Origin: a virus
DNA: 58,729 nucleotides
Direction: 5' to 3' (one strand)
Virus record (IMG/VR): IMGVR_UViG_3300035701_000035
Span: 1 to 58,729 of that record
In this document: positions 1 to 58,729 of the stretch, piece after piece
Layout: every line of letters starts with the position of its first letter
Numbering within the stretch: the stretch's first letter is position 1
The notes under the pieces: model-generated
Seen by the model: the letters and a program-made list of their open reading frames with translations, nothing else
What the model was told of the DNA's origin: nothing
The model's database searches: none
Translations under genes and position numbers: made by a program

Positions 1-3000
1 TTAGGATAAAAAACATATTTACCATCTTTATCTGTTGTAAAATAAATACCCTTGCCGCTATTAGGTTTATTAAAATTAGATAAAAATTTTGCACCAAAAT
101 GATAAACAATATCTTTTACTTTACTATTAGGAAATATACTATCTAAATATTGAGAATAAGCTTGTAACGCTTGTTGTTTTTGTTGTGGGGTTATTTGGTT
201 ACTTAACGGAGGTATAATTAATTCATCATTATTTTCTAACCATTTTTTTATATCATTATCTGTTTTTAAACCAGTTAATTTGTTACCTTTTTTATCTGTA
301 ACACCATCTATTTTTAAAGATTGTTTTACTATAATAGGATTATGTATCATAGTCCTATGAATAGGTAAATTAGGATATAACTCTCTAACTCTATTTAAAA
401 GTAATTTAGAAATACCTTTACCTCTTAAATCTGATTTTACTTCTGTATATCTAATATACACACCAGTAGCATCAATTCTATCTATAAACATATAAGCATC
501 ATACTTATAGTTTCCTTTAGAATCTTTAAGGGGCATTGTGCCGTTTTCTTGGTACGCTACCGCAGTTTGTATTCCAGAACTACCATATAAATCATTTAAT
601 AAACCTCCATTAACTGTTCTAATTACATATCCTTTGTTTTTAGGAGCTATAAATTCTTTATTTAATTGTTTGTATTTGTCAAATTCATATAAATCATAAT
701 CAGATTGTATTTCACTTTTTGTTCTATTAATACCTTCTTGAGATTTCCATAAATCTAAAATACCTAAATCATCTTTTAGTATTTTATTATTTGCTTCAGT
801 TAACTGTTTAAAAATTTCAGATTCTGCAACTTTATTAAATCCTAATCTATTACCTACTTTACCAGTAACTTTATCAAATTTTGCAGGTTTAAATCCTTCA
901 TCTACATTTTCTTCATCACCTTCTATTTCTTCTGTTACAAAACTATTAAGTTCTTTATCATATTTAAACTGACCATTAAAAGTATTTCTAATAATATTAG
1001 TTAGAAAATCATCTCCCCAATCTTTTCTCTTTCCTGACTTAAAATCTTCAATTAATTGAGGAATAGCATTTTTTCTCTTTTTAAAATTATCATTATATTC
1101 TTTTTTAGCTTTATTGTAAGCTTCTTTATCTACTATTACATCAAAAGTACCATCAGAATATTGGGTAATAATTTTATTATTAGTTTTTACTTGAGTTATT
1201 TGAGTTTTGTTATTACCAAACCCTAAAGATTCATATACTTGATTAGCTAATTCAGGATTATAATCAAATAGTTCTTCAACTCCTGATTTAACACTAGTAG
1301 ATGGTTGAGTAGATACAATAGATCTTTTTACAGTTGGAGTAATTGTTGGACTAATCCTTTGTGGATTTGCATAGTCCATACCTGATAGATAATCTTTAAA
1401 TCTGGTCTTGTTAAAATTCTCAACTGAGTTCTGTCTAATAAACTGATCATAAAAATTATCTAATACAGTAAACCCATGTGTATCTAATGCATCAGTAAAT
1501 TTATCAACTTCATCTTCTACAATTGTTAAGAACTCTGAATTATCAACAATGTTTGTAAAGCTTAATTTAGTTTTATTCAAACCTGTCTGTAAGAATGCAA
1601 AAGTATTTAAGTACTTGAACATTTCACTAATTCTAGTATTCTCTTCTGGATCACTAACTTTAATTACTGTTGAATCAGCTAATCTTTTAAGATCATTACT
1701 GTAAAGATTTGATTTATCAGTATCAAAACTTTTCTCAGCTAATAAAATATTAAATGCAGTTTCACTTTTATCTGAATCAATTTTTAATCTACTTAATACT
1801 GGATAGTCTTTTGCTAATAAAGGATGGTTTTGTAATAACTTGGCCATTCTTACAGCAAATGAATTATCACTATCTTGGAATAAATGATAGAAATTATATG
1901 AATTATCTAGAGCTTTAACAGCTAATAGTTTTTCATAAGTATATCTTACAGATTTTTCATTAGATAAATCTGGAAACAACTCATATGTATTTTTTAATTC
2001 TTCTTGAAATTCTGCTGAATTAGAGTAAGTAGTTGTAAGTGGGTATACTGACCTCAAATATTCACGTTCTGAAACAAATTTTTGGTATTCATTAAAGTTT
2101 GTCTCCTCATTATTCATAAATGTAGCAGGATGTAATGGATACAATCCTCTTTCTTCATAACTATTCTCTACATCTGATCCTTGTATCCATGATTCATCAG
2201 CAAATTCTTTTTTAAGTTGCTTAATATCTATATACAAAGTACCATTTTTAACAAATGCACCTCTCTTAAGTTCTTTTGCTAATGAAGTAGGTATTTTAGT
2301 CTCCATATCTAAAGACATGAATCCTTCTTCCTCTTTATATTTTCTAACTGCATTTTGAAGTATGAAACTTACTATATCATTTCTAAAAACATTACTAAAC
2401 ATTTCAATGTTTTTACCAGGAAAAGTACTTTCAAGATCTCTTCTGATTTGATTTTTTCTAGCAATTAAATAATCACTAACAGCTTTATGATATCTTAATT
2501 TAAACAATGGTCTACTTACAGCTAGTGCTAAAGGACCGTTAAAGAAAGAACTAATTATTGAGTCATTTTTTAATGAATCTAAAACTTCTGTTGGTATTCT
2601 TGAATCATATTGTAATTCATCAATATTAGCTTCTGTTTGTTCTACATCAGAAAGTGTTGACTCAGTACTTGTATCTGGATTAAATGACATCTTAAGTGCA
2701 GTGTATCCTGAAATTTGTTGTTCAAGTTCAAGATAGTGTAAGAACATAGCTTTTGCAATATCACTGTCTTTATCATTACTAACAATAAGATCCATCATTT
2801 CTTTTTCAGTAAATTCTTTTTCTTTTTTGTCTTTAAAATGTTTATCTAACAACTCTTGTCCTTTATCATATCTATCATCATTTTTAGAATTTTGAGCTAA
2901 TTCATTTTTAGTAAAATGGTTCTTGATAACTTCAGATGCCGCTTTGTATTTTGCAAGTCCTGGACTTTTAGGTTTTTTATTTAGTACTTCTGCATATGTA

Positions 3001-6000
3001 GATTTTGCAAGACGTTGCTCATCTACATATTCTCTAACCAGTGGATTAGATACAAAGTAAATTGCTTCTTTAACAGGTACACCAGCTTTAATAAGATATA
3101 ACAATGTTGGAGCAACTTCATAATTACCCTGGATAAAGAAGATCCATGCATCTTTCTCAACATCTACCCAACCATTTATCATTTGAGAAATAACATCAGA
3201 TATTTTATAGACACCGTCTACATCATTTAAATCTGACATAGAGATAACTTCAGTACCATTTTTTGATTTCATCTTATTATGTCTCAATCTCATATTACTA
3301 GTTCTTGTTACTTTACTAGTCACATATTCTGCAGGCATATAAGCACCTACTGAATTCATAATAATATTGAATGTATTTTCAATAGCACCCAGACCTAAAG
3401 TTTTCTTACCTACAATGTTAGACTCATGTTTGTATACGTTATACAATGCTTCTAATACTCTTGTAGGACTGATCTCTCCTGTATCCTCAGTCATTTTATT
3501 CTTCTTAGGATTATATTCCATAACATGCTTTGATAACTCTTCTGCAATGTCTTTAAGAATAAATGTACCATTCGGCATGATTAAAGAAGAATAGTTATCA
3601 GGAAGCTCAAGTATGTTTTTGATATCATCTATAAGTTCATTTTCCAATGCAGCTTTTTGTAATTTAATAGCTTTAGCAAATTCATCTGTACCTCTAAGAT
3701 CTTTTATTTCTTGATTATTTTTATAACTTCTTTTGACTACATTACCATTTTCATCAAGTGTATTCATGAACATAGTCATCTTATCAATATCAAAATCCCC
3801 TCCAGACTTAGCTACAATTTCTGCTGGAGCAATAATAATATTACCTGCTTGTGGTGGTAAGAACTCAAACACTTCAGCAAATTCCATAGAGTTAAGACCC
3901 TGAACTGGAATCCTTACACCTACTAATGTAATTGCTTTTCTATTTGCATTATCATTTGCATCTAACCAAACATCATCTTTGATTTTCTCATTTAATCTAT
4001 CTAATGATGCATTCATATCAAGATTTTCCATAGAAAATGTAACATTTCCAATTCCTGTAAATTGCTTTGCTCCACCTTTTACATAGGCATCATATTGTTT
4101 TTGAGCATCTTCTTTAGACTTAACAACAATTATGTCTAATGCATCACGATCTGAAGACTTTAAAGTTTTATGTGAATAAAAGTCTCCTAATACTTTAATT
4201 CCTTGATAAGTACTTCCTTTAACTCGTTTTCCATTTTTATTATCTAATACAAGATCAGCTTTAATTTCTGGAGTAAGGTCAGATTCTAAAATAAAAAGTT
4301 TAGTGTCTCCTTTTGTACTTTTTAATTCAGAAAAAGCTATATCATATATAGGATCTGTATTATAAACTCCAACAGTCTCATTATTATTATATTCTAGATT
4401 GAAAAGATTGTAATAAGTTCCTTGCATAGCAATCATAACTTTGGTTGCTGCAGTAAAGCCATTAGATTTTTTATGATAAGTTGGTAATAAATAAGTTTTA
4501 GAAGCCCATTTTTTAATCTCATCTTTAGTTGCTTTTCTTAAATCAGGTTCAGTAAATTGACCAGAATACAAACCAACTGATACTTGTACCAGTGCTTCTC
4601 CTGAAACTTTCTGTTTGATTATTCTTTTGTTAATCATAGAAAGTAACAACTTCTCTATTTTAGCAGCTTCAGGATGGAAAGAAAGATCATGAACCAATTC
4701 TCCACTATTATCAAATACATCAATAAAATCAATAAGATCATCACTTAGAACATCTTCTCTCTCAAGATTAGTTCTAATCATGTTTACAAGTTTAGCTATA
4801 CTTGATTTATCTTTAGCTTTATATTCTCCTGGACTAGTTTCGTCATAACCCATTTCTTCAAGAAGGTCAATCTTTAAAAGATTAGTATACTCCTCTACAC
4901 GATCAACATATTTTTTTACTCTTTCATCTGTAATATCTTGATATTTTGCAGATTTTACTTTACCTTGTACATAAAGACCATCAAGAATTAACTTTCTTAA
5001 CTGTGTAGAGAAGATTGATTTACCTTTGTAACTTGCATTTACTTCTGTCTGATTTTTAAGATACTCAGCATAGATAGTATTTACAGTAAAGTTTGAGTCT
5101 TTATTAAAAGTTCCATCAGGATTCAATATAACATCACCAGTTCCAATATGACTTGTTTTAGATCCTGACTCAAATAAAACATAATCTACTTGATCTTTCA
5201 TCATTTTCTCATGCAAATCATACATTGGTGTACCCTCTTTTGCTACCCCAGGGATAACAGGAGCAAGTGAAAACTTATGGAAAGAGTTTACAGGAAGACC
5301 TTGTGAGTCTATGTTTCCAAAATACTGTAACTTATATGGAGGAAAAAATTCTACTACATCTTCTGCAGTAACATTTTCTCCCAGAGCAACTTTTCTATAT
5401 AGTAACTCTTGTGGATCACTCCAGTTACCTTCAAGCTTTTTAAGAATTCTATATGATTCAAAAGATATAATACCTTGACCATCAGCAATTTTCATCTGTG
5501 GTTTATCAGTTGAAAAGTATTCAGATGCTGCTTTATCAGCTAAGTCTTTTGCTTTTTTTCTATCTTTAGTTCTTGCATAAATTGTTTCCTCAATTTCATC
5601 TCTGTACTCTTTGTACATAACAGAATTGAATTGCATTTCTTTTACAATAGCAGTTTTTAAAGTACCATCATAATTTCTTACTTCATATCCTCTTTTTTCT
5701 GCATAGTAATTTTTTAAAGAACTAACATAAATTTGTGCTCTTTTATCTGACCTAAATCCTCTACCACCAGATGCAAGACCTGCATTACGTTTATGGAATT
5801 CTTCTTTAGCATGATTGTATTGTACTAAATCTCCATATGCAATGATTACAGTCTCCATTTTATGAATGAAAGAGTTATAAGTATATGCTTTCATTAATGC
5901 AGTTTCTATATCTTTTTCAGTAAGACTTTCATTAGTTAATTGTATTCTTTCAATAAGACCTTTATCTACGTATTTAGCTTTTTGTAGTCTATTAAAATTT

Positions 6001-9000
6001 GCAGTAGTATCAAGATCAAAATATGTTTCAATATCTTTTCTAATTTTATTTCTTAAAGTAGGATTTTTATCCAACTCTGTCATTAGATTAAAATCAGCAA
6101 GTTTATTAGCAGAAGCTTTGTCAATTATAGCATATAATTCTTTTTGTATAGGTTGAGTAAGCATGTCATCAAATGCAGTAAATGCTTGTCCAGCCATTAC
6201 TGCAGTTTTTTGACCATCTTTTCTTTTTACTTTTCTATTATATCCTGCATAGTTTTTAAACTTATCTATGTCCTGTTGGAATCTAAAAATTCTATTTGCT
6301 TCTCCAGTTAAGTAACCCTCAAGAATATCATATGATTTAATAACTCCATCTGCATAAGGTAAGAAAGACACCATGTCTACATAAAGTTTTGTATCTTTTT
6401 TACCATTGTATGTTTTTATATCTCCATCAATAGTAAGACCCATTGCTGTATTCTTAGAAGCATGTCTCATGAATTCTTCAACACCACTTAATAACATTGT
6501 ATGAAATTCTTGAAGATATTTACTAGTAGCATCCATTGATGCTGTAGAAGTACCTCCTTCATTTCTATTACTAACCATTTGAGTTCCAGCTACATTCTGT
6601 AATACAAGTTTTGTATCTGATATCTTTTGACCATATGTAGGAGACATCTGATTTAAATCAAATATAGAACCTAAAATTTTTGAAAATGGACTAAATGTAT
6701 TATTAGCTTCATTTAACCATCTCATATGTTTAAACTTACCATTAGGATCTGCAGCATCTGTAGTTAATTCTAGCCAGTTCTCTGCAAAGTTAATTGCAGT
6801 CACAAGTCTTGTAATAGTACTGTCTACCATGTGTTCCCAAACTCTGTTTCCTTCAGGAGTTTGAACACTAAAGTTAGAATAACCATCTGAGAATGCATTT
6901 TGAATACCTGCTAAAACTCTAAGTCTACCTCTCACATCCTCAAGTTCTAAGTCTTTATCTTTAAGTAACTCTGGATTTAATAAATATGTTAAAGGATCTC
7001 TTTTAAATTTAAATGTATCTGATGATGAACTTTTGTCTACTTTTTTAATTATCTCATACATTCTATCAATACCAAATGTAGTACTGAATGGTTCATTTCT
7101 ATTATTGATTATTTCTTTAATAGCAGAACTAGATTGATCTAAGACAACACCAATAGCTTGTAAAAATTCATTAGCTTTTCTATAATTAAATTTACCATTT
7201 ACTCCAAAATCTTTTACAATTTTAGCAGTATTAAGCATATTGTAACCTAACTTAGTATGTTTTTCAACATAAGGATTAATTGTAGTATCAGCCGTCATAA
7301 AATTAGACTTCCAATCTTGCATCACTTGATATACATCAAAATTTGCTTTTGCAACTCTAGCTTCAAATACTTTAACACCATCCTCAGATTTACTATCTTC
7401 TTTGTTTAAGTTAAGTTGTACAAATGGTATTCTTGGTTTTTTAAAATCTTGCCAAAAATTTGTCTCTACATCAAACTCCATTGGATTATATAGACCCAAA
7501 GAATTTTTAGCACTAAAGAATGGGTTTGGCAATAATGTCTGTAATTGTTGTAGCTCTGGATAGTTTTCAGAATTTTCATAAATTCTACTATACATATCTA
7601 TTTCATCAAATGAACCTTCTAAGATTTTAGCAAGTCTATTCCATGTAATATCAATGTCTTGTAGAACAGGAAGACCAAAAAGACCATCCCTGTTATTTAC
7701 AACGTCTCCATCTTCTCTTGTAACTTTAAAGATACTTGCTAATAACATCATAGTATCTTCACTTGCTAATTGTTTAGAAGAAATACTATTACCACCATCA
7801 TTTAATTTAAACAAATTACTTTTCTCAATATTAGTTGGATCTTCAATCTCAATATATTGATCTCTTAGTACACGGTACCGTGATTTCTCAACGTGATATG
7901 CAATGACATTATCTTTATCAGTACCATCTAGTGTTCCAGTAAGATTACCAAAGTTGTTTGTGATTTTATCTAGTAACTCATATTCTTCATTAAACTTAGG
8001 ATCAAGAATTAAATCAAAATCTTTCTCTACTGCATCAACATAAGCAAGCCTCATTCTTTCAAATCTATCATAGATATCTCTATATAGATCTTTTTTATTC
8101 TCTGGATCTTTAAGTAATTTTAATGCTGCAGCTGTTGTATTAAAGTCTCTATTGTAATTTTGGAATATAAGAGCCATCATACTATCCATTGCATCAGATA
8201 TTTTCTTAGACTCTTCTAATGTAAAATTATCATTGATAGTTTTACTTCTGTTTAGTTTCCCAAGTATTACATTATTCATAGAAGGTTTAAGATGTGATAA
8301 AATCTCTGGAGTTGCTGAAGCTCTGTATAATTTATCAAACATTTCTTTAACAGTAGCAATATCTTGCAAGCTTGTAGCAACCTGTTTCTTAGTTGTTTTA
8401 CCAAACATCTTTTGGATGAACTGGTATATTGTATCAAAGATTTTACTTAAAAATCCTTTAGTTGCTTTTTTACCTTTAGATTTAGCATAATCTCTAAACT
8501 CTTCAGCTAAGTCTTCTTCTATATCAAAGTATGCATCTTCTGGTTTAGCATATTTTCTATTTGCATATTTTGGAAGTTTTAATAATTGTTCATACATGTT
8601 TATCTTAGTGTCCTTAGTTAAGAACAATTGAGAAAATCCATGCCATGCTTCATGATAAAGATCTACTGAAGTACCACCATCAGCTTCATACAGAGTAATA
8701 CCATAACCAGACCAAGTTGCAAATGCATCTGAGTTTACTATTTCAGTAATTCTCTCAAGAGAGATAAATTTACTTAAAGGTGAATTTTTCCACCATGTCT
8801 CAGCTTTATCTCTATCAGCTTTAGATGTAAATACTTTATCTAAAAACTTATCACGAAGTTTAGATCTTTGTAATCCTTCCTTTTTATTTTTATATAGAGC
8901 ACTGTTAGATGAACCATTAATAATATCATCTAATAAGTTTACTCTAGTAGAAGGATTGTTTTGTACTCTAATTTCTTTAGCTTTTTCTTCTGTTATAGGA

Positions 9001-11189
9001 GCAGTTTTTTCTTTAACTACAGGTTTAACTCTAGCTGTAGGTTGCTCATTAAGTTCTGCTGCAGCAATAGTTCTAAAACCAAGTATTTGTTCTTCAGTTA
9101 AACCAACTAATTCTGCTAGTTTTTCTACTTTTAATCCTTGTTTATATTCTTCACTGTTTCCACCTGCTTCATCTATCTGTGCTTTCATAGAAAGAGTATA
9201 ATCAGAGTCTTGTCTTACAGCTGGTGTACTAGTAGGTGTTGTTCTTGCTTGTTTCTTTGGAAGAGCTTTTGGTGCTTCTTTATCTGTCTTAGCTTTAGTA
9301 ACAGGTTTTGACTGTGTTGGTTTTGGTCTACCTACAGGAATTATACCTTCAGATTCTACTGTACCTGTTGGAATTGCATATGTAAGATATGCATTTAATC
9401 CATTTTCATAAGCATTTTCTTCATCACTAATTACAATTTTTACATATGGTTTAATAGTATCCCAATAAATTACTGCCATGTCAGTAATTTTATCTCCTTC
9501 AATTGTATAATCAGTAAAAGTTGTTGCTTTATATTTATTATTAAACTGAACATTTGCTGGCCAAAATGCATCTTTTATTATATCTTTTGGTCTAGCATTT
9601 AATAAATGATTAAGAATAAGTTGTCTACCTTCTTCAGTAAATAAAACATCTTCAGAAATCTCTTTACCATTTAACTCTACAACAAAAGTTTTTTCATTAT
9701 TTATTGTAAGTACTTTTGTTACAATTCTGTCTCTGTTGTAGGGAAGATTAGTTTTATATCCTGTTTTAGGATCTTTCATCAATGCATTATTTATAAAGAC
9801 CTCAAAGTATGCTTTTCTTTCATCAGGAGTTAACTGTCTTCCCCTTATTTCTGCAGTAGTAGTTAAAACACTTGCTATCTTTTCTGCTAAAGGTCTATCA
9901 ATATCAGATCTTTGTAAAAATACTTCTTCATCAACTGATAATCCTCCAGCTGTATTCTTATTAATTATAAAATATTGTTTACCTTTATCTTTACCAACTG
10001 TTATAGGAACATATTTTTTAATATCTTCTTCACTAATTCCTGATTCTTCTAATGTTATTGTTTTAACTGCAGTAACAGGAATACCAAATGTTCCTCCTAA
10101 TATTGGAAGAATAACTTGTAAGTTATTATCAGACTCTTCAATTAATTTTCTTAACTGATAAAGATCATTCATTTCATTTTCTTGACGATCTTTTATTGTT
10201 TTCACTAATTGTTTTAACTGAGCATCAGTAACTTTAATTTTACCATTACTTTCTTCTTCTATTATAGTTGCTTGTCTTTTTGCAAGAACTTCAGGATCAA
10301 CAAGATTATAATGACGATTTGCTCTATTAGATAATAGTAATCTACCATCTACCAAATTTACTTTTCTTAAATATTGATATACTATACGACCCTCTTCAGG
10401 ATTATCTGTAATAGTACCATCAGGTTTAAAATAAACAAAATCTCCTTTAGAATCTGTTATAACTGCAGCTATACCAACATCATTTGGTTTATCTATTAAA
10501 TATTTTCTATCTTTTGCAGTCAATATATTTCTAGTTAACTGTGTAGTTAATGCAAGCACTACTCCATTGTATTCAATCTCTTCAGTACCAATTCTTTGTT
10601 TAACTATTTTTACTATAGCTTTAATTACATCAGAAAATAGTTTTTTTTCAGAATCTATTTTATTTCTATCTTCATCAGATACTGTTTCTGGATTAGCTTC
10701 CTCTGCAATTTGAATAGATGTAGTCCATGCACTACTAACTTTTGCTCCATTGTCTTCATTGTAAGACCAGAAACCCTCATCATTTACATCAGGAGAAAAG
10801 TCTTTTTTACTCTTGTTTGTATTTTTAATTTCAGAATCAATCTCTTGTTTACTCTTTTTTTTAGTTGCAATTGCTTTCCCTACTTCAATAAGATCAGCAA
10901 ATCTTTTTCTCATTTTTGCAAGACCATTAAAATCAAAATCATTATCAACCAGATAATCATTAACTTCTTCATCTTGTTTAACTAAATCAAATATATCAGG
11001 AATAGCTTGTGCATACAACATAGCTTTAACTTGATCACCTGTAGCATTTTTTATAACATTATATGTGTCTTGAACAATTTTATTCAAGTCAATTGCAGGT
11101 AATTCTGCATCATCTAATCTATCAATAACTTCTCCGTAAAGTACTTCGTAAAGATCTAATACTTGTTCTTTATTTAAACTACATGCCAT
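1..11189 (-). CDS. Giant crAss-like virion RNA polymerase, multidomain, C-terminus cut by window edge
   Basis: I read this frame from the ATG at 11189 to the left edge with no in-frame stop, giving at least 3729 residues; the end lies outside the window. Near residue 2465 it has KSGGDFDIDKMTMF. DFDID is the metal-binding catalytic loop of crAss-like virion RNA polymerases (phi14:2 gp66 type; DxDGD in cellular enzymes), and the preceding VGVRIPVQGLNSMEF and FLPPQAG segments also match that family. Near residue 846 LYHEAWHGFSQLF gives HExxH, with EEDLAEEF downstream, a zincin-type metallopeptidase domain. Near residue 3586 RGKGISKLLLNRV looks like motif A of a GNAT acetyltransferase. The last visible residues (VYHFGAKF, GKGIYFTTD) resemble polyvalent-protein ADP-ribosyltransferases. 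In this group the polymerase is packaged and ejected to transcribe early genes. The start overlaps the upstream stop as TAATG, so translation is probably coupled. Polymerase call is firm; the GNAT call is fair and the ART call weak. Confidence 0.93.
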   Translation of the reverse strand, partial: MACSLNKEQVLDLYEVLYGEVIDRLDDAELPAIDLNKIVQDTYNVIKNATGDQVKAMLYAQAIPDIFDLVKQDEEVNDYLVDNDFDFNGLAKMRKRFADLIEVGKAIATKKKSKQEIDSEIKNTNKSKKDFSPDVNDEGFWSYNEDNGAKVSSAWTTSIQIAEEANPETVSDEDRNKIDSEKKLFSDVIKAIVKIVKQRIGTEEIEYNGVVLALTTQLTRNILTAKDRKYLIDKPNDVGIAAVITDSKGDFVYFKPDGTITDNPEEGRIVYQYLRKVNLVDGRLLLSNRANRHYNLVDPEVLAKRQATIIEEESNGKIKVTDAQLKQLVKTIKDRQENEMNDLYQLRKLIEESDNNLQVILPILGGTFGIPVTAVKTITLEESGISEEDIKKYVPITVGKDKGKQYFIINKNTAGGLSVDEEVFLQRSDIDRPLAEKIASVLTTTAEIRGRQLTPDERKAYFEVFINNALMKDPKTGYKTNLPYNRDRIVTKVLTINNEKTFVVELNGKEISEDVLFTEEGRQLILNHLLNARPKDIIKDAFWPANVQFNNKYKATTFTDYTIEGDKITDMAVIYWDTIKPYVKIVISDEENAYENGLNAYLTYAIPTGTVESEGIIPVGRPKPTQSKPVTKAKTDKEAPKALPKKQARTTPTSTPAVRQDSDYTLSMKAQIDEAGGNSEEYKQGLKVEKLAELVGLTEEQILGFRTIAAAELNEQPTARVKPVVKEKTAPITEEKAKEIRVQNNPSTRVNLLDDIINGSSNSALYKNKKEGLQRSKLRDKFLDKVFTSKADRDKAETWWKNSPLSKFISLERITEIVNSDAFATWSGYGITLYEADGGTSVDLYHEAWHGFSQLFLTKDTKINMYEQLLKLPKYANRKYAKPEDAYFDIEEDLAEEFRDYAKSKGKKATKGFLSKIFDTIYQFIQKMFGKTTKKQVATSLQDIATVKEMFDKLYRASATPEILSHLKPSMNNVILGKLNRSKTINDNFTLEESKKISDAMDSMMALIFQNYNRDFNTTAAALKLLKDPENKKDLYRDIYDRFERMRLAYVDAVEKDFDLILDPKFNEEYELLDKITNNFGNLTGTLDGTDKDNVIAYHVEKSRYRVLRDQYIEIEDPTNIEKSNLFKLNDGGNSISSKQLASEDTMMLLASIFKVTREDGDVVNNRDGLFGLPVLQDIDITWNRLAKILEGSFDEIDMYSRIYENSENYPELQQLQTLLPNPFFSAKNSLGLYNPMEFDVETNFWQDFKKPRIPFVQLNLNKEDSKSEDGVKVFEARVAKANFDVYQVMQDWKSNFMTADTTINPYVEKHTKLGYNMLNTAKIVKDFGVNGKFNYRKANEFLQAIGVVLDQSSSAIKEIINNRNEPFSTTFGIDRMYEIIKKVDKSSSSDTFKFKRDPLTYLLNPELLKDKDLELEDVRGRLRVLAGIQNAFSDGYSNFSVQTPEGNRVWEHMVDSTITRLVTAINFAENWLELTTDAADPNGKFKHMRWLNEANNTFSPFSKILGSIFDLNQMSPTYGQKISDTKLVLQNVAGTQMVSNRNEGGTSTASMDATSKYLQEFHTMLLSGVEEFMRHASKNTAMGLTIDGDIKTYNGKKDTKLYVDMVSFLPYADGVIKSYDILEGYLTGEANRIFRFQQDIDKFKNYAGYNRKVKRKDGQKTAVMAGQAFTAFDDMLTQPIQKELYAIIDKASANKLADFNLMTELDKNPTLRNKIRKDIETYFDLDTTANFNRLQKAKYVDKGLIERIQLTNESLTEKDIETALMKAYTYNSFIHKMETVIIAYGDLVQYNHAKEEFHKRNAGLASGGRGFRSDKRAQIYVSSLKNYYAEKRGYEVRNYDGTLKTAIVKEMQFNSVMYKEYRDEIEETIYARTKDRKKAKDLADKAASEYFSTDKPQMKIADGQGIISFESYRILKKLEGNWSDPQELLYRKVALGENVTAEDVVEFFPPYKLQYFGNIDSQGLPVNSFHKFSLAPVIPGVAKEGTPMYDLHEKMMKDQVDYVLFESGSKTSHIGTGDVILNPDGTFNKDSNFTVNTIYAEYLKNQTEVNASYKGKSIFSTQLRKLILDGLYVQGKVKSAKYQDITDERVKKYVDRVEEYTNLLKIDLLEEMGYDETSPGEYKAKDKSSIAKLVNMIRTNLEREDVLSDDLIDFIDVFDNSGELVHDLSFHPEAAKIEKLLLSMINKRIIKQKVSGEALVQVSVGLYSGQFTEPDLRKATKDEIKKWASKTYLLPTYHKKSNGFTAATKVMIAMQGTYYNLFNLEYNNNETVGVYNTDPIYDIAFSELKSTKGDTKLFILESDLTPEIKADLVLDNKNGKRVKGSTYQGIKVLGDFYSHKTLKSSDRDALDIIVVKSKEDAQKQYDAYVKGGAKQFTGIGNVTFSMENLDMNASLDRLNEKIKDDVWLDANDNANRKAITLVGVRIPVQGLNSMEFAEVFEFLPPQAGNIIIAPAEIVAKSGGDFDIDKMTMFMNTLDENGNVVKRSYKNNQEIKDLRGTDEFAKAIKLQKAALENELIDDIKNILELPDNYSSLIMPNGTFILKDIAEELSKHVMEYNPKKNKMTEDTGEISPTRVLEALYNVYKHESNIVGKKTLGLGAIENTFNIIMNSVGAYMPAEYVTSKVTRTSNMRLRHNKMKSKNGTEVISMSDLNDVDGVYKISDVISQMINGWVDVEKDAWIFFIQGNYEVAPTLLYLIKAGVPVKEAIYFVSNPLVREYVDEQRLAKSTYAEVLNKKPKSPGLAKYKAASEVIKNHFTKNELAQNSKNDDRYDKGQELLDKHFKDKKEKEFTEKEMMDLIVSNDKDSDIAKAMFLHYLELEQQISGYTALKMSFNPDTSTESTLSDVEQTEANIDELQYDSRIPTEVLDSLKNDSIISSFFNGPLALAVSRPLFKLRYHKAVSDYLIARKNQIRRDLESTFPGKNIEMFSNVFRNDIVSFILQNAVRKYKEEEGFMSLDMETKIPTSLAKELKRGAFVKNGTLYIDIKQLKKEFADESWIQGSDVENSYEERGLYPLHPATFMNNEETNFNEYQKFVSEREYLRSVYPLTTTYSNSAEFQEELKNTYELFPDLSNEKSVRYTYEKLLAVKALDNSYNFYHLFQDSDNSFAVRMAKLLQNHPLLAKDYPVLSRLKIDSDKSETAFNILLAEKSFDTDKSNLYSNDLKRLADSTVIKVSDPEENTRISEMFKYLNTFAFLQTGLNKTKLSFTNIVDNSEFLTIVEDEVDKFTDALDTHGFTVLDNFYDQFIRQNSVENFNKTRFKDYLSGMDYANPQRISPTITPTVKRSIVSTQPSTSVKSGVEELFDYNPELANQVYESLGFGNNKTQITQVKTNNKIITQYSDGTFDVIVDKEAYNKAKKEYNDNFKKRKNAIPQLIEDFKSGKRKDWGDDFLTNIIRNTFNGQFKYDKELNSFVTEEIEGDEENVDEGFKPAKFDKVTGKVGNRLGFNKVAESEIFKQLTEANNKILKDDLGILDLWKSQEGINRTKSEIQSDYDLYEFDKYKQLNKEFIAPKNKGYVIRTVNGGLLNDLYGSSGIQTAVAYQENGTMPLKDSKGNYKYDAYMFIDRIDATGVYIRYTEVKSDLRGKGISKLLLNRVRELYPNLPIHRTMIHNPIIVKQSLKIDGVTDKKGNKLTGLKTDNDIKKWLENNDELIIPPLSNQITPQQKQQALQAYSQYLDSIFPNSKVKDIVYHFGAKFLSNFNKPNSGKGIYFTTDKDGKYVFYP

Positions 11190-14100
11190 TATTTACAAAT
11201 TTTTGAATTTTCTCCTAATTTATCTAATCTTGATTTTTTATCAGATGCTTTTGATTGCTCTTTTGCTTTTGCAATATCTTCAGCACCATTATCTCTTAAA
11301 TCTTTAATAGTATTTTTAGATTCATTAAAATCTTCAATATCTACTGGTGTAATCTCTACTGGTACTTCTGGTTCTCTTGCTTCCATAGTTGTTTTTTCAA
11401 AATTATCTATAAGTTCATCCTCTGTAAAGTCTCTAGACTCCTCTGTTTTAATATTCTTTAAAGTAATCAAACCTTTTTTCTTTTTAACTACAATTACTAC
11501 TTCATCAGAGATATCTGTAAAGATAGGATTTTTACTGATAAGATATTCATCTACAGCAACATTTTGAATAGAAACAATAGTTTTTAATTCTTCTAGTTTA
11601 GTCTTATATGCTGCAACTATTTGAGATGCATTTGTACCATTTTTCTGAGCATCTAAAAATGCTTTTTCATAAACTTCATTAATTGTATCTAAGGTAGCAT
11701 TATTTATTTCAGTAATAGCATCTGATACATCTTCTGTTTCAACTGGTTCTGTAAATGTTTCACCTAAGCCTTCTTCTCTTGATTGTTTGACAAGTTCTTG
11801 GAGTTCCGTTCTTGTAGCTGGTCTAGAAACTCCCTTTGTTGTTGTTCCGGTAGTCCCTTCATTCTTAGGTACACTAGACCTGTTCTGTACTTCTTTGTTG
11901 CCTGGTCCGAAGAGTTGGTCTGCTGTTTCTTGTTTTTTGCTGATTCTTCCATTTTTAGTTAAATTAATTGATGCTAAATCATTTAATAATTCATTCAAAG
12001 CATTAATTTGATTAGTAATATCATCTACTATGTCTCCACGATTAATTACTGAATAACCTAATGATTCTAGTTTTGTAATACTTTCCTTTGCCCAGTTAGT
12101 AATAGTTTTAAGATCTGCTCTCTTTACAGCTTGAACTCCATCCTCTATTAAAGTATCTAATACTTCAGGATAGTTTTCACTTAATATTTCTGTAATTGTG
12201 GTAGCAATAGCTCTTGACAAAGATAGATTTTCTATAGATTTTAAATCTTGTGTCTCATTTGCTTTTGTTGCTTTTGCAGTAGCTCTTTGGAAACCATTTG
12301 GTAATCTGTTTAATGCAAAGATATAATCATTTGCATTCTCACCATAGATATACATTTTGTTATTTGCTTCTGCTAAAGAAACTCTTTTATTATTTAGTTG
12401 TTTAATCTGTTCTTGTAGATCTGCTATTCTAGAAATGATATCATCTTTTGTAGTAGACTCTATGTCTTCTGTAGAAAGACTATTACGGAGACTACCTATT
12501 TTTTGAGCATAGTCACCAATCTGTTTATCAATTTTACTTATCTCTTCATCTTTAGAAAAGTAACTTAGTACTGTTATATTTCCAGTAGCATCCCGTAGTA
12601 CATCATATCTAACACCATTGATACTTGCAATGCTTTCATCTTTATTTGAAAAAGAAGCATTGATAACCTCTCCGTTTATAGTAGATACTTGACCAACAGA
12701 GTCAGTTGCTATTACTAAACTTACTCCAGCATCACTTAGTTTTAATAAACCATTTGAAACATTTTTACCAGCAATTTGTAATGGGAAAACTTGAGTAAAT
12801 CCTTTAGCTGATTTTATAGCTTCAGAAATTCTTTTAACATTCTTCTCTAATTCAGAAATAGTTTCTTCAGTTCCATACTGTTTCTCTAAAGTAAGATTAG
12901 CATCTAATGTATCTAATGTAAGTTGTAATGTAGATATATCATCATTAATAACAATTTCAACTCCAAATTCAGCACTTGGCATAAGTACTAACTTACCAAC
13001 ACGACCATTATAAATAACAGGTTGGTTTACATTTTCTCCAATTTTATTTTTAACAGGATCTGATTCTTTTATACCTCCCTCTACAGTAGTTTCTGTACTA
13101 GTTTCAGCAGCAACTTCCTTTTTAATAGGAGCTTTGATCTCAGGAGTAGTTTTTATAATTCCAAAGTCTGCAACTTCTGGTAAGTACTCTAAGTCAATAG
13201 TATCCTGACCATCAGGTACTATACTAGCTAATTCAATATCTTCAATATAACCTATTTTATCTTCACTTAGTGTAACACTAAAAGGCATCAACTTAAGATC
13301 AGGAGTTATAGCAGTGTTATTATGGAACATAGTACCATAGATAGACTGTTGAGCACGGAAGTAAGTAGACTTATCATATTGTGTTCCTTTACCAAATTCT
13401 TTCCATTTATACTCAGTAGATGTCTTAATATCTACAATAGCTACAGAACCATCTTCTCTTACTAATAGTAAATCAAGTTCTCCAGTTACTCCATTTCCGT
13501 CTCTTAGATTTCTATCAAATAATTTTACATTCTCCGATAGGATAGTATATGTACCATCAACTATTCCAAGTCTAAACTTAGTAACAATACCTCCAGGATT
13601 TGTAATACTAACAGGAGCAAATAATTTATCAAAAACTTTTCTTGACATCATATCTGATATCTTCATCATACGACCTTTTACTTCTACTGCATCGTCATAA
13701 GTAAATTCATTAAAGTTAGATTTAGAAGATGCATTAAGAGTTAAGAATTGTCTAATTAAAGTATCTACATAATCTCCTGCATCTGATGATTCTTTAAATG
13801 CATACTTTTGTATTGTTCTTTTTAAATCATCAAGTGTACCTACAGTGTCTAATGACTTCTGTACTGCATCAAGTTTTTCTTGATAACGGAATTGTTTCCA
13901 TCCACCTTTACCAGCTTGATATGCTTTCTTTTTAAAAGCTTCCATAAACAACCTGATTTTATCTTCAGCTTGAACTTCAGGATCATTAAAGAATTGGTTA
14001 TACAAATTTTCAACTGGAGAAGGAACAACATCTCCATCATCATTTACAGTATCTTTTATTGCATTATACTCAAAAGGATCTTTATTTAAAAGAGTTGTTT

Positions 14101-17100
14101 CTACTTCTTCTGCAACTTGAGTAGAACGAGCTGGCATAGGATCATTAGGACCTCTATCTTTAAAAGTTCTGCCAATTACATTCCCGTCTTCATCTGTAAC
14201 ATCAACAAGTTCATCTTGTTTATTGATTACATACTCTTGAATGATCTCAATAGTTTGCTCTGCTATGTTTCTTGGTCCAGCTGCACTTACTCTTGCATTA
14301 AGATATCCATTTAAACCTTCTATATCATCTTTAATATTTGAAATATCTTCTGGAGTAAGTTGTACTTGCTTTCCTTTAGTATTTGGATATGATCCATTTT
14401 CTAAAAACTTTTGAAATCTTTTTATAATACTAGAAATAACATATGTAGTTGTTTGAGCATTAATTTTTGTATTAATAAACTTAAGAACAGGAGGTTGAGA
14501 TAATTTATTAGCTCTATCTAATGAATTTTGTTTTGCAATATTGTTAAAAGATTCTACTAATGGACTTTGTCTTTCTAACCAATTAGCTCTAAGTCTATCA
14601 TATTCTACAGGATTAGTTGTTTTAATACTTAATGGTTCTTGTAAAACATCAACTAAATATGTATCAAACAAATCTGTAATTTCAGTTTGGAATGGTAAAT
14701 CAAAATCTTCAAAGTCTGTTTTAGTAGTATATACATCTGCAGTATTTTCATCAATACCTTTCTTTTTAAAATCATCTTTTATTTCTGCAGCAAGTTCATC
14801 ATACTGATCATTAATTTGATCTACAATTTCTTGATATGTCAAATACTCTTTTGTATTTTTTATATCAATTACTGGAGCTGTAGCTTTTTTACTTAATTCT
14901 GTTTCAATTTCTGCAAGTCTTACATTAGCATACTCAGTATAAATTGTAGCTTTAAGTGCTGCATCAATTCTAGTACCAAATGCTTCTTGTTCATCTTCTA
15001 TATCAGAAGTATCATACTTTTGAGATAAATTAAAAATTGCTTTATTTTTTTCTTTATCAGCTTTTTGTACTTCTTCCTGTTCACTAAAGAACTCTAATGC
15101 ATTAATACCTTGTTTTTCTAAAACTTCTGTAGACAAAACTTCAGCAGCAGCTTGAACATCAACATAATTATCTGATGCTAATTTATCAATTGCTTTTGTA
15201 ATAAGTTCTTTTTCTTTTTCAAATGCTTTTCTATCTTCATCACTAAGTTCTTCACTAGCAACACGTTCTGATTCTTGTTGTGTATACTCAGCTTCAGACA
15301 TTCCATATTTATCTCTAAACTTAGTTTCATATTTAATACGTTCTGCTTCTAATTTTTCACCTCTTTCATTTTCTAAATCTTGAAGTCTTTTATCAAGAAC
15401 TTGTTTTTGTGATAAAGGATCTCCTGCTGGTTTTTTTTCAGCAAGTTGTGCAGCTTTCATAAATACTCCAATGTACTCTTCATACAATAAAGAACCTTTA
15501 TTGATCATTCTGTTATTTGTAACATCTATAAAATACTCAGGAAAATATCGTGGATCTTCTATAAATTTATTAAACTCCTCTAGATCAACAAATATTCCTT
15601 GGTCAGCTAATGTATTTAGTAATGTATTTCTTTCAATTGCACTTATCTCTTGATTTACAATATCTTTAACAATTTCTTCTCTATTGTTATAAAGATCCTT
15701 CATAAATTTAAAGTTTCTCATAACGTGCTCATAGAAATCTCTTGGGTTAGAAAGTAAATTTACATACTGTGCAAGTTTTGCAGACTCATTTCTTAATACA
15801 TGTGTATCAAGTAAAGAATCAAATAATTCATCTATACCACCTGCTTCTTGTAATTCTTGTTCTAATTGCATTCTTTTTTTAGAATCACCAGCTAGACCCA
15901 TTAATAAATCTGAAAATGATTCTTTATAATCTAAAAACTCATTACTATTACCATTATCATATTGCTCAATAATAGTATCAATAGCTTTTAATGATACATC
16001 ATCTAAACTCATTTCTGGATTTTCTTTTAAAATCTCAGCTTTTACATTATCAAGTAATGATTTATTTATAAATAAATCTACAAGTTTTTCTTGTCTATCT
16101 TGGAAATTTGAATATAATTCAAGAAGTTCTCTTTTTCTAGTTGCAAGATCTAATGATTCTCCAGTACCAAAACTTTCTAAGTTTTCTACTTCAGTTTTCA
16201 TCATTTCAATTTCTCTTTGCAATCTATTAGGATCAGTTAATCCTGTAAAATCAGCAAAAGGAGATTCTTTTATAACAGACAATGAAGCTAATTGATCATA
16301 TAGTTTTTGTTCTCTTGTAATGTTCTTATCAAAATTCTCATGTAGAAATACATAATTATATAATGCTTGATTGTATGCTATATTATATACTTCTGCCATT
16401 TTATATTGCTCAGTATCTTTTTCATAGTCATCTAAGTTGGCCATGAATTTCATTTTATCTTTAGCAGTATCCCATCTATTAGATATTTTTTTTGCATTTT
16501 CTAATGACTTGTCAAATCTTTCAAGTGCTTTAACACCTTGACCTGGAGCTAATCCCCATGCTTCCTCTAGATCAGTAGGAGAAGCTTGTTTATATCCTTC
16601 ATAGTGTTTCAAGAACATGTTGAATGTTCCATTTTGTAATGAACTTAATACAGCTGAATTAAATGTAGCAAACTCTGCATCTCTAATTTCTTTTGTAGTA
16701 TGTTCATCTGAGTTATCAATTACTTTATTCAACAAAGCTATATTAGCATAGTTGTTTACTTTTGGATCAAAGAAATATTTTGCATTCTTATTTATAGTAT
16801 TTAATTGCTCTACAACAGTATCTGCTAATTCTTCTCTACCATCTAAATATGATTTATAGTTAGCATCTTTTTTTAAGTAATCATTGTATCCAATAGTAGC
16901 ATATTTTTTCATAACACCTGGAGCCTGTAATACAGTCCCCATTAAGAAACCAGATAAGAATGTTTCAAGTCCTTGAGCACCTATTTGTTTACCTATTGCA
17001 TCTCCAAGTAATCCAGAAGCATATCTATAATTTCTTGCATCTGAATTTTTAAAAGTATCTACATAATAGTTTTGTGTTGTTTCTTGAAGTACATCCTGTA

Positions 17101-18601
17101 GTACCTCTTGTGCACCTTCTACTACGTTTGCTTTAAAATAGTTAAGACCTACTTTACCATATGTAGCAGGTTTTACTAAAGATTTAATTGCATTGACAAA
17201 ATTAATTCTTTGTTTTACAAAAGTACCTTCTAATGCAGTTTTTCCTGGTTTAAAGAGAACTTGAAATTCTTTTCCTACATTAGTAACCACTTTACCAAAA
17301 CCAAATTTTGGAATACCTTTTAAGAAACTAGCATTTGTAAGTGATGGAAATACAAGTTTATTAGAATAAAATATTAAACCTGTATTATTAAGAGTATTCC
17401 AAAAAGAACCTTTTGATGCTTGTCTCATCATAGCCTCTTGTTCCTCAAGACCTGGACCTCTACCATTATTTTCTTCTACAAATTTATTATACAATTTATC
17501 ATATGTTTGATATCTTGTAAAACCTCCTTCAAGTTTACCCTCAGAAAGTGCCATGTTCATAGACATAACATCATGCCACAATGCACCAGCAGTAGTTGCA
17601 CTTCTTGCTAAGTTTGTAAGATTATCTGTATCTTTTAATTGCTTTAAAGCTGTTGTAGTATTATGTAAAGGATTCATAAAAGTTTTAAATCCTTGACCTG
17701 CAGATTTATATAGTTCTTTTGCTTTACTTAAATTACTAAAGTTTTTTACATCAGATAATAACAGACCTGTTGCTCTACTAGTTTCTACTAATGCTTTAGG
17801 AAGACTTCCTAACTTATTTAAGAATGTACTTCCTCCTTCAATAGCTCCAGTTGCAACATTTCCACCACCAAATAAACCTCCAATCAATGTGCCTTCAACA
17901 GCACCTTCAAGTAAAATACCCATAGAATAAGAGGCAGAGTTAAACATATTAACTGTAAATCCTCCTAGTCCACCTTTAGTAGATGCACCAAGTGCATTAT
18001 AGTATTCATAGTCTCTTGCACTTTGAGGATCTGCATCAAATAAACCATTTCCATCTATTATACTTTTGTAAGATTTAATAGGATCCATAAATCCTTTAGA
18101 TAACATTGGCCATGCAGAATGTGTTGCCCATCTTTGTAAGTCATCACCAAATGTTGTATTCTGATTGAAGAATGTTTCATTATCAATTAACGGATGAAAA
18201 CCAATTTTATTAAAAGTATCCTGACCATAAGCTTTATATCTTGCTCTAAATGTTCCTTTAGGACCTGCATCATAAGCATAAGGTTCAGCATAATTACTTA
18301 CATCTGATTTATTATTTATTTCTGCAAAACCTTTATCAAGTATAGCACCAAATCCACCATCAGTAACTCCGTTTACCCTATTTTCTTTTACATGTGACGG
18401 AGGATAATTAGGAGAAATACCAGATGTATTATCCTTAATATAATTTGTAGTATTAACAAAATTATCCTGCCAATTAATTTTTGGAGCAAGAGGTTGCTCT
18501 ATAGTTGCTTGATTTAAAAAATCACTTTTTGATAGTAATTGATTAATAGGACTAGATTCAGTTTCTAGATTATCTGGATTATTTAATATTTCTTCAGCCA
18601 T
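11189..18601 (-). CDS. Giant virion cargo protein (2470 aa) with a RecB-type PD-(D/E)XK nuclease domain
   Basis: This is the large protein that lies next to the virion RNA polymerase in crAss-like phages. The N-terminal part (RARYKAYGQDTFNKIGFHP, then DARDYEYYNALGASTKGG-like wording near residues 110-210) matches what I know of that conserved family. Residues about 220-260 and 555-575 are Gly/Ala-rich and hydrophobic, possible membrane-insertion segments. The middle is long, charged and coiled-coil-like (about 640-1350). Residues about 1700-1755 carry GELDLLLV, then VDIKTS, then QQSIY, the D...DIK...QxxxY signature of RecB/Cas4-type nucleases. The C-terminal third is repetitive and rich in Asn, Thr and Lys. 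Expected role: packaged, ejected with DNA, acting on host or phage DNA in the cell. Family call is good, nuclease fold likely, activity not known. The gene ends in TAATG with the polymerase start and begins 5 bases after the upstream stop. Confidence 0.85.
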   Translation of the reverse strand: MAEEILNNPDNLETESSPINQLLSKSDFLNQATIEQPLAPKINWQDNFVNTTNYIKDNTSGISPNYPPSHVKENRVNGVTDGGFGAILDKGFAEINNKSDVSNYAEPYAYDAGPKGTFRARYKAYGQDTFNKIGFHPLIDNETFFNQNTTFGDDLQRWATHSAWPMLSKGFMDPIKSYKSIIDGNGLFDADPQSARDYEYYNALGASTKGGLGGFTVNMFNSASYSMGILLEGAVEGTLIGGLFGGGNVATGAIEGGSTFLNKLGSLPKALVETSRATGLLLSDVKNFSNLSKAKELYKSAGQGFKTFMNPLHNTTTALKQLKDTDNLTNLARSATTAGALWHDVMSMNMALSEGKLEGGFTRYQTYDKLYNKFVEENNGRGPGLEEQEAMMRQASKGSFWNTLNNTGLIFYSNKLVFPSLTNASFLKGIPKFGFGKVVTNVGKEFQVLFKPGKTALEGTFVKQRINFVNAIKSLVKPATYGKVGLNYFKANVVEGAQEVLQDVLQETTQNYYVDTFKNSDARNYRYASGLLGDAIGKQIGAQGLETFLSGFLMGTVLQAPGVMKKYATIGYNDYLKKDANYKSYLDGREELADTVVEQLNTINKNAKYFFDPKVNNYANIALLNKVIDNSDEHTTKEIRDAEFATFNSAVLSSLQNGTFNMFLKHYEGYKQASPTDLEEAWGLAPGQGVKALERFDKSLENAKKISNRWDTAKDKMKFMANLDDYEKDTEQYKMAEVYNIAYNQALYNYVFLHENFDKNITREQKLYDQLASLSVIKESPFADFTGLTDPNRLQREIEMMKTEVENLESFGTGESLDLATRKRELLELYSNFQDRQEKLVDLFINKSLLDNVKAEILKENPEMSLDDVSLKAIDTIIEQYDNGNSNEFLDYKESFSDLLMGLAGDSKKRMQLEQELQEAGGIDELFDSLLDTHVLRNESAKLAQYVNLLSNPRDFYEHVMRNFKFMKDLYNNREEIVKDIVNQEISAIERNTLLNTLADQGIFVDLEEFNKFIEDPRYFPEYFIDVTNNRMINKGSLLYEEYIGVFMKAAQLAEKKPAGDPLSQKQVLDKRLQDLENERGEKLEAERIKYETKFRDKYGMSEAEYTQQESERVASEELSDEDRKAFEKEKELITKAIDKLASDNYVDVQAAAEVLSTEVLEKQGINALEFFSEQEEVQKADKEKNKAIFNLSQKYDTSDIEDEQEAFGTRIDAALKATIYTEYANVRLAEIETELSKKATAPVIDIKNTKEYLTYQEIVDQINDQYDELAAEIKDDFKKKGIDENTADVYTTKTDFEDFDLPFQTEITDLFDTYLVDVLQEPLSIKTTNPVEYDRLRANWLERQSPLVESFNNIAKQNSLDRANKLSQPPVLKFINTKINAQTTTYVISSIIKRFQKFLENGSYPNTKGKQVQLTPEDISNIKDDIEGLNGYLNARVSAAGPRNIAEQTIEIIQEYVINKQDELVDVTDEDGNVIGRTFKDRGPNDPMPARSTQVAEEVETTLLNKDPFEYNAIKDTVNDDGDVVPSPVENLYNQFFNDPEVQAEDKIRLFMEAFKKKAYQAGKGGWKQFRYQEKLDAVQKSLDTVGTLDDLKRTIQKYAFKESSDAGDYVDTLIRQFLTLNASSKSNFNEFTYDDAVEVKGRMMKISDMMSRKVFDKLFAPVSITNPGGIVTKFRLGIVDGTYTILSENVKLFDRNLRDGNGVTGELDLLLVREDGSVAIVDIKTSTEYKWKEFGKGTQYDKSTYFRAQQSIYGTMFHNNTAITPDLKLMPFSVTLSEDKIGYIEDIELASIVPDGQDTIDLEYLPEVADFGIIKTTPEIKAPIKKEVAAETSTETTVEGGIKESDPVKNKIGENVNQPVIYNGRVGKLVLMPSAEFGVEIVINDDISTLQLTLDTLDANLTLEKQYGTEETISELEKNVKRISEAIKSAKGFTQVFPLQIAGKNVSNGLLKLSDAGVSLVIATDSVGQVSTINGEVINASFSNKDESIASINGVRYDVLRDATGNITVLSYFSKDEEISKIDKQIGDYAQKIGSLRNSLSTEDIESTTKDDIISRIADLQEQIKQLNNKRVSLAEANNKMYIYGENANDYIFALNRLPNGFQRATAKATKANETQDLKSIENLSLSRAIATTITEILSENYPEVLDTLIEDGVQAVKRADLKTITNWAKESITKLESLGYSVINRGDIVDDITNQINALNELLNDLASINLTKNGRISKKQETADQLFGPGNKEVQNRSSVPKNEGTTGTTTKGVSRPATRTELQELVKQSREEGLGETFTEPVETEDVSDAITEINNATLDTINEVYEKAFLDAQKNGTNASQIVAAYKTKLEELKTIVSIQNVAVDEYLISKNPIFTDISDEVVIVVKKKKGLITLKNIKTEESRDFTEDELIDNFEKTTMEAREPEVPVEITPVDIEDFNESKNTIKDLRDNGAEDIAKAKEQSKASDKKSRLDKLGENSKICK

Positions 18602-18606
18602 TTCTA

Positions 18607-21600
18607 TTACTTATTATATTGCCAAAAAGGATTTGTAGTTGTAATACCAAAATTTGATACAGCCTTTTGAATTGCTTCTTGATTACCAGATTCATGAATC
18701 CGTTTAAACATATTAAAATTTATTACAGATACTTGACTTATTAATGAATTCATACCTTGTTCTTTTTCTTCAATTGTTCTTCCACTTCTAACATCAGTAT
18801 CAAGATATTTATAATGTGTTTCCTTAGAACCATCAGGTTTCATTTCATAGTATTCTGCTACACCAACATAATCAGATGTACCTGGAGTTTGCTCAATATA
18901 ATATTTACCATTTTTATTAGGATTTTCATATTTAATTGGTCCCTGTCTTAGAAGAATCTCTGTAGGAGTTGGGAACTGATTTGAAAATAATTTATTACTT
19001 TCCCATACATTTTTAGGTGCAATAAAATAAATACCCTTTTGGTAAATAGCATCAACTTTATTTTTAAGAGCTTTTTCATCCCCACCGTCTGACATACCTT
19101 TAATGACTTGTTCAATAACATCTCTTGGTGCCATTAGTTTCATAGAACCTAAATTATTACTTTCCATTGACATTCTGGTTGCACCAACCATAAAGGGTTT
19201 CATTGTTTTATCACTATTTAATCTAGTTTGCATTTCTCTAATGATAGCAGTTGCTTCATTTTGAGTAACACCCATATCTTCATCAAAAGATCCTGGAAGT
19301 TTATTACCTTCAGTTGTAATTCTAAATTTATTTTCATCTTGATTCCAGTTTGTACTTAAAATAGTATTAAACATTTGTGAAGCAGCTTGATTTCCTGGAT
19401 CAAATACAACACCTGGAGCAACCATCATATTACCTGTTTCAGCAGCAAATGCAACTTTATTACCAGATCTTTTAGTTCCATTAACAGCATACATTTGCAA
19501 ACCAGTTTTAGGATTCATATCTTTTGCAAGTTCTTCAAATGACATATCAAATACATCTGTTACCCAAGAAGCTTCATCTTTAACATTTTCTCTACCATCT
19601 CCTAACATTCTAGGTACATTTGTTAAAGGAAAAACATAGTTATACCATTTTGCATCAGCTTTTTGATTTGTAGTTTTACCTATACTAAAACCAAGAATAG
19701 ATGCTATTTGTCTATCTATTTCAGGAGCCATTTCTTTAAACTCATCTAAATTACCATGAGCATCATGAGTATATCTATTCATCATTAAATTAACAGCTTT
19801 ATCAATTTTAGCAGCATAAACTTTATCATATGATTCAGGATGTGCACTACGAAAATAGTCTTCAGTATCTTTACTTTTTATTTTGTCAACAATAACAGTT
19901 AAATCTTGTGTAAATTTATTTCGGATTTTATCATAATTATTATTTCTAACTACATTTAAAGCATCAGTTGTTCTAGAAAGTTGATCTAACTGAAGCATAG
20001 AAGGATCATTAAAAAATTCTTTTGATAATTCACTTCCTGAATGATGTGCAGTCCAACTTTGCATTACTTTATTTAATTGAAATATTGAACCTGCCTGAGT
20101 ATGTTTATTTGTAAATTCATTAGGATTACTTTTATACTCATCCCAAAGTTGATTCCATACTTTTGTAATATCTGGTTTATAATTTTTACTACCTTCTTTT
20201 AATATTGTTTTTGCTAAAGTATTACTTGGATTTAACATAATAACCATTTTTGCTAATTGAGCAGCTGTAAATGATTCACCTTTAACACCATTATTTATAT
20301 ACTTCATTAAGTTATTTACAGGTTCTGTAGCATATTGAGATATCATTTGATCTTTCATAAGCTTATTTGCACCATCAATTGACATCTCTTCTCCACTGGT
20401 AGTACCATCAGGAGTAGTAAGAGTAACTCCAAAACCTTGTGCTTGAGGATTAGTATTTAATCTTCCATTCTTATCAAAACTCCAGTAACCTTTTTCTATA
20501 TTAAAATCAACAGCTTTTTGTTGCATCTTAGCTTCAGTTTGCATTGCTATTTCACTTTGTCTATCTTGATGAGATTGACTTTGTCTTTCTCTAGCATGCT
20601 TATCTCTTAAAAACTCTAGACCTACAGGATTAGCTTTGTACTCAACTTCCATGTTAAGTGTAGCATAGTTATTTGCAGCTTTCATTATATCTTGTTCTGC
20701 TGCAACAGATGCAAATCCAGCATCTACTTTTAGTCTTGCTAATTCAATATCACTTAGAATATCTTCATCATAACCTTGAACAGTAGTTGTAGCTTGTTTA
20801 TCATTAATCTGATTGTTTAATTTCTCAGCATCATCTGCAACAGCACCATTTATTTTTAAAGCATCATTAAGTCTATCAGCATATGATGATTGTAGAGGAT
20901 TTACATTACCTTGATTTATTTCTTTTTGAAGATTACCTTGTAACTGTTTAGTAGTCTTTAATTCATCTTGAGCTTTAACATTTTTATCAGAAGCATAACT
21001 TTTTAACCAATCATATTTATCTTTAATATATTCTTTCTCAGCTTCAAGTTTATTACCTCCAAATTTTTCAGCATTTTGATTAGCATAGTTCATTCTTTCT
21101 ACAAATGCTTCTTCTCTATACCTATCCTGAATATCAGGTCTGTTTGCATACTCAGCTAAAAATGTATTTTGAAGAGTTGGTAATATTAAATCTCCATTTT
21201 TCTTTTTTATTAGATACAACCCAGATTGATCTGGTACTGTTTGAACTGCACCAATATCATATTTCTTAGCAAGATCCATATATTCTTTGTTAGCATTAAC
21301 AAACGGAGTATAAGTAGCATTACCCATATTTAAAGTCTCATCTAATGTAGCATCTTTAAACATTTGTCTTCTAAGTTCTAAACCTTGAACACCAGTTCCC
21401 CACCATTGACTTCTCTGTTTTTCATCTTGAGAATTCTTTAATGCATTTGCTGAACCATATGTATTTTTCCAATTTTTAGTCCAAGCCATATCTTTCATTA
21501 GATATCTATCTTCATAGAAAGGTTTGAATACTTGAGTTGCTTGAGTTACATTCTGCTCTAGAGAAAGATCTAAACCTGAAACTCTTTTCAAATTAAAATC

Positions 21601-21813
21601 AATATGTTTTAAAAGTTCATCTTTCTTTTCAATATTTTTATCATGTGTAAGATCAGCTCCATATAATTGACCATATAGATTGTTTAATGATTGCCAATTA
21701 GTATCATATTGACTTTGTTTAGTTTGTAATAAATTTCCATAGAAATTTAAGTCAGGCTGAAACGGCTGATAATCCGGTATATAATCTGTTACTCCTTGTA
21801 AGTACGTTGCCAT
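18607..21813 (-). CDS. Conserved internal virion (cargo) protein, 1068 aa
   Basis: The N-terminus (MATYLQGVTDYIPDYQPFQP, then LNNLYGQLYGADLTHDKN and SGLDLSLEQNV) matches a protein family that sits beside the virion RNA polymerase in crAss-like and other large Bacteroidota phages. The chain is mostly charged helices with no signal peptide, no clear membrane segment and no catalytic motif that I recognise. It lacks the AQxG linker motif found in the four giant genes upstream, so it seems to belong with the conserved polymerase/cargo pair and not with the modular group. Inferred role: a helical protein stored in the tail or capsid and ejected at infection. A 57-base intergenic gap with AAACTT hairpins separates it from the preceding gene. 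Confidence 0.75.
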   Translation of the reverse strand: MATYLQGVTDYIPDYQPFQPDLNFYGNLLQTKQSQYDTNWQSLNNLYGQLYGADLTHDKNIEKKDELLKHIDFNLKRVSGLDLSLEQNVTQATQVFKPFYEDRYLMKDMAWTKNWKNTYGSANALKNSQDEKQRSQWWGTGVQGLELRRQMFKDATLDETLNMGNATYTPFVNANKEYMDLAKKYDIGAVQTVPDQSGLYLIKKKNGDLILPTLQNTFLAEYANRPDIQDRYREEAFVERMNYANQNAEKFGGNKLEAEKEYIKDKYDWLKSYASDKNVKAQDELKTTKQLQGNLQKEINQGNVNPLQSSYADRLNDALKINGAVADDAEKLNNQINDKQATTTVQGYDEDILSDIELARLKVDAGFASVAAEQDIMKAANNYATLNMEVEYKANPVGLEFLRDKHARERQSQSHQDRQSEIAMQTEAKMQQKAVDFNIEKGYWSFDKNGRLNTNPQAQGFGVTLTTPDGTTSGEEMSIDGANKLMKDQMISQYATEPVNNLMKYINNGVKGESFTAAQLAKMVIMLNPSNTLAKTILKEGSKNYKPDITKVWNQLWDEYKSNPNEFTNKHTQAGSIFQLNKVMQSWTAHHSGSELSKEFFNDPSMLQLDQLSRTTDALNVVRNNNYDKIRNKFTQDLTVIVDKIKSKDTEDYFRSAHPESYDKVYAAKIDKAVNLMMNRYTHDAHGNLDEFKEMAPEIDRQIASILGFSIGKTTNQKADAKWYNYVFPLTNVPRMLGDGRENVKDEASWVTDVFDMSFEELAKDMNPKTGLQMYAVNGTKRSGNKVAFAAETGNMMVAPGVVFDPGNQAASQMFNTILSTNWNQDENKFRITTEGNKLPGSFDEDMGVTQNEATAIIREMQTRLNSDKTMKPFMVGATRMSMESNNLGSMKLMAPRDVIEQVIKGMSDGGDEKALKNKVDAIYQKGIYFIAPKNVWESNKLFSNQFPTPTEILLRQGPIKYENPNKNGKYYIEQTPGTSDYVGVAEYYEMKPDGSKETHYKYLDTDVRSGRTIEEKEQGMNSLISQVSVINFNMFKRIHESGNQEAIQKAVSNFGITTTNPFWQYNK

Positions 21814-21848
21814 AATCTATCTTTGTTGTAAAAATATTAAAATTTTTT

Positions 21849-21872
21849 AAGTTTAATAAACTTATAAAGTTT
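21849..21872 (-). other. Tandem AAACTT/AAGTTT hairpins between two cargo genes
   Basis: Three alternating half-sites, AAGTTT, AAACTT and AAGTTT, each three bases apart, can form either of two overlapping 6-bp stems just after the stop of the 1143-residue gene. The stems contain almost no GC and lack a U-run typical of a strong terminator. They could be weak terminators or RNA processing sites. A similar hairpin occurs at 29546-29560. Confidence 0.35.
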
Positions 21873-24800
21873 ATAGTATAAATGGAAGCCATGAGTTTAT
21901 ATGAACATACCCATTATCATTATGTGTTGCACCTCCTTTTTTTACTTTTTTTGTTGCTCCATACATAGTATTAATAATATCAGAATTTTTACTATTACTT
22001 TTAAGTCCTTGAGATTTTGATCCACCATTTGCACAAGCTATTAGATCATCAGCACTCATATTTGGATTGTTTTCTTTACAGTCATCATATGCTGTTTGCC
22101 AAACAGTTTTACCACTACCAGCACCTTGACCTGTAACTGTTTTTGGAGTAGGTCTATATGCCATTTCTCCACCATTACCTGGAGTTACCTTATAGTTTTC
22201 ATACATTTGATTTAATGCATCTGTTCTCCATTTATTTGTAATTCCATTTGCATAATAATTTCTAACTTGATTTTTTAATGCTAATTTAGAATTATCAAAC
22301 TGTTGATTAGCAACTGTATTTTGATCATACATTCTTTGAGTAGTAGCCTGATTTAATAAACCATTTTGATTTCTAATATCATTTGCTTTTAACTCAAATT
22401 GATTTGCTATATTACTATTAGCATTATTATACTTAGCAAGTACATCAGCTGCATTCTTAGATGCTTGACCTTGTATACCTGCAGATCTTGAAGACAATCC
22501 TTGAGCTCCAGCAAATTGTGCTGCACCTTGAGTTTGTATGTTTGCTTGTTCTGAATTAGCAGCTAGTTCTCTTGTAGGATCTAAATAAGTAGGTCTTGGA
22601 GTTCCAAGATTTGCATATTGTCCATAAGGCATATATTTCTTAATACCCATTAGATCTGAAAATGCTCCAGTAGTTTTAATAGTATCTTGTAACCATGTTT
22701 GTGCACGACTACCTGGTACAGGATATTCTTGATCTTCTGTACATGGGCAACTACCATCTGGATTAACAGCTATCTCTATTTCAGTACCATCAGAGTTATG
22801 ACAAGGACATGTTTTTTTAGCATCTTCTTCTGTAAGTTCATCAGCAGGTATATCTTCATATACTAAGTTTCTTTTACCTACCATATATTTATGACCAGCT
22901 GTTGTATCACCATATGTAGTAGACTTTCCTGCACCATGTCCATACCAAGTATTATTAGTATAATCATAAGTATCATCTAAAGGAGAAATTTTATTACCAA
23001 TTGCACCATATAATTTTCCCATTGATGATTCATCGGCTGCTCCTGAATGTACAAGACTAACATTACCTAAGAAATTATCCATTGCATATTTTACATCAGG
23101 ATTATCATTATATGCACCTTTTTCATAATCTTGATATGCTTTTGCATATCCGTGCATTGTAGATTGTTGTAATACTCTGTCTCTTCCACTAGGATCTAAA
23201 GGAACACCAAGATTAGTTGACATTGCAGCTACTGTTGTAAAACCTTTATCATTCATACTTTTTATTGCAGCTGTAGCTTCAGGTAAAGTATATAGTTGAC
23301 CTGTTTTTGGATTTACATATTTTTTACTTATAACATCACTTGGTTTATCTAATCTATTACCTATATCAGAAAATAATTGTGGATCTACATCATTAGCTTC
23401 AAACATCAAGTTTCTTTTTTGATGCATTAAAGCTGCCTTTATAATTTCATCATCCTCTGGTAAATTACCATATTTAACAGACCATTTTCTATTTAGATCA
23501 GTAGTTGTTGCATTTTTACCTCTCCAAGCTTCAGGATTATCAACAATTTCTTTTGTATTTTTTATAATCTCAGCTCTAACAGTTGGATTTTCTAAATTAC
23601 TTTTAATTAACAAATATTGAGAAGCTGCAACTCTTCCTGATGCTGTATTAGGAAAACCTTCTAATCCATCATTTGCAATATCTTCTCCACTAGGAATTGT
23701 AAAACCAGAACTTTTTAATCTTTGAGTTGTAATTTTACCATCAGTACCTTTATGTTTTACATTAAGTTGTGGTTCTTTATAACCAGATGTTTTTGGATCT
23801 TTATTTGGATTTTTAGCTTTCCATTCTTCTAAGTGTTTTTGTTTTGCATTCCATATTGCTCTTTCTAATTCTTGATCAGTCATGTTAGAACCATCTACAA
23901 TTATACCAGTTTGAGCTTTTACCATACGTGTAATAGGACCTGATGCAGGAACTCTTTCAGATCTACCTTGATAGTTTTGAGACATACCAGCTCCCATAGA
24001 CATACCATACTCTGCTTGTGGTATATCAAAGAAAGGCATATCATAACCACCCATAGACATTCCATACTCTGCCATTGGAGGAGCTTGTTGTTGCATTTGT
24101 TGTTGTTGCATCATCATTGCTTCTTCTTCTGACATAGGTTGACCTTCTTGACCCATTTGTTCTTGTCCACCTCCTTGACCTTGTTGCATAACTTGTTGTA
24201 CAAGTCCAGTAGCTTCTTCTTGAGAAGCACCCAACTGAGTAAATACTTGTACTATCTCTTCAGGTTGAACACCATTTTCTAATAAACTCATAACAACTTC
24301 AGCAGGTTCAGCACCTCTTTGTAAAGCAGATTGAACTTCTTGTATAACTTGCATCATCTCATCTTCTCCACCACCTTGTTCTTGTGGTGCTCCTTGTTGT
24401 TGCTGTTGTTGCATCATTGCCATTTCTTCAGGAGATGGTTGTTGCATACCTTCTTGTGCTCTTCTTAGTCTTCTCATACCACCACCATACATCATCATCA
24501 TCTCTTCTTGAGACATCTGTGGTTGTTCTTGACTTTGTGCAACTGGTTGACCCTGATTCATTTCCTGAGCTTCTTCTTGTGGGTTTTGCTCATTCTCTGA
24601 TTCCATTGTCTCTTCTGAATTTTCCTGTTGTGACATTTGTTTTTTCAACTGGTCATTCAGTGTGCTGATTTCTTTAGCAGGTAGTATTTGTTCTTCAGTA
24701 ATACCACGTGCTTCCATACATGGTTTTGCTACAGCAGGTATACCTTGTGGGAATCCTTTCATTGACTCTTGTGCTAATGCAAGACATCCAAGTTTGATTA

Positions 24801-25302
24801 CATATTTTTTCATCATCAACTCAGCAGACTTTCTCTCTATTGCATCTGAGTCAGGATCTTCTAATATTTTTCTATACTTTTGAATATCATATTGTTTAGC
24901 AAGTTCTGCAGGAGTAAATGATTTGTTTGTACCACCTTTACCAAACATTGCAAGAACTTTAGGATCTTTAATCATCATACCTCTAGTATCACTAAAGATA
25001 AATGTATCTTCAGGAAGACTTAAAGGTACACCACCACTATGATGTCTTGGTCCTTTAATGATTTGATGTTCTGGTATTCCATCTCCATTTATGTCACCAT
25101 ATACAGTTTCACCTCCTTCTGCTTCTAAGTTAGCTTCTTCTCTAGGGACAGCAGTAATATACTTACTTTCTCTAAGTTTTGGCTTACCAATGTAAGCATT
25201 ATAATCTGCACCACCCATTGAAGGAACATCATTTACTAATGCACCTTGGACTTGATATCCTGTTCTTGCTTGTGGTAATTTTTTAATTCTAACTTTTATC
25301 AT
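21871..25302 (-). CDS. Modular virion protein (1143 aa), AQxG motifs, Met/Gln-rich middle
   Basis: The protein starts with a basic leader, MIKVRIKKLPQARTGYQ, a variant of the AQxG tag. Residues about 65-75 contain GDINGDGIPEH, a DxNxDG calcium-loop-like motif, followed by a conserved stretch (HHSGGVPLSLPEDTF, FSDTRGMM). Residues about 220-430 are low-complexity Met/Gln/Glu. AQxG copies occur near residues 280 (LRRAQEGM) and 461 (MVKAQTGI). A CPC...GSCPC cysteine cluster lies near residue 815. The last third (PRPTYLDPTRELAANSEQAN onward) is Asn/Gln/Ala-rich helix, familiar from large Bacteroidota phages. The C-terminus reads KKGGATHNDNG then WLPF. No enzyme is recognised. The AQxG tags and position suggest an internal virion protein. 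Start choice: first ATG, 9 bases after the upstream stop. Confidence 0.75.
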   Translation of the reverse strand: MIKVRIKKLPQARTGYQVQGALVNDVPSMGGADYNAYIGKPKLRESKYITAVPREEANLEAEGGETVYGDINGDGIPEHQIIKGPRHHSGGVPLSLPEDTFIFSDTRGMMIKDPKVLAMFGKGGTNKSFTPAELAKQYDIQKYRKILEDPDSDAIERKSAELMMKKYVIKLGCLALAQESMKGFPQGIPAVAKPCMEARGITEEQILPAKEISTLNDQLKKQMSQQENSEETMESENEQNPQEEAQEMNQGQPVAQSQEQPQMSQEEMMMMYGGGMRRLRRAQEGMQQPSPEEMAMMQQQQQQGAPQEQGGGEDEMMQVIQEVQSALQRGAEPAEVVMSLLENGVQPEEIVQVFTQLGASQEEATGLVQQVMQQGQGGGQEQMGQEGQPMSEEEAMMMQQQQMQQQAPPMAEYGMSMGGYDMPFFDIPQAEYGMSMGAGMSQNYQGRSERVPASGPITRMVKAQTGIIVDGSNMTDQELERAIWNAKQKHLEEWKAKNPNKDPKTSGYKEPQLNVKHKGTDGKITTQRLKSSGFTIPSGEDIANDGLEGFPNTASGRVAASQYLLIKSNLENPTVRAEIIKNTKEIVDNPEAWRGKNATTTDLNRKWSVKYGNLPEDDEIIKAALMHQKRNLMFEANDVDPQLFSDIGNRLDKPSDVISKKYVNPKTGQLYTLPEATAAIKSMNDKGFTTVAAMSTNLGVPLDPSGRDRVLQQSTMHGYAKAYQDYEKGAYNDNPDVKYAMDNFLGNVSLVHSGAADESSMGKLYGAIGNKISPLDDTYDYTNNTWYGHGAGKSTTYGDTTAGHKYMVGKRNLVYEDIPADELTEEDAKKTCPCHNSDGTEIEIAVNPDGSCPCTEDQEYPVPGSRAQTWLQDTIKTTGAFSDLMGIKKYMPYGQYANLGTPRPTYLDPTRELAANSEQANIQTQGAAQFAGAQGLSSRSAGIQGQASKNAADVLAKYNNANSNIANQFELKANDIRNQNGLLNQATTQRMYDQNTVANQQFDNSKLALKNQVRNYYANGITNKWRTDALNQMYENYKVTPGNGGEMAYRPTPKTVTGQGAGSGKTVWQTAYDDCKENNPNMSADDLIACANGGSKSQGLKSNSKNSDIINTMYGATKKVKKGGATHNDNGYVHINSWLPFIL
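24010..24640 (-). repeat. Met/Gln-rich low-complexity coding repeat
   Basis: Within the 1143-residue gene, the + strand shows repeated ttg/ctt/cat triplets, encoding runs such as MMQQQQQQGAPQEQ and MMQQQQMQQQAPPM in frame, plus two copies of AEYGMSMG. It is a likely flexible linker and a plausible site of triplet-repeat length change. Confidence 0.7.
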
Positions 25303-25310
25303 TGGTATAA

Positions 25311-28300
25311 TTATAAATATTCAACTTGTCCTCCTGCTGCTAGATACTGTTGTAGTTCATAGGGAGTCATTTCAACTTCATCATCTTCTTCATAGAATGG
25401 ATTAGCATATCCACCATCTTGCATATAACCTCCGTATCTTCCACGATTTGTGTTTGCTGAATTACCACTAGATGAAATACTGTTTTCATTAGAACCAGTA
25501 TTGTTATAATCATACAAACCTGTTTTAGAACCAAAATCTTGCCACCACCCTTTATTAGTGTTACTAGCCATACCTTGATTCTGCATTGGATCAACAGAAT
25601 TTAATGTGTTGTTATACTCCATTGGAGCTTGTTTCATTCTATTCCATGCACCTAATATACCATTACTAATTGCATTACCTGCAGCTAATGATGCTTCTGG
25701 ATCAACACCTATTACATTCTTACGTTTTCTTTTAATACCAACATATTGACTTTCTTGATTTCCAGAAACATCAGTTACGGGTTTACTATTTGGTTGAATA
25801 GGGCTATTTGTATAATTATAAGATTGCATACTTTCAGGTAGAGATGCTTCTTCAACATCTTCTGCACCAAAAAAGTTTTGCATATTATTTAAACTCATAC
25901 TATTAGCACTAGGATCAAAATCTACTTTTTTAGCTCCTGCTGGTGGTGTTTCTAATCCTATTTGAGCTCTATATAATTCTGGTATAGCAATATCTCCTCC
26001 ATAAGCATAATCAGTATAGTTTATTGGACCACCATATTCTTTTTCTTCTGTCCAATCTTTTTCTTCACCTCCAACATAGTCTCTAGAATTTATTTCTTGT
26101 TTTACTAATTGTCCTTTTCTATTTATACCTCTTCTTTCTTTTCCATCTTCTGATTTTTTAGTCTGCAAATATTCTCCTCTATTCATTGTACGTTGACCTT
26201 TACGGTGACTTAACATTTCTTGTAGTTTTCCTAAATCTTGCATAGGAACTCCATTACCGGCACCAGCACCATTTACATCATAAATATCAATCCATTTTTT
26301 ACGACCTCCTAATAAACCTTTTTTAGTAGTATAACTTGCTACAGGATTACCAGATACAAGACCATTATAAGATCTACCATCATTTAAATAGTATGGAGTA
26401 CCTTTTTGTTTAACCCATGAACCTTGTGATTGAACTAATGGATTCCAAGGCATTAAGTCTCTCCAACCACTTTGTGGTCTTACTTCTTTAGGAATGTAAT
26501 TTATTTTAGAATTTTGAATACATCTGTTGTAAGTTGCACTCCATGTAGTTCCAGGTCCACAGTTTGTTTGTGTAACAACATTACTTGAGCCAACATCATT
26601 ATAAGTATCTTGTAATGCTTGATCATAAAAATTTTGATAATCAATATAACCTTGTTCTTCATTATCATAATCAGTATCAAAGTTTCTATTTGGATTAGCA
26701 GCTTCCCAATCTTCTCTTTCCCCTTCTTTCCAGTCTTCCTTAGTCATCTTATCTTGCATACCTCTTCTATTTCCAGATTTGGTATTAACAGTTATACCAG
26801 TCTGAGCTTCTTCAAGACCATATTGTTGGTAATAGTCTTCATCATCTCCACCATAGATAAATTTAGTAAGTGGTTCTTCAGCATCCATATCAATGAATCC
26901 TCCAAATGCAGCTGTAGGATCTGTATTAGATGGTGATGTTTTAAATGCATCTTCAGCAAGATTTGGTTTATAACCATCTTGTGTTAATAAGTTTAAGATT
27001 TGTGGATTCCCTTGTGCATTTTTATATATTTCTTTTGATATAGCTGTATTAGAATTATTTTTTAAAGTATCAAAGAAAGAATTTTTTGTATTAGATATAT
27101 CATTAGTTAAAGTATCATCTCTTTTACCTTGTCCTGGAATACCTTCATTAGAAGGACCTCCATCTGCATACATGGATACCATTTTTTTAATAAACCTATT
27201 TTGAGCTGCACCACCTTTTTTGAATTCATCATCAGGATCTGAATAATTACCTTGATATAAAGTATCAGGTGTCTCTTGTAATAATGCAGGATCAATGGTT
27301 GGTTTTTCAATTTTATCAGGATCAAGAATTTTACTTGGACCTACATCAGTACCACATGGACAATTACCCATAATATCTGGAGCCATATAGTTTAATGCCA
27401 GAGGATCAGTACATTGACATGGATTTGCATATGCATCATATGTTTTATATCCTAAATAACCTAAACCTCCTCCAATTAAACTTGTTTTTAAACCGAGTCT
27501 ATATTTATAATTTATAGCATTTCTTATATCTGAACCATAAGAACCTTCATTAGCAGGGTTAAGTATATTAGGTCCTAAAGCACTATTTGCATAACCATAT
27601 GTTGGTAATGATATTTCATCAACATTTTTAGCAGATGTTCTAAATAATTGATTTAGACCAGTAGTTCCAAGTGTTTCTAAAGTTCTACCAATTTTACCTT
27701 TCCAACCTAGTTTATCAAAAGTATTAGGAGCTACATCAGATATTTCATTAAGTCTTCCTACACTCTTTCCTAACACACCATTAGTATTCCACATACCATT
27801 CATGTAATTAGGAAATGGTGTACCATACTTACCAGTTCTTCCATATATTGGATTTATATCAATTGGTAGATTACCATTAGGACTATCAAGATAATCATCA
27901 TAAAATTCTCCATCGAAATTTTTTGGAGGATAACTACCTTCATAACCTGTTCTAATATTCTTTAATTTATTAGTTTCTAATAATCCTTGATCAGTAGTTA
28001 AGTATTTACCAAATCTACTTGCAGTAGTACCCAATGGTCTATTTATATCATACTTAGTTTTAGCACCAGTTGTAAGAGGATTACCAAGTGGATCAAATAC
28101 TTTTAATTCACCTGTTGCAGGATCTTGATTATAATAAAATCTATTTTTAAATGTAACTTCTTTAGCTTTAGCAGGAGTTGTACCAAAAGGTAATGGTTGA
28201 TTTGGTCCAAATGTATGTTTTAATTCAAAAAAGTTATTACCTTCATCATCTGTACCACCAACAATTTTTGAATCTAATGGATATATTCCACTAACTAAAC

Positions 28301-29501
28301 CATCTTGTTCTGCAAGTGGTTCTATATCACCAAGAGAAAAATTATTATTCCCTTCAGTAAGTTTTAGAATAATATTTTTTACATCATCTTGATATAACAA
28401 TAATCTATCTGCTTGTAAACTACCATCAGTTCCACCAGCATAAGTTCCATTTTGACTAAATATTCCTGTTTTTGGAGTAGCACCATTAAGTACATTCCAT
28501 AATTCATTTCTATTCTGAGTAAATGATGTTGCAAGTTTAGGTGCAAATTTAGGTCCCACATATGGTATCTTAGTCATTGCATGTCCTATTGCTGAAAATC
28601 CTGGTACAGCTTTTCTTATTTTAGAAAAGTTAGTCATAGGAGTATTAATCTTTGGTATATACTTAATAAGTGCGTCATATGCCTTACCAATACCACTACC
28701 ACCTAACTGAGCTCTAGGTAAATAATCTTGAGGTTCAAATGAATCAGATGCACTTCTATAATCTCCTATATAAGATGCTAGATCTGGAAATGCTCCTTGG
28801 TTCTGCATACCTGGAGTAATAGCAATTAAATCTTCTATAGAGTAAGGTTTTGTAAAGTTAGGGTTTCCTGGATTATCAAATTGACCCATTACAGCTTCTT
28901 CTCTTCCTAACTGTTGATTTGGATCTTGATCTTCATAATCATATCCTTGTTCTTCTCCACCATCTGCAAAATAACCACCATATCTAAATGCTTGTTCTTG
29001 CTCATCTTGTTCATTCTCTAGATGAGAAGTATCATTATTAAGAGCTTCTTCATCATCATAGTATCCCTGATCTGACATTGCAAGTTGTTCTTGTTCAGCA
29101 TCTGATGCTGCTCTTTCTGCATCTTCATTTGATTGTTGTTGTGGATCTTGTTGTGGATCTTGTGCTTCTTGTGGTTGACCAGACTCATTTCCTTCTATTA
29201 AATCTGGATCTTCATAACCTTCTTCAGCAAGTTTTGAAAGTGCAGATTTAATAAGCATCACAGATGTATTTTCATCTAATGCATACTCATTAATAAGTTG
29301 GTTATATATAAGATCTGGAGTAGCATCATTTTTTAATGAGATATAAACATCCTCATATATTTGATTTATTCTAGCTGGATCCATACTAGGAGAGGATACT
29401 TCCATACCCATTGCTGCTTTTTTCAAAAACTTTGCAGTTTTGTTATAGTACCCTGGAGTCTCTCCTGGAAGTGCTTTTCTTATCCTTACTTGTTTTTTCA
29501 T
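25311..29501 (-). CDS. Modular virion protein (1396 aa), three AQxG motifs, CTDPxAxNY cysteine motif
   Basis: The N-terminal leader MKKQVRIRKALPGETPGYY resembles that of the next gene. Residues about 115-200 are acidic and Gln-rich. Three AQxG copies lie near residues 262 (LPRAQLGG), 897 (LEEAQTGI) and 1177 (LYRAQIGL), with KKGG or YGG segments before two of them. A Gly-rich hydrophobic stretch (LIGGGLGYLGY, about residue 678) precedes CQCTDPLALNYMAPD then GNCPCG. CTDPxAxNY is a cysteine motif known from secreted Bacteroidota proteins. Near residue 985 there is CGPGTTWSATYNRC, matched in spacing by a small protein at 54786-55136. The C-terminus, MTPYELQQYLAAGGQVEYL, matches the end tag of the neighbouring giants. 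I recognise no enzyme. Inferred role: internal virion polyprotein. Confidence 0.7.
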   Translation of the reverse strand: MKKQVRIRKALPGETPGYYNKTAKFLKKAAMGMEVSSPSMDPARINQIYEDVYISLKNDATPDLIYNQLINEYALDENTSVMLIKSALSKLAEEGYEDPDLIEGNESGQPQEAQDPQQDPQQQSNEDAERAASDAEQEQLAMSDQGYYDDEEALNNDTSHLENEQDEQEQAFRYGGYFADGGEEQGYDYEDQDPNQQLGREEAVMGQFDNPGNPNFTKPYSIEDLIAITPGMQNQGAFPDLASYIGDYRSASDSFEPQDYLPRAQLGGSGIGKAYDALIKYIPKINTPMTNFSKIRKAVPGFSAIGHAMTKIPYVGPKFAPKLATSFTQNRNELWNVLNGATPKTGIFSQNGTYAGGTDGSLQADRLLLYQDDVKNIILKLTEGNNNFSLGDIEPLAEQDGLVSGIYPLDSKIVGGTDDEGNNFFELKHTFGPNQPLPFGTTPAKAKEVTFKNRFYYNQDPATGELKVFDPLGNPLTTGAKTKYDINRPLGTTASRFGKYLTTDQGLLETNKLKNIRTGYEGSYPPKNFDGEFYDDYLDSPNGNLPIDINPIYGRTGKYGTPFPNYMNGMWNTNGVLGKSVGRLNEISDVAPNTFDKLGWKGKIGRTLETLGTTGLNQLFRTSAKNVDEISLPTYGYANSALGPNILNPANEGSYGSDIRNAINYKYRLGLKTSLIGGGLGYLGYKTYDAYANPCQCTDPLALNYMAPDIMGNCPCGTDVGPSKILDPDKIEKPTIDPALLQETPDTLYQGNYSDPDDEFKKGGAAQNRFIKKMVSMYADGGPSNEGIPGQGKRDDTLTNDISNTKNSFFDTLKNNSNTAISKEIYKNAQGNPQILNLLTQDGYKPNLAEDAFKTSPSNTDPTAAFGGFIDMDAEEPLTKFIYGGDDEDYYQQYGLEEAQTGITVNTKSGNRRGMQDKMTKEDWKEGEREDWEAANPNRNFDTDYDNEEQGYIDYQNFYDQALQDTYNDVGSSNVVTQTNCGPGTTWSATYNRCIQNSKINYIPKEVRPQSGWRDLMPWNPLVQSQGSWVKQKGTPYYLNDGRSYNGLVSGNPVASYTTKKGLLGGRKKWIDIYDVNGAGAGNGVPMQDLGKLQEMLSHRKGQRTMNRGEYLQTKKSEDGKERRGINRKGQLVKQEINSRDYVGGEEKDWTEEKEYGGPINYTDYAYGGDIAIPELYRAQIGLETPPAGAKKVDFDPSANSMSLNNMQNFFGAEDVEEASLPESMQSYNYTNSPIQPNSKPVTDVSGNQESQYVGIKRKRKNVIGVDPEASLAAGNAISNGILGAWNRMKQAPMEYNNTLNSVDPMQNQGMASNTNKGWWQDFGSKTGLYDYNNTGSNENSISSSGNSANTNRGRYGGYMQDGGYANPFYEEDDEVEMTPYELQQYLAAGGQVEYL

Positions 29502-29545
29502 AACATATTATATATATAAATATACTAAATTTTAATTTAATGCAT

Positions 29546-29560
29546 AAACTTTAAAAGTTT
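29546..29560 (-). other. AAACTTT/AAAGTTT hairpin in intergenic gap
   Basis: A 7-bp inverted repeat with one central base lies right at the stop codon of the 1529-residue gene, in the 57-base gap before the next start. It resembles the element at 21849-21872. It is AT-only apart from two GC pairs, so it is more likely a processing or weak termination site than a strong terminator. Confidence 0.3.
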
Positions 29561-32500
29561 AATGATCTTCAATGATATATCCATCTTTAACATACTCATC
29601 AATTTCTTTTTTTGATAGACGAGTTACAACTCCACCTTTTTTATTTTTATAACCAGGTGTATCACTTATTTGTTTATATGCATTACCTCCTGTAAATGGA
29701 ATTGATATGTCCCTATTCCATTTATCAAATGTTTGTTTATTCATTTTTTTAACAATCTGTTGTCTCCATTTTTCAAGTTGTTCTGGTTTAGCATTTTGTA
29801 TATCTTCTATTTTTAAATCAAGACCTGCTCTCATTTCCATTACAACATGTAGAGCTGGAGCAGTAGAAAAATAATCATTTTTTTGTGCGTTTAACAATTC
29901 CTGATAAGTATTTGGTAATCTATCTTCAGTATTATTTATAGTTTTTAAATTCCTACGATTTAACATTTGATTATTATCTAAGTTTGTAGTATGAGATATG
30001 TTATCATATAAATTTCTACCTTTTTCATCTGGAGTTGTCTTTTTCATAAGATCAATAAGTTCAGGATCATAAAACTTTTGTTTAAAGTTTTGTATACTTG
30101 AATTAGGAAATAAATTAGAAAATAATTGATCTCTTTCATATGTACCACGTAAAGTTCTAAACAAAGCCGTTGCAGGATCTTCAGGATACATTTTATCAAA
30201 GGTAGCTCTATTATCTAAATATTCAAGTTGTTTATTACCTAAATCAGACAACTCATCTATTGTATAAAAATCACTTTCACCTAACATTTTTTGAGGATCT
30301 GATGCCATATTCATCATAGCATTTCTTGCTGCCCATCCATCTGAAAAATCTTTAAATTTAAAATCACCTACTCCTTTAAATAAATCTGGACCATGTTCTG
30401 GAATATTTAATAAATAATTTTTAAGAGAATTACCTGCATCTATTAAACCTTCTTCTTTCCAATTTGTATCATAATCAGCAGGATCAATATTATACCATTC
30501 TTCACCACGATGAGGGTCATCACCATATTTTATTGCTGAATTTCCACCTGGACTATTTCTATATTTTGTTAAATCAACTTTAGGAACATCAGTTTTTATA
30601 ACTGGACTTTTTGGTTTAGACATACTCCTCATAATTGGAGTTATACCAGGTAAAATATCATCTACATTATGTAAACTGTTTATTGTATTTCTAAATGCAT
30701 TGGTTGGTTTTAACAGTTTACCAATAGATTCCAAACCATATTGAGCTTTAGGAAGTTCTCCTCCTTTGTTAAATTTTGGTTCAGCAGAACCATATACTTT
30801 TCTAGTAAAATCAAAGTTTCCTGTTTTTAATCTTTGTAACTCCTCATTTTGTTTTTTACTTGCAAAATTATCTTGTTGTTTAATTTGTCTAATTAAATCT
30901 TTATAAAACTTTTTATGTTTAGGTGGAAGTAAATAACTAGTATATGTATCTATAAGTTGTGTATACTGATCAGGATTTTTAATTTCATGTTCAAACATAT
31001 TTGTTTTTCCAAGACCAGTGTTTGATGCTTCTTCAACATAAGCTCTAAGTATATCATTTTCTTTATTTTTTGTTATGCTTGTTAGAAAATCACCATCTTG
31101 ATTAGTTTCATATATAAACTTCTTAGGTTTTCCAATTTGTTTTTCTAAATCAAATCCTACAGTATTATTTACTACTGGCATTGTTTGCCCTACAACAGGT
31201 ACATTAAAGTTTGCAATTCGTGCAGATTGAGCAACAGGAATGATATTAGTAAAATCATCTGCACCAAATAAAGAAAGTTGATTAGAAATAGTTTTTGCTT
31301 CTGGTACTATTGGTTTTAATTCTTGTAAAGCTTTAATTACTTGACCTACACCACCACCTCCTTGTAATCTTTGAAGAGCACCTCCATTTTTTCTATTAAA
31401 TTTAGTTGGTAGTCTACCAATTGAATGATTGTGTCGTTGTGTATTAAGTCCTGGATTTTGTTTTAATACAGAAAATTCTCCAAAACCTAAACCTTTACCT
31501 AACTTATTTAAAGGATTAGTTATAGATTCAAAAACAGGTTCTGCTGTATGTAAACCAGGATGACCTAGTGCAATACCAGAACCTGGAGTTGCAGCATCAT
31601 AAAGTCCTGTATATTGAGTATTAAAATTAGGATTACTTAATACAGTACCAGGTTTACGTAAAGCATTTAAACTTTTAAATGTATTAAGTGCAGGCTTTGT
31701 ACCCCAATAAGCAAATAAAGCATTTAATGCAGCAGATCCATAATTTCCTGCTTGAAACTCATCCTTAACATCTTTAATATTTTCTGGTACTTCTAGTAAA
31801 AGACCAGAAGTCATTAATGGATTATCAAAACCTGAAAGAATAGTTCCTAAACCTTTTTTTAAACCAATAGTATTTTTAACTCCTGAACCAAGTAAATTAT
31901 TTCCTGCAGCCATTCTATTAGCATACTTAAGATTACCTAATGCATTAAAACCTTTACCTAATCCATATGATGTACCCATATCTACTAACTCATGACCAAG
32001 AGCATTTGTAAGATTTCCTTGATCATAACCTCTTCTTAAATTCATTCCAATTTTAAATGGATTAAATGCTTGTAGTGGTGTAAAATTTCTTAATATTGAA
32101 AGAGGATTATCATTACCCATTACACCCAGATCAACACCTTTTTCTTTTTGAATACCAAGTTTAGTGTCATAACTTAAATTACTATCTCCCCACATTTCTT
32201 CTTTAGGGTTTGCTGCAAAATATAAAGCATCTAATGGATATTTAAGTACATCTCTAAGTTTGTTACCTGAAGTATTTTCATTAATACCATTCCAATTTTT
32301 GATATTCTCTTTGTTATGCTTTTTTGCCATACCAAATGATGTATTTGCTACATCATTATATAAATCACTATAAGTTTGTGTTTTACCATTTACTTTTTCA
32401 TCTGACTCTAACTCTAATAGTGTTTTATAAATTCTTTCAGGATGATTTTGTACTGTATTTAATATATCAAGTTTACCTGCTTGAGTAGTTCCTGCTTTAG

Positions 32501-34148
32501 TTAATGCTTGGTTTATAAAGTATTTTAAGTCATTTGCAGATAAATTAGAAATATATTTACCTGCTGCATCATTAAACTCTTTTAACTCTCCTTCTTTTCT
32601 AGCTTCTTGAGCACCTACTTCATAGTCTACACGTTTTTTTGCTGCTACTTGTGATCTCATATCTGCAAACTGATCATCTATATTTGCATATGTATAGTTT
32701 GGATCGTAATTATTTTTTGGATCTTTTTTATATTTATTATATTCTTTATCTCCTCTTTCATATTTATTTTTAATATAACCAAGATATTCTTCAGGATTTG
32801 TCATACTAGTTTTGTTCTTTTCAAAAGCAGATACTGGATCATCTGACAAAAATGTATTATCATCTAGCCAACTACTTTTAGTTGGTCCTGATAAACTATT
32901 AACTAACTCCTCTTGTACTTGAGCATATACATCATCAATAATTTTTTTAGTAGGTTCTGCAAACTTAGTTTTTAAACCAGTTTTAGTTCCTACTTTAGGA
33001 GAAAGTTCTGAAATAACTTGGTCTGTAGTTTTTCCTTCATTAACTGCTTTTTTAACTACACTTTGAGTTACCTCACTTGTATAGTTTTCCATAGCACCTT
33101 TCATAAGAGGTCCCATTTGTTCTTCAACTTGTTTACGATCTAATCCCCAAGTGTTTACAAACTGATCTGCTTGAAATCCATTTTTTAAAATTCTATTACG
33201 TACAATATCTAGTGGATATAAATCAGTAAATCCTCTATCATTTTTAATCACAAGATATTTATTTTTTAACTGATTTTCAAGAGATTCCATTAAAGGTTGT
33301 CCATCTTCACCTAATACGGGATTACCTTCTCCATCTATTACAGGAGTTTTACTATCTGTCACATGTGTTGGTAAAGATTGAAATGGTTTTATTTTATCTC
33401 CTTTTTTAGATTTATTAAAAGTTTCATAATATGTCTTGGCACTTTCATCATAGTCATTACTCCTTCTTTTACTGTCTTCTATTCTTGCTTCTTCTCGTCT
33501 AAGATTATAATCTTCTTGTTTTTTTTGTTTAGTATAATCTTCTTGAGCTATTTCTTCTTGATTAATAAGTTGAAAAGCTTCTTCAGTAATACATTGTCCT
33601 TTATATGGAATCTTACCTTCACCACATACTAAAGGCTCTCCTGTCTCAGTAAAAGGTGCATGATAATCTGGAATAAATTGTTCAGGTATTTTAATAGTTT
33701 TTTCTTCTCTTTGATTACCTGCATATGGAAGACCTAACTTTTTTTCTAAACTGTATCTATATGCATTTTCTGCAATTGGATTTCTTAAATAATTACGAGA
33801 CTTGTATGTAAAGTCATGTTCAGGAATAGTTTCCCCTTGTGTCCAATTATTTATTTGACTAAATGTATTAGCTTCTTCTGGTGTTCTTGGTCTACTATAG
33901 TCTTGTGCACCTATGTCATAAGTAGGAACTTGTTCTACTGTAGGAAGATCTTGAGAATTAAAATTATATCCAAAATTATTTTGTACTCCTGTCATAGGTT
34001 CATTAACAACAGGTGCAGTTTTTTCAATATCCCGTGGATGTAATCTTGGATAAACAAAATTTCTTATATTATTACTTAGTTTTTTTAATCCACCACGTTG
34101 TGCCTTTGGTAATGATTGTGGAATACTTGTTATTCTATATTTTGCCAT
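29559..34148 (-). CDS. Modular virion protein (1529 aa) with LPKAQxG linkers and shared C-terminal tag
   Basis: The protein opens with MAKYRITSIPQSLPKAQRGG, placing an AQxG motif at residues 16-19 after a basic leader. Residues 180-195 contain CGEGKIPYKGQC, one of four Cys-framed C-x-x-G motifs in the window. Residues about 690-900 are Gly/Ala/Leu-rich and may contact membranes. Near residues 920-935 NGGALQRLQGGGG forms a junction, and near 1133 GGELPKAQYGLES forms another; the segments on each side look like separate folds (about 200 and 390 residues). The chain ends with KKGGVVTRL then LSKKEIDEYVKDGYIIEDH, matching an internal segment of the 1403-residue neighbour. I recognise none of the folds. 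Three bases separate its start from the upstream stop. Likely a packaged polyprotein. Confidence 0.7.
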   Translation of the reverse strand: MAKYRITSIPQSLPKAQRGGLKKLSNNIRNFVYPRLHPRDIEKTAPVVNEPMTGVQNNFGYNFNSQDLPTVEQVPTYDIGAQDYSRPRTPEEANTFSQINNWTQGETIPEHDFTYKSRNYLRNPIAENAYRYSLEKKLGLPYAGNQREEKTIKIPEQFIPDYHAPFTETGEPLVCGEGKIPYKGQCITEEAFQLINQEEIAQEDYTKQKKQEDYNLRREEARIEDSKRRSNDYDESAKTYYETFNKSKKGDKIKPFQSLPTHVTDSKTPVIDGEGNPVLGEDGQPLMESLENQLKNKYLVIKNDRGFTDLYPLDIVRNRILKNGFQADQFVNTWGLDRKQVEEQMGPLMKGAMENYTSEVTQSVVKKAVNEGKTTDQVISELSPKVGTKTGLKTKFAEPTKKIIDDVYAQVQEELVNSLSGPTKSSWLDDNTFLSDDPVSAFEKNKTSMTNPEEYLGYIKNKYERGDKEYNKYKKDPKNNYDPNYTYANIDDQFADMRSQVAAKKRVDYEVGAQEARKEGELKEFNDAAGKYISNLSANDLKYFINQALTKAGTTQAGKLDILNTVQNHPERIYKTLLELESDEKVNGKTQTYSDLYNDVANTSFGMAKKHNKENIKNWNGINENTSGNKLRDVLKYPLDALYFAANPKEEMWGDSNLSYDTKLGIQKEKGVDLGVMGNDNPLSILRNFTPLQAFNPFKIGMNLRRGYDQGNLTNALGHELVDMGTSYGLGKGFNALGNLKYANRMAAGNNLLGSGVKNTIGLKKGLGTILSGFDNPLMTSGLLLEVPENIKDVKDEFQAGNYGSAALNALFAYWGTKPALNTFKSLNALRKPGTVLSNPNFNTQYTGLYDAATPGSGIALGHPGLHTAEPVFESITNPLNKLGKGLGFGEFSVLKQNPGLNTQRHNHSIGRLPTKFNRKNGGALQRLQGGGGVGQVIKALQELKPIVPEAKTISNQLSLFGADDFTNIIPVAQSARIANFNVPVVGQTMPVVNNTVGFDLEKQIGKPKKFIYETNQDGDFLTSITKNKENDILRAYVEEASNTGLGKTNMFEHEIKNPDQYTQLIDTYTSYLLPPKHKKFYKDLIRQIKQQDNFASKKQNEELQRLKTGNFDFTRKVYGSAEPKFNKGGELPKAQYGLESIGKLLKPTNAFRNTINSLHNVDDILPGITPIMRSMSKPKSPVIKTDVPKVDLTKYRNSPGGNSAIKYGDDPHRGEEWYNIDPADYDTNWKEEGLIDAGNSLKNYLLNIPEHGPDLFKGVGDFKFKDFSDGWAARNAMMNMASDPQKMLGESDFYTIDELSDLGNKQLEYLDNRATFDKMYPEDPATALFRTLRGTYERDQLFSNLFPNSSIQNFKQKFYDPELIDLMKKTTPDEKGRNLYDNISHTTNLDNNQMLNRRNLKTINNTEDRLPNTYQELLNAQKNDYFSTAPALHVVMEMRAGLDLKIEDIQNAKPEQLEKWRQQIVKKMNKQTFDKWNRDISIPFTGGNAYKQISDTPGYKNKKGGVVTRLSKKEIDEYVKDGYIIEDH

Positions 34149-34150
34149 GA

Positions 34151-37100
34151 CTAAATTATTTCAAATGTATAACCTAATTTTTCTAATTTTCTTTTAGTAG
34201 CTTCATCTATTTCATCTCCTAATTCATATTCCATTTCTCCACCTTTTTCCCATTGCTTAATAGTTTTAAAAGTTTTAGGATCTACTAGAAAATTGTTTTC
34301 AATATTAAACGGCTTACCTCCTATTAAACCAAGAGCTTCTACATTTTGTAATGGTTTAAAAAAAGTTTCTCCTAAATAATATTTAGCAGCATCACTTTGA
34401 TTTATTATTCCTGAACTTCTTTTTTCCCATGGATGTAAATCCCAAACATCATTAGCTTGCCAATGCATACCTTCTGGTGTATCTTTCATATCCCATCTAT
34501 AACCACCTCTAACACCATAAGTATCATTGTCATAAATTGAATGTATAAAGTCAGATTTAGGACTTGATTGAACATGATATGTTTGTTGCCATGGTTTATG
34601 ATATTCAGTCTCTTTTTTTGTTAAAGGATGTTTTGATAAATCATAATGTTGTTTTGATAAATTAATTAATTGATCTTTTATATCATCATACTTTTGATCT
34701 TTAAGACCATGAAATATTATATCATTATTTCTTTCAGAGAAAAAATCTGGAGTATGCTCAATACCTAACATTTTATAAGTATTCTCACCTGTTTGTTCTA
34801 ATGTATTATACTCTTGTTGTTGACCTAAACCAACAGCCCATGCATCTAATCTTCTTTGTCCAATATCTTCTAACGTTTTCATAAGAAGAGGGTCATATGC
34901 ATCAAGAGCACCCATTTTATCTTTTGTAGAAAGTTTATTCCATGAAGCTTTAGATGTATTTAATTGAGTAAGTAACTGATCTAATAATTCATTTCTAGGT
35001 CCATATCTTAAACTCATACCAGTTCTAAATGGTCTATTAGAATTATTAACTGTATTATTATATAACTCTCCAGGCATTTCAGTAATTTTATCTTTGATAT
35101 GATAACTAGCAGGATTAATTCCTTTATATGCAAGTAATCTCAATAAATCACCTTCATTATAATTAACAATATTTTTTATTATATTCTTACCTGCAACTTG
35201 TAAACCTGTTTGAGCTTTAACTAGTTCTCCTCCTTGTTCTGCTTTAACAATATTAGAATTTTGATTTGGTTTTTTTTCAACAAAATCATTAAATAATCTA
35301 AGTTTATCTTTTGTTTCATAAGGAAGCATTAAATCTATAAGTTGAGGTGCTATGTCAGAATCTCTAAAATTCATTGATTCTTGCAATTTTTTAAGATGTT
35401 CTTCTGTAAAGTTTTCATTAACAGGATCATACAACCCTTTGCTTTCTAAATATTTTCTTGCTACATCTACTCTTGCTTTTTGTTCATCAGGATTTTCTAG
35501 ATAAGGTTTATTAGTTACCATTATATCTTCAATCAATTTATTAAATTGATCTTTTGGTGGTGTTTCATAAGGTTTAAACTTAATAGGATCTGCAAATATT
35601 TTATCTACACTACCCATTACTGAAGCATGTGATAATTCATGTGTTCTTGTCCATGGATTATCTGTATTTAAATATACACTATGTTTATCTTTATTAAAAT
35701 CATTTAATATTTCATCAAATTGTTCAGAATAATATTTTTTTTCCTTTTTATTTAAAGATGTGTTATTGACAGAATCATAATATGGTTTAAATAATTCTGA
35801 TTCTTTGGATAGTGGAGGGGAATAAAAACCTTTAGCTTTTAGTTCTTCAAATGAAATTTGATCTTTAGGTAACACACCAATATCATTAATCTTTACAGTT
35901 TCAATATTGTTTAATATTTGCTGTCTGTAAGCTTCAGCTTCTTCACCAACTTGGTCAATAGGTTTACCTACCATACGTGCATATCTCTCTTTAAAAAGAG
36001 GACTGTTAGCCATTCTTATTAAGTAATCTTTATCTGTATCTGTAACAGTTTGTTCTCCACCTTCTTGTGCTTTATCTAATTCAGGTACTGAAATATCTTC
36101 TATAATATAACCTCCTTTAGCATACTCTTGTATTTCTTCTGGACTAAGTTTTGCATTAATAAAACCTGGAGCAACATCTTTATAATGTTCTGCAAAATAT
36201 CGTGCATCTTCATCTGAATCAAATCTCATTGCTTCTCTAGAAGAAGGATCATAGTCTCCTAATACTAACTGACCATTTTCATCTTGTATTTGTGGTACAG
36301 CATAGTTATCCATACTTGCCATATAATGAGTACCCGTATCACCATTATCAAACTGATATGGATTGTCTGGTAAATTAATCATTCTTTTAGCAGCAGGATT
36401 ACCAAACTCATTAGCATATGCAAGTTTGGATTTCATCATTGCATTTGTATAGTCTTGCAAATGCTCAGGAAGAGGTATATTATATTCTCCTTCTTCATTA
36501 TGTGAATCAATTACGGCTTGACCTTCAGGAGTATTTTCTCTCCAATCTCTATATGCATTAAGTTTATCTTGTAATGAATAATAGTCATTCATTGTCCAGT
36601 CAGTTGGGTTTCCTATTTGACCTTCTATACCTCTAATTTCTTGTTCCCATTTTTCTGGAGAAGAAGCTCCCCCATCTTGATAGTACTTTGCATGAGGATC
36701 ATAAATCTTATTCTTTCTAGATGAAGGTTTTTCAAATAAATAATTCTCAGCAAAGAATTTATTAGTAGCATCAAGACTTCTTGAATATGATCTAGAGTTT
36801 TTATTTTTTGTTTTATGTACTCCTCCTTTTTTAAATGTAATAGGATTAGTTTGTGTTAAAATAAATGGTTTACCAAAGGCATCCATCAACTGAGTTTGTT
36901 TTTGTCTAAATTTATCAGACATATTCCATTTAGGATCATAGTTTTTAGGAAAAAATCCCCATGAATCTCTTGTAGTTAATTGAAATTCATTTTGAGCAGT
37001 TCTTTGTAAAAGCCCCATATGACCTGCTACATTATCTATTGGATTTACAGGACTATATTCAAAACTAAATAATGGGGGTGGTTTTGATGTGTCAGGTTGT

Positions 37101-38362
37101 ATATCAAAAGGAATTGTTTCTTTACCATATGAATCAAATAGTTTATGAAAATTTTCTTTTGTTTCATCAGCATCATAATCTTGCCAAGTATATTTCAAAA
37201 AATTTTTAGATAAAGCATGATCACGTATTTTTATATTAGGGTAGTCATAGTCTGAGTGAGGATAAGATTTATTAAAACGATGATACATCAAGTCTCTTGC
37301 ACTTAATGGTTCTTCATTTTGAACTTGAGAGTTCATTAAATAAGCTTTTAATGGTCCATACTCATTTATTAAAGCTTCTAGTCCAGCATCACTATCAAAA
37401 TCATAATCAGTAGGTTCAAATCCAGTATCTATTCCTCTAAAATAATTTGCTATTAAATCTCTTTTACCAAAACCATACATATTTTTTGAAGCCGCTGTTG
37501 TATTACCATCTCCAAAATATTTTGCTTTATAATCTTTTTTAAATAAAGAATCTATTATATCTTGTTTACTTCTATATGGCATAGCATTTAATCTAGCAAT
37601 TCTTTCACCTGCTAGTTTAACAGGATATGTAAGTAGATTATTTGAACGAGTACCTTGTTTTACTAAACTAGCAAGCCATCTATCACCAGGACCTCCTCCT
37701 TTTTTAAAAGATTGTTTTTCTAAATCTATAGGAATTTCTCTTATAACACTAGCTCCTGGAATCTTATGTAAACCAGTATTTTTTTGTACATTTTTTGTAA
37801 CACCATTATTTGCTACTAACTGTAAATCATATACTATATTGTCTGTATCAATAGTATCAGTATCTATATTAATATATGGAAGATTTTTATATGGTGAATA
37901 AGTTCTATAACCATCTTTCTGTGGAGTCATTCCTCCATTTCTCATAAAGTCTTCAGGTTGTTCTAACTCTGGTTGTAATCTATAATTAGTAGTAATTTCA
38001 GTACCAGCAGGTAAATCTTTTGCAGCTACTAAGTATCTTTTATTTCCTTGAGATATATTTACTGCTGTAGGATTATTTTCTGAATGATTATGATTTTTAC
38101 CTACTATTGGAGTAGCTTGATTATTAATATGTGCTAAACCAATTACGTCTCCTTTTCTAATTGGTTCATTAATAAATAAACCATTACCTTGTATATTAGA
38201 TTTTTTTACACTTAGTTGTTTATCTACTGAAGATCCACCTTGTTTCATAGATGACATTTGTGTAGGATTATTTAAACCCACAACTACATCTTTCTTCTGA
38301 GTAGGAGCTTTTGCACTTCCTAACTTCTTAAGAGATTCTATAAGTACTTTTTTATTATACAT
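34151..38362 (-). CDS. Modular virion protein (1403 aa) with SET-like methyltransferase and HExxH metallopeptidase domains
   Basis: Residues about 50-140 read as a small SET domain: GNGLF, then KGDVIGLAH, then NHNHSENNPTAV, then AAKDLPAGTEITTNY, followed by PELEQPEDF. These match the GxG, NHS-NPNA-like and ELTxNY blocks of SET lysine methyltransferases. An unrecognised middle region (about 160-740) carries several KKGG or DGG junctions. Residues 740-770 read LSPEEIQEYAKGGYIIED and then PELDKAQEGG, joining the end tag of other giants to the AQxG tag. Near residue 908 RTHELSHAS gives HExxH, and PDEQKARVDVAR downstream could supply the third zinc ligand. Near 1048 GGELVKAQTGLQ opens a last module (NPASYHI, GGYRWD, DVWDLHPW). 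The end, KLEKLGYTFEII, is a weaker tag. Start and upstream stop overlap as TAATG. Domains are firm by motif; packaging is inferred. Confidence 0.78.
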   Translation of the reverse strand: MYNKKVLIESLKKLGSAKAPTQKKDVVVGLNNPTQMSSMKQGGSSVDKQLSVKKSNIQGNGLFINEPIRKGDVIGLAHINNQATPIVGKNHNHSENNPTAVNISQGNKRYLVAAKDLPAGTEITTNYRLQPELEQPEDFMRNGGMTPQKDGYRTYSPYKNLPYINIDTDTIDTDNIVYDLQLVANNGVTKNVQKNTGLHKIPGASVIREIPIDLEKQSFKKGGGPGDRWLASLVKQGTRSNNLLTYPVKLAGERIARLNAMPYRSKQDIIDSLFKKDYKAKYFGDGNTTAASKNMYGFGKRDLIANYFRGIDTGFEPTDYDFDSDAGLEALINEYGPLKAYLMNSQVQNEEPLSARDLMYHRFNKSYPHSDYDYPNIKIRDHALSKNFLKYTWQDYDADETKENFHKLFDSYGKETIPFDIQPDTSKPPPLFSFEYSPVNPIDNVAGHMGLLQRTAQNEFQLTTRDSWGFFPKNYDPKWNMSDKFRQKQTQLMDAFGKPFILTQTNPITFKKGGVHKTKNKNSRSYSRSLDATNKFFAENYLFEKPSSRKNKIYDPHAKYYQDGGASSPEKWEQEIRGIEGQIGNPTDWTMNDYYSLQDKLNAYRDWRENTPEGQAVIDSHNEEGEYNIPLPEHLQDYTNAMMKSKLAYANEFGNPAAKRMINLPDNPYQFDNGDTGTHYMASMDNYAVPQIQDENGQLVLGDYDPSSREAMRFDSDEDARYFAEHYKDVAPGFINAKLSPEEIQEYAKGGYIIEDISVPELDKAQEGGEQTVTDTDKDYLIRMANSPLFKERYARMVGKPIDQVGEEAEAYRQQILNNIETVKINDIGVLPKDQISFEELKAKGFYSPPLSKESELFKPYYDSVNNTSLNKKEKKYYSEQFDEILNDFNKDKHSVYLNTDNPWTRTHELSHASVMGSVDKIFADPIKFKPYETPPKDQFNKLIEDIMVTNKPYLENPDEQKARVDVARKYLESKGLYDPVNENFTEEHLKKLQESMNFRDSDIAPQLIDLMLPYETKDKLRLFNDFVEKKPNQNSNIVKAEQGGELVKAQTGLQVAGKNIIKNIVNYNEGDLLRLLAYKGINPASYHIKDKITEMPGELYNNTVNNSNRPFRTGMSLRYGPRNELLDQLLTQLNTSKASWNKLSTKDKMGALDAYDPLLMKTLEDIGQRRLDAWAVGLGQQQEYNTLEQTGENTYKMLGIEHTPDFFSERNNDIIFHGLKDQKYDDIKDQLINLSKQHYDLSKHPLTKKETEYHKPWQQTYHVQSSPKSDFIHSIYDNDTYGVRGGYRWDMKDTPEGMHWQANDVWDLHPWEKRSSGIINQSDAAKYYLGETFFKPLQNVEALGLIGGKPFNIENNFLVDPKTFKTIKQWEKGGEMEYELGDEIDEATKRKLEKLGYTFEII

Positions 38363-41300
38363 TATCTAGGAGAATATTGATTCTTACTACTTGACATTTT
38401 GAATATGATATTAACATCATCACATTGATTTTTTCTCAAATTTATAAAATTTAAGTAATGTCTGAACTTTTTTCTTTGTAATTCTACTTTATCATAATTC
38501 ATATTGTTGGGATTCAGCACTCTAGTAAAACCATCTGGTGAAGTAATCCATGTATTTTCAGAGGCATAACTTCCTAGTAGTACAGTTGTACCAGGAATAA
38601 GAGGACCAGTAGGTGGGTAATTAGAACCTATTGGGAATTCATCTCTGTCACGTGTTATGTCCCAGAATTGATTAAACCTGTATTTGTTTTCTTCTTTAGA
38701 GAAAAGTATATCATATGAAGAAAGGTCTGTACCTAGTCTCGGGAATTGTAATGAAAGATTTACATCATTCTTTGGATACAAATTAAGATTCAAATATCCA
38801 GAAACTTGTTCTGAATTATATACTATAGCTTGATCAAAATTATAATCTAGCACATGATGTTGATCAATACAACTATTTCCATTTCTTCTATAACATTCTA
38901 ATATATACTCTATAGATTTAGTTGTCATTACTGATTGACCAGATACAACTGGAAACTCTAATTCAAAACCATATTGCTTACCATAATAGTTACAGAAGCC
39001 ATCACAGATGTAGTTATGTTTCCAAAGAGTATTTCTCTTACTACTTACAAATATATCTTTAGTAGGAATAAGTAAATCAGGATGCCAGTCATGGAATGAA
39101 ATCCAGTATTGATTCTTAGGGTCATAACTTATTGTCCATGATGCATCATCAAACAAATAAGAGTTACCTAATTCAAATCTTAAGTTTACATTATCATCTA
39201 GTATAAAGTCATCTCCTGTTCCATCTGGATTCAAAGGTCTGTAAGTAACACGTCCTTTAAATTCTTCTTTTAAATGAAAGTCTTTTTTAGCAAAATAAAG
39301 TATAGTACTTGAACTATCATATGTTGCTTGACATCCAATACCAGCTACAGGATTATCTTGCCATGGATAAGTTGGAAAGTCTTGTGTAAGTTTATATGGC
39401 ATATATAAAATAAACCACCATTTTAAACCTGCTTGAGAAATTTCTTCTAAACCTTTTCCATAAGAAAATATTCTTCCTTGGTTTTGTGACATATAATATA
39501 TTCCTACAGGAGTATTTATAATTGATAACCTATTCTGTGAAGATCCATATTCATATGAATTGTCTGCATTAATTACTGATTGTGTTGGTTGAGAAAATAA
39601 TCCTCCATCACCAATAGTAATTTTTGTATTAAGATCTGTCTCAAGAGTATCAACCCCTTGATACATTAATGGACTTTCATTTTTAAATGTAATAAAGATA
39701 CCTGATTTGTTAATTGCTTTAACTCCAGATATTTGACCTTTAAATTCTTTATAGTTGTTAACCAAATACATAAACCAACTATCCTTAATTGCCTCATCTT
39801 GTTGTGGTAAAGAATAAATAATTCTATCAGGATAATATGTATAACAAAGTTTAGCAACTTTAGGATCATAGTATCTACTTTGTAAGTTACCTTGTGAAAA
39901 ATATTGATTATAAAGCTTAGATACACTTAATGAATAATCATAAAGATATTCACTAAGCATTCCCATTATATTTGGATTCATATTAAACATAGCCTGGTAA
40001 TCAGTATATCTGTATGGATCATAATGTTTACCACCTTCTATTGGACTTTGTTGTCTAAAATCTATTAATACTTCAGACTCTACAAAGAAGTCTCTAATAC
40101 CTGAATTTGCTAAATAAAAATAAGCATCTCTTACTGACCATAGACCAGCATATCTATCACCTATCCAACTACCTTCCTCTACATCAGTCTTATAGTTATA
40201 AAATCTAGATGATGTTACATAGTAATCCATGTTATAGAAAGCACCAGGAAATGCACCAGTACCTGGCATTGCAGGTGAACCAAAATTAAATACTTCTGAT
40301 AAGAATGACGTATCATAATTAATACTATTTACTTTAAACCTAGCTAAAGGAATCATGCTGTGTAAATAGTAGTTATATTCAAAACCATCAGGTTGTCCAT
40401 ATAACCAATCATTAAACATCATCATATTATTTTTTTCTGTATACCTATTTATATAAGTATCACCTCCAAATAATATTGGTGTTCTTGTAATAGTACTAAA
40501 AGTATATAAAATATTGTTAGTAGGACATGTCCATTGAGTTACTGGTATGTTGTAATATTGTAACTGTTGCTCACATGGAGTTATTACAATTTCATTTTCA
40601 CTACCAAGTTGTCCGTATTGATTTCTTACTCTTCCTTTTAAAGCTCCATAATGACTTGCAACTGGTAAACTAAAAGGAGTGTCTTTAGCATCTTCATTAA
40701 AATCAGGAAGATTATTATCAATAAATGCAGGGTCAGTACTGTTTTGTACAATAGTTCCAATTGTAACTAATGACTTATCTGCAAGTCCACTAGTAATTAA
40801 GTTTGGTCCAATAGTAACTCCATTAGGATATAGACCATTATAATAAGGTCCTGATTTAGTTCTTACTACAACAGCATCTGATCTCTTTAAATTATTAATT
40901 GCATAACTATGATAAACACCAAGATAATCTTGATACTTTGGAACTTCTTGAACATTGTCTCGTATATAGAAACCATCTTCCATTCTAAACCTACTTAAAT
41001 TAGAAGTTGACAATTTAATCATGTTACTATAAAAACCATGACTAACTTGTTGTAATGCATATTGTCTGTATGGTGTAATTGCATAAAATACTTTTATTGC
41101 TAGATCTGCACCTTCAGCAAAATAATAAGCTAATTGATTAAGTGCACCAAGAGCTCTTGTTAATGGATCTAAGTATGTCCATTTAGGAAATTCAATTGTT
41201 CCATCTATTGTTATTGCAGATGTTACTCCTGGTATTGAAGCAGTAGTAACTGCTGCTGCTAAAGCTGTATCTGCAACACTCATTGATGTTGCTGGATATC

Positions 41301-43842
41301 CTCCAATAATTGCATACAAAGCATCAGCAAGAGGACTTGCTATAGGATTAGTAGAAGAATAGTATGTATTAAAAAATGTATTATATGTTGTAGCTGATGC
41401 TGCAAGAGGAGCAGCTGCTGCAATTTGTGCTGCTAATGCAGCATCAGATGGACCAGGTGTAGCAGCACTTGTAAATCCACCAGCAATAACTTTAGGTTGA
41501 TTGATAGTTCTTTTACCAATCATAGATATAATAGCTTCAGCAACTCCAGAAACTATCATAGCAGCTACTATAGAGTTAGCTAATAGTTTAAATTTAGGAT
41601 GTCCTGCAGGTTCTTGGAATGCCATATTAGCATAACCATTTAAAATACCATAAGACTTAAATTCTGTAGTAGAAAGATAAGGAGTTCTAAACATTGTATC
41701 CGGAGAATGGAATGTAAATATATCCGTAGGTATAGTTTGGTTATTTATAATTTTTACACTACCAGTTCCAGTTTCATTTAATATATAAGGATCATTAAAA
41801 TTATAATTGTGATCAGTTGGTAGAGGTGAGTACCCTATAGGAAGAATAGTATTATATGGATAGTTTGCATATAGTCCTGTTCTGTTTTCAGTAACTGCTC
41901 CTCTTAATGCAAAAGTTCGAAAGTTATTTACCATTCCTTTTGCAATGATAGTTTTATTTCCTTCACGTGATCCACGTAGAATTTCATAACCTACAATACC
42001 AGGTATATCATTTCCATCTTGATCTTTTGGTAACATAATATTTTCAAATACTACACCCATTAATCTTATTCTAAAATCAGAACCAACTGTAGTTGTATTT
42101 GGATTAGGTCTAAAGTGTACTGCATCTGTTGATGCACTATTATTTATAAACCCTTCAGGAAACTTATGATGTCTAATTGGTTTACCACATAAATCAAATC
42201 GACCTGGAGTTTGTCCATTAGGAATTTGAGCAGCAGGACCTGTCCAACAGTAAGTACTTGAATTCCATAAATCTGGTCTATTATTTGGATATCTTTCTGT
42301 AGACTCCCAATAACCCATTTCTCCTATTGCAAGTAATATACCACCATCACTCATTACCCACTGACCACTTGCATTCAAAGTTGCATCTGGTAAAGTAGAT
42401 GGATATGAAAGTTGAGTTGCTGTATTGTATACTTCAAATACTTTATCATCTGTTGCTAAAGTATTTTTTTCATTTAGATCTGCTGTTTCAAATAAAGTAG
42501 CTCCTCCTGGTATAGAGAAGTTTTTTGGTGCTCTTCCAGGAATATGATATGCAGAAGTTTTATCTCCAGTATTATATACCCATCTTATATAGAAAGTATA
42601 AACCTCATCTCTTAGATAATTGGTTTTATTACCTCCTTTCATATATGTATCTGCCTTATACTCAACACTTGCCCATCTTGTTCTAATCATATTAGCAAGT
42701 GGTTGGTAATTGAAATCAAATTTAGATCTAGGACCAACTCTTAATAAATATCCATTTACATCAGTAATCTGATCTGATGTTTCAAATACAGGTGTTGTTA
42801 TTGGTATTTGTTCTAATGGAATTTTAATATTACTTATATTAATTTGATCAATAGCTATCCTTGATGTTTTTGTAGAATAAAATCCCATTTGTGTAGCAAC
42901 TGTCTGTTGATTTGTTGCTTCTACTATTGCTAAAACAAACTCATCAAAGTTTTCTGAATCTGCAGTTACATCAAGTGTGAGTGATCCCTCTAAATCATTT
43001 ACCGTATATATAAACTGAAAGTTACTTTGTGAAAACCAATCAGTAACTTTTTGTCCTTTAATAGTATATGCAATAACTGCAAAGTATGTACCATTTGCCA
43101 TTGTACCACCAGACTGTCCTAATGTTAAATTAAGACATGGTGTCTCCATTAGTCTTGCTAATCTAATATGTTCACAGTCTAAGTAATTTATTTTAGTTAT
43201 AAAATCACAATCATTAAGGGGAGTAGATAATTCAGTCCATGTTACTCCTGGCCATAAAAAAGTTGTGTCAACTCCATTAGAATAAAAGTTCATACTGGTA
43301 GTTCCACCACCAACCCAAGCATAATCTAAAGATGGCCAAGTTTTAGGATCACCTACATTTAAATATCTATCTGGATTAAATGCATCAGCAAAATATACTT
43401 GCCATGAACAATCTTCTTTTTCTCTAGATGAACCAGATATAAGATATCGTTTATCAAAATTTAAACATGCATCTTGTACTATCTCTCTATATCTACAAGA
43501 GTCTTCTTCATATAAACCAATCTCAGATGTAATTCTTGTTCCTGTAATAGAATGACCTGCAGTAAAAATTATCCATTTATCTGAATAAAGATATATAGCT
43601 CCAATAATATATTTATCAGTTACTGTTATGGGCATGCTTGCTCCAGTAGTACCACATAGAATATTTGATATTTCATTTGATAATGTACCTACGTCACCTT
43701 CAATAGTATTATTTACTACATTGATGGCATGTGTCCACATTCCTTCAGAAACAAATGATGGATCAGAATCTTTGTTTAACCCTTTTGTAAAAGAGTTACT
43801 TATGATTTTATTAGTATCTTGTAAACCTTTATCTTTTGCCAT
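38362..43842 (-). CDS. Tail muzzle / stabilisation protein, 1826 aa (crAss-like)
   Basis: The N-terminus NSFTKGLNKDSDPSFVSEG, then THAINVVNNTIEG and GTLSNE, is the typical opening of the large tail stabilisation (muzzle) proteins of crAss-like phages, related in role to P22 gp10. The chain is mostly beta-rich with many Tyr, Asn and Asp residues. Residues about 750-880 interrupt it with a hydrophobic Ala-rich stretch (AALAAQIAAAAPLAAS) and are followed by LNQLAYYFAEGADLAIKVF and QQVSHGFYSNM, which I associate with this family. It should form the wide distal tail tube that contacts the host and holds cargo. Its place after the ring proteins and before the cargo genes fits. The ends share bases with both neighbours: TAATG downstream and a 2-base gap upstream. 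Confidence 0.82.
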   Translation of the reverse strand: MAKDKGLQDTNKIISNSFTKGLNKDSDPSFVSEGMWTHAINVVNNTIEGDVGTLSNEISNILCGTTGASMPITVTDKYIIGAIYLYSDKWIIFTAGHSITGTRITSEIGLYEEDSCRYREIVQDACLNFDKRYLISGSSREKEDCSWQVYFADAFNPDRYLNVGDPKTWPSLDYAWVGGGTTSMNFYSNGVDTTFLWPGVTWTELSTPLNDCDFITKINYLDCEHIRLARLMETPCLNLTLGQSGGTMANGTYFAVIAYTIKGQKVTDWFSQSNFQFIYTVNDLEGSLTLDVTADSENFDEFVLAIVEATNQQTVATQMGFYSTKTSRIAIDQINISNIKIPLEQIPITTPVFETSDQITDVNGYLLRVGPRSKFDFNYQPLANMIRTRWASVEYKADTYMKGGNKTNYLRDEVYTFYIRWVYNTGDKTSAYHIPGRAPKNFSIPGGATLFETADLNEKNTLATDDKVFEVYNTATQLSYPSTLPDATLNASGQWVMSDGGILLAIGEMGYWESTERYPNNRPDLWNSSTYCWTGPAAQIPNGQTPGRFDLCGKPIRHHKFPEGFINNSASTDAVHFRPNPNTTTVGSDFRIRLMGVVFENIMLPKDQDGNDIPGIVGYEILRGSREGNKTIIAKGMVNNFRTFALRGAVTENRTGLYANYPYNTILPIGYSPLPTDHNYNFNDPYILNETGTGSVKIINNQTIPTDIFTFHSPDTMFRTPYLSTTEFKSYGILNGYANMAFQEPAGHPKFKLLANSIVAAMIVSGVAEAIISMIGKRTINQPKVIAGGFTSAATPGPSDAALAAQIAAAAPLAASATTYNTFFNTYYSSTNPIASPLADALYAIIGGYPATSMSVADTALAAAVTTASIPGVTSAITIDGTIEFPKWTYLDPLTRALGALNQLAYYFAEGADLAIKVFYAITPYRQYALQQVSHGFYSNMIKLSTSNLSRFRMEDGFYIRDNVQEVPKYQDYLGVYHSYAINNLKRSDAVVVRTKSGPYYNGLYPNGVTIGPNLITSGLADKSLVTIGTIVQNSTDPAFIDNNLPDFNEDAKDTPFSLPVASHYGALKGRVRNQYGQLGSENEIVITPCEQQLQYYNIPVTQWTCPTNNILYTFSTITRTPILFGGDTYINRYTEKNNMMMFNDWLYGQPDGFEYNYYLHSMIPLARFKVNSINYDTSFLSEVFNFGSPAMPGTGAFPGAFYNMDYYVTSSRFYNYKTDVEEGSWIGDRYAGLWSVRDAYFYLANSGIRDFFVESEVLIDFRQQSPIEGGKHYDPYRYTDYQAMFNMNPNIMGMLSEYLYDYSLSVSKLYNQYFSQGNLQSRYYDPKVAKLCYTYYPDRIIYSLPQQDEAIKDSWFMYLVNNYKEFKGQISGVKAINKSGIFITFKNESPLMYQGVDTLETDLNTKITIGDGGLFSQPTQSVINADNSYEYGSSQNRLSIINTPVGIYYMSQNQGRIFSYGKGLEEISQAGLKWWFILYMPYKLTQDFPTYPWQDNPVAGIGCQATYDSSSTILYFAKKDFHLKEEFKGRVTYRPLNPDGTGDDFILDDNVNLRFELGNSYLFDDASWTISYDPKNQYWISFHDWHPDLLIPTKDIFVSSKRNTLWKHNYICDGFCNYYGKQYGFELEFPVVSGQSVMTTKSIEYILECYRRNGNSCIDQHHVLDYNFDQAIVYNSEQVSGYLNLNLYPKNDVNLSLQFPRLGTDLSSYDILFSKEENKYRFNQFWDITRDRDEFPIGSNYPPTGPLIPGTTVLLGSYASENTWITSPDGFTRVLNPNNMNYDKVELQRKKFRHYLNFINLRKNQCDDVNIIFKMSSSKNQYSPR

Positions 43843-43844
43843 AA

Positions 43845-44888
43845 CTAGATAACTCTATTATTGATATTTCTTCTGTTGTATGGAGTATTAGGTGAATGAC
43901 TCATAAACATAGAATAGTATTTACCATACATTGCTCTTCTATTTGTCCACCACATATCTTCCATTTCTTTGAAGTTTGGTGTATTAACAAGACTAATTGC
44001 TTGATTTCTAGCTGGTCTTAGTTTTGCTTCAATCAGTTGAATTCTTTGAGATACATCTTCTCCATTTAAAAATAAATTCTCAAGTATTCTTGCTTTAAGT
44101 GCATACTCATAATATTCATTTAAAAGTTCATGATCAGGTACAAGTAAGTTACCATTATCATCAGACATATCTCCTTGATAATTTAAATATACTTTACCAG
44201 TTTCAAATGTTGTATTTAAAAAACCATATTTAATCCATCCTTGATCAGCTGTATTGTAATATAAATTAGGACAGTCACATTCAATTTCTTGACTTGTTTT
44301 CATCCTTAATGGTTTCAGTGCTTTGTATGAACGAGTTACACTTGAATTAACAACTTGAATCAATTCATACTTTTCTCCTTTACAGTTCATGAATACTCTT
44401 GGAGCAATACATGTATTACCTGTAGGATTCAATGGATCAAATGCAGTTGGTATTGGATCTACTATAGGGCAGTTAAGTTCACATGCAGCTGTATGATTAC
44501 ATGGATTTGAGTTACATGTTCTACAATTAACTGTTGCAGGTGCACAGGTGTCTACGGTAGCAGGGAACTCTCTATAAGGTACTTCTTGTATGTTTGTACC
44601 ACCAGCTATTCCATCATACCCTACAATCTCTTTAAAATCCCCACAGATCATTCCAAAATTAAATGTATAGAAATCATCAGGTAACTTTACCTTATGATGT
44701 GTTACATCTAGTATAGCTTCTTTAGTTTGATTTAGTCTTAACCCAAGTTCATAATTAAGTTTCCTTGCCAACTTAATAAGTTGTTGAGGCTCAATCATAT
44801 TCTCTAAAGCAAAAGTATGTAAATCAATAGTGACATCTTCCAGTAACTGGTCAAATGTACGGTACTTGAGTGTATAATTAAAGTCCAT
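43845..44888 (-). CDS. Tail ring / stabilisation structural protein, 347 aa
   Basis: The protein starts MDFNYTLKYRTFDQLLEDV and has a helical N-terminus (QQLIKLARKLNYELGLRLN) that resembles crAss-like ring or tail-accessory proteins. The central part has many cysteines (CRTCNSNPCNHTAACELNC, residues about 125-145), probably an insertion exposed on the tail surface. The C-terminal part (LLNEYYEYALKARILENLF) is helical again. It lies directly between the 220-residue ring protein and the muzzle gene, the place of a ring protein that links portal and muzzle. Start overlaps the upstream stop as TAATG. Which ring it forms cannot be told from sequence. Confidence 0.65.
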   Translation of the reverse strand: MDFNYTLKYRTFDQLLEDVTIDLHTFALENMIEPQQLIKLARKLNYELGLRLNQTKEAILDVTHHKVKLPDDFYTFNFGMICGDFKEIVGYDGIAGGTNIQEVPYREFPATVDTCAPATVNCRTCNSNPCNHTAACELNCPIVDPIPTAFDPLNPTGNTCIAPRVFMNCKGEKYELIQVVNSSVTRSYKALKPLRMKTSQEIECDCPNLYYNTADQGWIKYGFLNTTFETGKVYLNYQGDMSDDNGNLLVPDHELLNEYYEYALKARILENLFLNGEDVSQRIQLIEAKLRPARNQAISLVNTPNFKEMEDMWWTNRRAMYGKYYSMFMSHSPNTPYNRRNINNRVI

Positions 44889-45550
44889 TATCTAAGTGCG
44901 TTTTGACTATCATCCGGTCCATCAGTTGGAACTTGCATAGCCATGGTTAATTCTTTTACTACAAATTGCTCTATTTCAGAAAATAAATATTCTGGAAACA
45001 ATAGTGGATCATCTTGTCTAATAAGACATGGATCAGTATCACATGTTTCTATCTGGTCTTGAAAAATAGCTTCCATTCTAATTGCATCCCAATCAACATT
45101 AGGACAATAGATATAACCATTTAAATACCAGAAGTAAGGTCTTTTATTATATTTAAAAGTAGTAGATCTTGTAATTGATACCCAAGTACCAGGATCTGTA
45201 CGAAACATTTCTATAGATCCATCTATAGAAGAAACAGTACGTATAACAGGACCCATTGCACCATCAAATATTGTAGGTAGTTTATCTTTAGATCTTTTAA
45301 AATAACATCCTGAAAATACTCCTACACATCCTGCCTCTACTTTATCTACATCAATCAATTCAATATAGGGGAGAACTTTAAAGATAGAACTTATCTTCAT
45401 TAATCTAAATTGATTGTCTTCTCTTTTTAAAAGAGTTTGTCCATACTTTATTATTGCAAAGTATATTGTTCTATCAGTAAGAAACGGATCTTCCTTTACA
45501 GCTTTCAACGTATTCCTTACTCTTGATATAGCTTCTCCTATTGTTGTCAT
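44888..45550 (-). CDS. Tail stabilisation / ring protein, 220 aa (P22 gp4-like role)
   Basis: The N-terminus TIGEAISRVRNTLKAVKED, then LTDRTIYFAIIKYGQTLLKR, is a helical pair typical of small tail stabilisation or ring proteins of crAss-like phages, followed by a beta-rich half. Its neighbours are the muzzle module downstream and a possible DNA-bending protein upstream, which matches known gene order. It most likely joins the portal side of the tail. The start lies inside the end of the upstream gene by four bases (ATGA), and its stop overlaps the next start (TAATG), so the three genes are likely translated together. Confidence 0.65.
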   Translation of the reverse strand: MTTIGEAISRVRNTLKAVKEDPFLTDRTIYFAIIKYGQTLLKREDNQFRLMKISSIFKVLPYIELIDVDKVEAGCVGVFSGCYFKRSKDKLPTIFDGAMGPVIRTVSSIDGSIEMFRTDPGTWVSITRSTTFKYNKRPYFWYLNGYIYCPNVDWDAIRMEAIFQDQIETCDTDPCLIRQDDPLLFPEYLFSEIEQFVVKELTMAMQVPTDGPDDSQNALR

Positions 45551-46128
45551 AAGTCAAATTCATTATAATTTTCTAAAGCTTTTTTATTTACTTTATTTAA
45601 ATGATCTCTATAAATTACACTATTATAAACTTTATCCATCTTTGCCTTTGGTAGTACTTGTATATACATATTCCAATTTTCAGGATATGATTTAGCTACT
45701 GCTCTTTTAAATTCTCTACATGCAGTGAAACCCCAAAATTCTCTATTCTTCATTTTGTGTTTTGGTGCAAAGTTTGTAAAAAATATTTTAGCAAGTTTAC
45801 CATCTGTATCCCAATTATTGTTAGTTACCGTGACTCCATATTTTTTTGATTTAGCAAAATCAATATTATTTTTTTTACTTCTCTGACATGTTCCAATAAA
45901 TAACCAACCAATTTGTTCTGGCAATTGAACTCCATCTCTTGTATCAATTACTGTTTGATATAATACTTGATTAAATCTTTTAATGATCCTTCTCAATATT
46001 TTATCATCCATATCCTTATACTTAGGATGTGTTTTTTTAAAGTTATCAAAGAACACTTTGTTCAAAATAGTGTGTACTTCAGGTCTGTACCTAGAAGATG
46101 TTACATCTGGATTATTAAATTCTCTCAT
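45547..46128 (-). CDS. Conserved crAss-like protein, possibly HU/IHF-like, 193 aa
   Basis: Residues about 15-75 form two helices followed by VIDTRDGVQLPEQIGWLFIG, which resembles the helix-helix-beta start of HU/IHF proteins (V.LPgfG.f). crAss-like phages are known to carry IHF-like genes in the tail module, close to the tail stabilisation gene, as here. The rest (KSKKYGVTVTNNNWDTDGK, then REFWGFTACREFKRAV) is basic with aromatic residues and looks like a conserved extension. A structural or DNA-binding role is possible. The family is conserved but I am unsure of the HU link. It is the first gene after the terminator at 46171-46197 and should start a new transcript. Confidence 0.5.
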   Translation of the reverse strand: MREFNNPDVTSSRYRPEVHTILNKVFFDNFKKTHPKYKDMDDKILRRIIKRFNQVLYQTVIDTRDGVQLPEQIGWLFIGTCQRSKKNNIDFAKSKKYGVTVTNNNWDTDGKLAKIFFTNFAPKHKMKNREFWGFTACREFKRAVAKSYPENWNMYIQVLPKAKMDKVYNSVIYRDHLNKVNKKALENYNEFDL

Positions 46129-46170
46129 AATAATATACTAAAAATAAATGACATTTACAAATATACACAT

Positions 46171-46197
46171 AAAACAAAACCCCCACAAGTGTGAGGG
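46171..46197 (-). terminator. Rho-independent terminator after the 262-aa gene
   Basis: On the minus strand a 7-bp stem (CCCTCAC/GTGGGGG with one G-U pair) and an ACTT loop are followed by TTTTGTTTT. It lies about 45 bases after the stop at 46240 and before the start at 46128. It divides the surface-fibre genes from the tail module. Confidence 0.8.
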
Positions 46198-46205
46198 CTT
46201 TGCCG

Positions 46206-46238
46206 TTGTTGCTACAGAAACCAACAAACCTGCAACAA
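46206..46238 (-). other. Hairpin in the 3' leader of the terminator
   Basis: A perfect 7-bp inverted repeat, TTGTTGC/GCAACAA, with a 19-base loop lies between the stop at 46240 and the terminator at 46171-46197. The spacing suggests a structured 3' end of the messenger RNA. Confidence 0.45.
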
Positions 46239-46239
46239 A

Positions 46240-47028
46240 TTATCCTATTACAGTAACTGCATAAGTACCTAAAACTCCAGGAACTAATTCAGTAACTGTT
46301 ATTTGATTTGCATTAGTCAATACATATGAATAGTCAATACCATGAACAAAGGTATTTGCTGGTGGAAATACTGCTTGTGAAACAGAAATAACTAAATTTA
46401 ATGTAGCTAAACTATGTGTAATAACTTGATTACCACTTAATGGTGATGCTACATATTTATTTACATCTGAAACAACTGTTGCTGTTGAAACACTAGCAGC
46501 AGTCACGTGACCAAATGTATCAAATGTAAAAGCAATATCTTGAATAAATGTATTACCAGCATTATTACTAGTTAAATTAGCTACACTAGATGTATCCTCA
46601 TGTGATATTGTAACTTCACTTGTAATTGGATCTACTGAAACGTCAATTCCAGGACCTTCTAAAATAGATGCTGCAATAGTCTCAGCAATGATAATACTAA
46701 AGTATGCATCTAATGCAGGTAAATCAAGTGATACTGTATATGTAGTAGTGTTAGCTAGTACACTTGATACTACATCAATATATTCTGATCCAACAACTAC
46801 TGTGATTGGTGCTTCTACACTACATATATAATTTACAAGTTTAGTAATTACAGTATCAAGATAATCATATCTTGCAATTACAGTGTCTGTATTACACATA
46901 ATATCAGTCCCTGTATAAACAATACATTGTGCATTGAATACTTCAGGACATGCAGGTGGACAAGGTGCCGTTACTACGTAACCATTTGTACATCCACAGT
47001 TTGGTGTTCCACAATTATTAGTTGCCAT
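46240..47028 (-). CDS. Cys-rich fibre-like virion protein, 262 aa
   Basis: The first 40 residues are rich in Cys, Gly and Pro (CGTPNCGCTNGYV, APCPPACPEVF). They are followed by QCIVYTGTDIMCNTDTV, then LDTVITKLVNYIC, a start shared with the 467-residue gene upstream (NCVVWQGPDISCINICHGD, then ATELCTLL). After it comes a beta-rich, Thr/Val/Ser-rich body with GPGIDVSVDP and FGHVTAASV, like trimeric phage fibres. No catalytic motif. Inferred as a head or tail fibre displayed outside the virion. It is followed by a strong terminator, so it ends its transcript. Confidence 0.6.
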   Translation of the reverse strand: MATNNCGTPNCGCTNGYVVTAPCPPACPEVFNAQCIVYTGTDIMCNTDTVIARYDYLDTVITKLVNYICSVEAPITVVVGSEYIDVVSSVLANTTTYTVSLDLPALDAYFSIIIAETIAASILEGPGIDVSVDPITSEVTISHEDTSSVANLTSNNAGNTFIQDIAFTFDTFGHVTAASVSTATVVSDVNKYVASPLSGNQVITHSLATLNLVISVSQAVFPPANTFVHGIDYSYVLTNANQITVTELVPGVLGTYAVTVIG

Positions 47029-47061
47029 TTTTATTTATTTTAAGTTTATATATATACATAA

Positions 47062-48465
47062 TTAGTCTACTCTTTGTACTGAAAAACGAACTACATCACC
47101 AACTACAGTATTGTATTTAAAGTTAGTTAAGTTAAGTGCTTTAACACAAAGTTGAGTTCCAGCTGCAAATAGATGTGTCATTGATCCATTGATTGATGCA
47201 TGTTGTTGTATTACTACTGGTGTAAAATTATTAACACAATAAATATTACAACCTGTTGGACTTACTATACCTGTTATCCACATACCAGGTACTGCAGGAT
47301 CATACCAACCGTTTCCTGTTGCTCTTGTAAAAGTTGCAAAAAATGCAATTGTATATCTACCTGTTACTGGTACAGTAAATACTCCTGTAGTTGCATCATA
47401 AGCAGCACCAAAATCATTATACTCAATAGTATTACATACTTGTATTTCACCATAACATATTATTCCTGCAACTAAAGAAGGTGCTACTTTATCTATAGTA
47501 TCAGGTGGTGCAATATAAACAGATAGTCCTGGTTTTGCATTTGCAGATACTTCATATGTTGTTGTTGTACCTACTACAGTTGTTGCAACTGTAATTCCAT
47601 CTCCAGCAGTAACAACAGATGTAGGTGGAGCAAAACTTGCAAATGCAGTATATGTATCACATACTACTAACCATAAATTTGTAATAGTATCTGCTACTGT
47701 TGTAGGGGAGTTTACCCAACTACCTAGATACTCAGTTCCAAATGGGACAGGAGGATTAGATAATGTTTCAGATGTAGCCGTTAGACATGCAGAAGATACT
47801 GCAGAAAATAATTCTGAAGGTAATCCTGTTGAATTTATTAATGAGCAATATCCAATAGTAGGATCATTTAGTAAAGTATCTAAAACAAGATCAATTGTAG
47901 CTGATACAGAACCAGACATGTATGAAGCCAAACAGTTAGTTTCAATACTAGGTAATGTAAATGATGGAGGAGTTGCATTTTCTAATACTGTAACTCTTAT
48001 ATCAAGACTATTAATCTGTATTTGTAAATTGTTTATTTGATCAATTAAAGCACAAACTTTTTCAGCAATCATATTGACATAATCTAATAACTGCATAGTA
48101 GTTTGATTACCTACTCTAAAACATTGAGCAATTGTAACTATACAATCTGGACATGTTCCTTGAGGTGCTCCTGGTGTTTCTACAGTACCCGTATCTTGTA
48201 ACTCACAAATTTTTGTAATAAGCAATTGTATCAATGCTTGAAAATCTTTTGGTCCACATCCTGTAATATTAAGACATGCAAGATCATAATTATTTACATT
48301 AGTTTGATCTAGCAATGTACATAATTCTGTAGCTAAAGCTGCTACCACATCAGAAATTGTATCTCCATGGCATATATTAATGCAAGAAATATCAGGTCCC
48401 TGCCAAACTACACAGTTTGAGGAGATAGGACTACAGGGTCTATTGTCTAAATTTAAAGGCTTCAT
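47062..48465 (-). CDS. Fibre protein with C1q-like C-terminal jelly roll, 467 aa
   Basis: The N-terminal 190 residues are Cys-rich with short helices (NINDYDL-type segments, then ALIDQINNLQIQINSLDIRV, a coiled coil that could trimerise). From residue about 290 the protein is beta-rich. Residues about 345-460 contain FGAAYDATTGVFTVPVTGRY and end with VVGDVVRFSVQRV, the start and end pattern of C1q/TNF-like domains, which form trimers and bind sugars or proteins. It shares its N-terminal plan with the 262-residue gene downstream, so the two may be paralogous surface fibres. Role inferred as a receptor-binding or head-decorating fibre. Confidence 0.65.
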   Translation of the reverse strand: MKPLNLDNRPCSPISSNCVVWQGPDISCINICHGDTISDVVAALATELCTLLDQTNVNNYDLACLNITGCGPKDFQALIQLLITKICELQDTGTVETPGAPQGTCPDCIVTIAQCFRVGNQTTMQLLDYVNMIAEKVCALIDQINNLQIQINSLDIRVTVLENATPPSFTLPSIETNCLASYMSGSVSATIDLVLDTLLNDPTIGYCSLINSTGLPSELFSAVSSACLTATSETLSNPPVPFGTEYLGSWVNSPTTVADTITNLWLVVCDTYTAFASFAPPTSVVTAGDGITVATTVVGTTTTYEVSANAKPGLSVYIAPPDTIDKVAPSLVAGIICYGEIQVCNTIEYNDFGAAYDATTGVFTVPVTGRYTIAFFATFTRATGNGWYDPAVPGMWITGIVSPTGCNIYCVNNFTPVVIQQHASINGSMTHLFAAGTQLCVKALNLTNFKYNTVVGDVVRFSVQRVD

Positions 48466-48492
48466 ATTTTTCTTCTATTTATAATATACAAA

Positions 48493-50307
48493 TTAAATTC
48501 CACAATTGCAAGTAGAATGTGTTTTTCCTGAGTTACATGGGCACGGACAAGCTGGACATATGTAATTAGGATCTTTCAATGCTTGCAAATCTATTAGTTC
48601 TTTTTTCATCAACCAATTATCATTTTCCTCAAGACAACAGTTTGTAATACCATATCTTTTTTCAAGAACAATCTTATATATTATATCTGCAAAATGACAT
48701 GTAATATTATCATATTTTTCAGGACTACAGATAGGTGTATTATAACCTGGTCGTACAGTTCTATTATTTACAAATACTGGTTGAGGACATACTCCTTGTT
48801 GACAAATTCCAAAATATTCAATAATGTCTGTAGGCAATTTAACTGGTAAGAAAATCCACTGTAGTACACAGGTCTTAATAGTACTTTCACCTGGTTCAAG
48901 AGTAATTCTTACAAGATTATGGTAACAATCAAGATAGTTATATTTTTGTTGTGTTAGACTTGTATTTGTAAGTATACTACATTGACATACTGTATCTACA
49001 TCACATGTTGCACAATCTTCAAAGTCAAGAGTAATGTTTATGGATCTTGGGTTTATAGGAAAATCAATTGACTCTACTTCCCAACAAGTATCACACCCTT
49101 CTATTTTAATTACGTTTCCTACATAAGCAGCAATATCTGTAAATGTATATATATCTTCAGCAAGACCTGCACAATCTGTTAGTTTCCAATATGGTCTAAC
49201 ACATTCTATACACGTATCAAATGTAAAGTCTACTACAATAGATTGAGGGTTTGGTGGAAGTACATCAAGTTGTTCTACTATGTAGCAACCACAATGGATT
49301 TTAATTACACTATCTAAGTATAAAGATAAATCATCTAATGTATAAATTACATCTTGTCCAATACAACTTGTAAGTTTATATGATGTATATCCAGTACAAG
49401 TTAAACAATCTATATAACTTGATGTTATAATTACATCTACTGGACAGTCACATATTTCTTCAGGATCAAGAAGCATTACTTCCCAACATCCTTCTCTACC
49501 TGCAACTTGCACAAATGTATTTGTACCATATAGATAAGGTAAAACTGAATCTGAGTTAGTATAGATTACTGATTCTGAATTTTCACAATTTACTAATTTA
49601 TAACATTGTTGAGGACATCCTGTTATATCACAAAGACCTAGATCTATTATTACATAATCTACTGAACTTGCATTTACTACAGGATATACTTTTGAACAAA
49701 TTTTTACATATGGGTGAGCATCAATTGCTGAAATTTCTTGAAGAACATTACTTGAATCTACATATAAAACTCCATTACTATTCTGTACATAATAACAGGT
49801 TGTTGGACAAGGATCAACAGGTACTTCAGTAATAACAACATCAATTGCACCAGTACATGTTTGATCATCAAGCAAAACAACATATACAGTTCCCGTATAT
49901 GCAATACTATCTACACTAACAAATGTATTTACAACAATTTCAAAATCAGAATTTTGTGTTAAAAATGATTCAGTACCATCACAAGGAATTAATAGATAAC
50001 ATCTAACACATGGTATACATCTAAGATCTGTACATCTATCTATTGTTTCAATCACATATAAGGTACTAAAAAGAGGAGCTAAAGGATATGTAGGAGGAAG
50101 TTCAGAATTAATAAAAGATACAATATAACATCTACCTGTTAATAGTTCACCTCCTTCTCCTGGAAAAGGAATAAAACTAGTATATACACATACTGTATCA
50201 TCTACTATAGGATATGCTTGACCTTGAAAAAATATTTCTGTACCTAAACAGCAATCTACAAATTTTATAACATTTGTTCTTTTTGGAAAACCTAGTGTTT
50301 CTATCAT
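48493..50307 (-). CDS. Cys-rich virion protein with about six beta repeats, 604 aa
   Basis: Residues about 13-436 hold six copies of a 60-90-residue unit. The clearest are the last three: CYKLVNC...VIYTNSD, YKLTSCIGQDVIYTLDDL and YWKLTDCAGLAEDIYTFTD. Each runs on to V(I/Q)x...GCYxVE or GCWEV, and ends with Phe/Asp then CxxC. I count about 48 cysteines. The C-terminal 160 residues are different, with a CPACPCPC cluster before the end. I know similar Cys-rich repeats from phages of aquatic Bacteroidota, but not their role. Because the cytoplasm is reducing, disulfides would form after lysis. Most likely a surface fibre or adhesin. The ATG overlaps the stop of the zinc-ribbon gene (ATGA). Confidence 0.65.
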   Translation of the reverse strand: MIETLGFPKRTNVIKFVDCCLGTEIFFQGQAYPIVDDTVCVYTSFIPFPGEGGELLTGRCYIVSFINSELPPTYPLAPLFSTLYVIETIDRCTDLRCIPCVRCYLLIPCDGTESFLTQNSDFEIVVNTFVSVDSIAYTGTVYVVLLDDQTCTGAIDVVITEVPVDPCPTTCYYVQNSNGVLYVDSSNVLQEISAIDAHPYVKICSKVYPVVNASSVDYVIIDLGLCDITGCPQQCYKLVNCENSESVIYTNSDSVLPYLYGTNTFVQVAGREGCWEVMLLDPEEICDCPVDVIITSSYIDCLTCTGYTSYKLTSCIGQDVIYTLDDLSLYLDSVIKIHCGCYIVEQLDVLPPNPQSIVVDFTFDTCIECVRPYWKLTDCAGLAEDIYTFTDIAAYVGNVIKIEGCDTCWEVESIDFPINPRSINITLDFEDCATCDVDTVCQCSILTNTSLTQQKYNYLDCYHNLVRITLEPGESTIKTCVLQWIFLPVKLPTDIIEYFGICQQGVCPQPVFVNNRTVRPGYNTPICSPEKYDNITCHFADIIYKIVLEKRYGITNCCLEENDNWLMKKELIDLQALKDPNYICPACPCPCNSGKTHSTCNCGI

Positions 50308-50507
50308 GTTTTTATAAACTTTTGTAAGTTTTTATATCTTCCTACATTACTTTGAAAATCTGAATATACAGTTCCTAGTTGAGAACCAGATTTGAGAGCT
50401 TGTTCATATTTGTAAATGCAACTCTTGCATACAAAATTTCCATTTGAAGCTTTCTTTTTTTGACACCCACATGTTAATTGGGTTCCGCAATTTTGACATG
50501 TACTCAT
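50304..50507 (-). CDS. Small zinc-ribbon protein, 67 aa
   Basis: The chain has CQNC at residues 4-7, CGC at 13-15 and CKSC at 27-30, enough ligands for a zinc ribbon, then a helical basic tail. No enzyme is apparent. Its start follows an A-rich leader (AACCAACAAAATG), and its stop overlaps the next start by ATGA, so it is coupled to the Cys-rich repeat protein. It might be a structural knuckle or a chaperone for that protein; this is a guess from position. Confidence 0.7.
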   Translation of the reverse strand: MSTCQNCGTQLTCGCQKKKASNGNFVCKSCIYKYEQALKSGSQLGTVYSDFQSNVGRYKNLQKFIKT

Positions 50508-50525
50508 TTTGTTGGTTTTTTATGA

Positions 50526-51068
50526 TTAACAATTTTTACATTCAAACTTATTTAACAATTTAACTGCATAATTAAACAATGTCATACCTTCTTGGTTCTC
50601 ATGACATGTTTCTACTTTTGCTTTTGCAGCTTGAAGATACATACTAATCAATTGAAGTTCTTTTAATCTTTGCTGAACTTTAACTGTTGGACTACAATCA
50701 GAAATAGATAAATTACAAAGTATTTTTTCATATGTATTTAATGCACATGTAATTCTTAAATGATTATACTGTACATATACTTGACTCTGTGGATCTACTA
50801 TGTATTTAATTCCATAAATACCATCAGGTAAATTTACATAACTTGTTCCACAATTTTCAGTTTGAAGAGCAAAGTCACATGCTGTTAATGTTGGACTAGA
50901 ATCAGGAACAAAAGTTAATTGTGCAGTATATTGAAATCCAGGAATTACTACTTCTAATCTTGGATTTAGTATCCCTACTAAAGGGGAATATACACTAGTA
51001 TCAAAAATCTTAAGTACACAAGGATTTGTTACAGTTGGTATTTCCAAACTTAATACATGATTTGCCAT
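50526..51068 (-). CDS. Virion structural protein with beta-sandwich and helical tail, 180 aa
   Basis: Residues 1-120 alternate short beta strands (LEIPTVTNPCVLKIFDTS, then YTAQLTFVPD, then LPDGIYGIKYIV), like an immunoglobulin or jelly-roll domain. Residues 125-180 are helical (VQQRLKELQLISMYLQAAK) and end with CKNC. The pattern fits a head or tail accessory protein. It is the first gene after the terminator at 51081-51120. No family could be named. Confidence 0.55.
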   Translation of the reverse strand: MANHVLSLEIPTVTNPCVLKIFDTSVYSPLVGILNPRLEVVIPGFQYTAQLTFVPDSSPTLTACDFALQTENCGTSYVNLPDGIYGIKYIVDPQSQVYVQYNHLRITCALNTYEKILCNLSISDCSPTVKVQQRLKELQLISMYLQAAKAKVETCHENQEGMTLFNYAVKLLNKFECKNC

Positions 51069-51080
51069 ATTAGATATAAT

Positions 51081-51120
51081 AAAAAAAGGAGAGGAAAGAT
51101 AATACTCTCACTCTCCTTTT
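51081..51120 (-). terminator. Rho-independent terminator after the 450-aa gene
   Basis: On the minus strand a 10-bp perfect stem (AAAAGGAGAG/CTCTCCTTTT) with a 17-base loop is followed by a run of seven T. It lies 21 bases after the stop of the 450-residue gene and ends its transcript. Confidence 0.85.
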
Positions 51121-51141
51121 ATGAGTTAATAATTATTTATA

Positions 51142-52494
51142 TTAAGGTAATACTGGTGGTACTGGGATAGCATCACCTGGGATTGGAACCAACGGTGTAG
51201 CACAAGGTACACCAGTAGGTGTATCTAATACAGAACACTGAGAACCACAAGCATCTAACCAATCTGCTAATAAAGAAAAGATTCCATCTGGATCTCCTAC
51301 AGGTACAACAATCTCTAACAAGTATTGATCATTATCAAAAGTTCCTGTTGGGTTGTATAATCTTGGAACATTATGTTGCAAGTAAATTCTATCATACAAT
51401 CCTAAACGTGATACACCAGCAGCATTAAGGATATCATATCCTTGAGTGATTTCTCTGATCCTGAAATCAGTAGAGAAATGATTTTGTCTGTAAGATTCTG
51501 ACAAGATTACATCACGTACTACAGTTTCTCCAAGTCCATTTGCTTGTCTACCATAACATTCAACTCCAACACAAAGTGCTTGGAATTCACATGGTGCACC
51601 ATTTAAATCTACTTCAGAAGCATATATTCTCAATGGTTCAACTTCATAGAAGTCAGTAACTTGGAATGTACAGTTGTTAAATTGAGTTTCATAGTAAGCT
51701 CCGTTAAGAACTAAACCACCACAATTTGTATCATATGGTCCAGCTGGAGATGAATAATTATCCCAAGTACCAACACCACCTAATGCAATTACATCAGCAG
51801 CAGGTGTTCCCGGAGGATACCATGCATCTAAGTTATTATCAATAACAACTGGATAAACAAATCCATTCATTAAAGGAGAAGCTAACAATTGATTTGCCCA
51901 TGTAATATAAACTAATACTGGATCAGTTGCAATAGGAGCAATTGCTGGATCTTCTGGAGTATCTGGACAACATCCAGTATATGCTTCAAGAGTTAAGTAA
52001 GAGTTGTGATTTAATAATCTCAATGCAGGTGAACCTTTAACATCTATACGTAAATAGTATGTTTCACCACAAAGAAATTGTTTACAACAGTCACCTCCTG
52101 TTTCACCTGGGTTGCTGCTTGATGGAGGATTTGCATCTGTCCAAGGAGTTAAACCTACGTGAGTAATATATCTTTGTGCAACATTAGATGCAGCATAATA
52201 TAATTTACTTACATATTTTGATCTAACAGTTTTTGATTTGTTAGACTCCAAGTAACCACCTGCAAATGGACCGATCTTGTCTTTTTGCATTAAAGATCCT
52301 CCACCTAGGATTAAATCACAACAAGCAATATCTTGTGGATCTGGATAAACTTGAAAATTAGTTGGATCAATAAAGGTAACTTGTCCAGCTGCCAACATGT
52401 TGGTAGTAGATGTACCTAATTGTACCCCGTTTAAATTAGAAACACCATTTGTAGCTACAAAGGTTTTCTTAAAGGCATGATTAAAATAACTCAT
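51142..52494 (-). CDS. Abundant virion structural protein, 450 aa
   Basis: The N-terminus MSYFNHAFKKTFVATNG, then LSNLNGVQLG-like wording and TFIDPTNFQVY, resembles a conserved structural protein of large Bacteroidota phages. The body is beta-rich with paired cysteines (GDCCKQFLCGETYYLRI, GCCPDTPED). Near residue 320 SYRQNHFSTDFRIREITQG is a conserved-looking block. The own strong terminator and A-rich start (AACAAAATG) suggest high expression, as for a decoration or tube protein. In a crAss-like podovirus it might be an auxiliary capsid protein. I cannot name the role with confidence. Confidence 0.6.
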   Translation of the reverse strand: MSYFNHAFKKTFVATNGVSNLNGVQLGTSTTNMLAAGQVTFIDPTNFQVYPDPQDIACCDLILGGGSLMQKDKIGPFAGGYLESNKSKTVRSKYVSKLYYAASNVAQRYITHVGLTPWTDANPPSSSNPGETGGDCCKQFLCGETYYLRIDVKGSPALRLLNHNSYLTLEAYTGCCPDTPEDPAIAPIATDPVLVYITWANQLLASPLMNGFVYPVVIDNNLDAWYPPGTPAADVIALGGVGTWDNYSSPAGPYDTNCGGLVLNGAYYETQFNNCTFQVTDFYEVEPLRIYASEVDLNGAPCEFQALCVGVECYGRQANGLGETVVRDVILSESYRQNHFSTDFRIREITQGYDILNAAGVSRLGLYDRIYLQHNVPRLYNPTGTFDNDQYLLEIVVPVGDPDGIFSLLADWLDACGSQCSVLDTPTGVPCATPLVPIPGDAIPVPPVLP

Positions 52495-52541
52495 TTTGTT
52501 TTTTTTTAATTAATAAATATACTATAATATAGTAAAAGTTT

Positions 52542-52564
52542 TTGAAATAACAAAATTATTTCAA
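52542..52564 (-). other. 9-bp inverted repeat between structural genes
   Basis: TTGAAATAA, five bases, then its perfect complement lies 18 bases after the stop at 52583. It has no U-run after it on the minus strand, so it is a weak terminator or processing hairpin. Beside it, at 52520-52534, is a second AT-only palindrome (TACTATA-A-TATAGTA). Confidence 0.45.
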
Positions 52565-52582
52565 GAAAATTGTTTATTTCTT

Positions 52583-53281
52583 TTAGTTATTACGTTCAGC
52601 ACCTTCCTGGTTTCTTGAGAACTGATTACCAGACTCTATATCTCCAGCAATTATACTTACTGCCTCATCTATTATTAGTTCTACTATATCATCTTTGAAT
52701 TCACATTGTACTTCTGTAGTAGAGATAACACCGGTGTAAGGATCTGAACAATCTTGAATCTGAATCTTTCTTGGTTGTCTATAGTATGTAAGATAAGACT
52801 CCTCAATGTCAAATTCATTATTTGTGTACATGTGTACAGTATTGTTTATTAATGTAGCAAATGTTTCTCCCCATTGAAAGTTAGGTTGTTTAGCTTTATC
52901 TCTCAAAAGTACATTAAGATTTCCTTCCTCTGCAAGATACACAGTCATTCTTCTTTTACTACAACAATCTTTGTTTGCATAAATGTCTACTCTTTTCCAC
53001 TGTAGATAATTTTCAGGAATTACTCCTTCATAGTAATCATCTCTTTTTACTGCAGGAATAGGTTCTTGAATTAACAATTTTTGTAAATCATCTTTTCTTC
53101 TAGTGGATTGCTCATCACCTTCTTTAACAAGATTGATACCATGCAATTGTCTTCTAACCCATTCTACCTGAGCTTTATTAAAAGATTCAACAACTTGCCA
53201 GCAGGTTATATTATCATAATCCTGACTGTCAAGTTTGTTCAGTCTTTGCTTCATCTTTATGGTTATAGTACTATTTTGCAT
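52583..53281 (-). CDS. crAss-like ring / head-tail structural protein, 232 aa
   Basis: The start MKQRLNKLDSQDYDNITCWQ, then VESFNKAQVEWVRRQLHGIN and GDEQSTRRKDDLQKLL, matches a helical structural protein that I associate with portal or tail ring proteins of crAss-like phages. The middle is beta-rich with a CCSKRRMTVYLAEEGN block, and the end is helical (DIVELIIDEAVSIIAGDIES). The ATG at 53281 lies three bases after the upstream stop; a second Met at residue 10 is also possible. The role as a ring is inferred from resemblance and the neighbourhood. Confidence 0.6.
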   Translation of the reverse strand: MQNSTITIKMKQRLNKLDSQDYDNITCWQVVESFNKAQVEWVRRQLHGINLVKEGDEQSTRRKDDLQKLLIQEPIPAVKRDDYYEGVIPENYLQWKRVDIYANKDCCSKRRMTVYLAEEGNLNVLLRDKAKQPNFQWGETFATLINNTVHMYTNNEFDIEESYLTYYRQPRKIQIQDCSDPYTGVISTTEVQCEFKDDIVELIIDEAVSIIAGDIESGNQFSRNQEGAERNN

Positions 53282-53284
53282 GTC

Positions 53285-53779
53285 TTATTTCTTTTTACGT
53301 GCATTCTTCTTTGCACCAGCAATTCTATCAGCAGCAGTTGCTTTGTTAAATGGAGGAGCTAATGCAGCAAACTTAGTTGCTTTAGTTGCACCACCTACTT
53401 TCATTTTAGTTTTTACAGGTCCACCTTTAGCTTTAACTCGTGTAGGAGGAATTGTATCAGAATAAAGATTAGTTTTACTTGTATTAAAAGTTGGACTAGA
53501 TCTAACTCGTTCTATATTATCTTTTTTTAGCAATTCTGGAACAGGACTATATCCTCCTATTGTAGGCATTTTTCCTATACCCATTTTATTTGCTAGATTA
53601 ATATCATTATTATAACGCTCATCTATTCTTTCAGTATCTTCTTCACTTAATGGACCTTGTGTTGTGTTAGTAACTATACCATTTTGAGCTTTTTTTAAAG
53701 ATGACATAACAGTCTTTGTTCTAGTTTCAAAATTCTTTCTGAATGTAGTTATCGGATTTTCTTTAGTAGTCTTTTTCAT
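53285..53779 (-). CDS. Basic virion protein with AQxG leader, 164 aa
   Basis: A basic leader of about 30 residues ends in SSLKKAQNGIVTN, so the AQxG motif is at residues 31-34. The rest is Lys/Ala/Pro-rich with KAKGGPVKTKMKVGGATKAT near residue 120 and ends in KKNARKKK. It has no recognised domain. The leader resembles those of the giant modular proteins, and the lysine-rich body would bind DNA. Likely an internal head protein; the leader may be cut off. Confidence 0.55.
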   Translation of the reverse strand: MKKTTKENPITTFRKNFETRTKTVMSSLKKAQNGIVTNTTQGPLSEEDTERIDERYNNDINLANKMGIGKMPTIGGYSPVPELLKKDNIERVRSSPTFNTSKTNLYSDTIPPTRVKAKGGPVKTKMKVGGATKATKFAALAPPFNKATAADRIAGAKKNARKKK

Positions 53780-53780
53780 T

Positions 53781-53933
53781 TTATCTTTTTTTAGCCATTG
53801 CTTTAAATGTTTTTGCCAAAGCTTTTCTCTTTGGTGTACATGTAGGTTTTGACATAGGAGTACAAAAACCTTTATGTTTTGGATTCACAGCATTTTGAAT
53901 CCAGTCTTTATCTGTCTTCTTTTTAGTTGCCAT
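53781..53933 (-). CDS. Small basic phage protein, 50 aa
   Basis: I read this frame from the ATG at 53933 to the TAA at 53781-53783. It starts MATKKKTDKDWIQNAVNPKH and continues KGFCTPMSKPTCTPKRKALA, ending in AMAKKR. The DWIQNAVNPKHKG and CTPxxKPTCTPKRKALA blocks are familiar from short conserved proteins of many tailed phages. No function is known to me. It is one base from the next start. Confidence 0.7.
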   Translation of the reverse strand: MATKKKTDKDWIQNAVNPKHKGFCTPMSKPTCTPKRKALAKTFKAMAKKR

Positions 53934-53935
53934 GA

Positions 53936-54217
53936 TTATCCACCATATAATGGTCTTTCACCACAACCACCACTTGCAAGTCTTGCTGTTCCTGGAGGAC
54001 ATCCATGTGATACTGGAGTACTACCACCTGCTGCATATTTAGTTGCAGGATTTACAATACTTCCTCCCATTTCAAATTTTTTAGGTTTTGCAACACCACC
54101 TTTTTTCATGGTATCTGTTCTTGCATTATATCCAGGCATACCAACTATGTCTTGTGTAATACCACCTTTTTTCATCTTCTTTGCTGCTCCTCCACAGCTC
54201 ATGCATTTAGTTGCCAT
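53936..54217 (-). CDS. Small Gly-Gly and Cys protein, 93 aa
   Basis: The chain has CMSCGG at residues 5-10 and three KKGG/MGG-type repeats (KKMKKGGITQ, DTMKKGGVAK, FEMGGS), then HGCPPGTARLASGGC near the end. The KKGG pattern is the one found at junctions of the giant modular proteins, and the C-terminal CPPG...C belongs to the Cys-framed motif group. No function is recognised; it may be an accessory part of the same system. Confidence 0.6.
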   Translation of the reverse strand: MATKCMSCGGAAKKMKKGGITQDIVGMPGYNARTDTMKKGGVAKPKKFEMGGSIVNPATKYAAGGSTPVSHGCPPGTARLASGGCGERPLYGG

Positions 54218-54232
54218 AATATATATTTTAAA

Positions 54233-54514
54233 TTAACAGTTCCATTTTCTTAAAGACTTATTGATTCTAGAATCAGGATCATTAGCAGTCTTTGCACTTG
54301 TTAGTTTTTTCTTCATTCCACTCATCCTACTACAGAAACTTTTACGTCTACCTGCAGCAGCACTACCAGGTTTAAGTTTAGAAGGTTTTGTAGTTACAGC
54401 CATTTTTAATTTTGAAGATGGGTTAGCTGCTCTATAAGAAGCTACTCCTTTAGCATTTAATCCTCCGGTTTTATTCTTACCTTCTGATCTTGTCCAAGCT
54501 GGTGTCTTTGCCAT
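54233..54514 (-). CDS. Widespread small phage protein (DUF6321-like), 93 aa
   Basis: AKTPAWTRSEGKNKTGGLNA, then KGVASYRAANPSSKLKMAVT, then RRKSFCSRMSGMKKKL match a small basic protein that I know from many phages and some algal viruses (I recall the domain as DUF6321; not checked). The block after residue 75 (DPDSRINKSLRKWNC) is its usual end. Function unknown. The ATG overlaps the upstream stop as TAATG. Confidence 0.7.
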   Translation of the reverse strand: MAKTPAWTRSEGKNKTGGLNAKGVASYRAANPSSKLKMAVTTKPSKLKPGSAAAGRRKSFCSRMSGMKKKLTSAKTANDPDSRINKSLRKWNC

Positions 54515-54783
54515 TATCCTTTCTTTTTAACAGTTGATTTTTTAATAGGAAATCCATTTTTATCATAACCTGGTTTTCCTTTAAACTTTTGTCTATATCT
54601 ATCTTGTTTTGCTTTGTCCATTAATGCAAATTGTTTATCCATTTCAGGTTTTGTGTTTGCGTTTAATCCTCTAAGCTTAGATTTATATTCTAAATCACCA
54701 TAATAAAATGTACTATCTGCTGTAGATATACCTTTTTGAGCTTTTGGTAAAGCTTTTTTAACCATTGTTTTTTTCTTTACCAT
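54514..54783 (-). CDS. Basic protein with LPKAQKG leader, 89 aa
   Basis: The leader MVKKKTMVKKALPKAQKGIS puts the AQxG motif at residues 15-18. After it come DSTFYYGDLEYKSKLRGL and a helical, Lys/Gln-rich stretch (KQFALMDKAKQDRYRQ), then KKSTVKKKG. It is a short example of the leader shared with the giant modular proteins, so it is a good test case for cleavage. No fold is recognised. Confidence 0.6.
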   Translation of the reverse strand: MVKKKTMVKKALPKAQKGISTADSTFYYGDLEYKSKLRGLNANTKPEMDKQFALMDKAKQDRYRQKFKGKPGYDKNGFPIKKSTVKKKG

Positions 54784-54785
54784 GA

Positions 54786-55136
54786 CTATTTCTTTTTAGT
54801 TTTAACAATACCACCTTTTTTCTTTACTCCGGATTTTACTTCTTTTTTTATATTATTTAAAAAAGGTATTACATCCTTTTTTTTAATTATTTTTTTGGTT
54901 GTTGCTAAAGAATTAGTTGTTTTTAAAGTAAAATTTTTTTTACCGCCACTATAACCTGTAGTATCTATAGAGATTTGTGAATTTTTGCCGGTTCCATAAA
55001 CAGTTCCTTCTGGACTTGCATAATAACTTGTACCAGATTTATTATTATTTATAAGTTCAGTATTTAACTTAACACATTTTAATTTGTTTGGATCCCAAGT
55101 TTGTCCTTTAGGACAAGTAGTTTTTTTAATTGCCAT
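54786..55136 (-). CDS. Small basic protein with CPKG...C motif, 116 aa
   Basis: MAIKKTTCPKGQTWDPNKLK is followed by CVKLNTE; the cysteines are 12 residues apart, the same spacing and shape as a motif in the 1396-residue protein. The end, KKKGGIVKTKKK, has the KKGG pattern. The middle (SGTSYYASPEGTVYGTGKNS) is Gly/Ser/Tyr-rich. No function is recognised. ATG and upstream stop share a base (TAATG). Confidence 0.6.
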   Translation of the reverse strand: MAIKKTTCPKGQTWDPNKLKCVKLNTELINNNKSGTSYYASPEGTVYGTGKNSQISIDTTGYSGGKKNFTLKTTNSLATTKKIIKKKDVIPFLNNIKKEVKSGVKKKGGIVKTKKK

Positions 55137-55420
55137 TATTTCTTAGTTTTTTTATGTGCACTATTTTTCATAATCTTACCATCTGGCATCATATGAGAGC
55201 CCTTAGGTACTTTAGGATTATTTTTATGCCATTTTTTTTCAGCAGCAACACCTTGTTTAACAGTCTTAGCTTTAGCAACTCTAGTTAAACTAATAGTATC
55301 ATATGATCCTTTATCTTTAGTAGGATGATTTACCATGATATCACCAACTTTACCTTCACCTCTTTTAGTAGTTTTTTTATAAACCCTGTGTTTTTCACCA
55401 CCTGTTGTTACTGTTGCCAT
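55136..55420 (-). CDS. Small basic phage protein, 94 aa
   Basis: EKHRVYKKTTKRGEGKVGDI, then MVNHPTKDKGSYDTISLT and VKQGVAAEKKWHKNNPKVPK, look conserved among large Bacteroidota phages as I remember them, but I know no function. It is Lys-rich throughout and lies inside the small basic gene row. Confidence 0.6.
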   Translation of the reverse strand: MATVTTGGEKHRVYKKTTKRGEGKVGDIMVNHPTKDKGSYDTISLTRVAKAKTVKQGVAAEKKWHKNNPKVPKGSHMMPDGKIMKNSAHKKTKK

Positions 55421-55422
55421 AA

Positions 55423-55647
55423 CTATTTACTAAAAGTACTTAACACATTCATTTGTTCTTGGGCAAGTTTTTTAACATCTGCCATCATTTTAGTATTCTT
55501 ACGGATCTCATCTGCTCTCTTTAATGTACTTAGTGCAGATTCAACTTCCCATTTTCTCATTTCTGCTTTTGGTGTTGCAGATATAGAAACACCTACTGAA
55601 GCTTTTTTCACAGGTGTTTTTGTAGTAGTTGTTTTTTTAATTGCCAT
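55423..55647 (-). CDS. Small basic protein, 74 aa
   Basis: The first 20 residues are a Lys/Thr-rich leader (MAIKKTTTTKTPVKKASVGV) shared in style with the 116-residue gene. The rest is helical (EMRKWEVESALSTLKRADEI, then DVKKLAQEQMN). A histone-like tail and a helical body would suit an internal DNA-associated protein, but no family is recognised. Confidence 0.6.
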   Translation of the reverse strand: MAIKKTTTTKTPVKKASVGVSISATPKAEMRKWEVESALSTLKRADEIRKNTKMMADVKKLAQEQMNVLSTFSK

Positions 55648-55649
55648 AA

Positions 55650-55790
55650 CTATTTCTTTTTAGTAGTTGCTTTAATCTTCTTCTCTTGTTTTAGCATTGC
55701 TGCTGTAGGTTTTTTTCCAGAACCTTTAGCAGTACGGATGTTATTCCATAAAGAGTTTTCAACACCTAATTTATTTAATTTTTTTTTCAT
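55650..55790 (-). CDS. Very small basic protein, 46 aa
   Basis: I read this frame from the ATG at 55790 to a TAG at 55650-55652: MKKKLNKLGVENSLWNNIRT, then AKGSGKKPTA and AMLKQEKKIKATTKKK. Its start overlaps the stop of the GIY-YIG gene by four bases (ATGA), so it is probably translated from that message. Function unknown. Confidence 0.65.
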   Translation of the reverse strand: MKKKLNKLGVENSLWNNIRTAKGSGKKPTAAMLKQEKKIKATTKKK

Positions 55791-56407
55791 ACAGTTATAT
55801 TTTTCCAAGTTTTACCTCTATGTATATCTTTAATTGAATGATAACTTAATTTTAATAAATTTGATACTTCTTTAGGTTTATGACCTAGTGCTAATTCTTT
55901 TTTAATATTAATTACCTGTTCTTCATTTAGTTTTGCCATTTTATGTTCTGTTCCTGATTTCCAGTTTTTTGATAGTTTTTCTAAATGATGTTTTTTATAA
56001 TCACTGTTTTGCCAATTAATTTTTTGCAGCAATGCTTTTTGTAATTTAACTTCTTCAGTTCTTTTTATTCCCAGATTACTACCAGCAATTTTTGCTATAT
56101 TATATGTAGGTAAAAAAGTATCTAAATAAAATTGTTCTTTTACAAGTAAATATTGTGGATCACATTCTTCTAAAATTTCTAATTTAAAATTATTTTCTCC
56201 ATATTTATTAACTGCACGTATCAGCTTTGTACAAGATTTTTTATTTACTCTAATATGATTAATATGAGTGTAATATCTTTTTACAAAGTTTTGAGTACTT
56301 CCAATATAAAAATCATCATTGAGGGTGTTACTTATTTTGTAAATAACACCCTGACGACTTTTATTAGTCATATACTTTAAAAACTGTTCTTCTGTTAAAT
56401 TTAACAT
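55787..56407 (-). CDS. GIY-YIG homing endonuclease, 206 aa
   Basis: GVIY at residues 20-23 and YIG at 34-36 begin the GIY-YIG nuclease domain. Arg44, His48, Glu91 and Asn103 (in KRYYTH, KEQFYLD and TYN) fit the catalytic set of the family, so it looks active. The C-terminal half (LNEEQVINIKKELALGHKPK, then SIKDIHRGKTWKNI) is a helix-turn-helix DNA-binding part, as in free-standing homing endonucleases. It stands between two conserved gene groups, so it is probably a mobile insertion. A near-perfect palindrome lies just upstream of its start. Confidence 0.85.
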   Translation of the reverse strand: MLNLTEEQFLKYMTNKSRQGVIYKISNTLNDDFYIGSTQNFVKRYYTHINHIRVNKKSCTKLIRAVNKYGENNFKLEILEECDPQYLLVKEQFYLDTFLPTYNIAKIAGSNLGIKRTEEVKLQKALLQKINWQNSDYKKHHLEKLSKNWKSGTEHKMAKLNEEQVINIKKELALGHKPKEVSNLLKLSYHSIKDIHRGKTWKNITV

Positions 56408-56422
56408 AACTTTTAGTTTTTA

Positions 56423-56442
56423 TCCCAAAGACCTCTCTGGGA
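56423..56442 (-). other. 20-base near-perfect palindrome upstream of the endonuclease gene
   Basis: TCCCA and TGGGA flank an inner AGA/TCT pair with one mismatch, 16 bases upstream of the ATG at 56407. No U-run follows on the minus strand, so it is not a typical terminator. It may be a translation-control hairpin or the trace of the insertion. Confidence 0.5.
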
Positions 56443-56478
56443 CACACTACCGTCTTTTCTTTTTATCATCTGTTTTTT

Positions 56479-56649
56479 TTAACATGATGATGGTTTTGCT
56501 TTTTTAGGTGCAGTTGATTTTGCAGGTCTACCTTTAGGACTAGTTGTTGCCTTTAAGTTAGGATTAGTTCCTCCTGTTTTACCACTTGGTGTTTTATCTG
56601 CACCCATTATTTTTTTAGACTTTGTTTTAGTTACATTTGCTGCCTTCAT
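56479..56649 (-). CDS. Small Lys/Pro-rich protein, 56 aa
   Basis: I read this frame from the ATG at 56649 to a TAA at 56479-56481. It begins MKAANVTKTKSKKIMGADKT and continues with PSGKTGGTNPNL, ending PAKSTAPKKAKPSSC. It is highly basic, low in hydrophobic residues and probably disordered; it may bind DNA. It lies 12 bases downstream of the head gene. No family is recognised. Confidence 0.7.
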   Translation of the reverse strand: MKAANVTKTKSKKIMGADKTPSGKTGGTNPNLKATTSPKGRPAKSTAPKKAKPSSC

Positions 56650-56661
56650 TTTATTTTTATT

Positions 56662-57678
56662 TTAAGTGTTCCAATATTTTTCACAGGAAAGTATTAATTC
56701 CTTCAAGATATCCTCATTTAATGGGTTCTTCAAGTGTTCCAATACATCGGCTACATTTCTTCCAAGTAAACTATTTGACTTACCATGGTAAATATAACCA
56801 TCCGGCTTACTTATAATATACTTAAAAAAACTGGAATCACGAACAATTGATTTAATTTTTAATGTTTCCATGTCCATATTAACTGCATCAATAAATGTTT
56901 TTGCAGCTCTTTCTTTGTTGGATTCAGCACCATCTCCAGAAATATATCTATCCATGTTTTCATAGATAAGATCTAATGGTGTTGATTTTCTATATTGTGT
57001 ACTGTTTGTATCTACTACTTTAGCAATGTAGAATAACTTAGTACTGTTTTTATCAAATAATTTTTGAAGTTCAGAGTATGCTTTATTTCTAAGTTTTTTG
57101 TACTCAGTTCTAATCATTACTGTTTCTTCTTCTTTATCAAGATAGAATTTAGGTGGAACTGCTTTTGATCTTGCATCATCAAAACTTTTAGCAATCATTG
57201 CAAATCCTCCTGCTTCTATAGCATGAAGTTTAATTCTATCAAAAGGTTTTATTGGATCTAGATATACTGGATCATTACCACAAGCAATATCTATTTTATT
57301 CCAAAATTCTTTATTATTTGGTTGTAGTAATAATACTTTATTCCAAAAATCTTTATCTTCTGGATCAAGAACATTTGCTGCTAGTTCTTTCTCTAATTCA
57401 GATACTGAATATCTTATTTCTTTAATTCGTGCATCTTTTTCTTCTACACCCAATAATTTAATCTCAGGTGCAAATTCATTTAATCCTGTGATGTATCTAA
57501 TTACACCATTATTTTCTAAACATGCAATTTGTTCAGTATGTGTTACTCCATCAAAAAGACTCATACCGTATTCCTCTAATCCTAGATTAGTAGCTTGTTT
57601 GTCAAAGTAAGGTCTTATGGCAATAGATGTTTTTTTAATACTACCTACTCCTACTTCTACCATTGTGAAATTTTCCAT
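56662..57678 (-). CDS. Conserved head-associated protein next to the capsid gene, 338 aa
   Basis: The protein starts MENFTMVEVGVGSIKKTSI and is mixed alpha/beta, with a helical stretch (EKDARIKEIRYSVSELEKEL) near residue 80. No catalytic motif is visible. It lies one gene downstream of the major capsid protein, where crAss-like phages keep a conserved uncharacterised gene. Its A-rich leader AACAACAAAATG follows the capsid terminator, so it likely starts a new transcript. Role unknown; a capsid or assembly protein is likely. Confidence 0.6.
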   Translation of the reverse strand: MENFTMVEVGVGSIKKTSIAIRPYFDKQATNLGLEEYGMSLFDGVTHTEQIACLENNGVIRYITGLNEFAPEIKLLGVEEKDARIKEIRYSVSELEKELAANVLDPEDKDFWNKVLLLQPNNKEFWNKIDIACGNDPVYLDPIKPFDRIKLHAIEAGGFAMIAKSFDDARSKAVPPKFYLDKEEETVMIRTEYKKLRNKAYSELQKLFDKNSTKLFYIAKVVDTNSTQYRKSTPLDLIYENMDRYISGDGAESNKERAAKTFIDAVNMDMETLKIKSIVRDSSFFKYIISKPDGYIYHGKSNSLLGRNVADVLEHLKNPLNEDILKELILSCEKYWNT

Positions 57679-57716
57679 TTTGTTGTTGGTTTTTAATTAT
57701 TGGTTTTTATTTATTT

Positions 57717-57741
57717 AAAAAAGGGAGGGTTGTCCCCTCCC
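57717..57741 (-). terminator. Strong terminator after the major capsid gene
   Basis: On the minus strand a 7-bp GC-rich stem (GGGAGGG/CCCTCCC) with a 5-base loop is followed by six T. It starts 21 bases after the capsid stop codon and should end a highly expressed transcript. Confidence 0.93.
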
Positions 57742-57761
57742 ATTTATGTTATATGTTAATC

Positions 57762-58729
57762 TTAGAATGAACCTCCAGTAACTGGGTTTCTCATAACAAT
57801 TTTCAAAACTTTAGTTGGATCTTTAACCCAAATAGCTGGCATTGTTTGAGACATCATTACACGGTATCCATTGAATTGTCCAGAAGACTGGAATCCTTGA
57901 GTACGTCCCATGTAATCCATTGTTCCATTTTGGTACCACCATTTCAATTGATTATCCCAAGACAATTTCAATAAGAAGATATTGTCATTAGTATTATCAG
58001 TGATATCAAAGATAATGAATGAATAAGAAGATAATGGGAAACCATCAATGATTGGGTTCTCAATATCATTTGTATGAATGTTGTCAAATGCAGGATTCAA
58101 TACAAATTTCACGTTAGCCAAGAATGGAATAACATAAGAAGTGTAAGCAAATCCAAAGTTCAAGTCCATACCTTTACCAGTGATTGCACCAATATCAGCA
58201 GCTTGAATTAAAAGACCTGAAGCAACAGCTTCTCTTTTAATTGCTTCATTTACCATTCTCATTCCACCCATACCTGTTTGAACTACTAGAGAACGTTTAG
58301 GATCTGGACCTTGGAATTCAACTTTACCATTGAAGAAGTTGTAGATCTCTCCACGGAATAAATCCAATGTGAAGTTATTTTTGTTGTAAACTCTTTTGAA
58401 AGAGTTATCCAATTGTCTCCAAAGACCGACAGATAATCTAATATCATCTGGACCATCTTGACGAACTCTACCCCCTTGTCCCCACATTAAGTAAGTCTCA
58501 ATATCCGTTGCAACTTTTGTTAAGTGTGCAGCTTCCATTTGAGTTAAGAATGTTCTAGATAAGTCACCGTTATCAAATGCACGTTTAACTTTATCTTTAC
58601 CCATTACTTTAACCATGTCATCTAAAGATGATACAGCAGGATCCATTTGTTTGTCAAAGTTTCTCCAGATTTCAGTTACAGGAACTGTACCATCTGCATT
58701 CATTCCACCTTTGATCATTAAGTCAGCAC
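57762..58729 (-). CDS. Major capsid protein, HK97-fold type, C-terminal part only
   Basis: The frame is open past the Met at 58718 to the right edge (ADLMIKGGMNADGTVPV), so the N-terminus is missing; 321 codons plus the stop are visible. WRNFDKQMDPAVSSLDDM, LSRTFLTQMEAAHLTKVATD, and the end NPVTGGSF are what I expect for crAss-like capsid proteins of about 500 residues. A strong own terminator supports high expression. The fold is taken from family resemblance, not from a search. Confidence 0.8.
   Translation of the reverse strand, partial: ADLMIKGGMNADGTVPVTEIWRNFDKQMDPAVSSLDDMVKVMGKDKVKRAFDNGDLSRTFLTQMEAAHLTKVATDIETYLMWGQGGRVRQDGPDDIRLSVGLWRQLDNSFKRVYNKNNFTLDLFRGEIYNFFNGKVEFQGPDPKRSLVVQTGMGGMRMVNEAIKREAVASGLLIQAADIGAITGKGMDLNFGFAYTSYVIPFLANVKFVLNPAFDNIHTNDIENPIIDGFPLSSYSFIIFDITDNTNDNIFLLKLSWDNQLKWWYQNGTMDYMGRTQGFQSSGQFNGYRVMMSQTMPAIWVKDPTKVLKIVMRNPVTGGSF

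Follow-up and report, generated by a model that had tools for sequence, protein, structure and literature searches.

Our results point to a real and selected short motif that delimits modules in the cargo proteins of crAss-like phages, which would make these proteins a variant of the polyvalent type. The stretch of DNA that we analysed (the window, IMG/VR record IMGVR_UViG_3300035701_000035, 58,729 nucleotides) is a 58.7-kb fragment of a crAss-like phage. The motif was originally predicted as A-Q-x-G in six of its proteins, four of them large (ORFs A to D) and two small (Table 1).

Genomic context of the motif carriers

ORFs were called mechanically. Along the direction of transcription the gene order is muzzle, ORFs A, B, C, D and E, a 2,470-aa ORF and the RNA-polymerase ORF, with the four large carriers lying between the muzzle and the cargo-2/RNA-polymerase genes; the two small carriers are Lys-rich and lie near the capsid genes. 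At the equivalent place crAss001 encodes cargo protein 1 (gp45), cargo 2 (gp46) and an RNAP-associated cargo, all of them detected in virions (PMC10172136). For the cargo ORFs we observed late-gene synteny adjoining the muzzle and homology to cargo 1. From this synteny and homology the proteins A-D are probably virion cargo that is injected. All six carriers had been called virion proteins, a description that these arguments extend to the four large ones. No cultured member of the clade was found, and we therefore infer virion location, packaging and ejection.

Table 1. Motif copies, C-terminal tails, modules and context genes in the window.
Feature	Position	Strand	Remarks
Major capsid protein, C-terminal part	57762-58718		Context
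AQKG (LPKAQKG)	54730..54741	(-)	Residues 15-18 of the 89-aa basic protein 54514-54783
AQNG (LKKAQNG)	53678..53689	(-)	Residues 31-34 of the 164-aa protein 53285-53779
Muzzle protein	38362..43842	(-)	Context; no motif
ORF A	34151-38362	(-)	
SET-domain module	37925..38224	(-)	ORF A residues about 47-146; elsewhere in relatives' cargo ORFs
Internal C-tail GFINAKLSPEEIQEYAKGGYIIED	36095..36166	(-)	ORF A residues 733-756; abuts AQEGG junction
AQEG(G)	36059..36070	(-)	ORF A residues 765-768, right behind the internal C-tail
Module between two motif copies	35216..36058	(-)	ORF A; zincin-like HELSH (residue 908)
AQTG (GGELVKAQTGLQV)	35204..35215	(-)	ORF A residues 1050-1053
ORF A C-terminal tail YELGDEIDEATKRKLEKLGYTFEII	34154..34252	(-)	Common to C-termini of relatives' ORFs
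ORF B	29559-34148	(-)	
AQRG(G)	34092..34103	(-)	ORF B residues 16-19; head RITSIPQSLPKAQRGG
AQYG (GGELPKAQYG)	30735..30746	(-)	ORF B residues 1135-1138
ORF B terminal C-tail KGGVVTRLSKKEIDEYVKDGYIIED	29565..29639	(-)	Followed by H and stop
ORF C	25311-29501	(-)	
Variant head KKAAMGMEV	29406..29417	(-)	ORF C residues 29-32
AQLG(G)	28701..28712	(-)	ORF C residues 264-267; L261, P262, G267 invariant in 12 orthologues
AQTG	26796..26807	(-)	ORF C residues 899-902; A899, G902 invariant in 12 orthologues, Q in 5/12
AQIG	25956..25967	(-)	ORF C residues 1179-1182
ORF C C-terminal tail EVEMTPYELQQYLAAGGQVEYL	25314..25397	(-)	C-tail likeness by eye
ORF D	21871-25302	(-)	Cargo-protein-1 homologue
ARTG head (VRIKKLPQARTGYQV)	25258..25269	(-)	ORF D residues 12-15
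D1 domain	24679..25257	(-)	ORF D residues 16-208; cargo-protein-1 family
AQEG	24448..24459	(-)	ORF D residues 282-285; pLDDT<50 linker, then helical domain
AQTG	23905..23916	(-)	ORF D residues 463-466; disorder to 464, strand 467-470 opens the next folded block
ORF E	18607..21813	(-)	Occupies the cargo-2 place; resembles gp46 in position and look; motif absent
Virion RNA polymerase ORF	3..11189	(-)	GGDFDIDK; candidate protease (HEAWH zincin around residue 846); motif absent

The AQxG motif in the window

A six-frame, stop-to-stop scan of all frames of 40 aa or more returned 11 copies of AQxG and one of ARTG, confined to the six minus-strand ORFs, which bears out the predicted count and the absence of AQxG elsewhere in the window. 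The copies fell in the right ORFs with slightly shifted residues (for example 1135 in ORF B, 765 and 1050 in A, 264, 899 and 1179 in C, 282 and 463 in D), and the GG pair said to precede several of them was found as quoted at two (1050 and 1135).

In residue shuffles, which preserve each protein's composition only, AQxG was expected 1.9 times in the six proteins against 11 observed (maximum 7 in 500 shuffles), and the longer form [LIVMP]x[KRQE]A[QR]xG 0.17 times against 12 (maximum 2). Outside the six proteins, the 13,447 remaining residues of the window contain no copy of the longer form. Codon choice varies among the copies (GCT/GCA, CAA/CAG, GGT/GGA), which together with the enrichment agrees with the proposal that selection acts on the protein. 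An origin by chance from the composition of Q/A/G-rich proteins is extremely improbable: some of the ORFs are indeed Q- and G-rich, and a few of the relatives' AQxG matches are of that kind (GPRHAQGG, VIAQAQGG), but the composition-keeping shuffles, here and in the relatives described below, and the conservation of the alignment columns refute it.

The motif in related loci

Searches with the muzzle and cargo 1 yielded 128 related loci, many of their records being read in part, and as samples these are non-independent. Motif enrichment among them was limited to the cargo ORFs. A[QR]xG occurred 143 times in 83 cargo ORFs against 60 expected, and 82 times against 88 expected in 450 other proteins, so that, as had been anticipated, it is not equally common in other phage proteins. 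In the relatives' cargo ORFs [LIVM]PxAxxG was found 103 times (7.7 expected) and QxGG 177 times (41 expected).

A logo of 128 sites read L/M/I-P-K/Q/R-A-Q/R-x-G-G/M/Y/I-x-V/I. In the orthologues of C and D the A and G were invariant or nearly so and Q was present in about half; a hydrophobic residue three positions before the A-x-x-G core was kept, and conserved hydrophobics flank the core on both sides. Heads were retained in every aligned orthologue of D and C. V4, P10, A12 and G15 of the ORF D head are invariant in 20 orthologues, and L, K, A and G of the ORF C head, which reads KKAQMGMEV in some orthologues, in 12. The 164-aa small carrier keeps its first 38-45 residues in two relatives, the remainder being divergent.

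AQxG is thus a real motif but too narrow a description of its core, which is A-x-x-G with a dispensable Q and with xxGG forms at the same positions. At residue 1179 of ORF C, where the window has AQIG, orthologues mostly have the xxGG form. At the junction of the module that we call B4, the window reads KNKKGG-tail-stop, one relative (L051) KNKLGG-AIPKARLG-next module and another (L103) KAQKGG-tail. Because the two forms are swapped at these two sites, we read AxxG and xxGG as versions of one delimiter, with a probable consensus of L/M-P-x-A-x-x-G-(hydrophobic)-x-V that appears interchangeable with (Y/F)-Q-x-G-G at orthologous sites.

This conservation bears on the reading of the motif as a passive linker, either the leftover of in-frame fusion and recombination or a flexible spacer that no partner reads. 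Fusion and fission are common in the locus and the motif does lie within flexible linkers. However, A and G (joined by L, P or K in some copies) are near-invariant across orthologues that are ~50% identical while the surrounding linker varies, hydrophobic and V/I positions outside the core are kept too, and small basic proteins have copies close to their N-termini, all of which makes a passive origin unlikely.

Outside these loci, crAss001 gp45 contains four A[FY]GG (207, 330, 425 and 560; 0.11 expected) that adjoin ordered segments, and phi4:1 cargo 1 contains four [FY]QxGG (81, 324, 515 and 548; 0.04 expected); A[FY]GG and [FY]QxGG were absent from the other proteins fetched from the crAss001 and phi4:1 genomes, respectively. 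The AFGG of crAss001 may be the same signal as AQxG. A cargo-type protein of Leptolyngbya phage Lbo-JY46 carries a single head copy (MKIRIIGLPKAQIGME), and the cargo-1 proteins of Fpv1 and csAssE-Sib showed no enriched motif form. ORF A, searched as a single sequence, retrieved no relatives; the muzzle and the cargo-1 alignment did. No match came from tblastn of ORFs D, B and a junction peptide against isolated phages or from bacterial genomes searched with the cargo-1 alignment, and PHROGs and NCBIfam yielded hardly anything on the cargo ORFs.

A C-terminal tail accompanies the delimiter

Many of the cargo ORFs carry a 25-residue element, xGGxIExELTxEEIxEYxKGGYIVEE (the C-tail), with 128 copies in 84 proteins. 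Terminal copies number 58, and 56 of them end 1-2 residues ahead of the stop. After 59 of the 65 non-redundant internal copies, xAxxG or xxGG follows within 20 residues, where 1,000 random trials averaged 10.5 and never exceeded 22; the usual junction has the form GYIVED-ISVPELTKAQKG. Of 121 C-tail copies, 94 also have the delimiter in front of them (19% at random). When the whole viral collection was searched with a DNA pattern for ED-I-(S/T)-(V/I)-P-x-L-x-(K/Q)-A-Q-x-G, 18 places matched and the tail lay just upstream in all 18. The C-tail test partly removes the redundancy among the relatives. The boundaries of high-scoring segments gave 16.5% of right ends near AQ motifs versus 4.6% at random, from orthologue pairs that are not independent, and no clear excess of left ends; we relied on the C-tail test instead because of this non-independence. 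A double-glycine (C39) leader, LSxxELxxIxGG, was considered and rejected for the C-tail, whose LTxEEIxEYxKGG resembles it but has one extra residue, a C-terminal place and often a single G where the leader has GG.

Modules and their movement

A modular, polyvalent-like architecture of the cargo ORFs is well supported. An all-against-all comparison placed the SET module at residues 47-146 of ORF A, at 656-757 in the ORF B of a second phage and at 461-603 of a third, the SET domain of the window itself scoring slightly below the cut-off (E 5e-4). Module B4 is C-terminal in ORF B of the window, internal in L051 and part of the N-terminal region of ORF A in L004. From such cases the cargo ORFs appear to be built by fusion, fission and swapping of units made of a head and a module, plus a tail in the A and B types, and it is at the delimiters that modules pass from one ORF to another.

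The HELSH module of ORF A had no homologue among the fetched loci and would be, from its HExxH motif, a putative metallopeptidase; HExxH also occurs in several relatives' cargo ORFs, and DUF6782 in one (L005). Other modules of the relatives are lysozyme, SLT, VanY, amidase, SET, GNAT, metallopeptidase and, below the cut-off, ADP-ribosyltransferase of the polyvalent type. They combine as lysozyme, SLT and VanY (L161), lysozyme and amidase (L017), SET and GNAT (L164), and SLT with ART-PolyVal below the cut-off (L149), so that single polypeptides of the relatives hold at least two disparate activities, as polyvalent proteins do. In the first of these, KADDG 1333 and DKGG 1586 stand 21 and 9 residues ahead of SLT and VanY. 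Most modules of the window matched no Pfam family, the window itself giving only SET and the HExxH motif.

As described in the main text of PMC5512222, phage-type polyvalent proteins likewise join several unrelated enzyme modules in one long late-gene protein; the eight activities listed above and strong mosaicism are further likenesses. What sets the cargo ORFs apart is a linear delimiter that is conserved and a C-terminal tail that they share. A term search of that main text found no delimiter and no use of the word 'linker', and crAss-like phages are not named in the main text of this survey (Iyer et al. 2017, PMC5512222).

ORF D as a cargo-protein-1 homologue

ORF D is a homologue of crassvirus cargo protein 1, judging from its matches to the compact domain and from its place downstream of the muzzle. 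In a small database, D1 matched the cargo-1 homologues of csAssE-Sib (3e-7), Fpv1 (9e-5) and phi4:1 (0.005). An AlphaFold model of ORF D, built from 20 sequences (mean pLDDT 61), had BFVD matches that include this phi4:1 homologue as well as several proteins named 'Cargo protein 1 compact domain', and had no Foldseek match in the PDB. D1 may correspond to the segment 425-552 of crAss001 gp45, which was modelled bound to the portal (PMC10172136). The two proteins share their place downstream of the muzzle. They differ in that gp45 has about 424 residues before this domain and the A[FY]GG form of the motif, while D1 lies near the N-terminus of ORF D, behind LPQARTG.

The model had pLDDT <50 at residues 1-43, 226-293 and 400-464, and after each stretch comes a block that is folded (44-209, 313-376 and 467-745). 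The motif copies lie inside these stretches, with 463-466 overrunning by two residues. In ORF D, the only protein with a good model, the motifs are therefore predicted to fall between folded domains, as had been proposed. The model of an ORF B module was poor (mean pLDDT 49.6) and had the motif in a low-confidence stretch. For ORF A, a mixed alignment was discarded, its rows for the C-terminal module being aligned to the wrong module.

Docking tag or cutting site

The original prediction read the carriers as modular polyproteins. Its modular part stands, since the motif marks module boundaries and sits in linkers; cleavage of the chains and the packaging tag offered as its alternative are both candidate readings. 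We slightly favour, with a confidence just short of even, an uncut docking or threading tag. In such a mechanism the delimiters in the disordered linkers would be held by a common virion partner, candidates being the portal, the tail barrel, the muzzle or the inner face of the capsid, and the modules of a long chain would then be led out in order, each with a motif-bearing head in front and, in A and B type ORFs, the 25-residue tail at its end. This preference has several grounds. The portal-bound segment of gp45, as modelled, starts with AFGG at 425 and runs uncut through 425-428 (PMC10172136), small proteins bear several copies (e.g. the 93-aa protein 53936-54217 of the window, with several xxGG), the core is flanked on either side by conserved hydrophobics, A[FY]GG in crAss001 and [FY]QxGG in phi4:1 are enriched in cargo 1 only, and no motif-specific protease was found.

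A processing site is possible and only somewhat less probable. A virion-borne protease, such as the zincin of the RNAP ORF or a cargo zincin, would cut at or after the G and free the modules, removing the short basic heads and turning internal C-tails into true C-termini before or after ejection. The position of the motif between modules in disordered linkers, the terminal tails near the stop and the internal tails abutting the motif are what cutting predicts, and modules are found both fused and as separate ORFs. The heads of 10-34 residues look like short propeptides, and some giant-phage head proteins lose propeptides of 20-24 residues (PMC10052503). All six genomes with coverage have the HEAWH zincin linked to RNAP, but crassviruses that lack the motif have zincins too, which leaves a zincin unsupported as the motif-specific protease. 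PMC5512222 gives precedents for cutting, namely the cleavage of P1 DdrB and DarA and the predicted role of zincins in polyvalent-protein processing, and one against it, the N4 virion RNAP, which is packaged unprocessed. Moreover, the delimiter so often precedes the C-tail that cutting everywhere would remove the tail.

The substrates of the prohead proteases of giant phages and T4 (gp245, gp175 and gp21; PMC10052503) resemble the cargo proteins in having a short linear motif in several copies, internal ejected proteins and short N-terminal propeptides. The cargo motif differs in having no E at P1 and in being absent from the capsid, portal, scaffold and terminase ORFs, and no dedicated prohead protease was recognised by eye in the head-gene region (G003, G005). 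The capsid-targeting sequence of T4 and other cargo-loading peptides are short N-terminal heads common to unrelated internal proteins. The cargo motif differs from the T4 sequence in being internal as well, with many copies per chain, and in being paired with a C-terminal tail.

Implications for crassvirus cargo

We tentatively consider a linear code, a quite possible arrangement that we hold short of probable, in which a head motif (LPxAxxG or QxGG type) and a C-terminal tail would address each module of injected multi-enzyme proteins for packaging and ordered ejection, possibly with release by a virion protease, and crassvirus groups would use dialects of it (A[FY]GG in crAss001 gp45, [FY]QxGG in phi4:1). 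Crassviruses and other phages load, order and eject megadaltons of cargo proteins, and crAss001 shows the presence of this cargo but not its address. A motif and tail marking every module would offer concrete sites for mutation, for virion mass-spectrometry data and for co-folding with the portal, ring and muzzle, and may provide an objective way to divide these proteins, 1,000-2,000 residues long and otherwise without annotation, into modules that can be annotated.

Small genes of the capsid region

The Lys/Arg-rich DUF6321 protein of the window lies between the small motif-carrying proteins, and the 93-aa protein is abundant in Gly and Cys in its C-terminal part. A series of small Lys/Arg-rich proteins was also observed close to the capsid genes of a relative (L062:793-2349, genome G005), several with GGSLRRS-like C-terminal tails and some with the N-terminal start KYQKGGIAK; it is possible that these are DNA-packing or internal head proteins with terminal tags of their own.

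Features of the window and of a related phage
Feature	Location	Details
Cargo-type protein, 484 aa	L069:27868-29322 (Leptolyngbya phage Lbo-JY46)	Downstream of muzzle; N-terminus MKIRIIGLPKAQIGME
Virion RNA polymerase ORF	window 3-11189 (-)	DFDID near residue 2465; incomplete, continues beyond contig end
Linker element SYSRSLDATNKFF...KPSSRKNKIYDPHAKYYQDGG	window 34151-38362, residues 516-566	Example copy
93-aa protein	window 53936-54217	Several xxGG motifs: MKKGG (twice), EMGG, AAGG
DUF6321 protein, Lys/Arg-rich	window 54233-54514	E 7e-18
GIY-YIG type homing endonuclease gene	window 55787-56407	Among capsid-region genes

Cargo proteins

The head motif lies at the N-terminus of the cargo-type protein of Lbo-JY46, an isolated phage whose recorded host is a cyanobacterium; the known hosts of crAss-like phages are otherwise Bacteroidetes. 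The linker element recurs across many relatives' cargo ORFs, and the RNA polymerase ORF contains a conserved HEAWHGF zincin motif. In muzzle-adjacent cargo ORFs of three related loci (L161:2-5458, L017:14106-20678 and L131:770-5950), a single chain holds several peptidoglycan hydrolase modules, which perhaps act in cell-wall passage at ejection.
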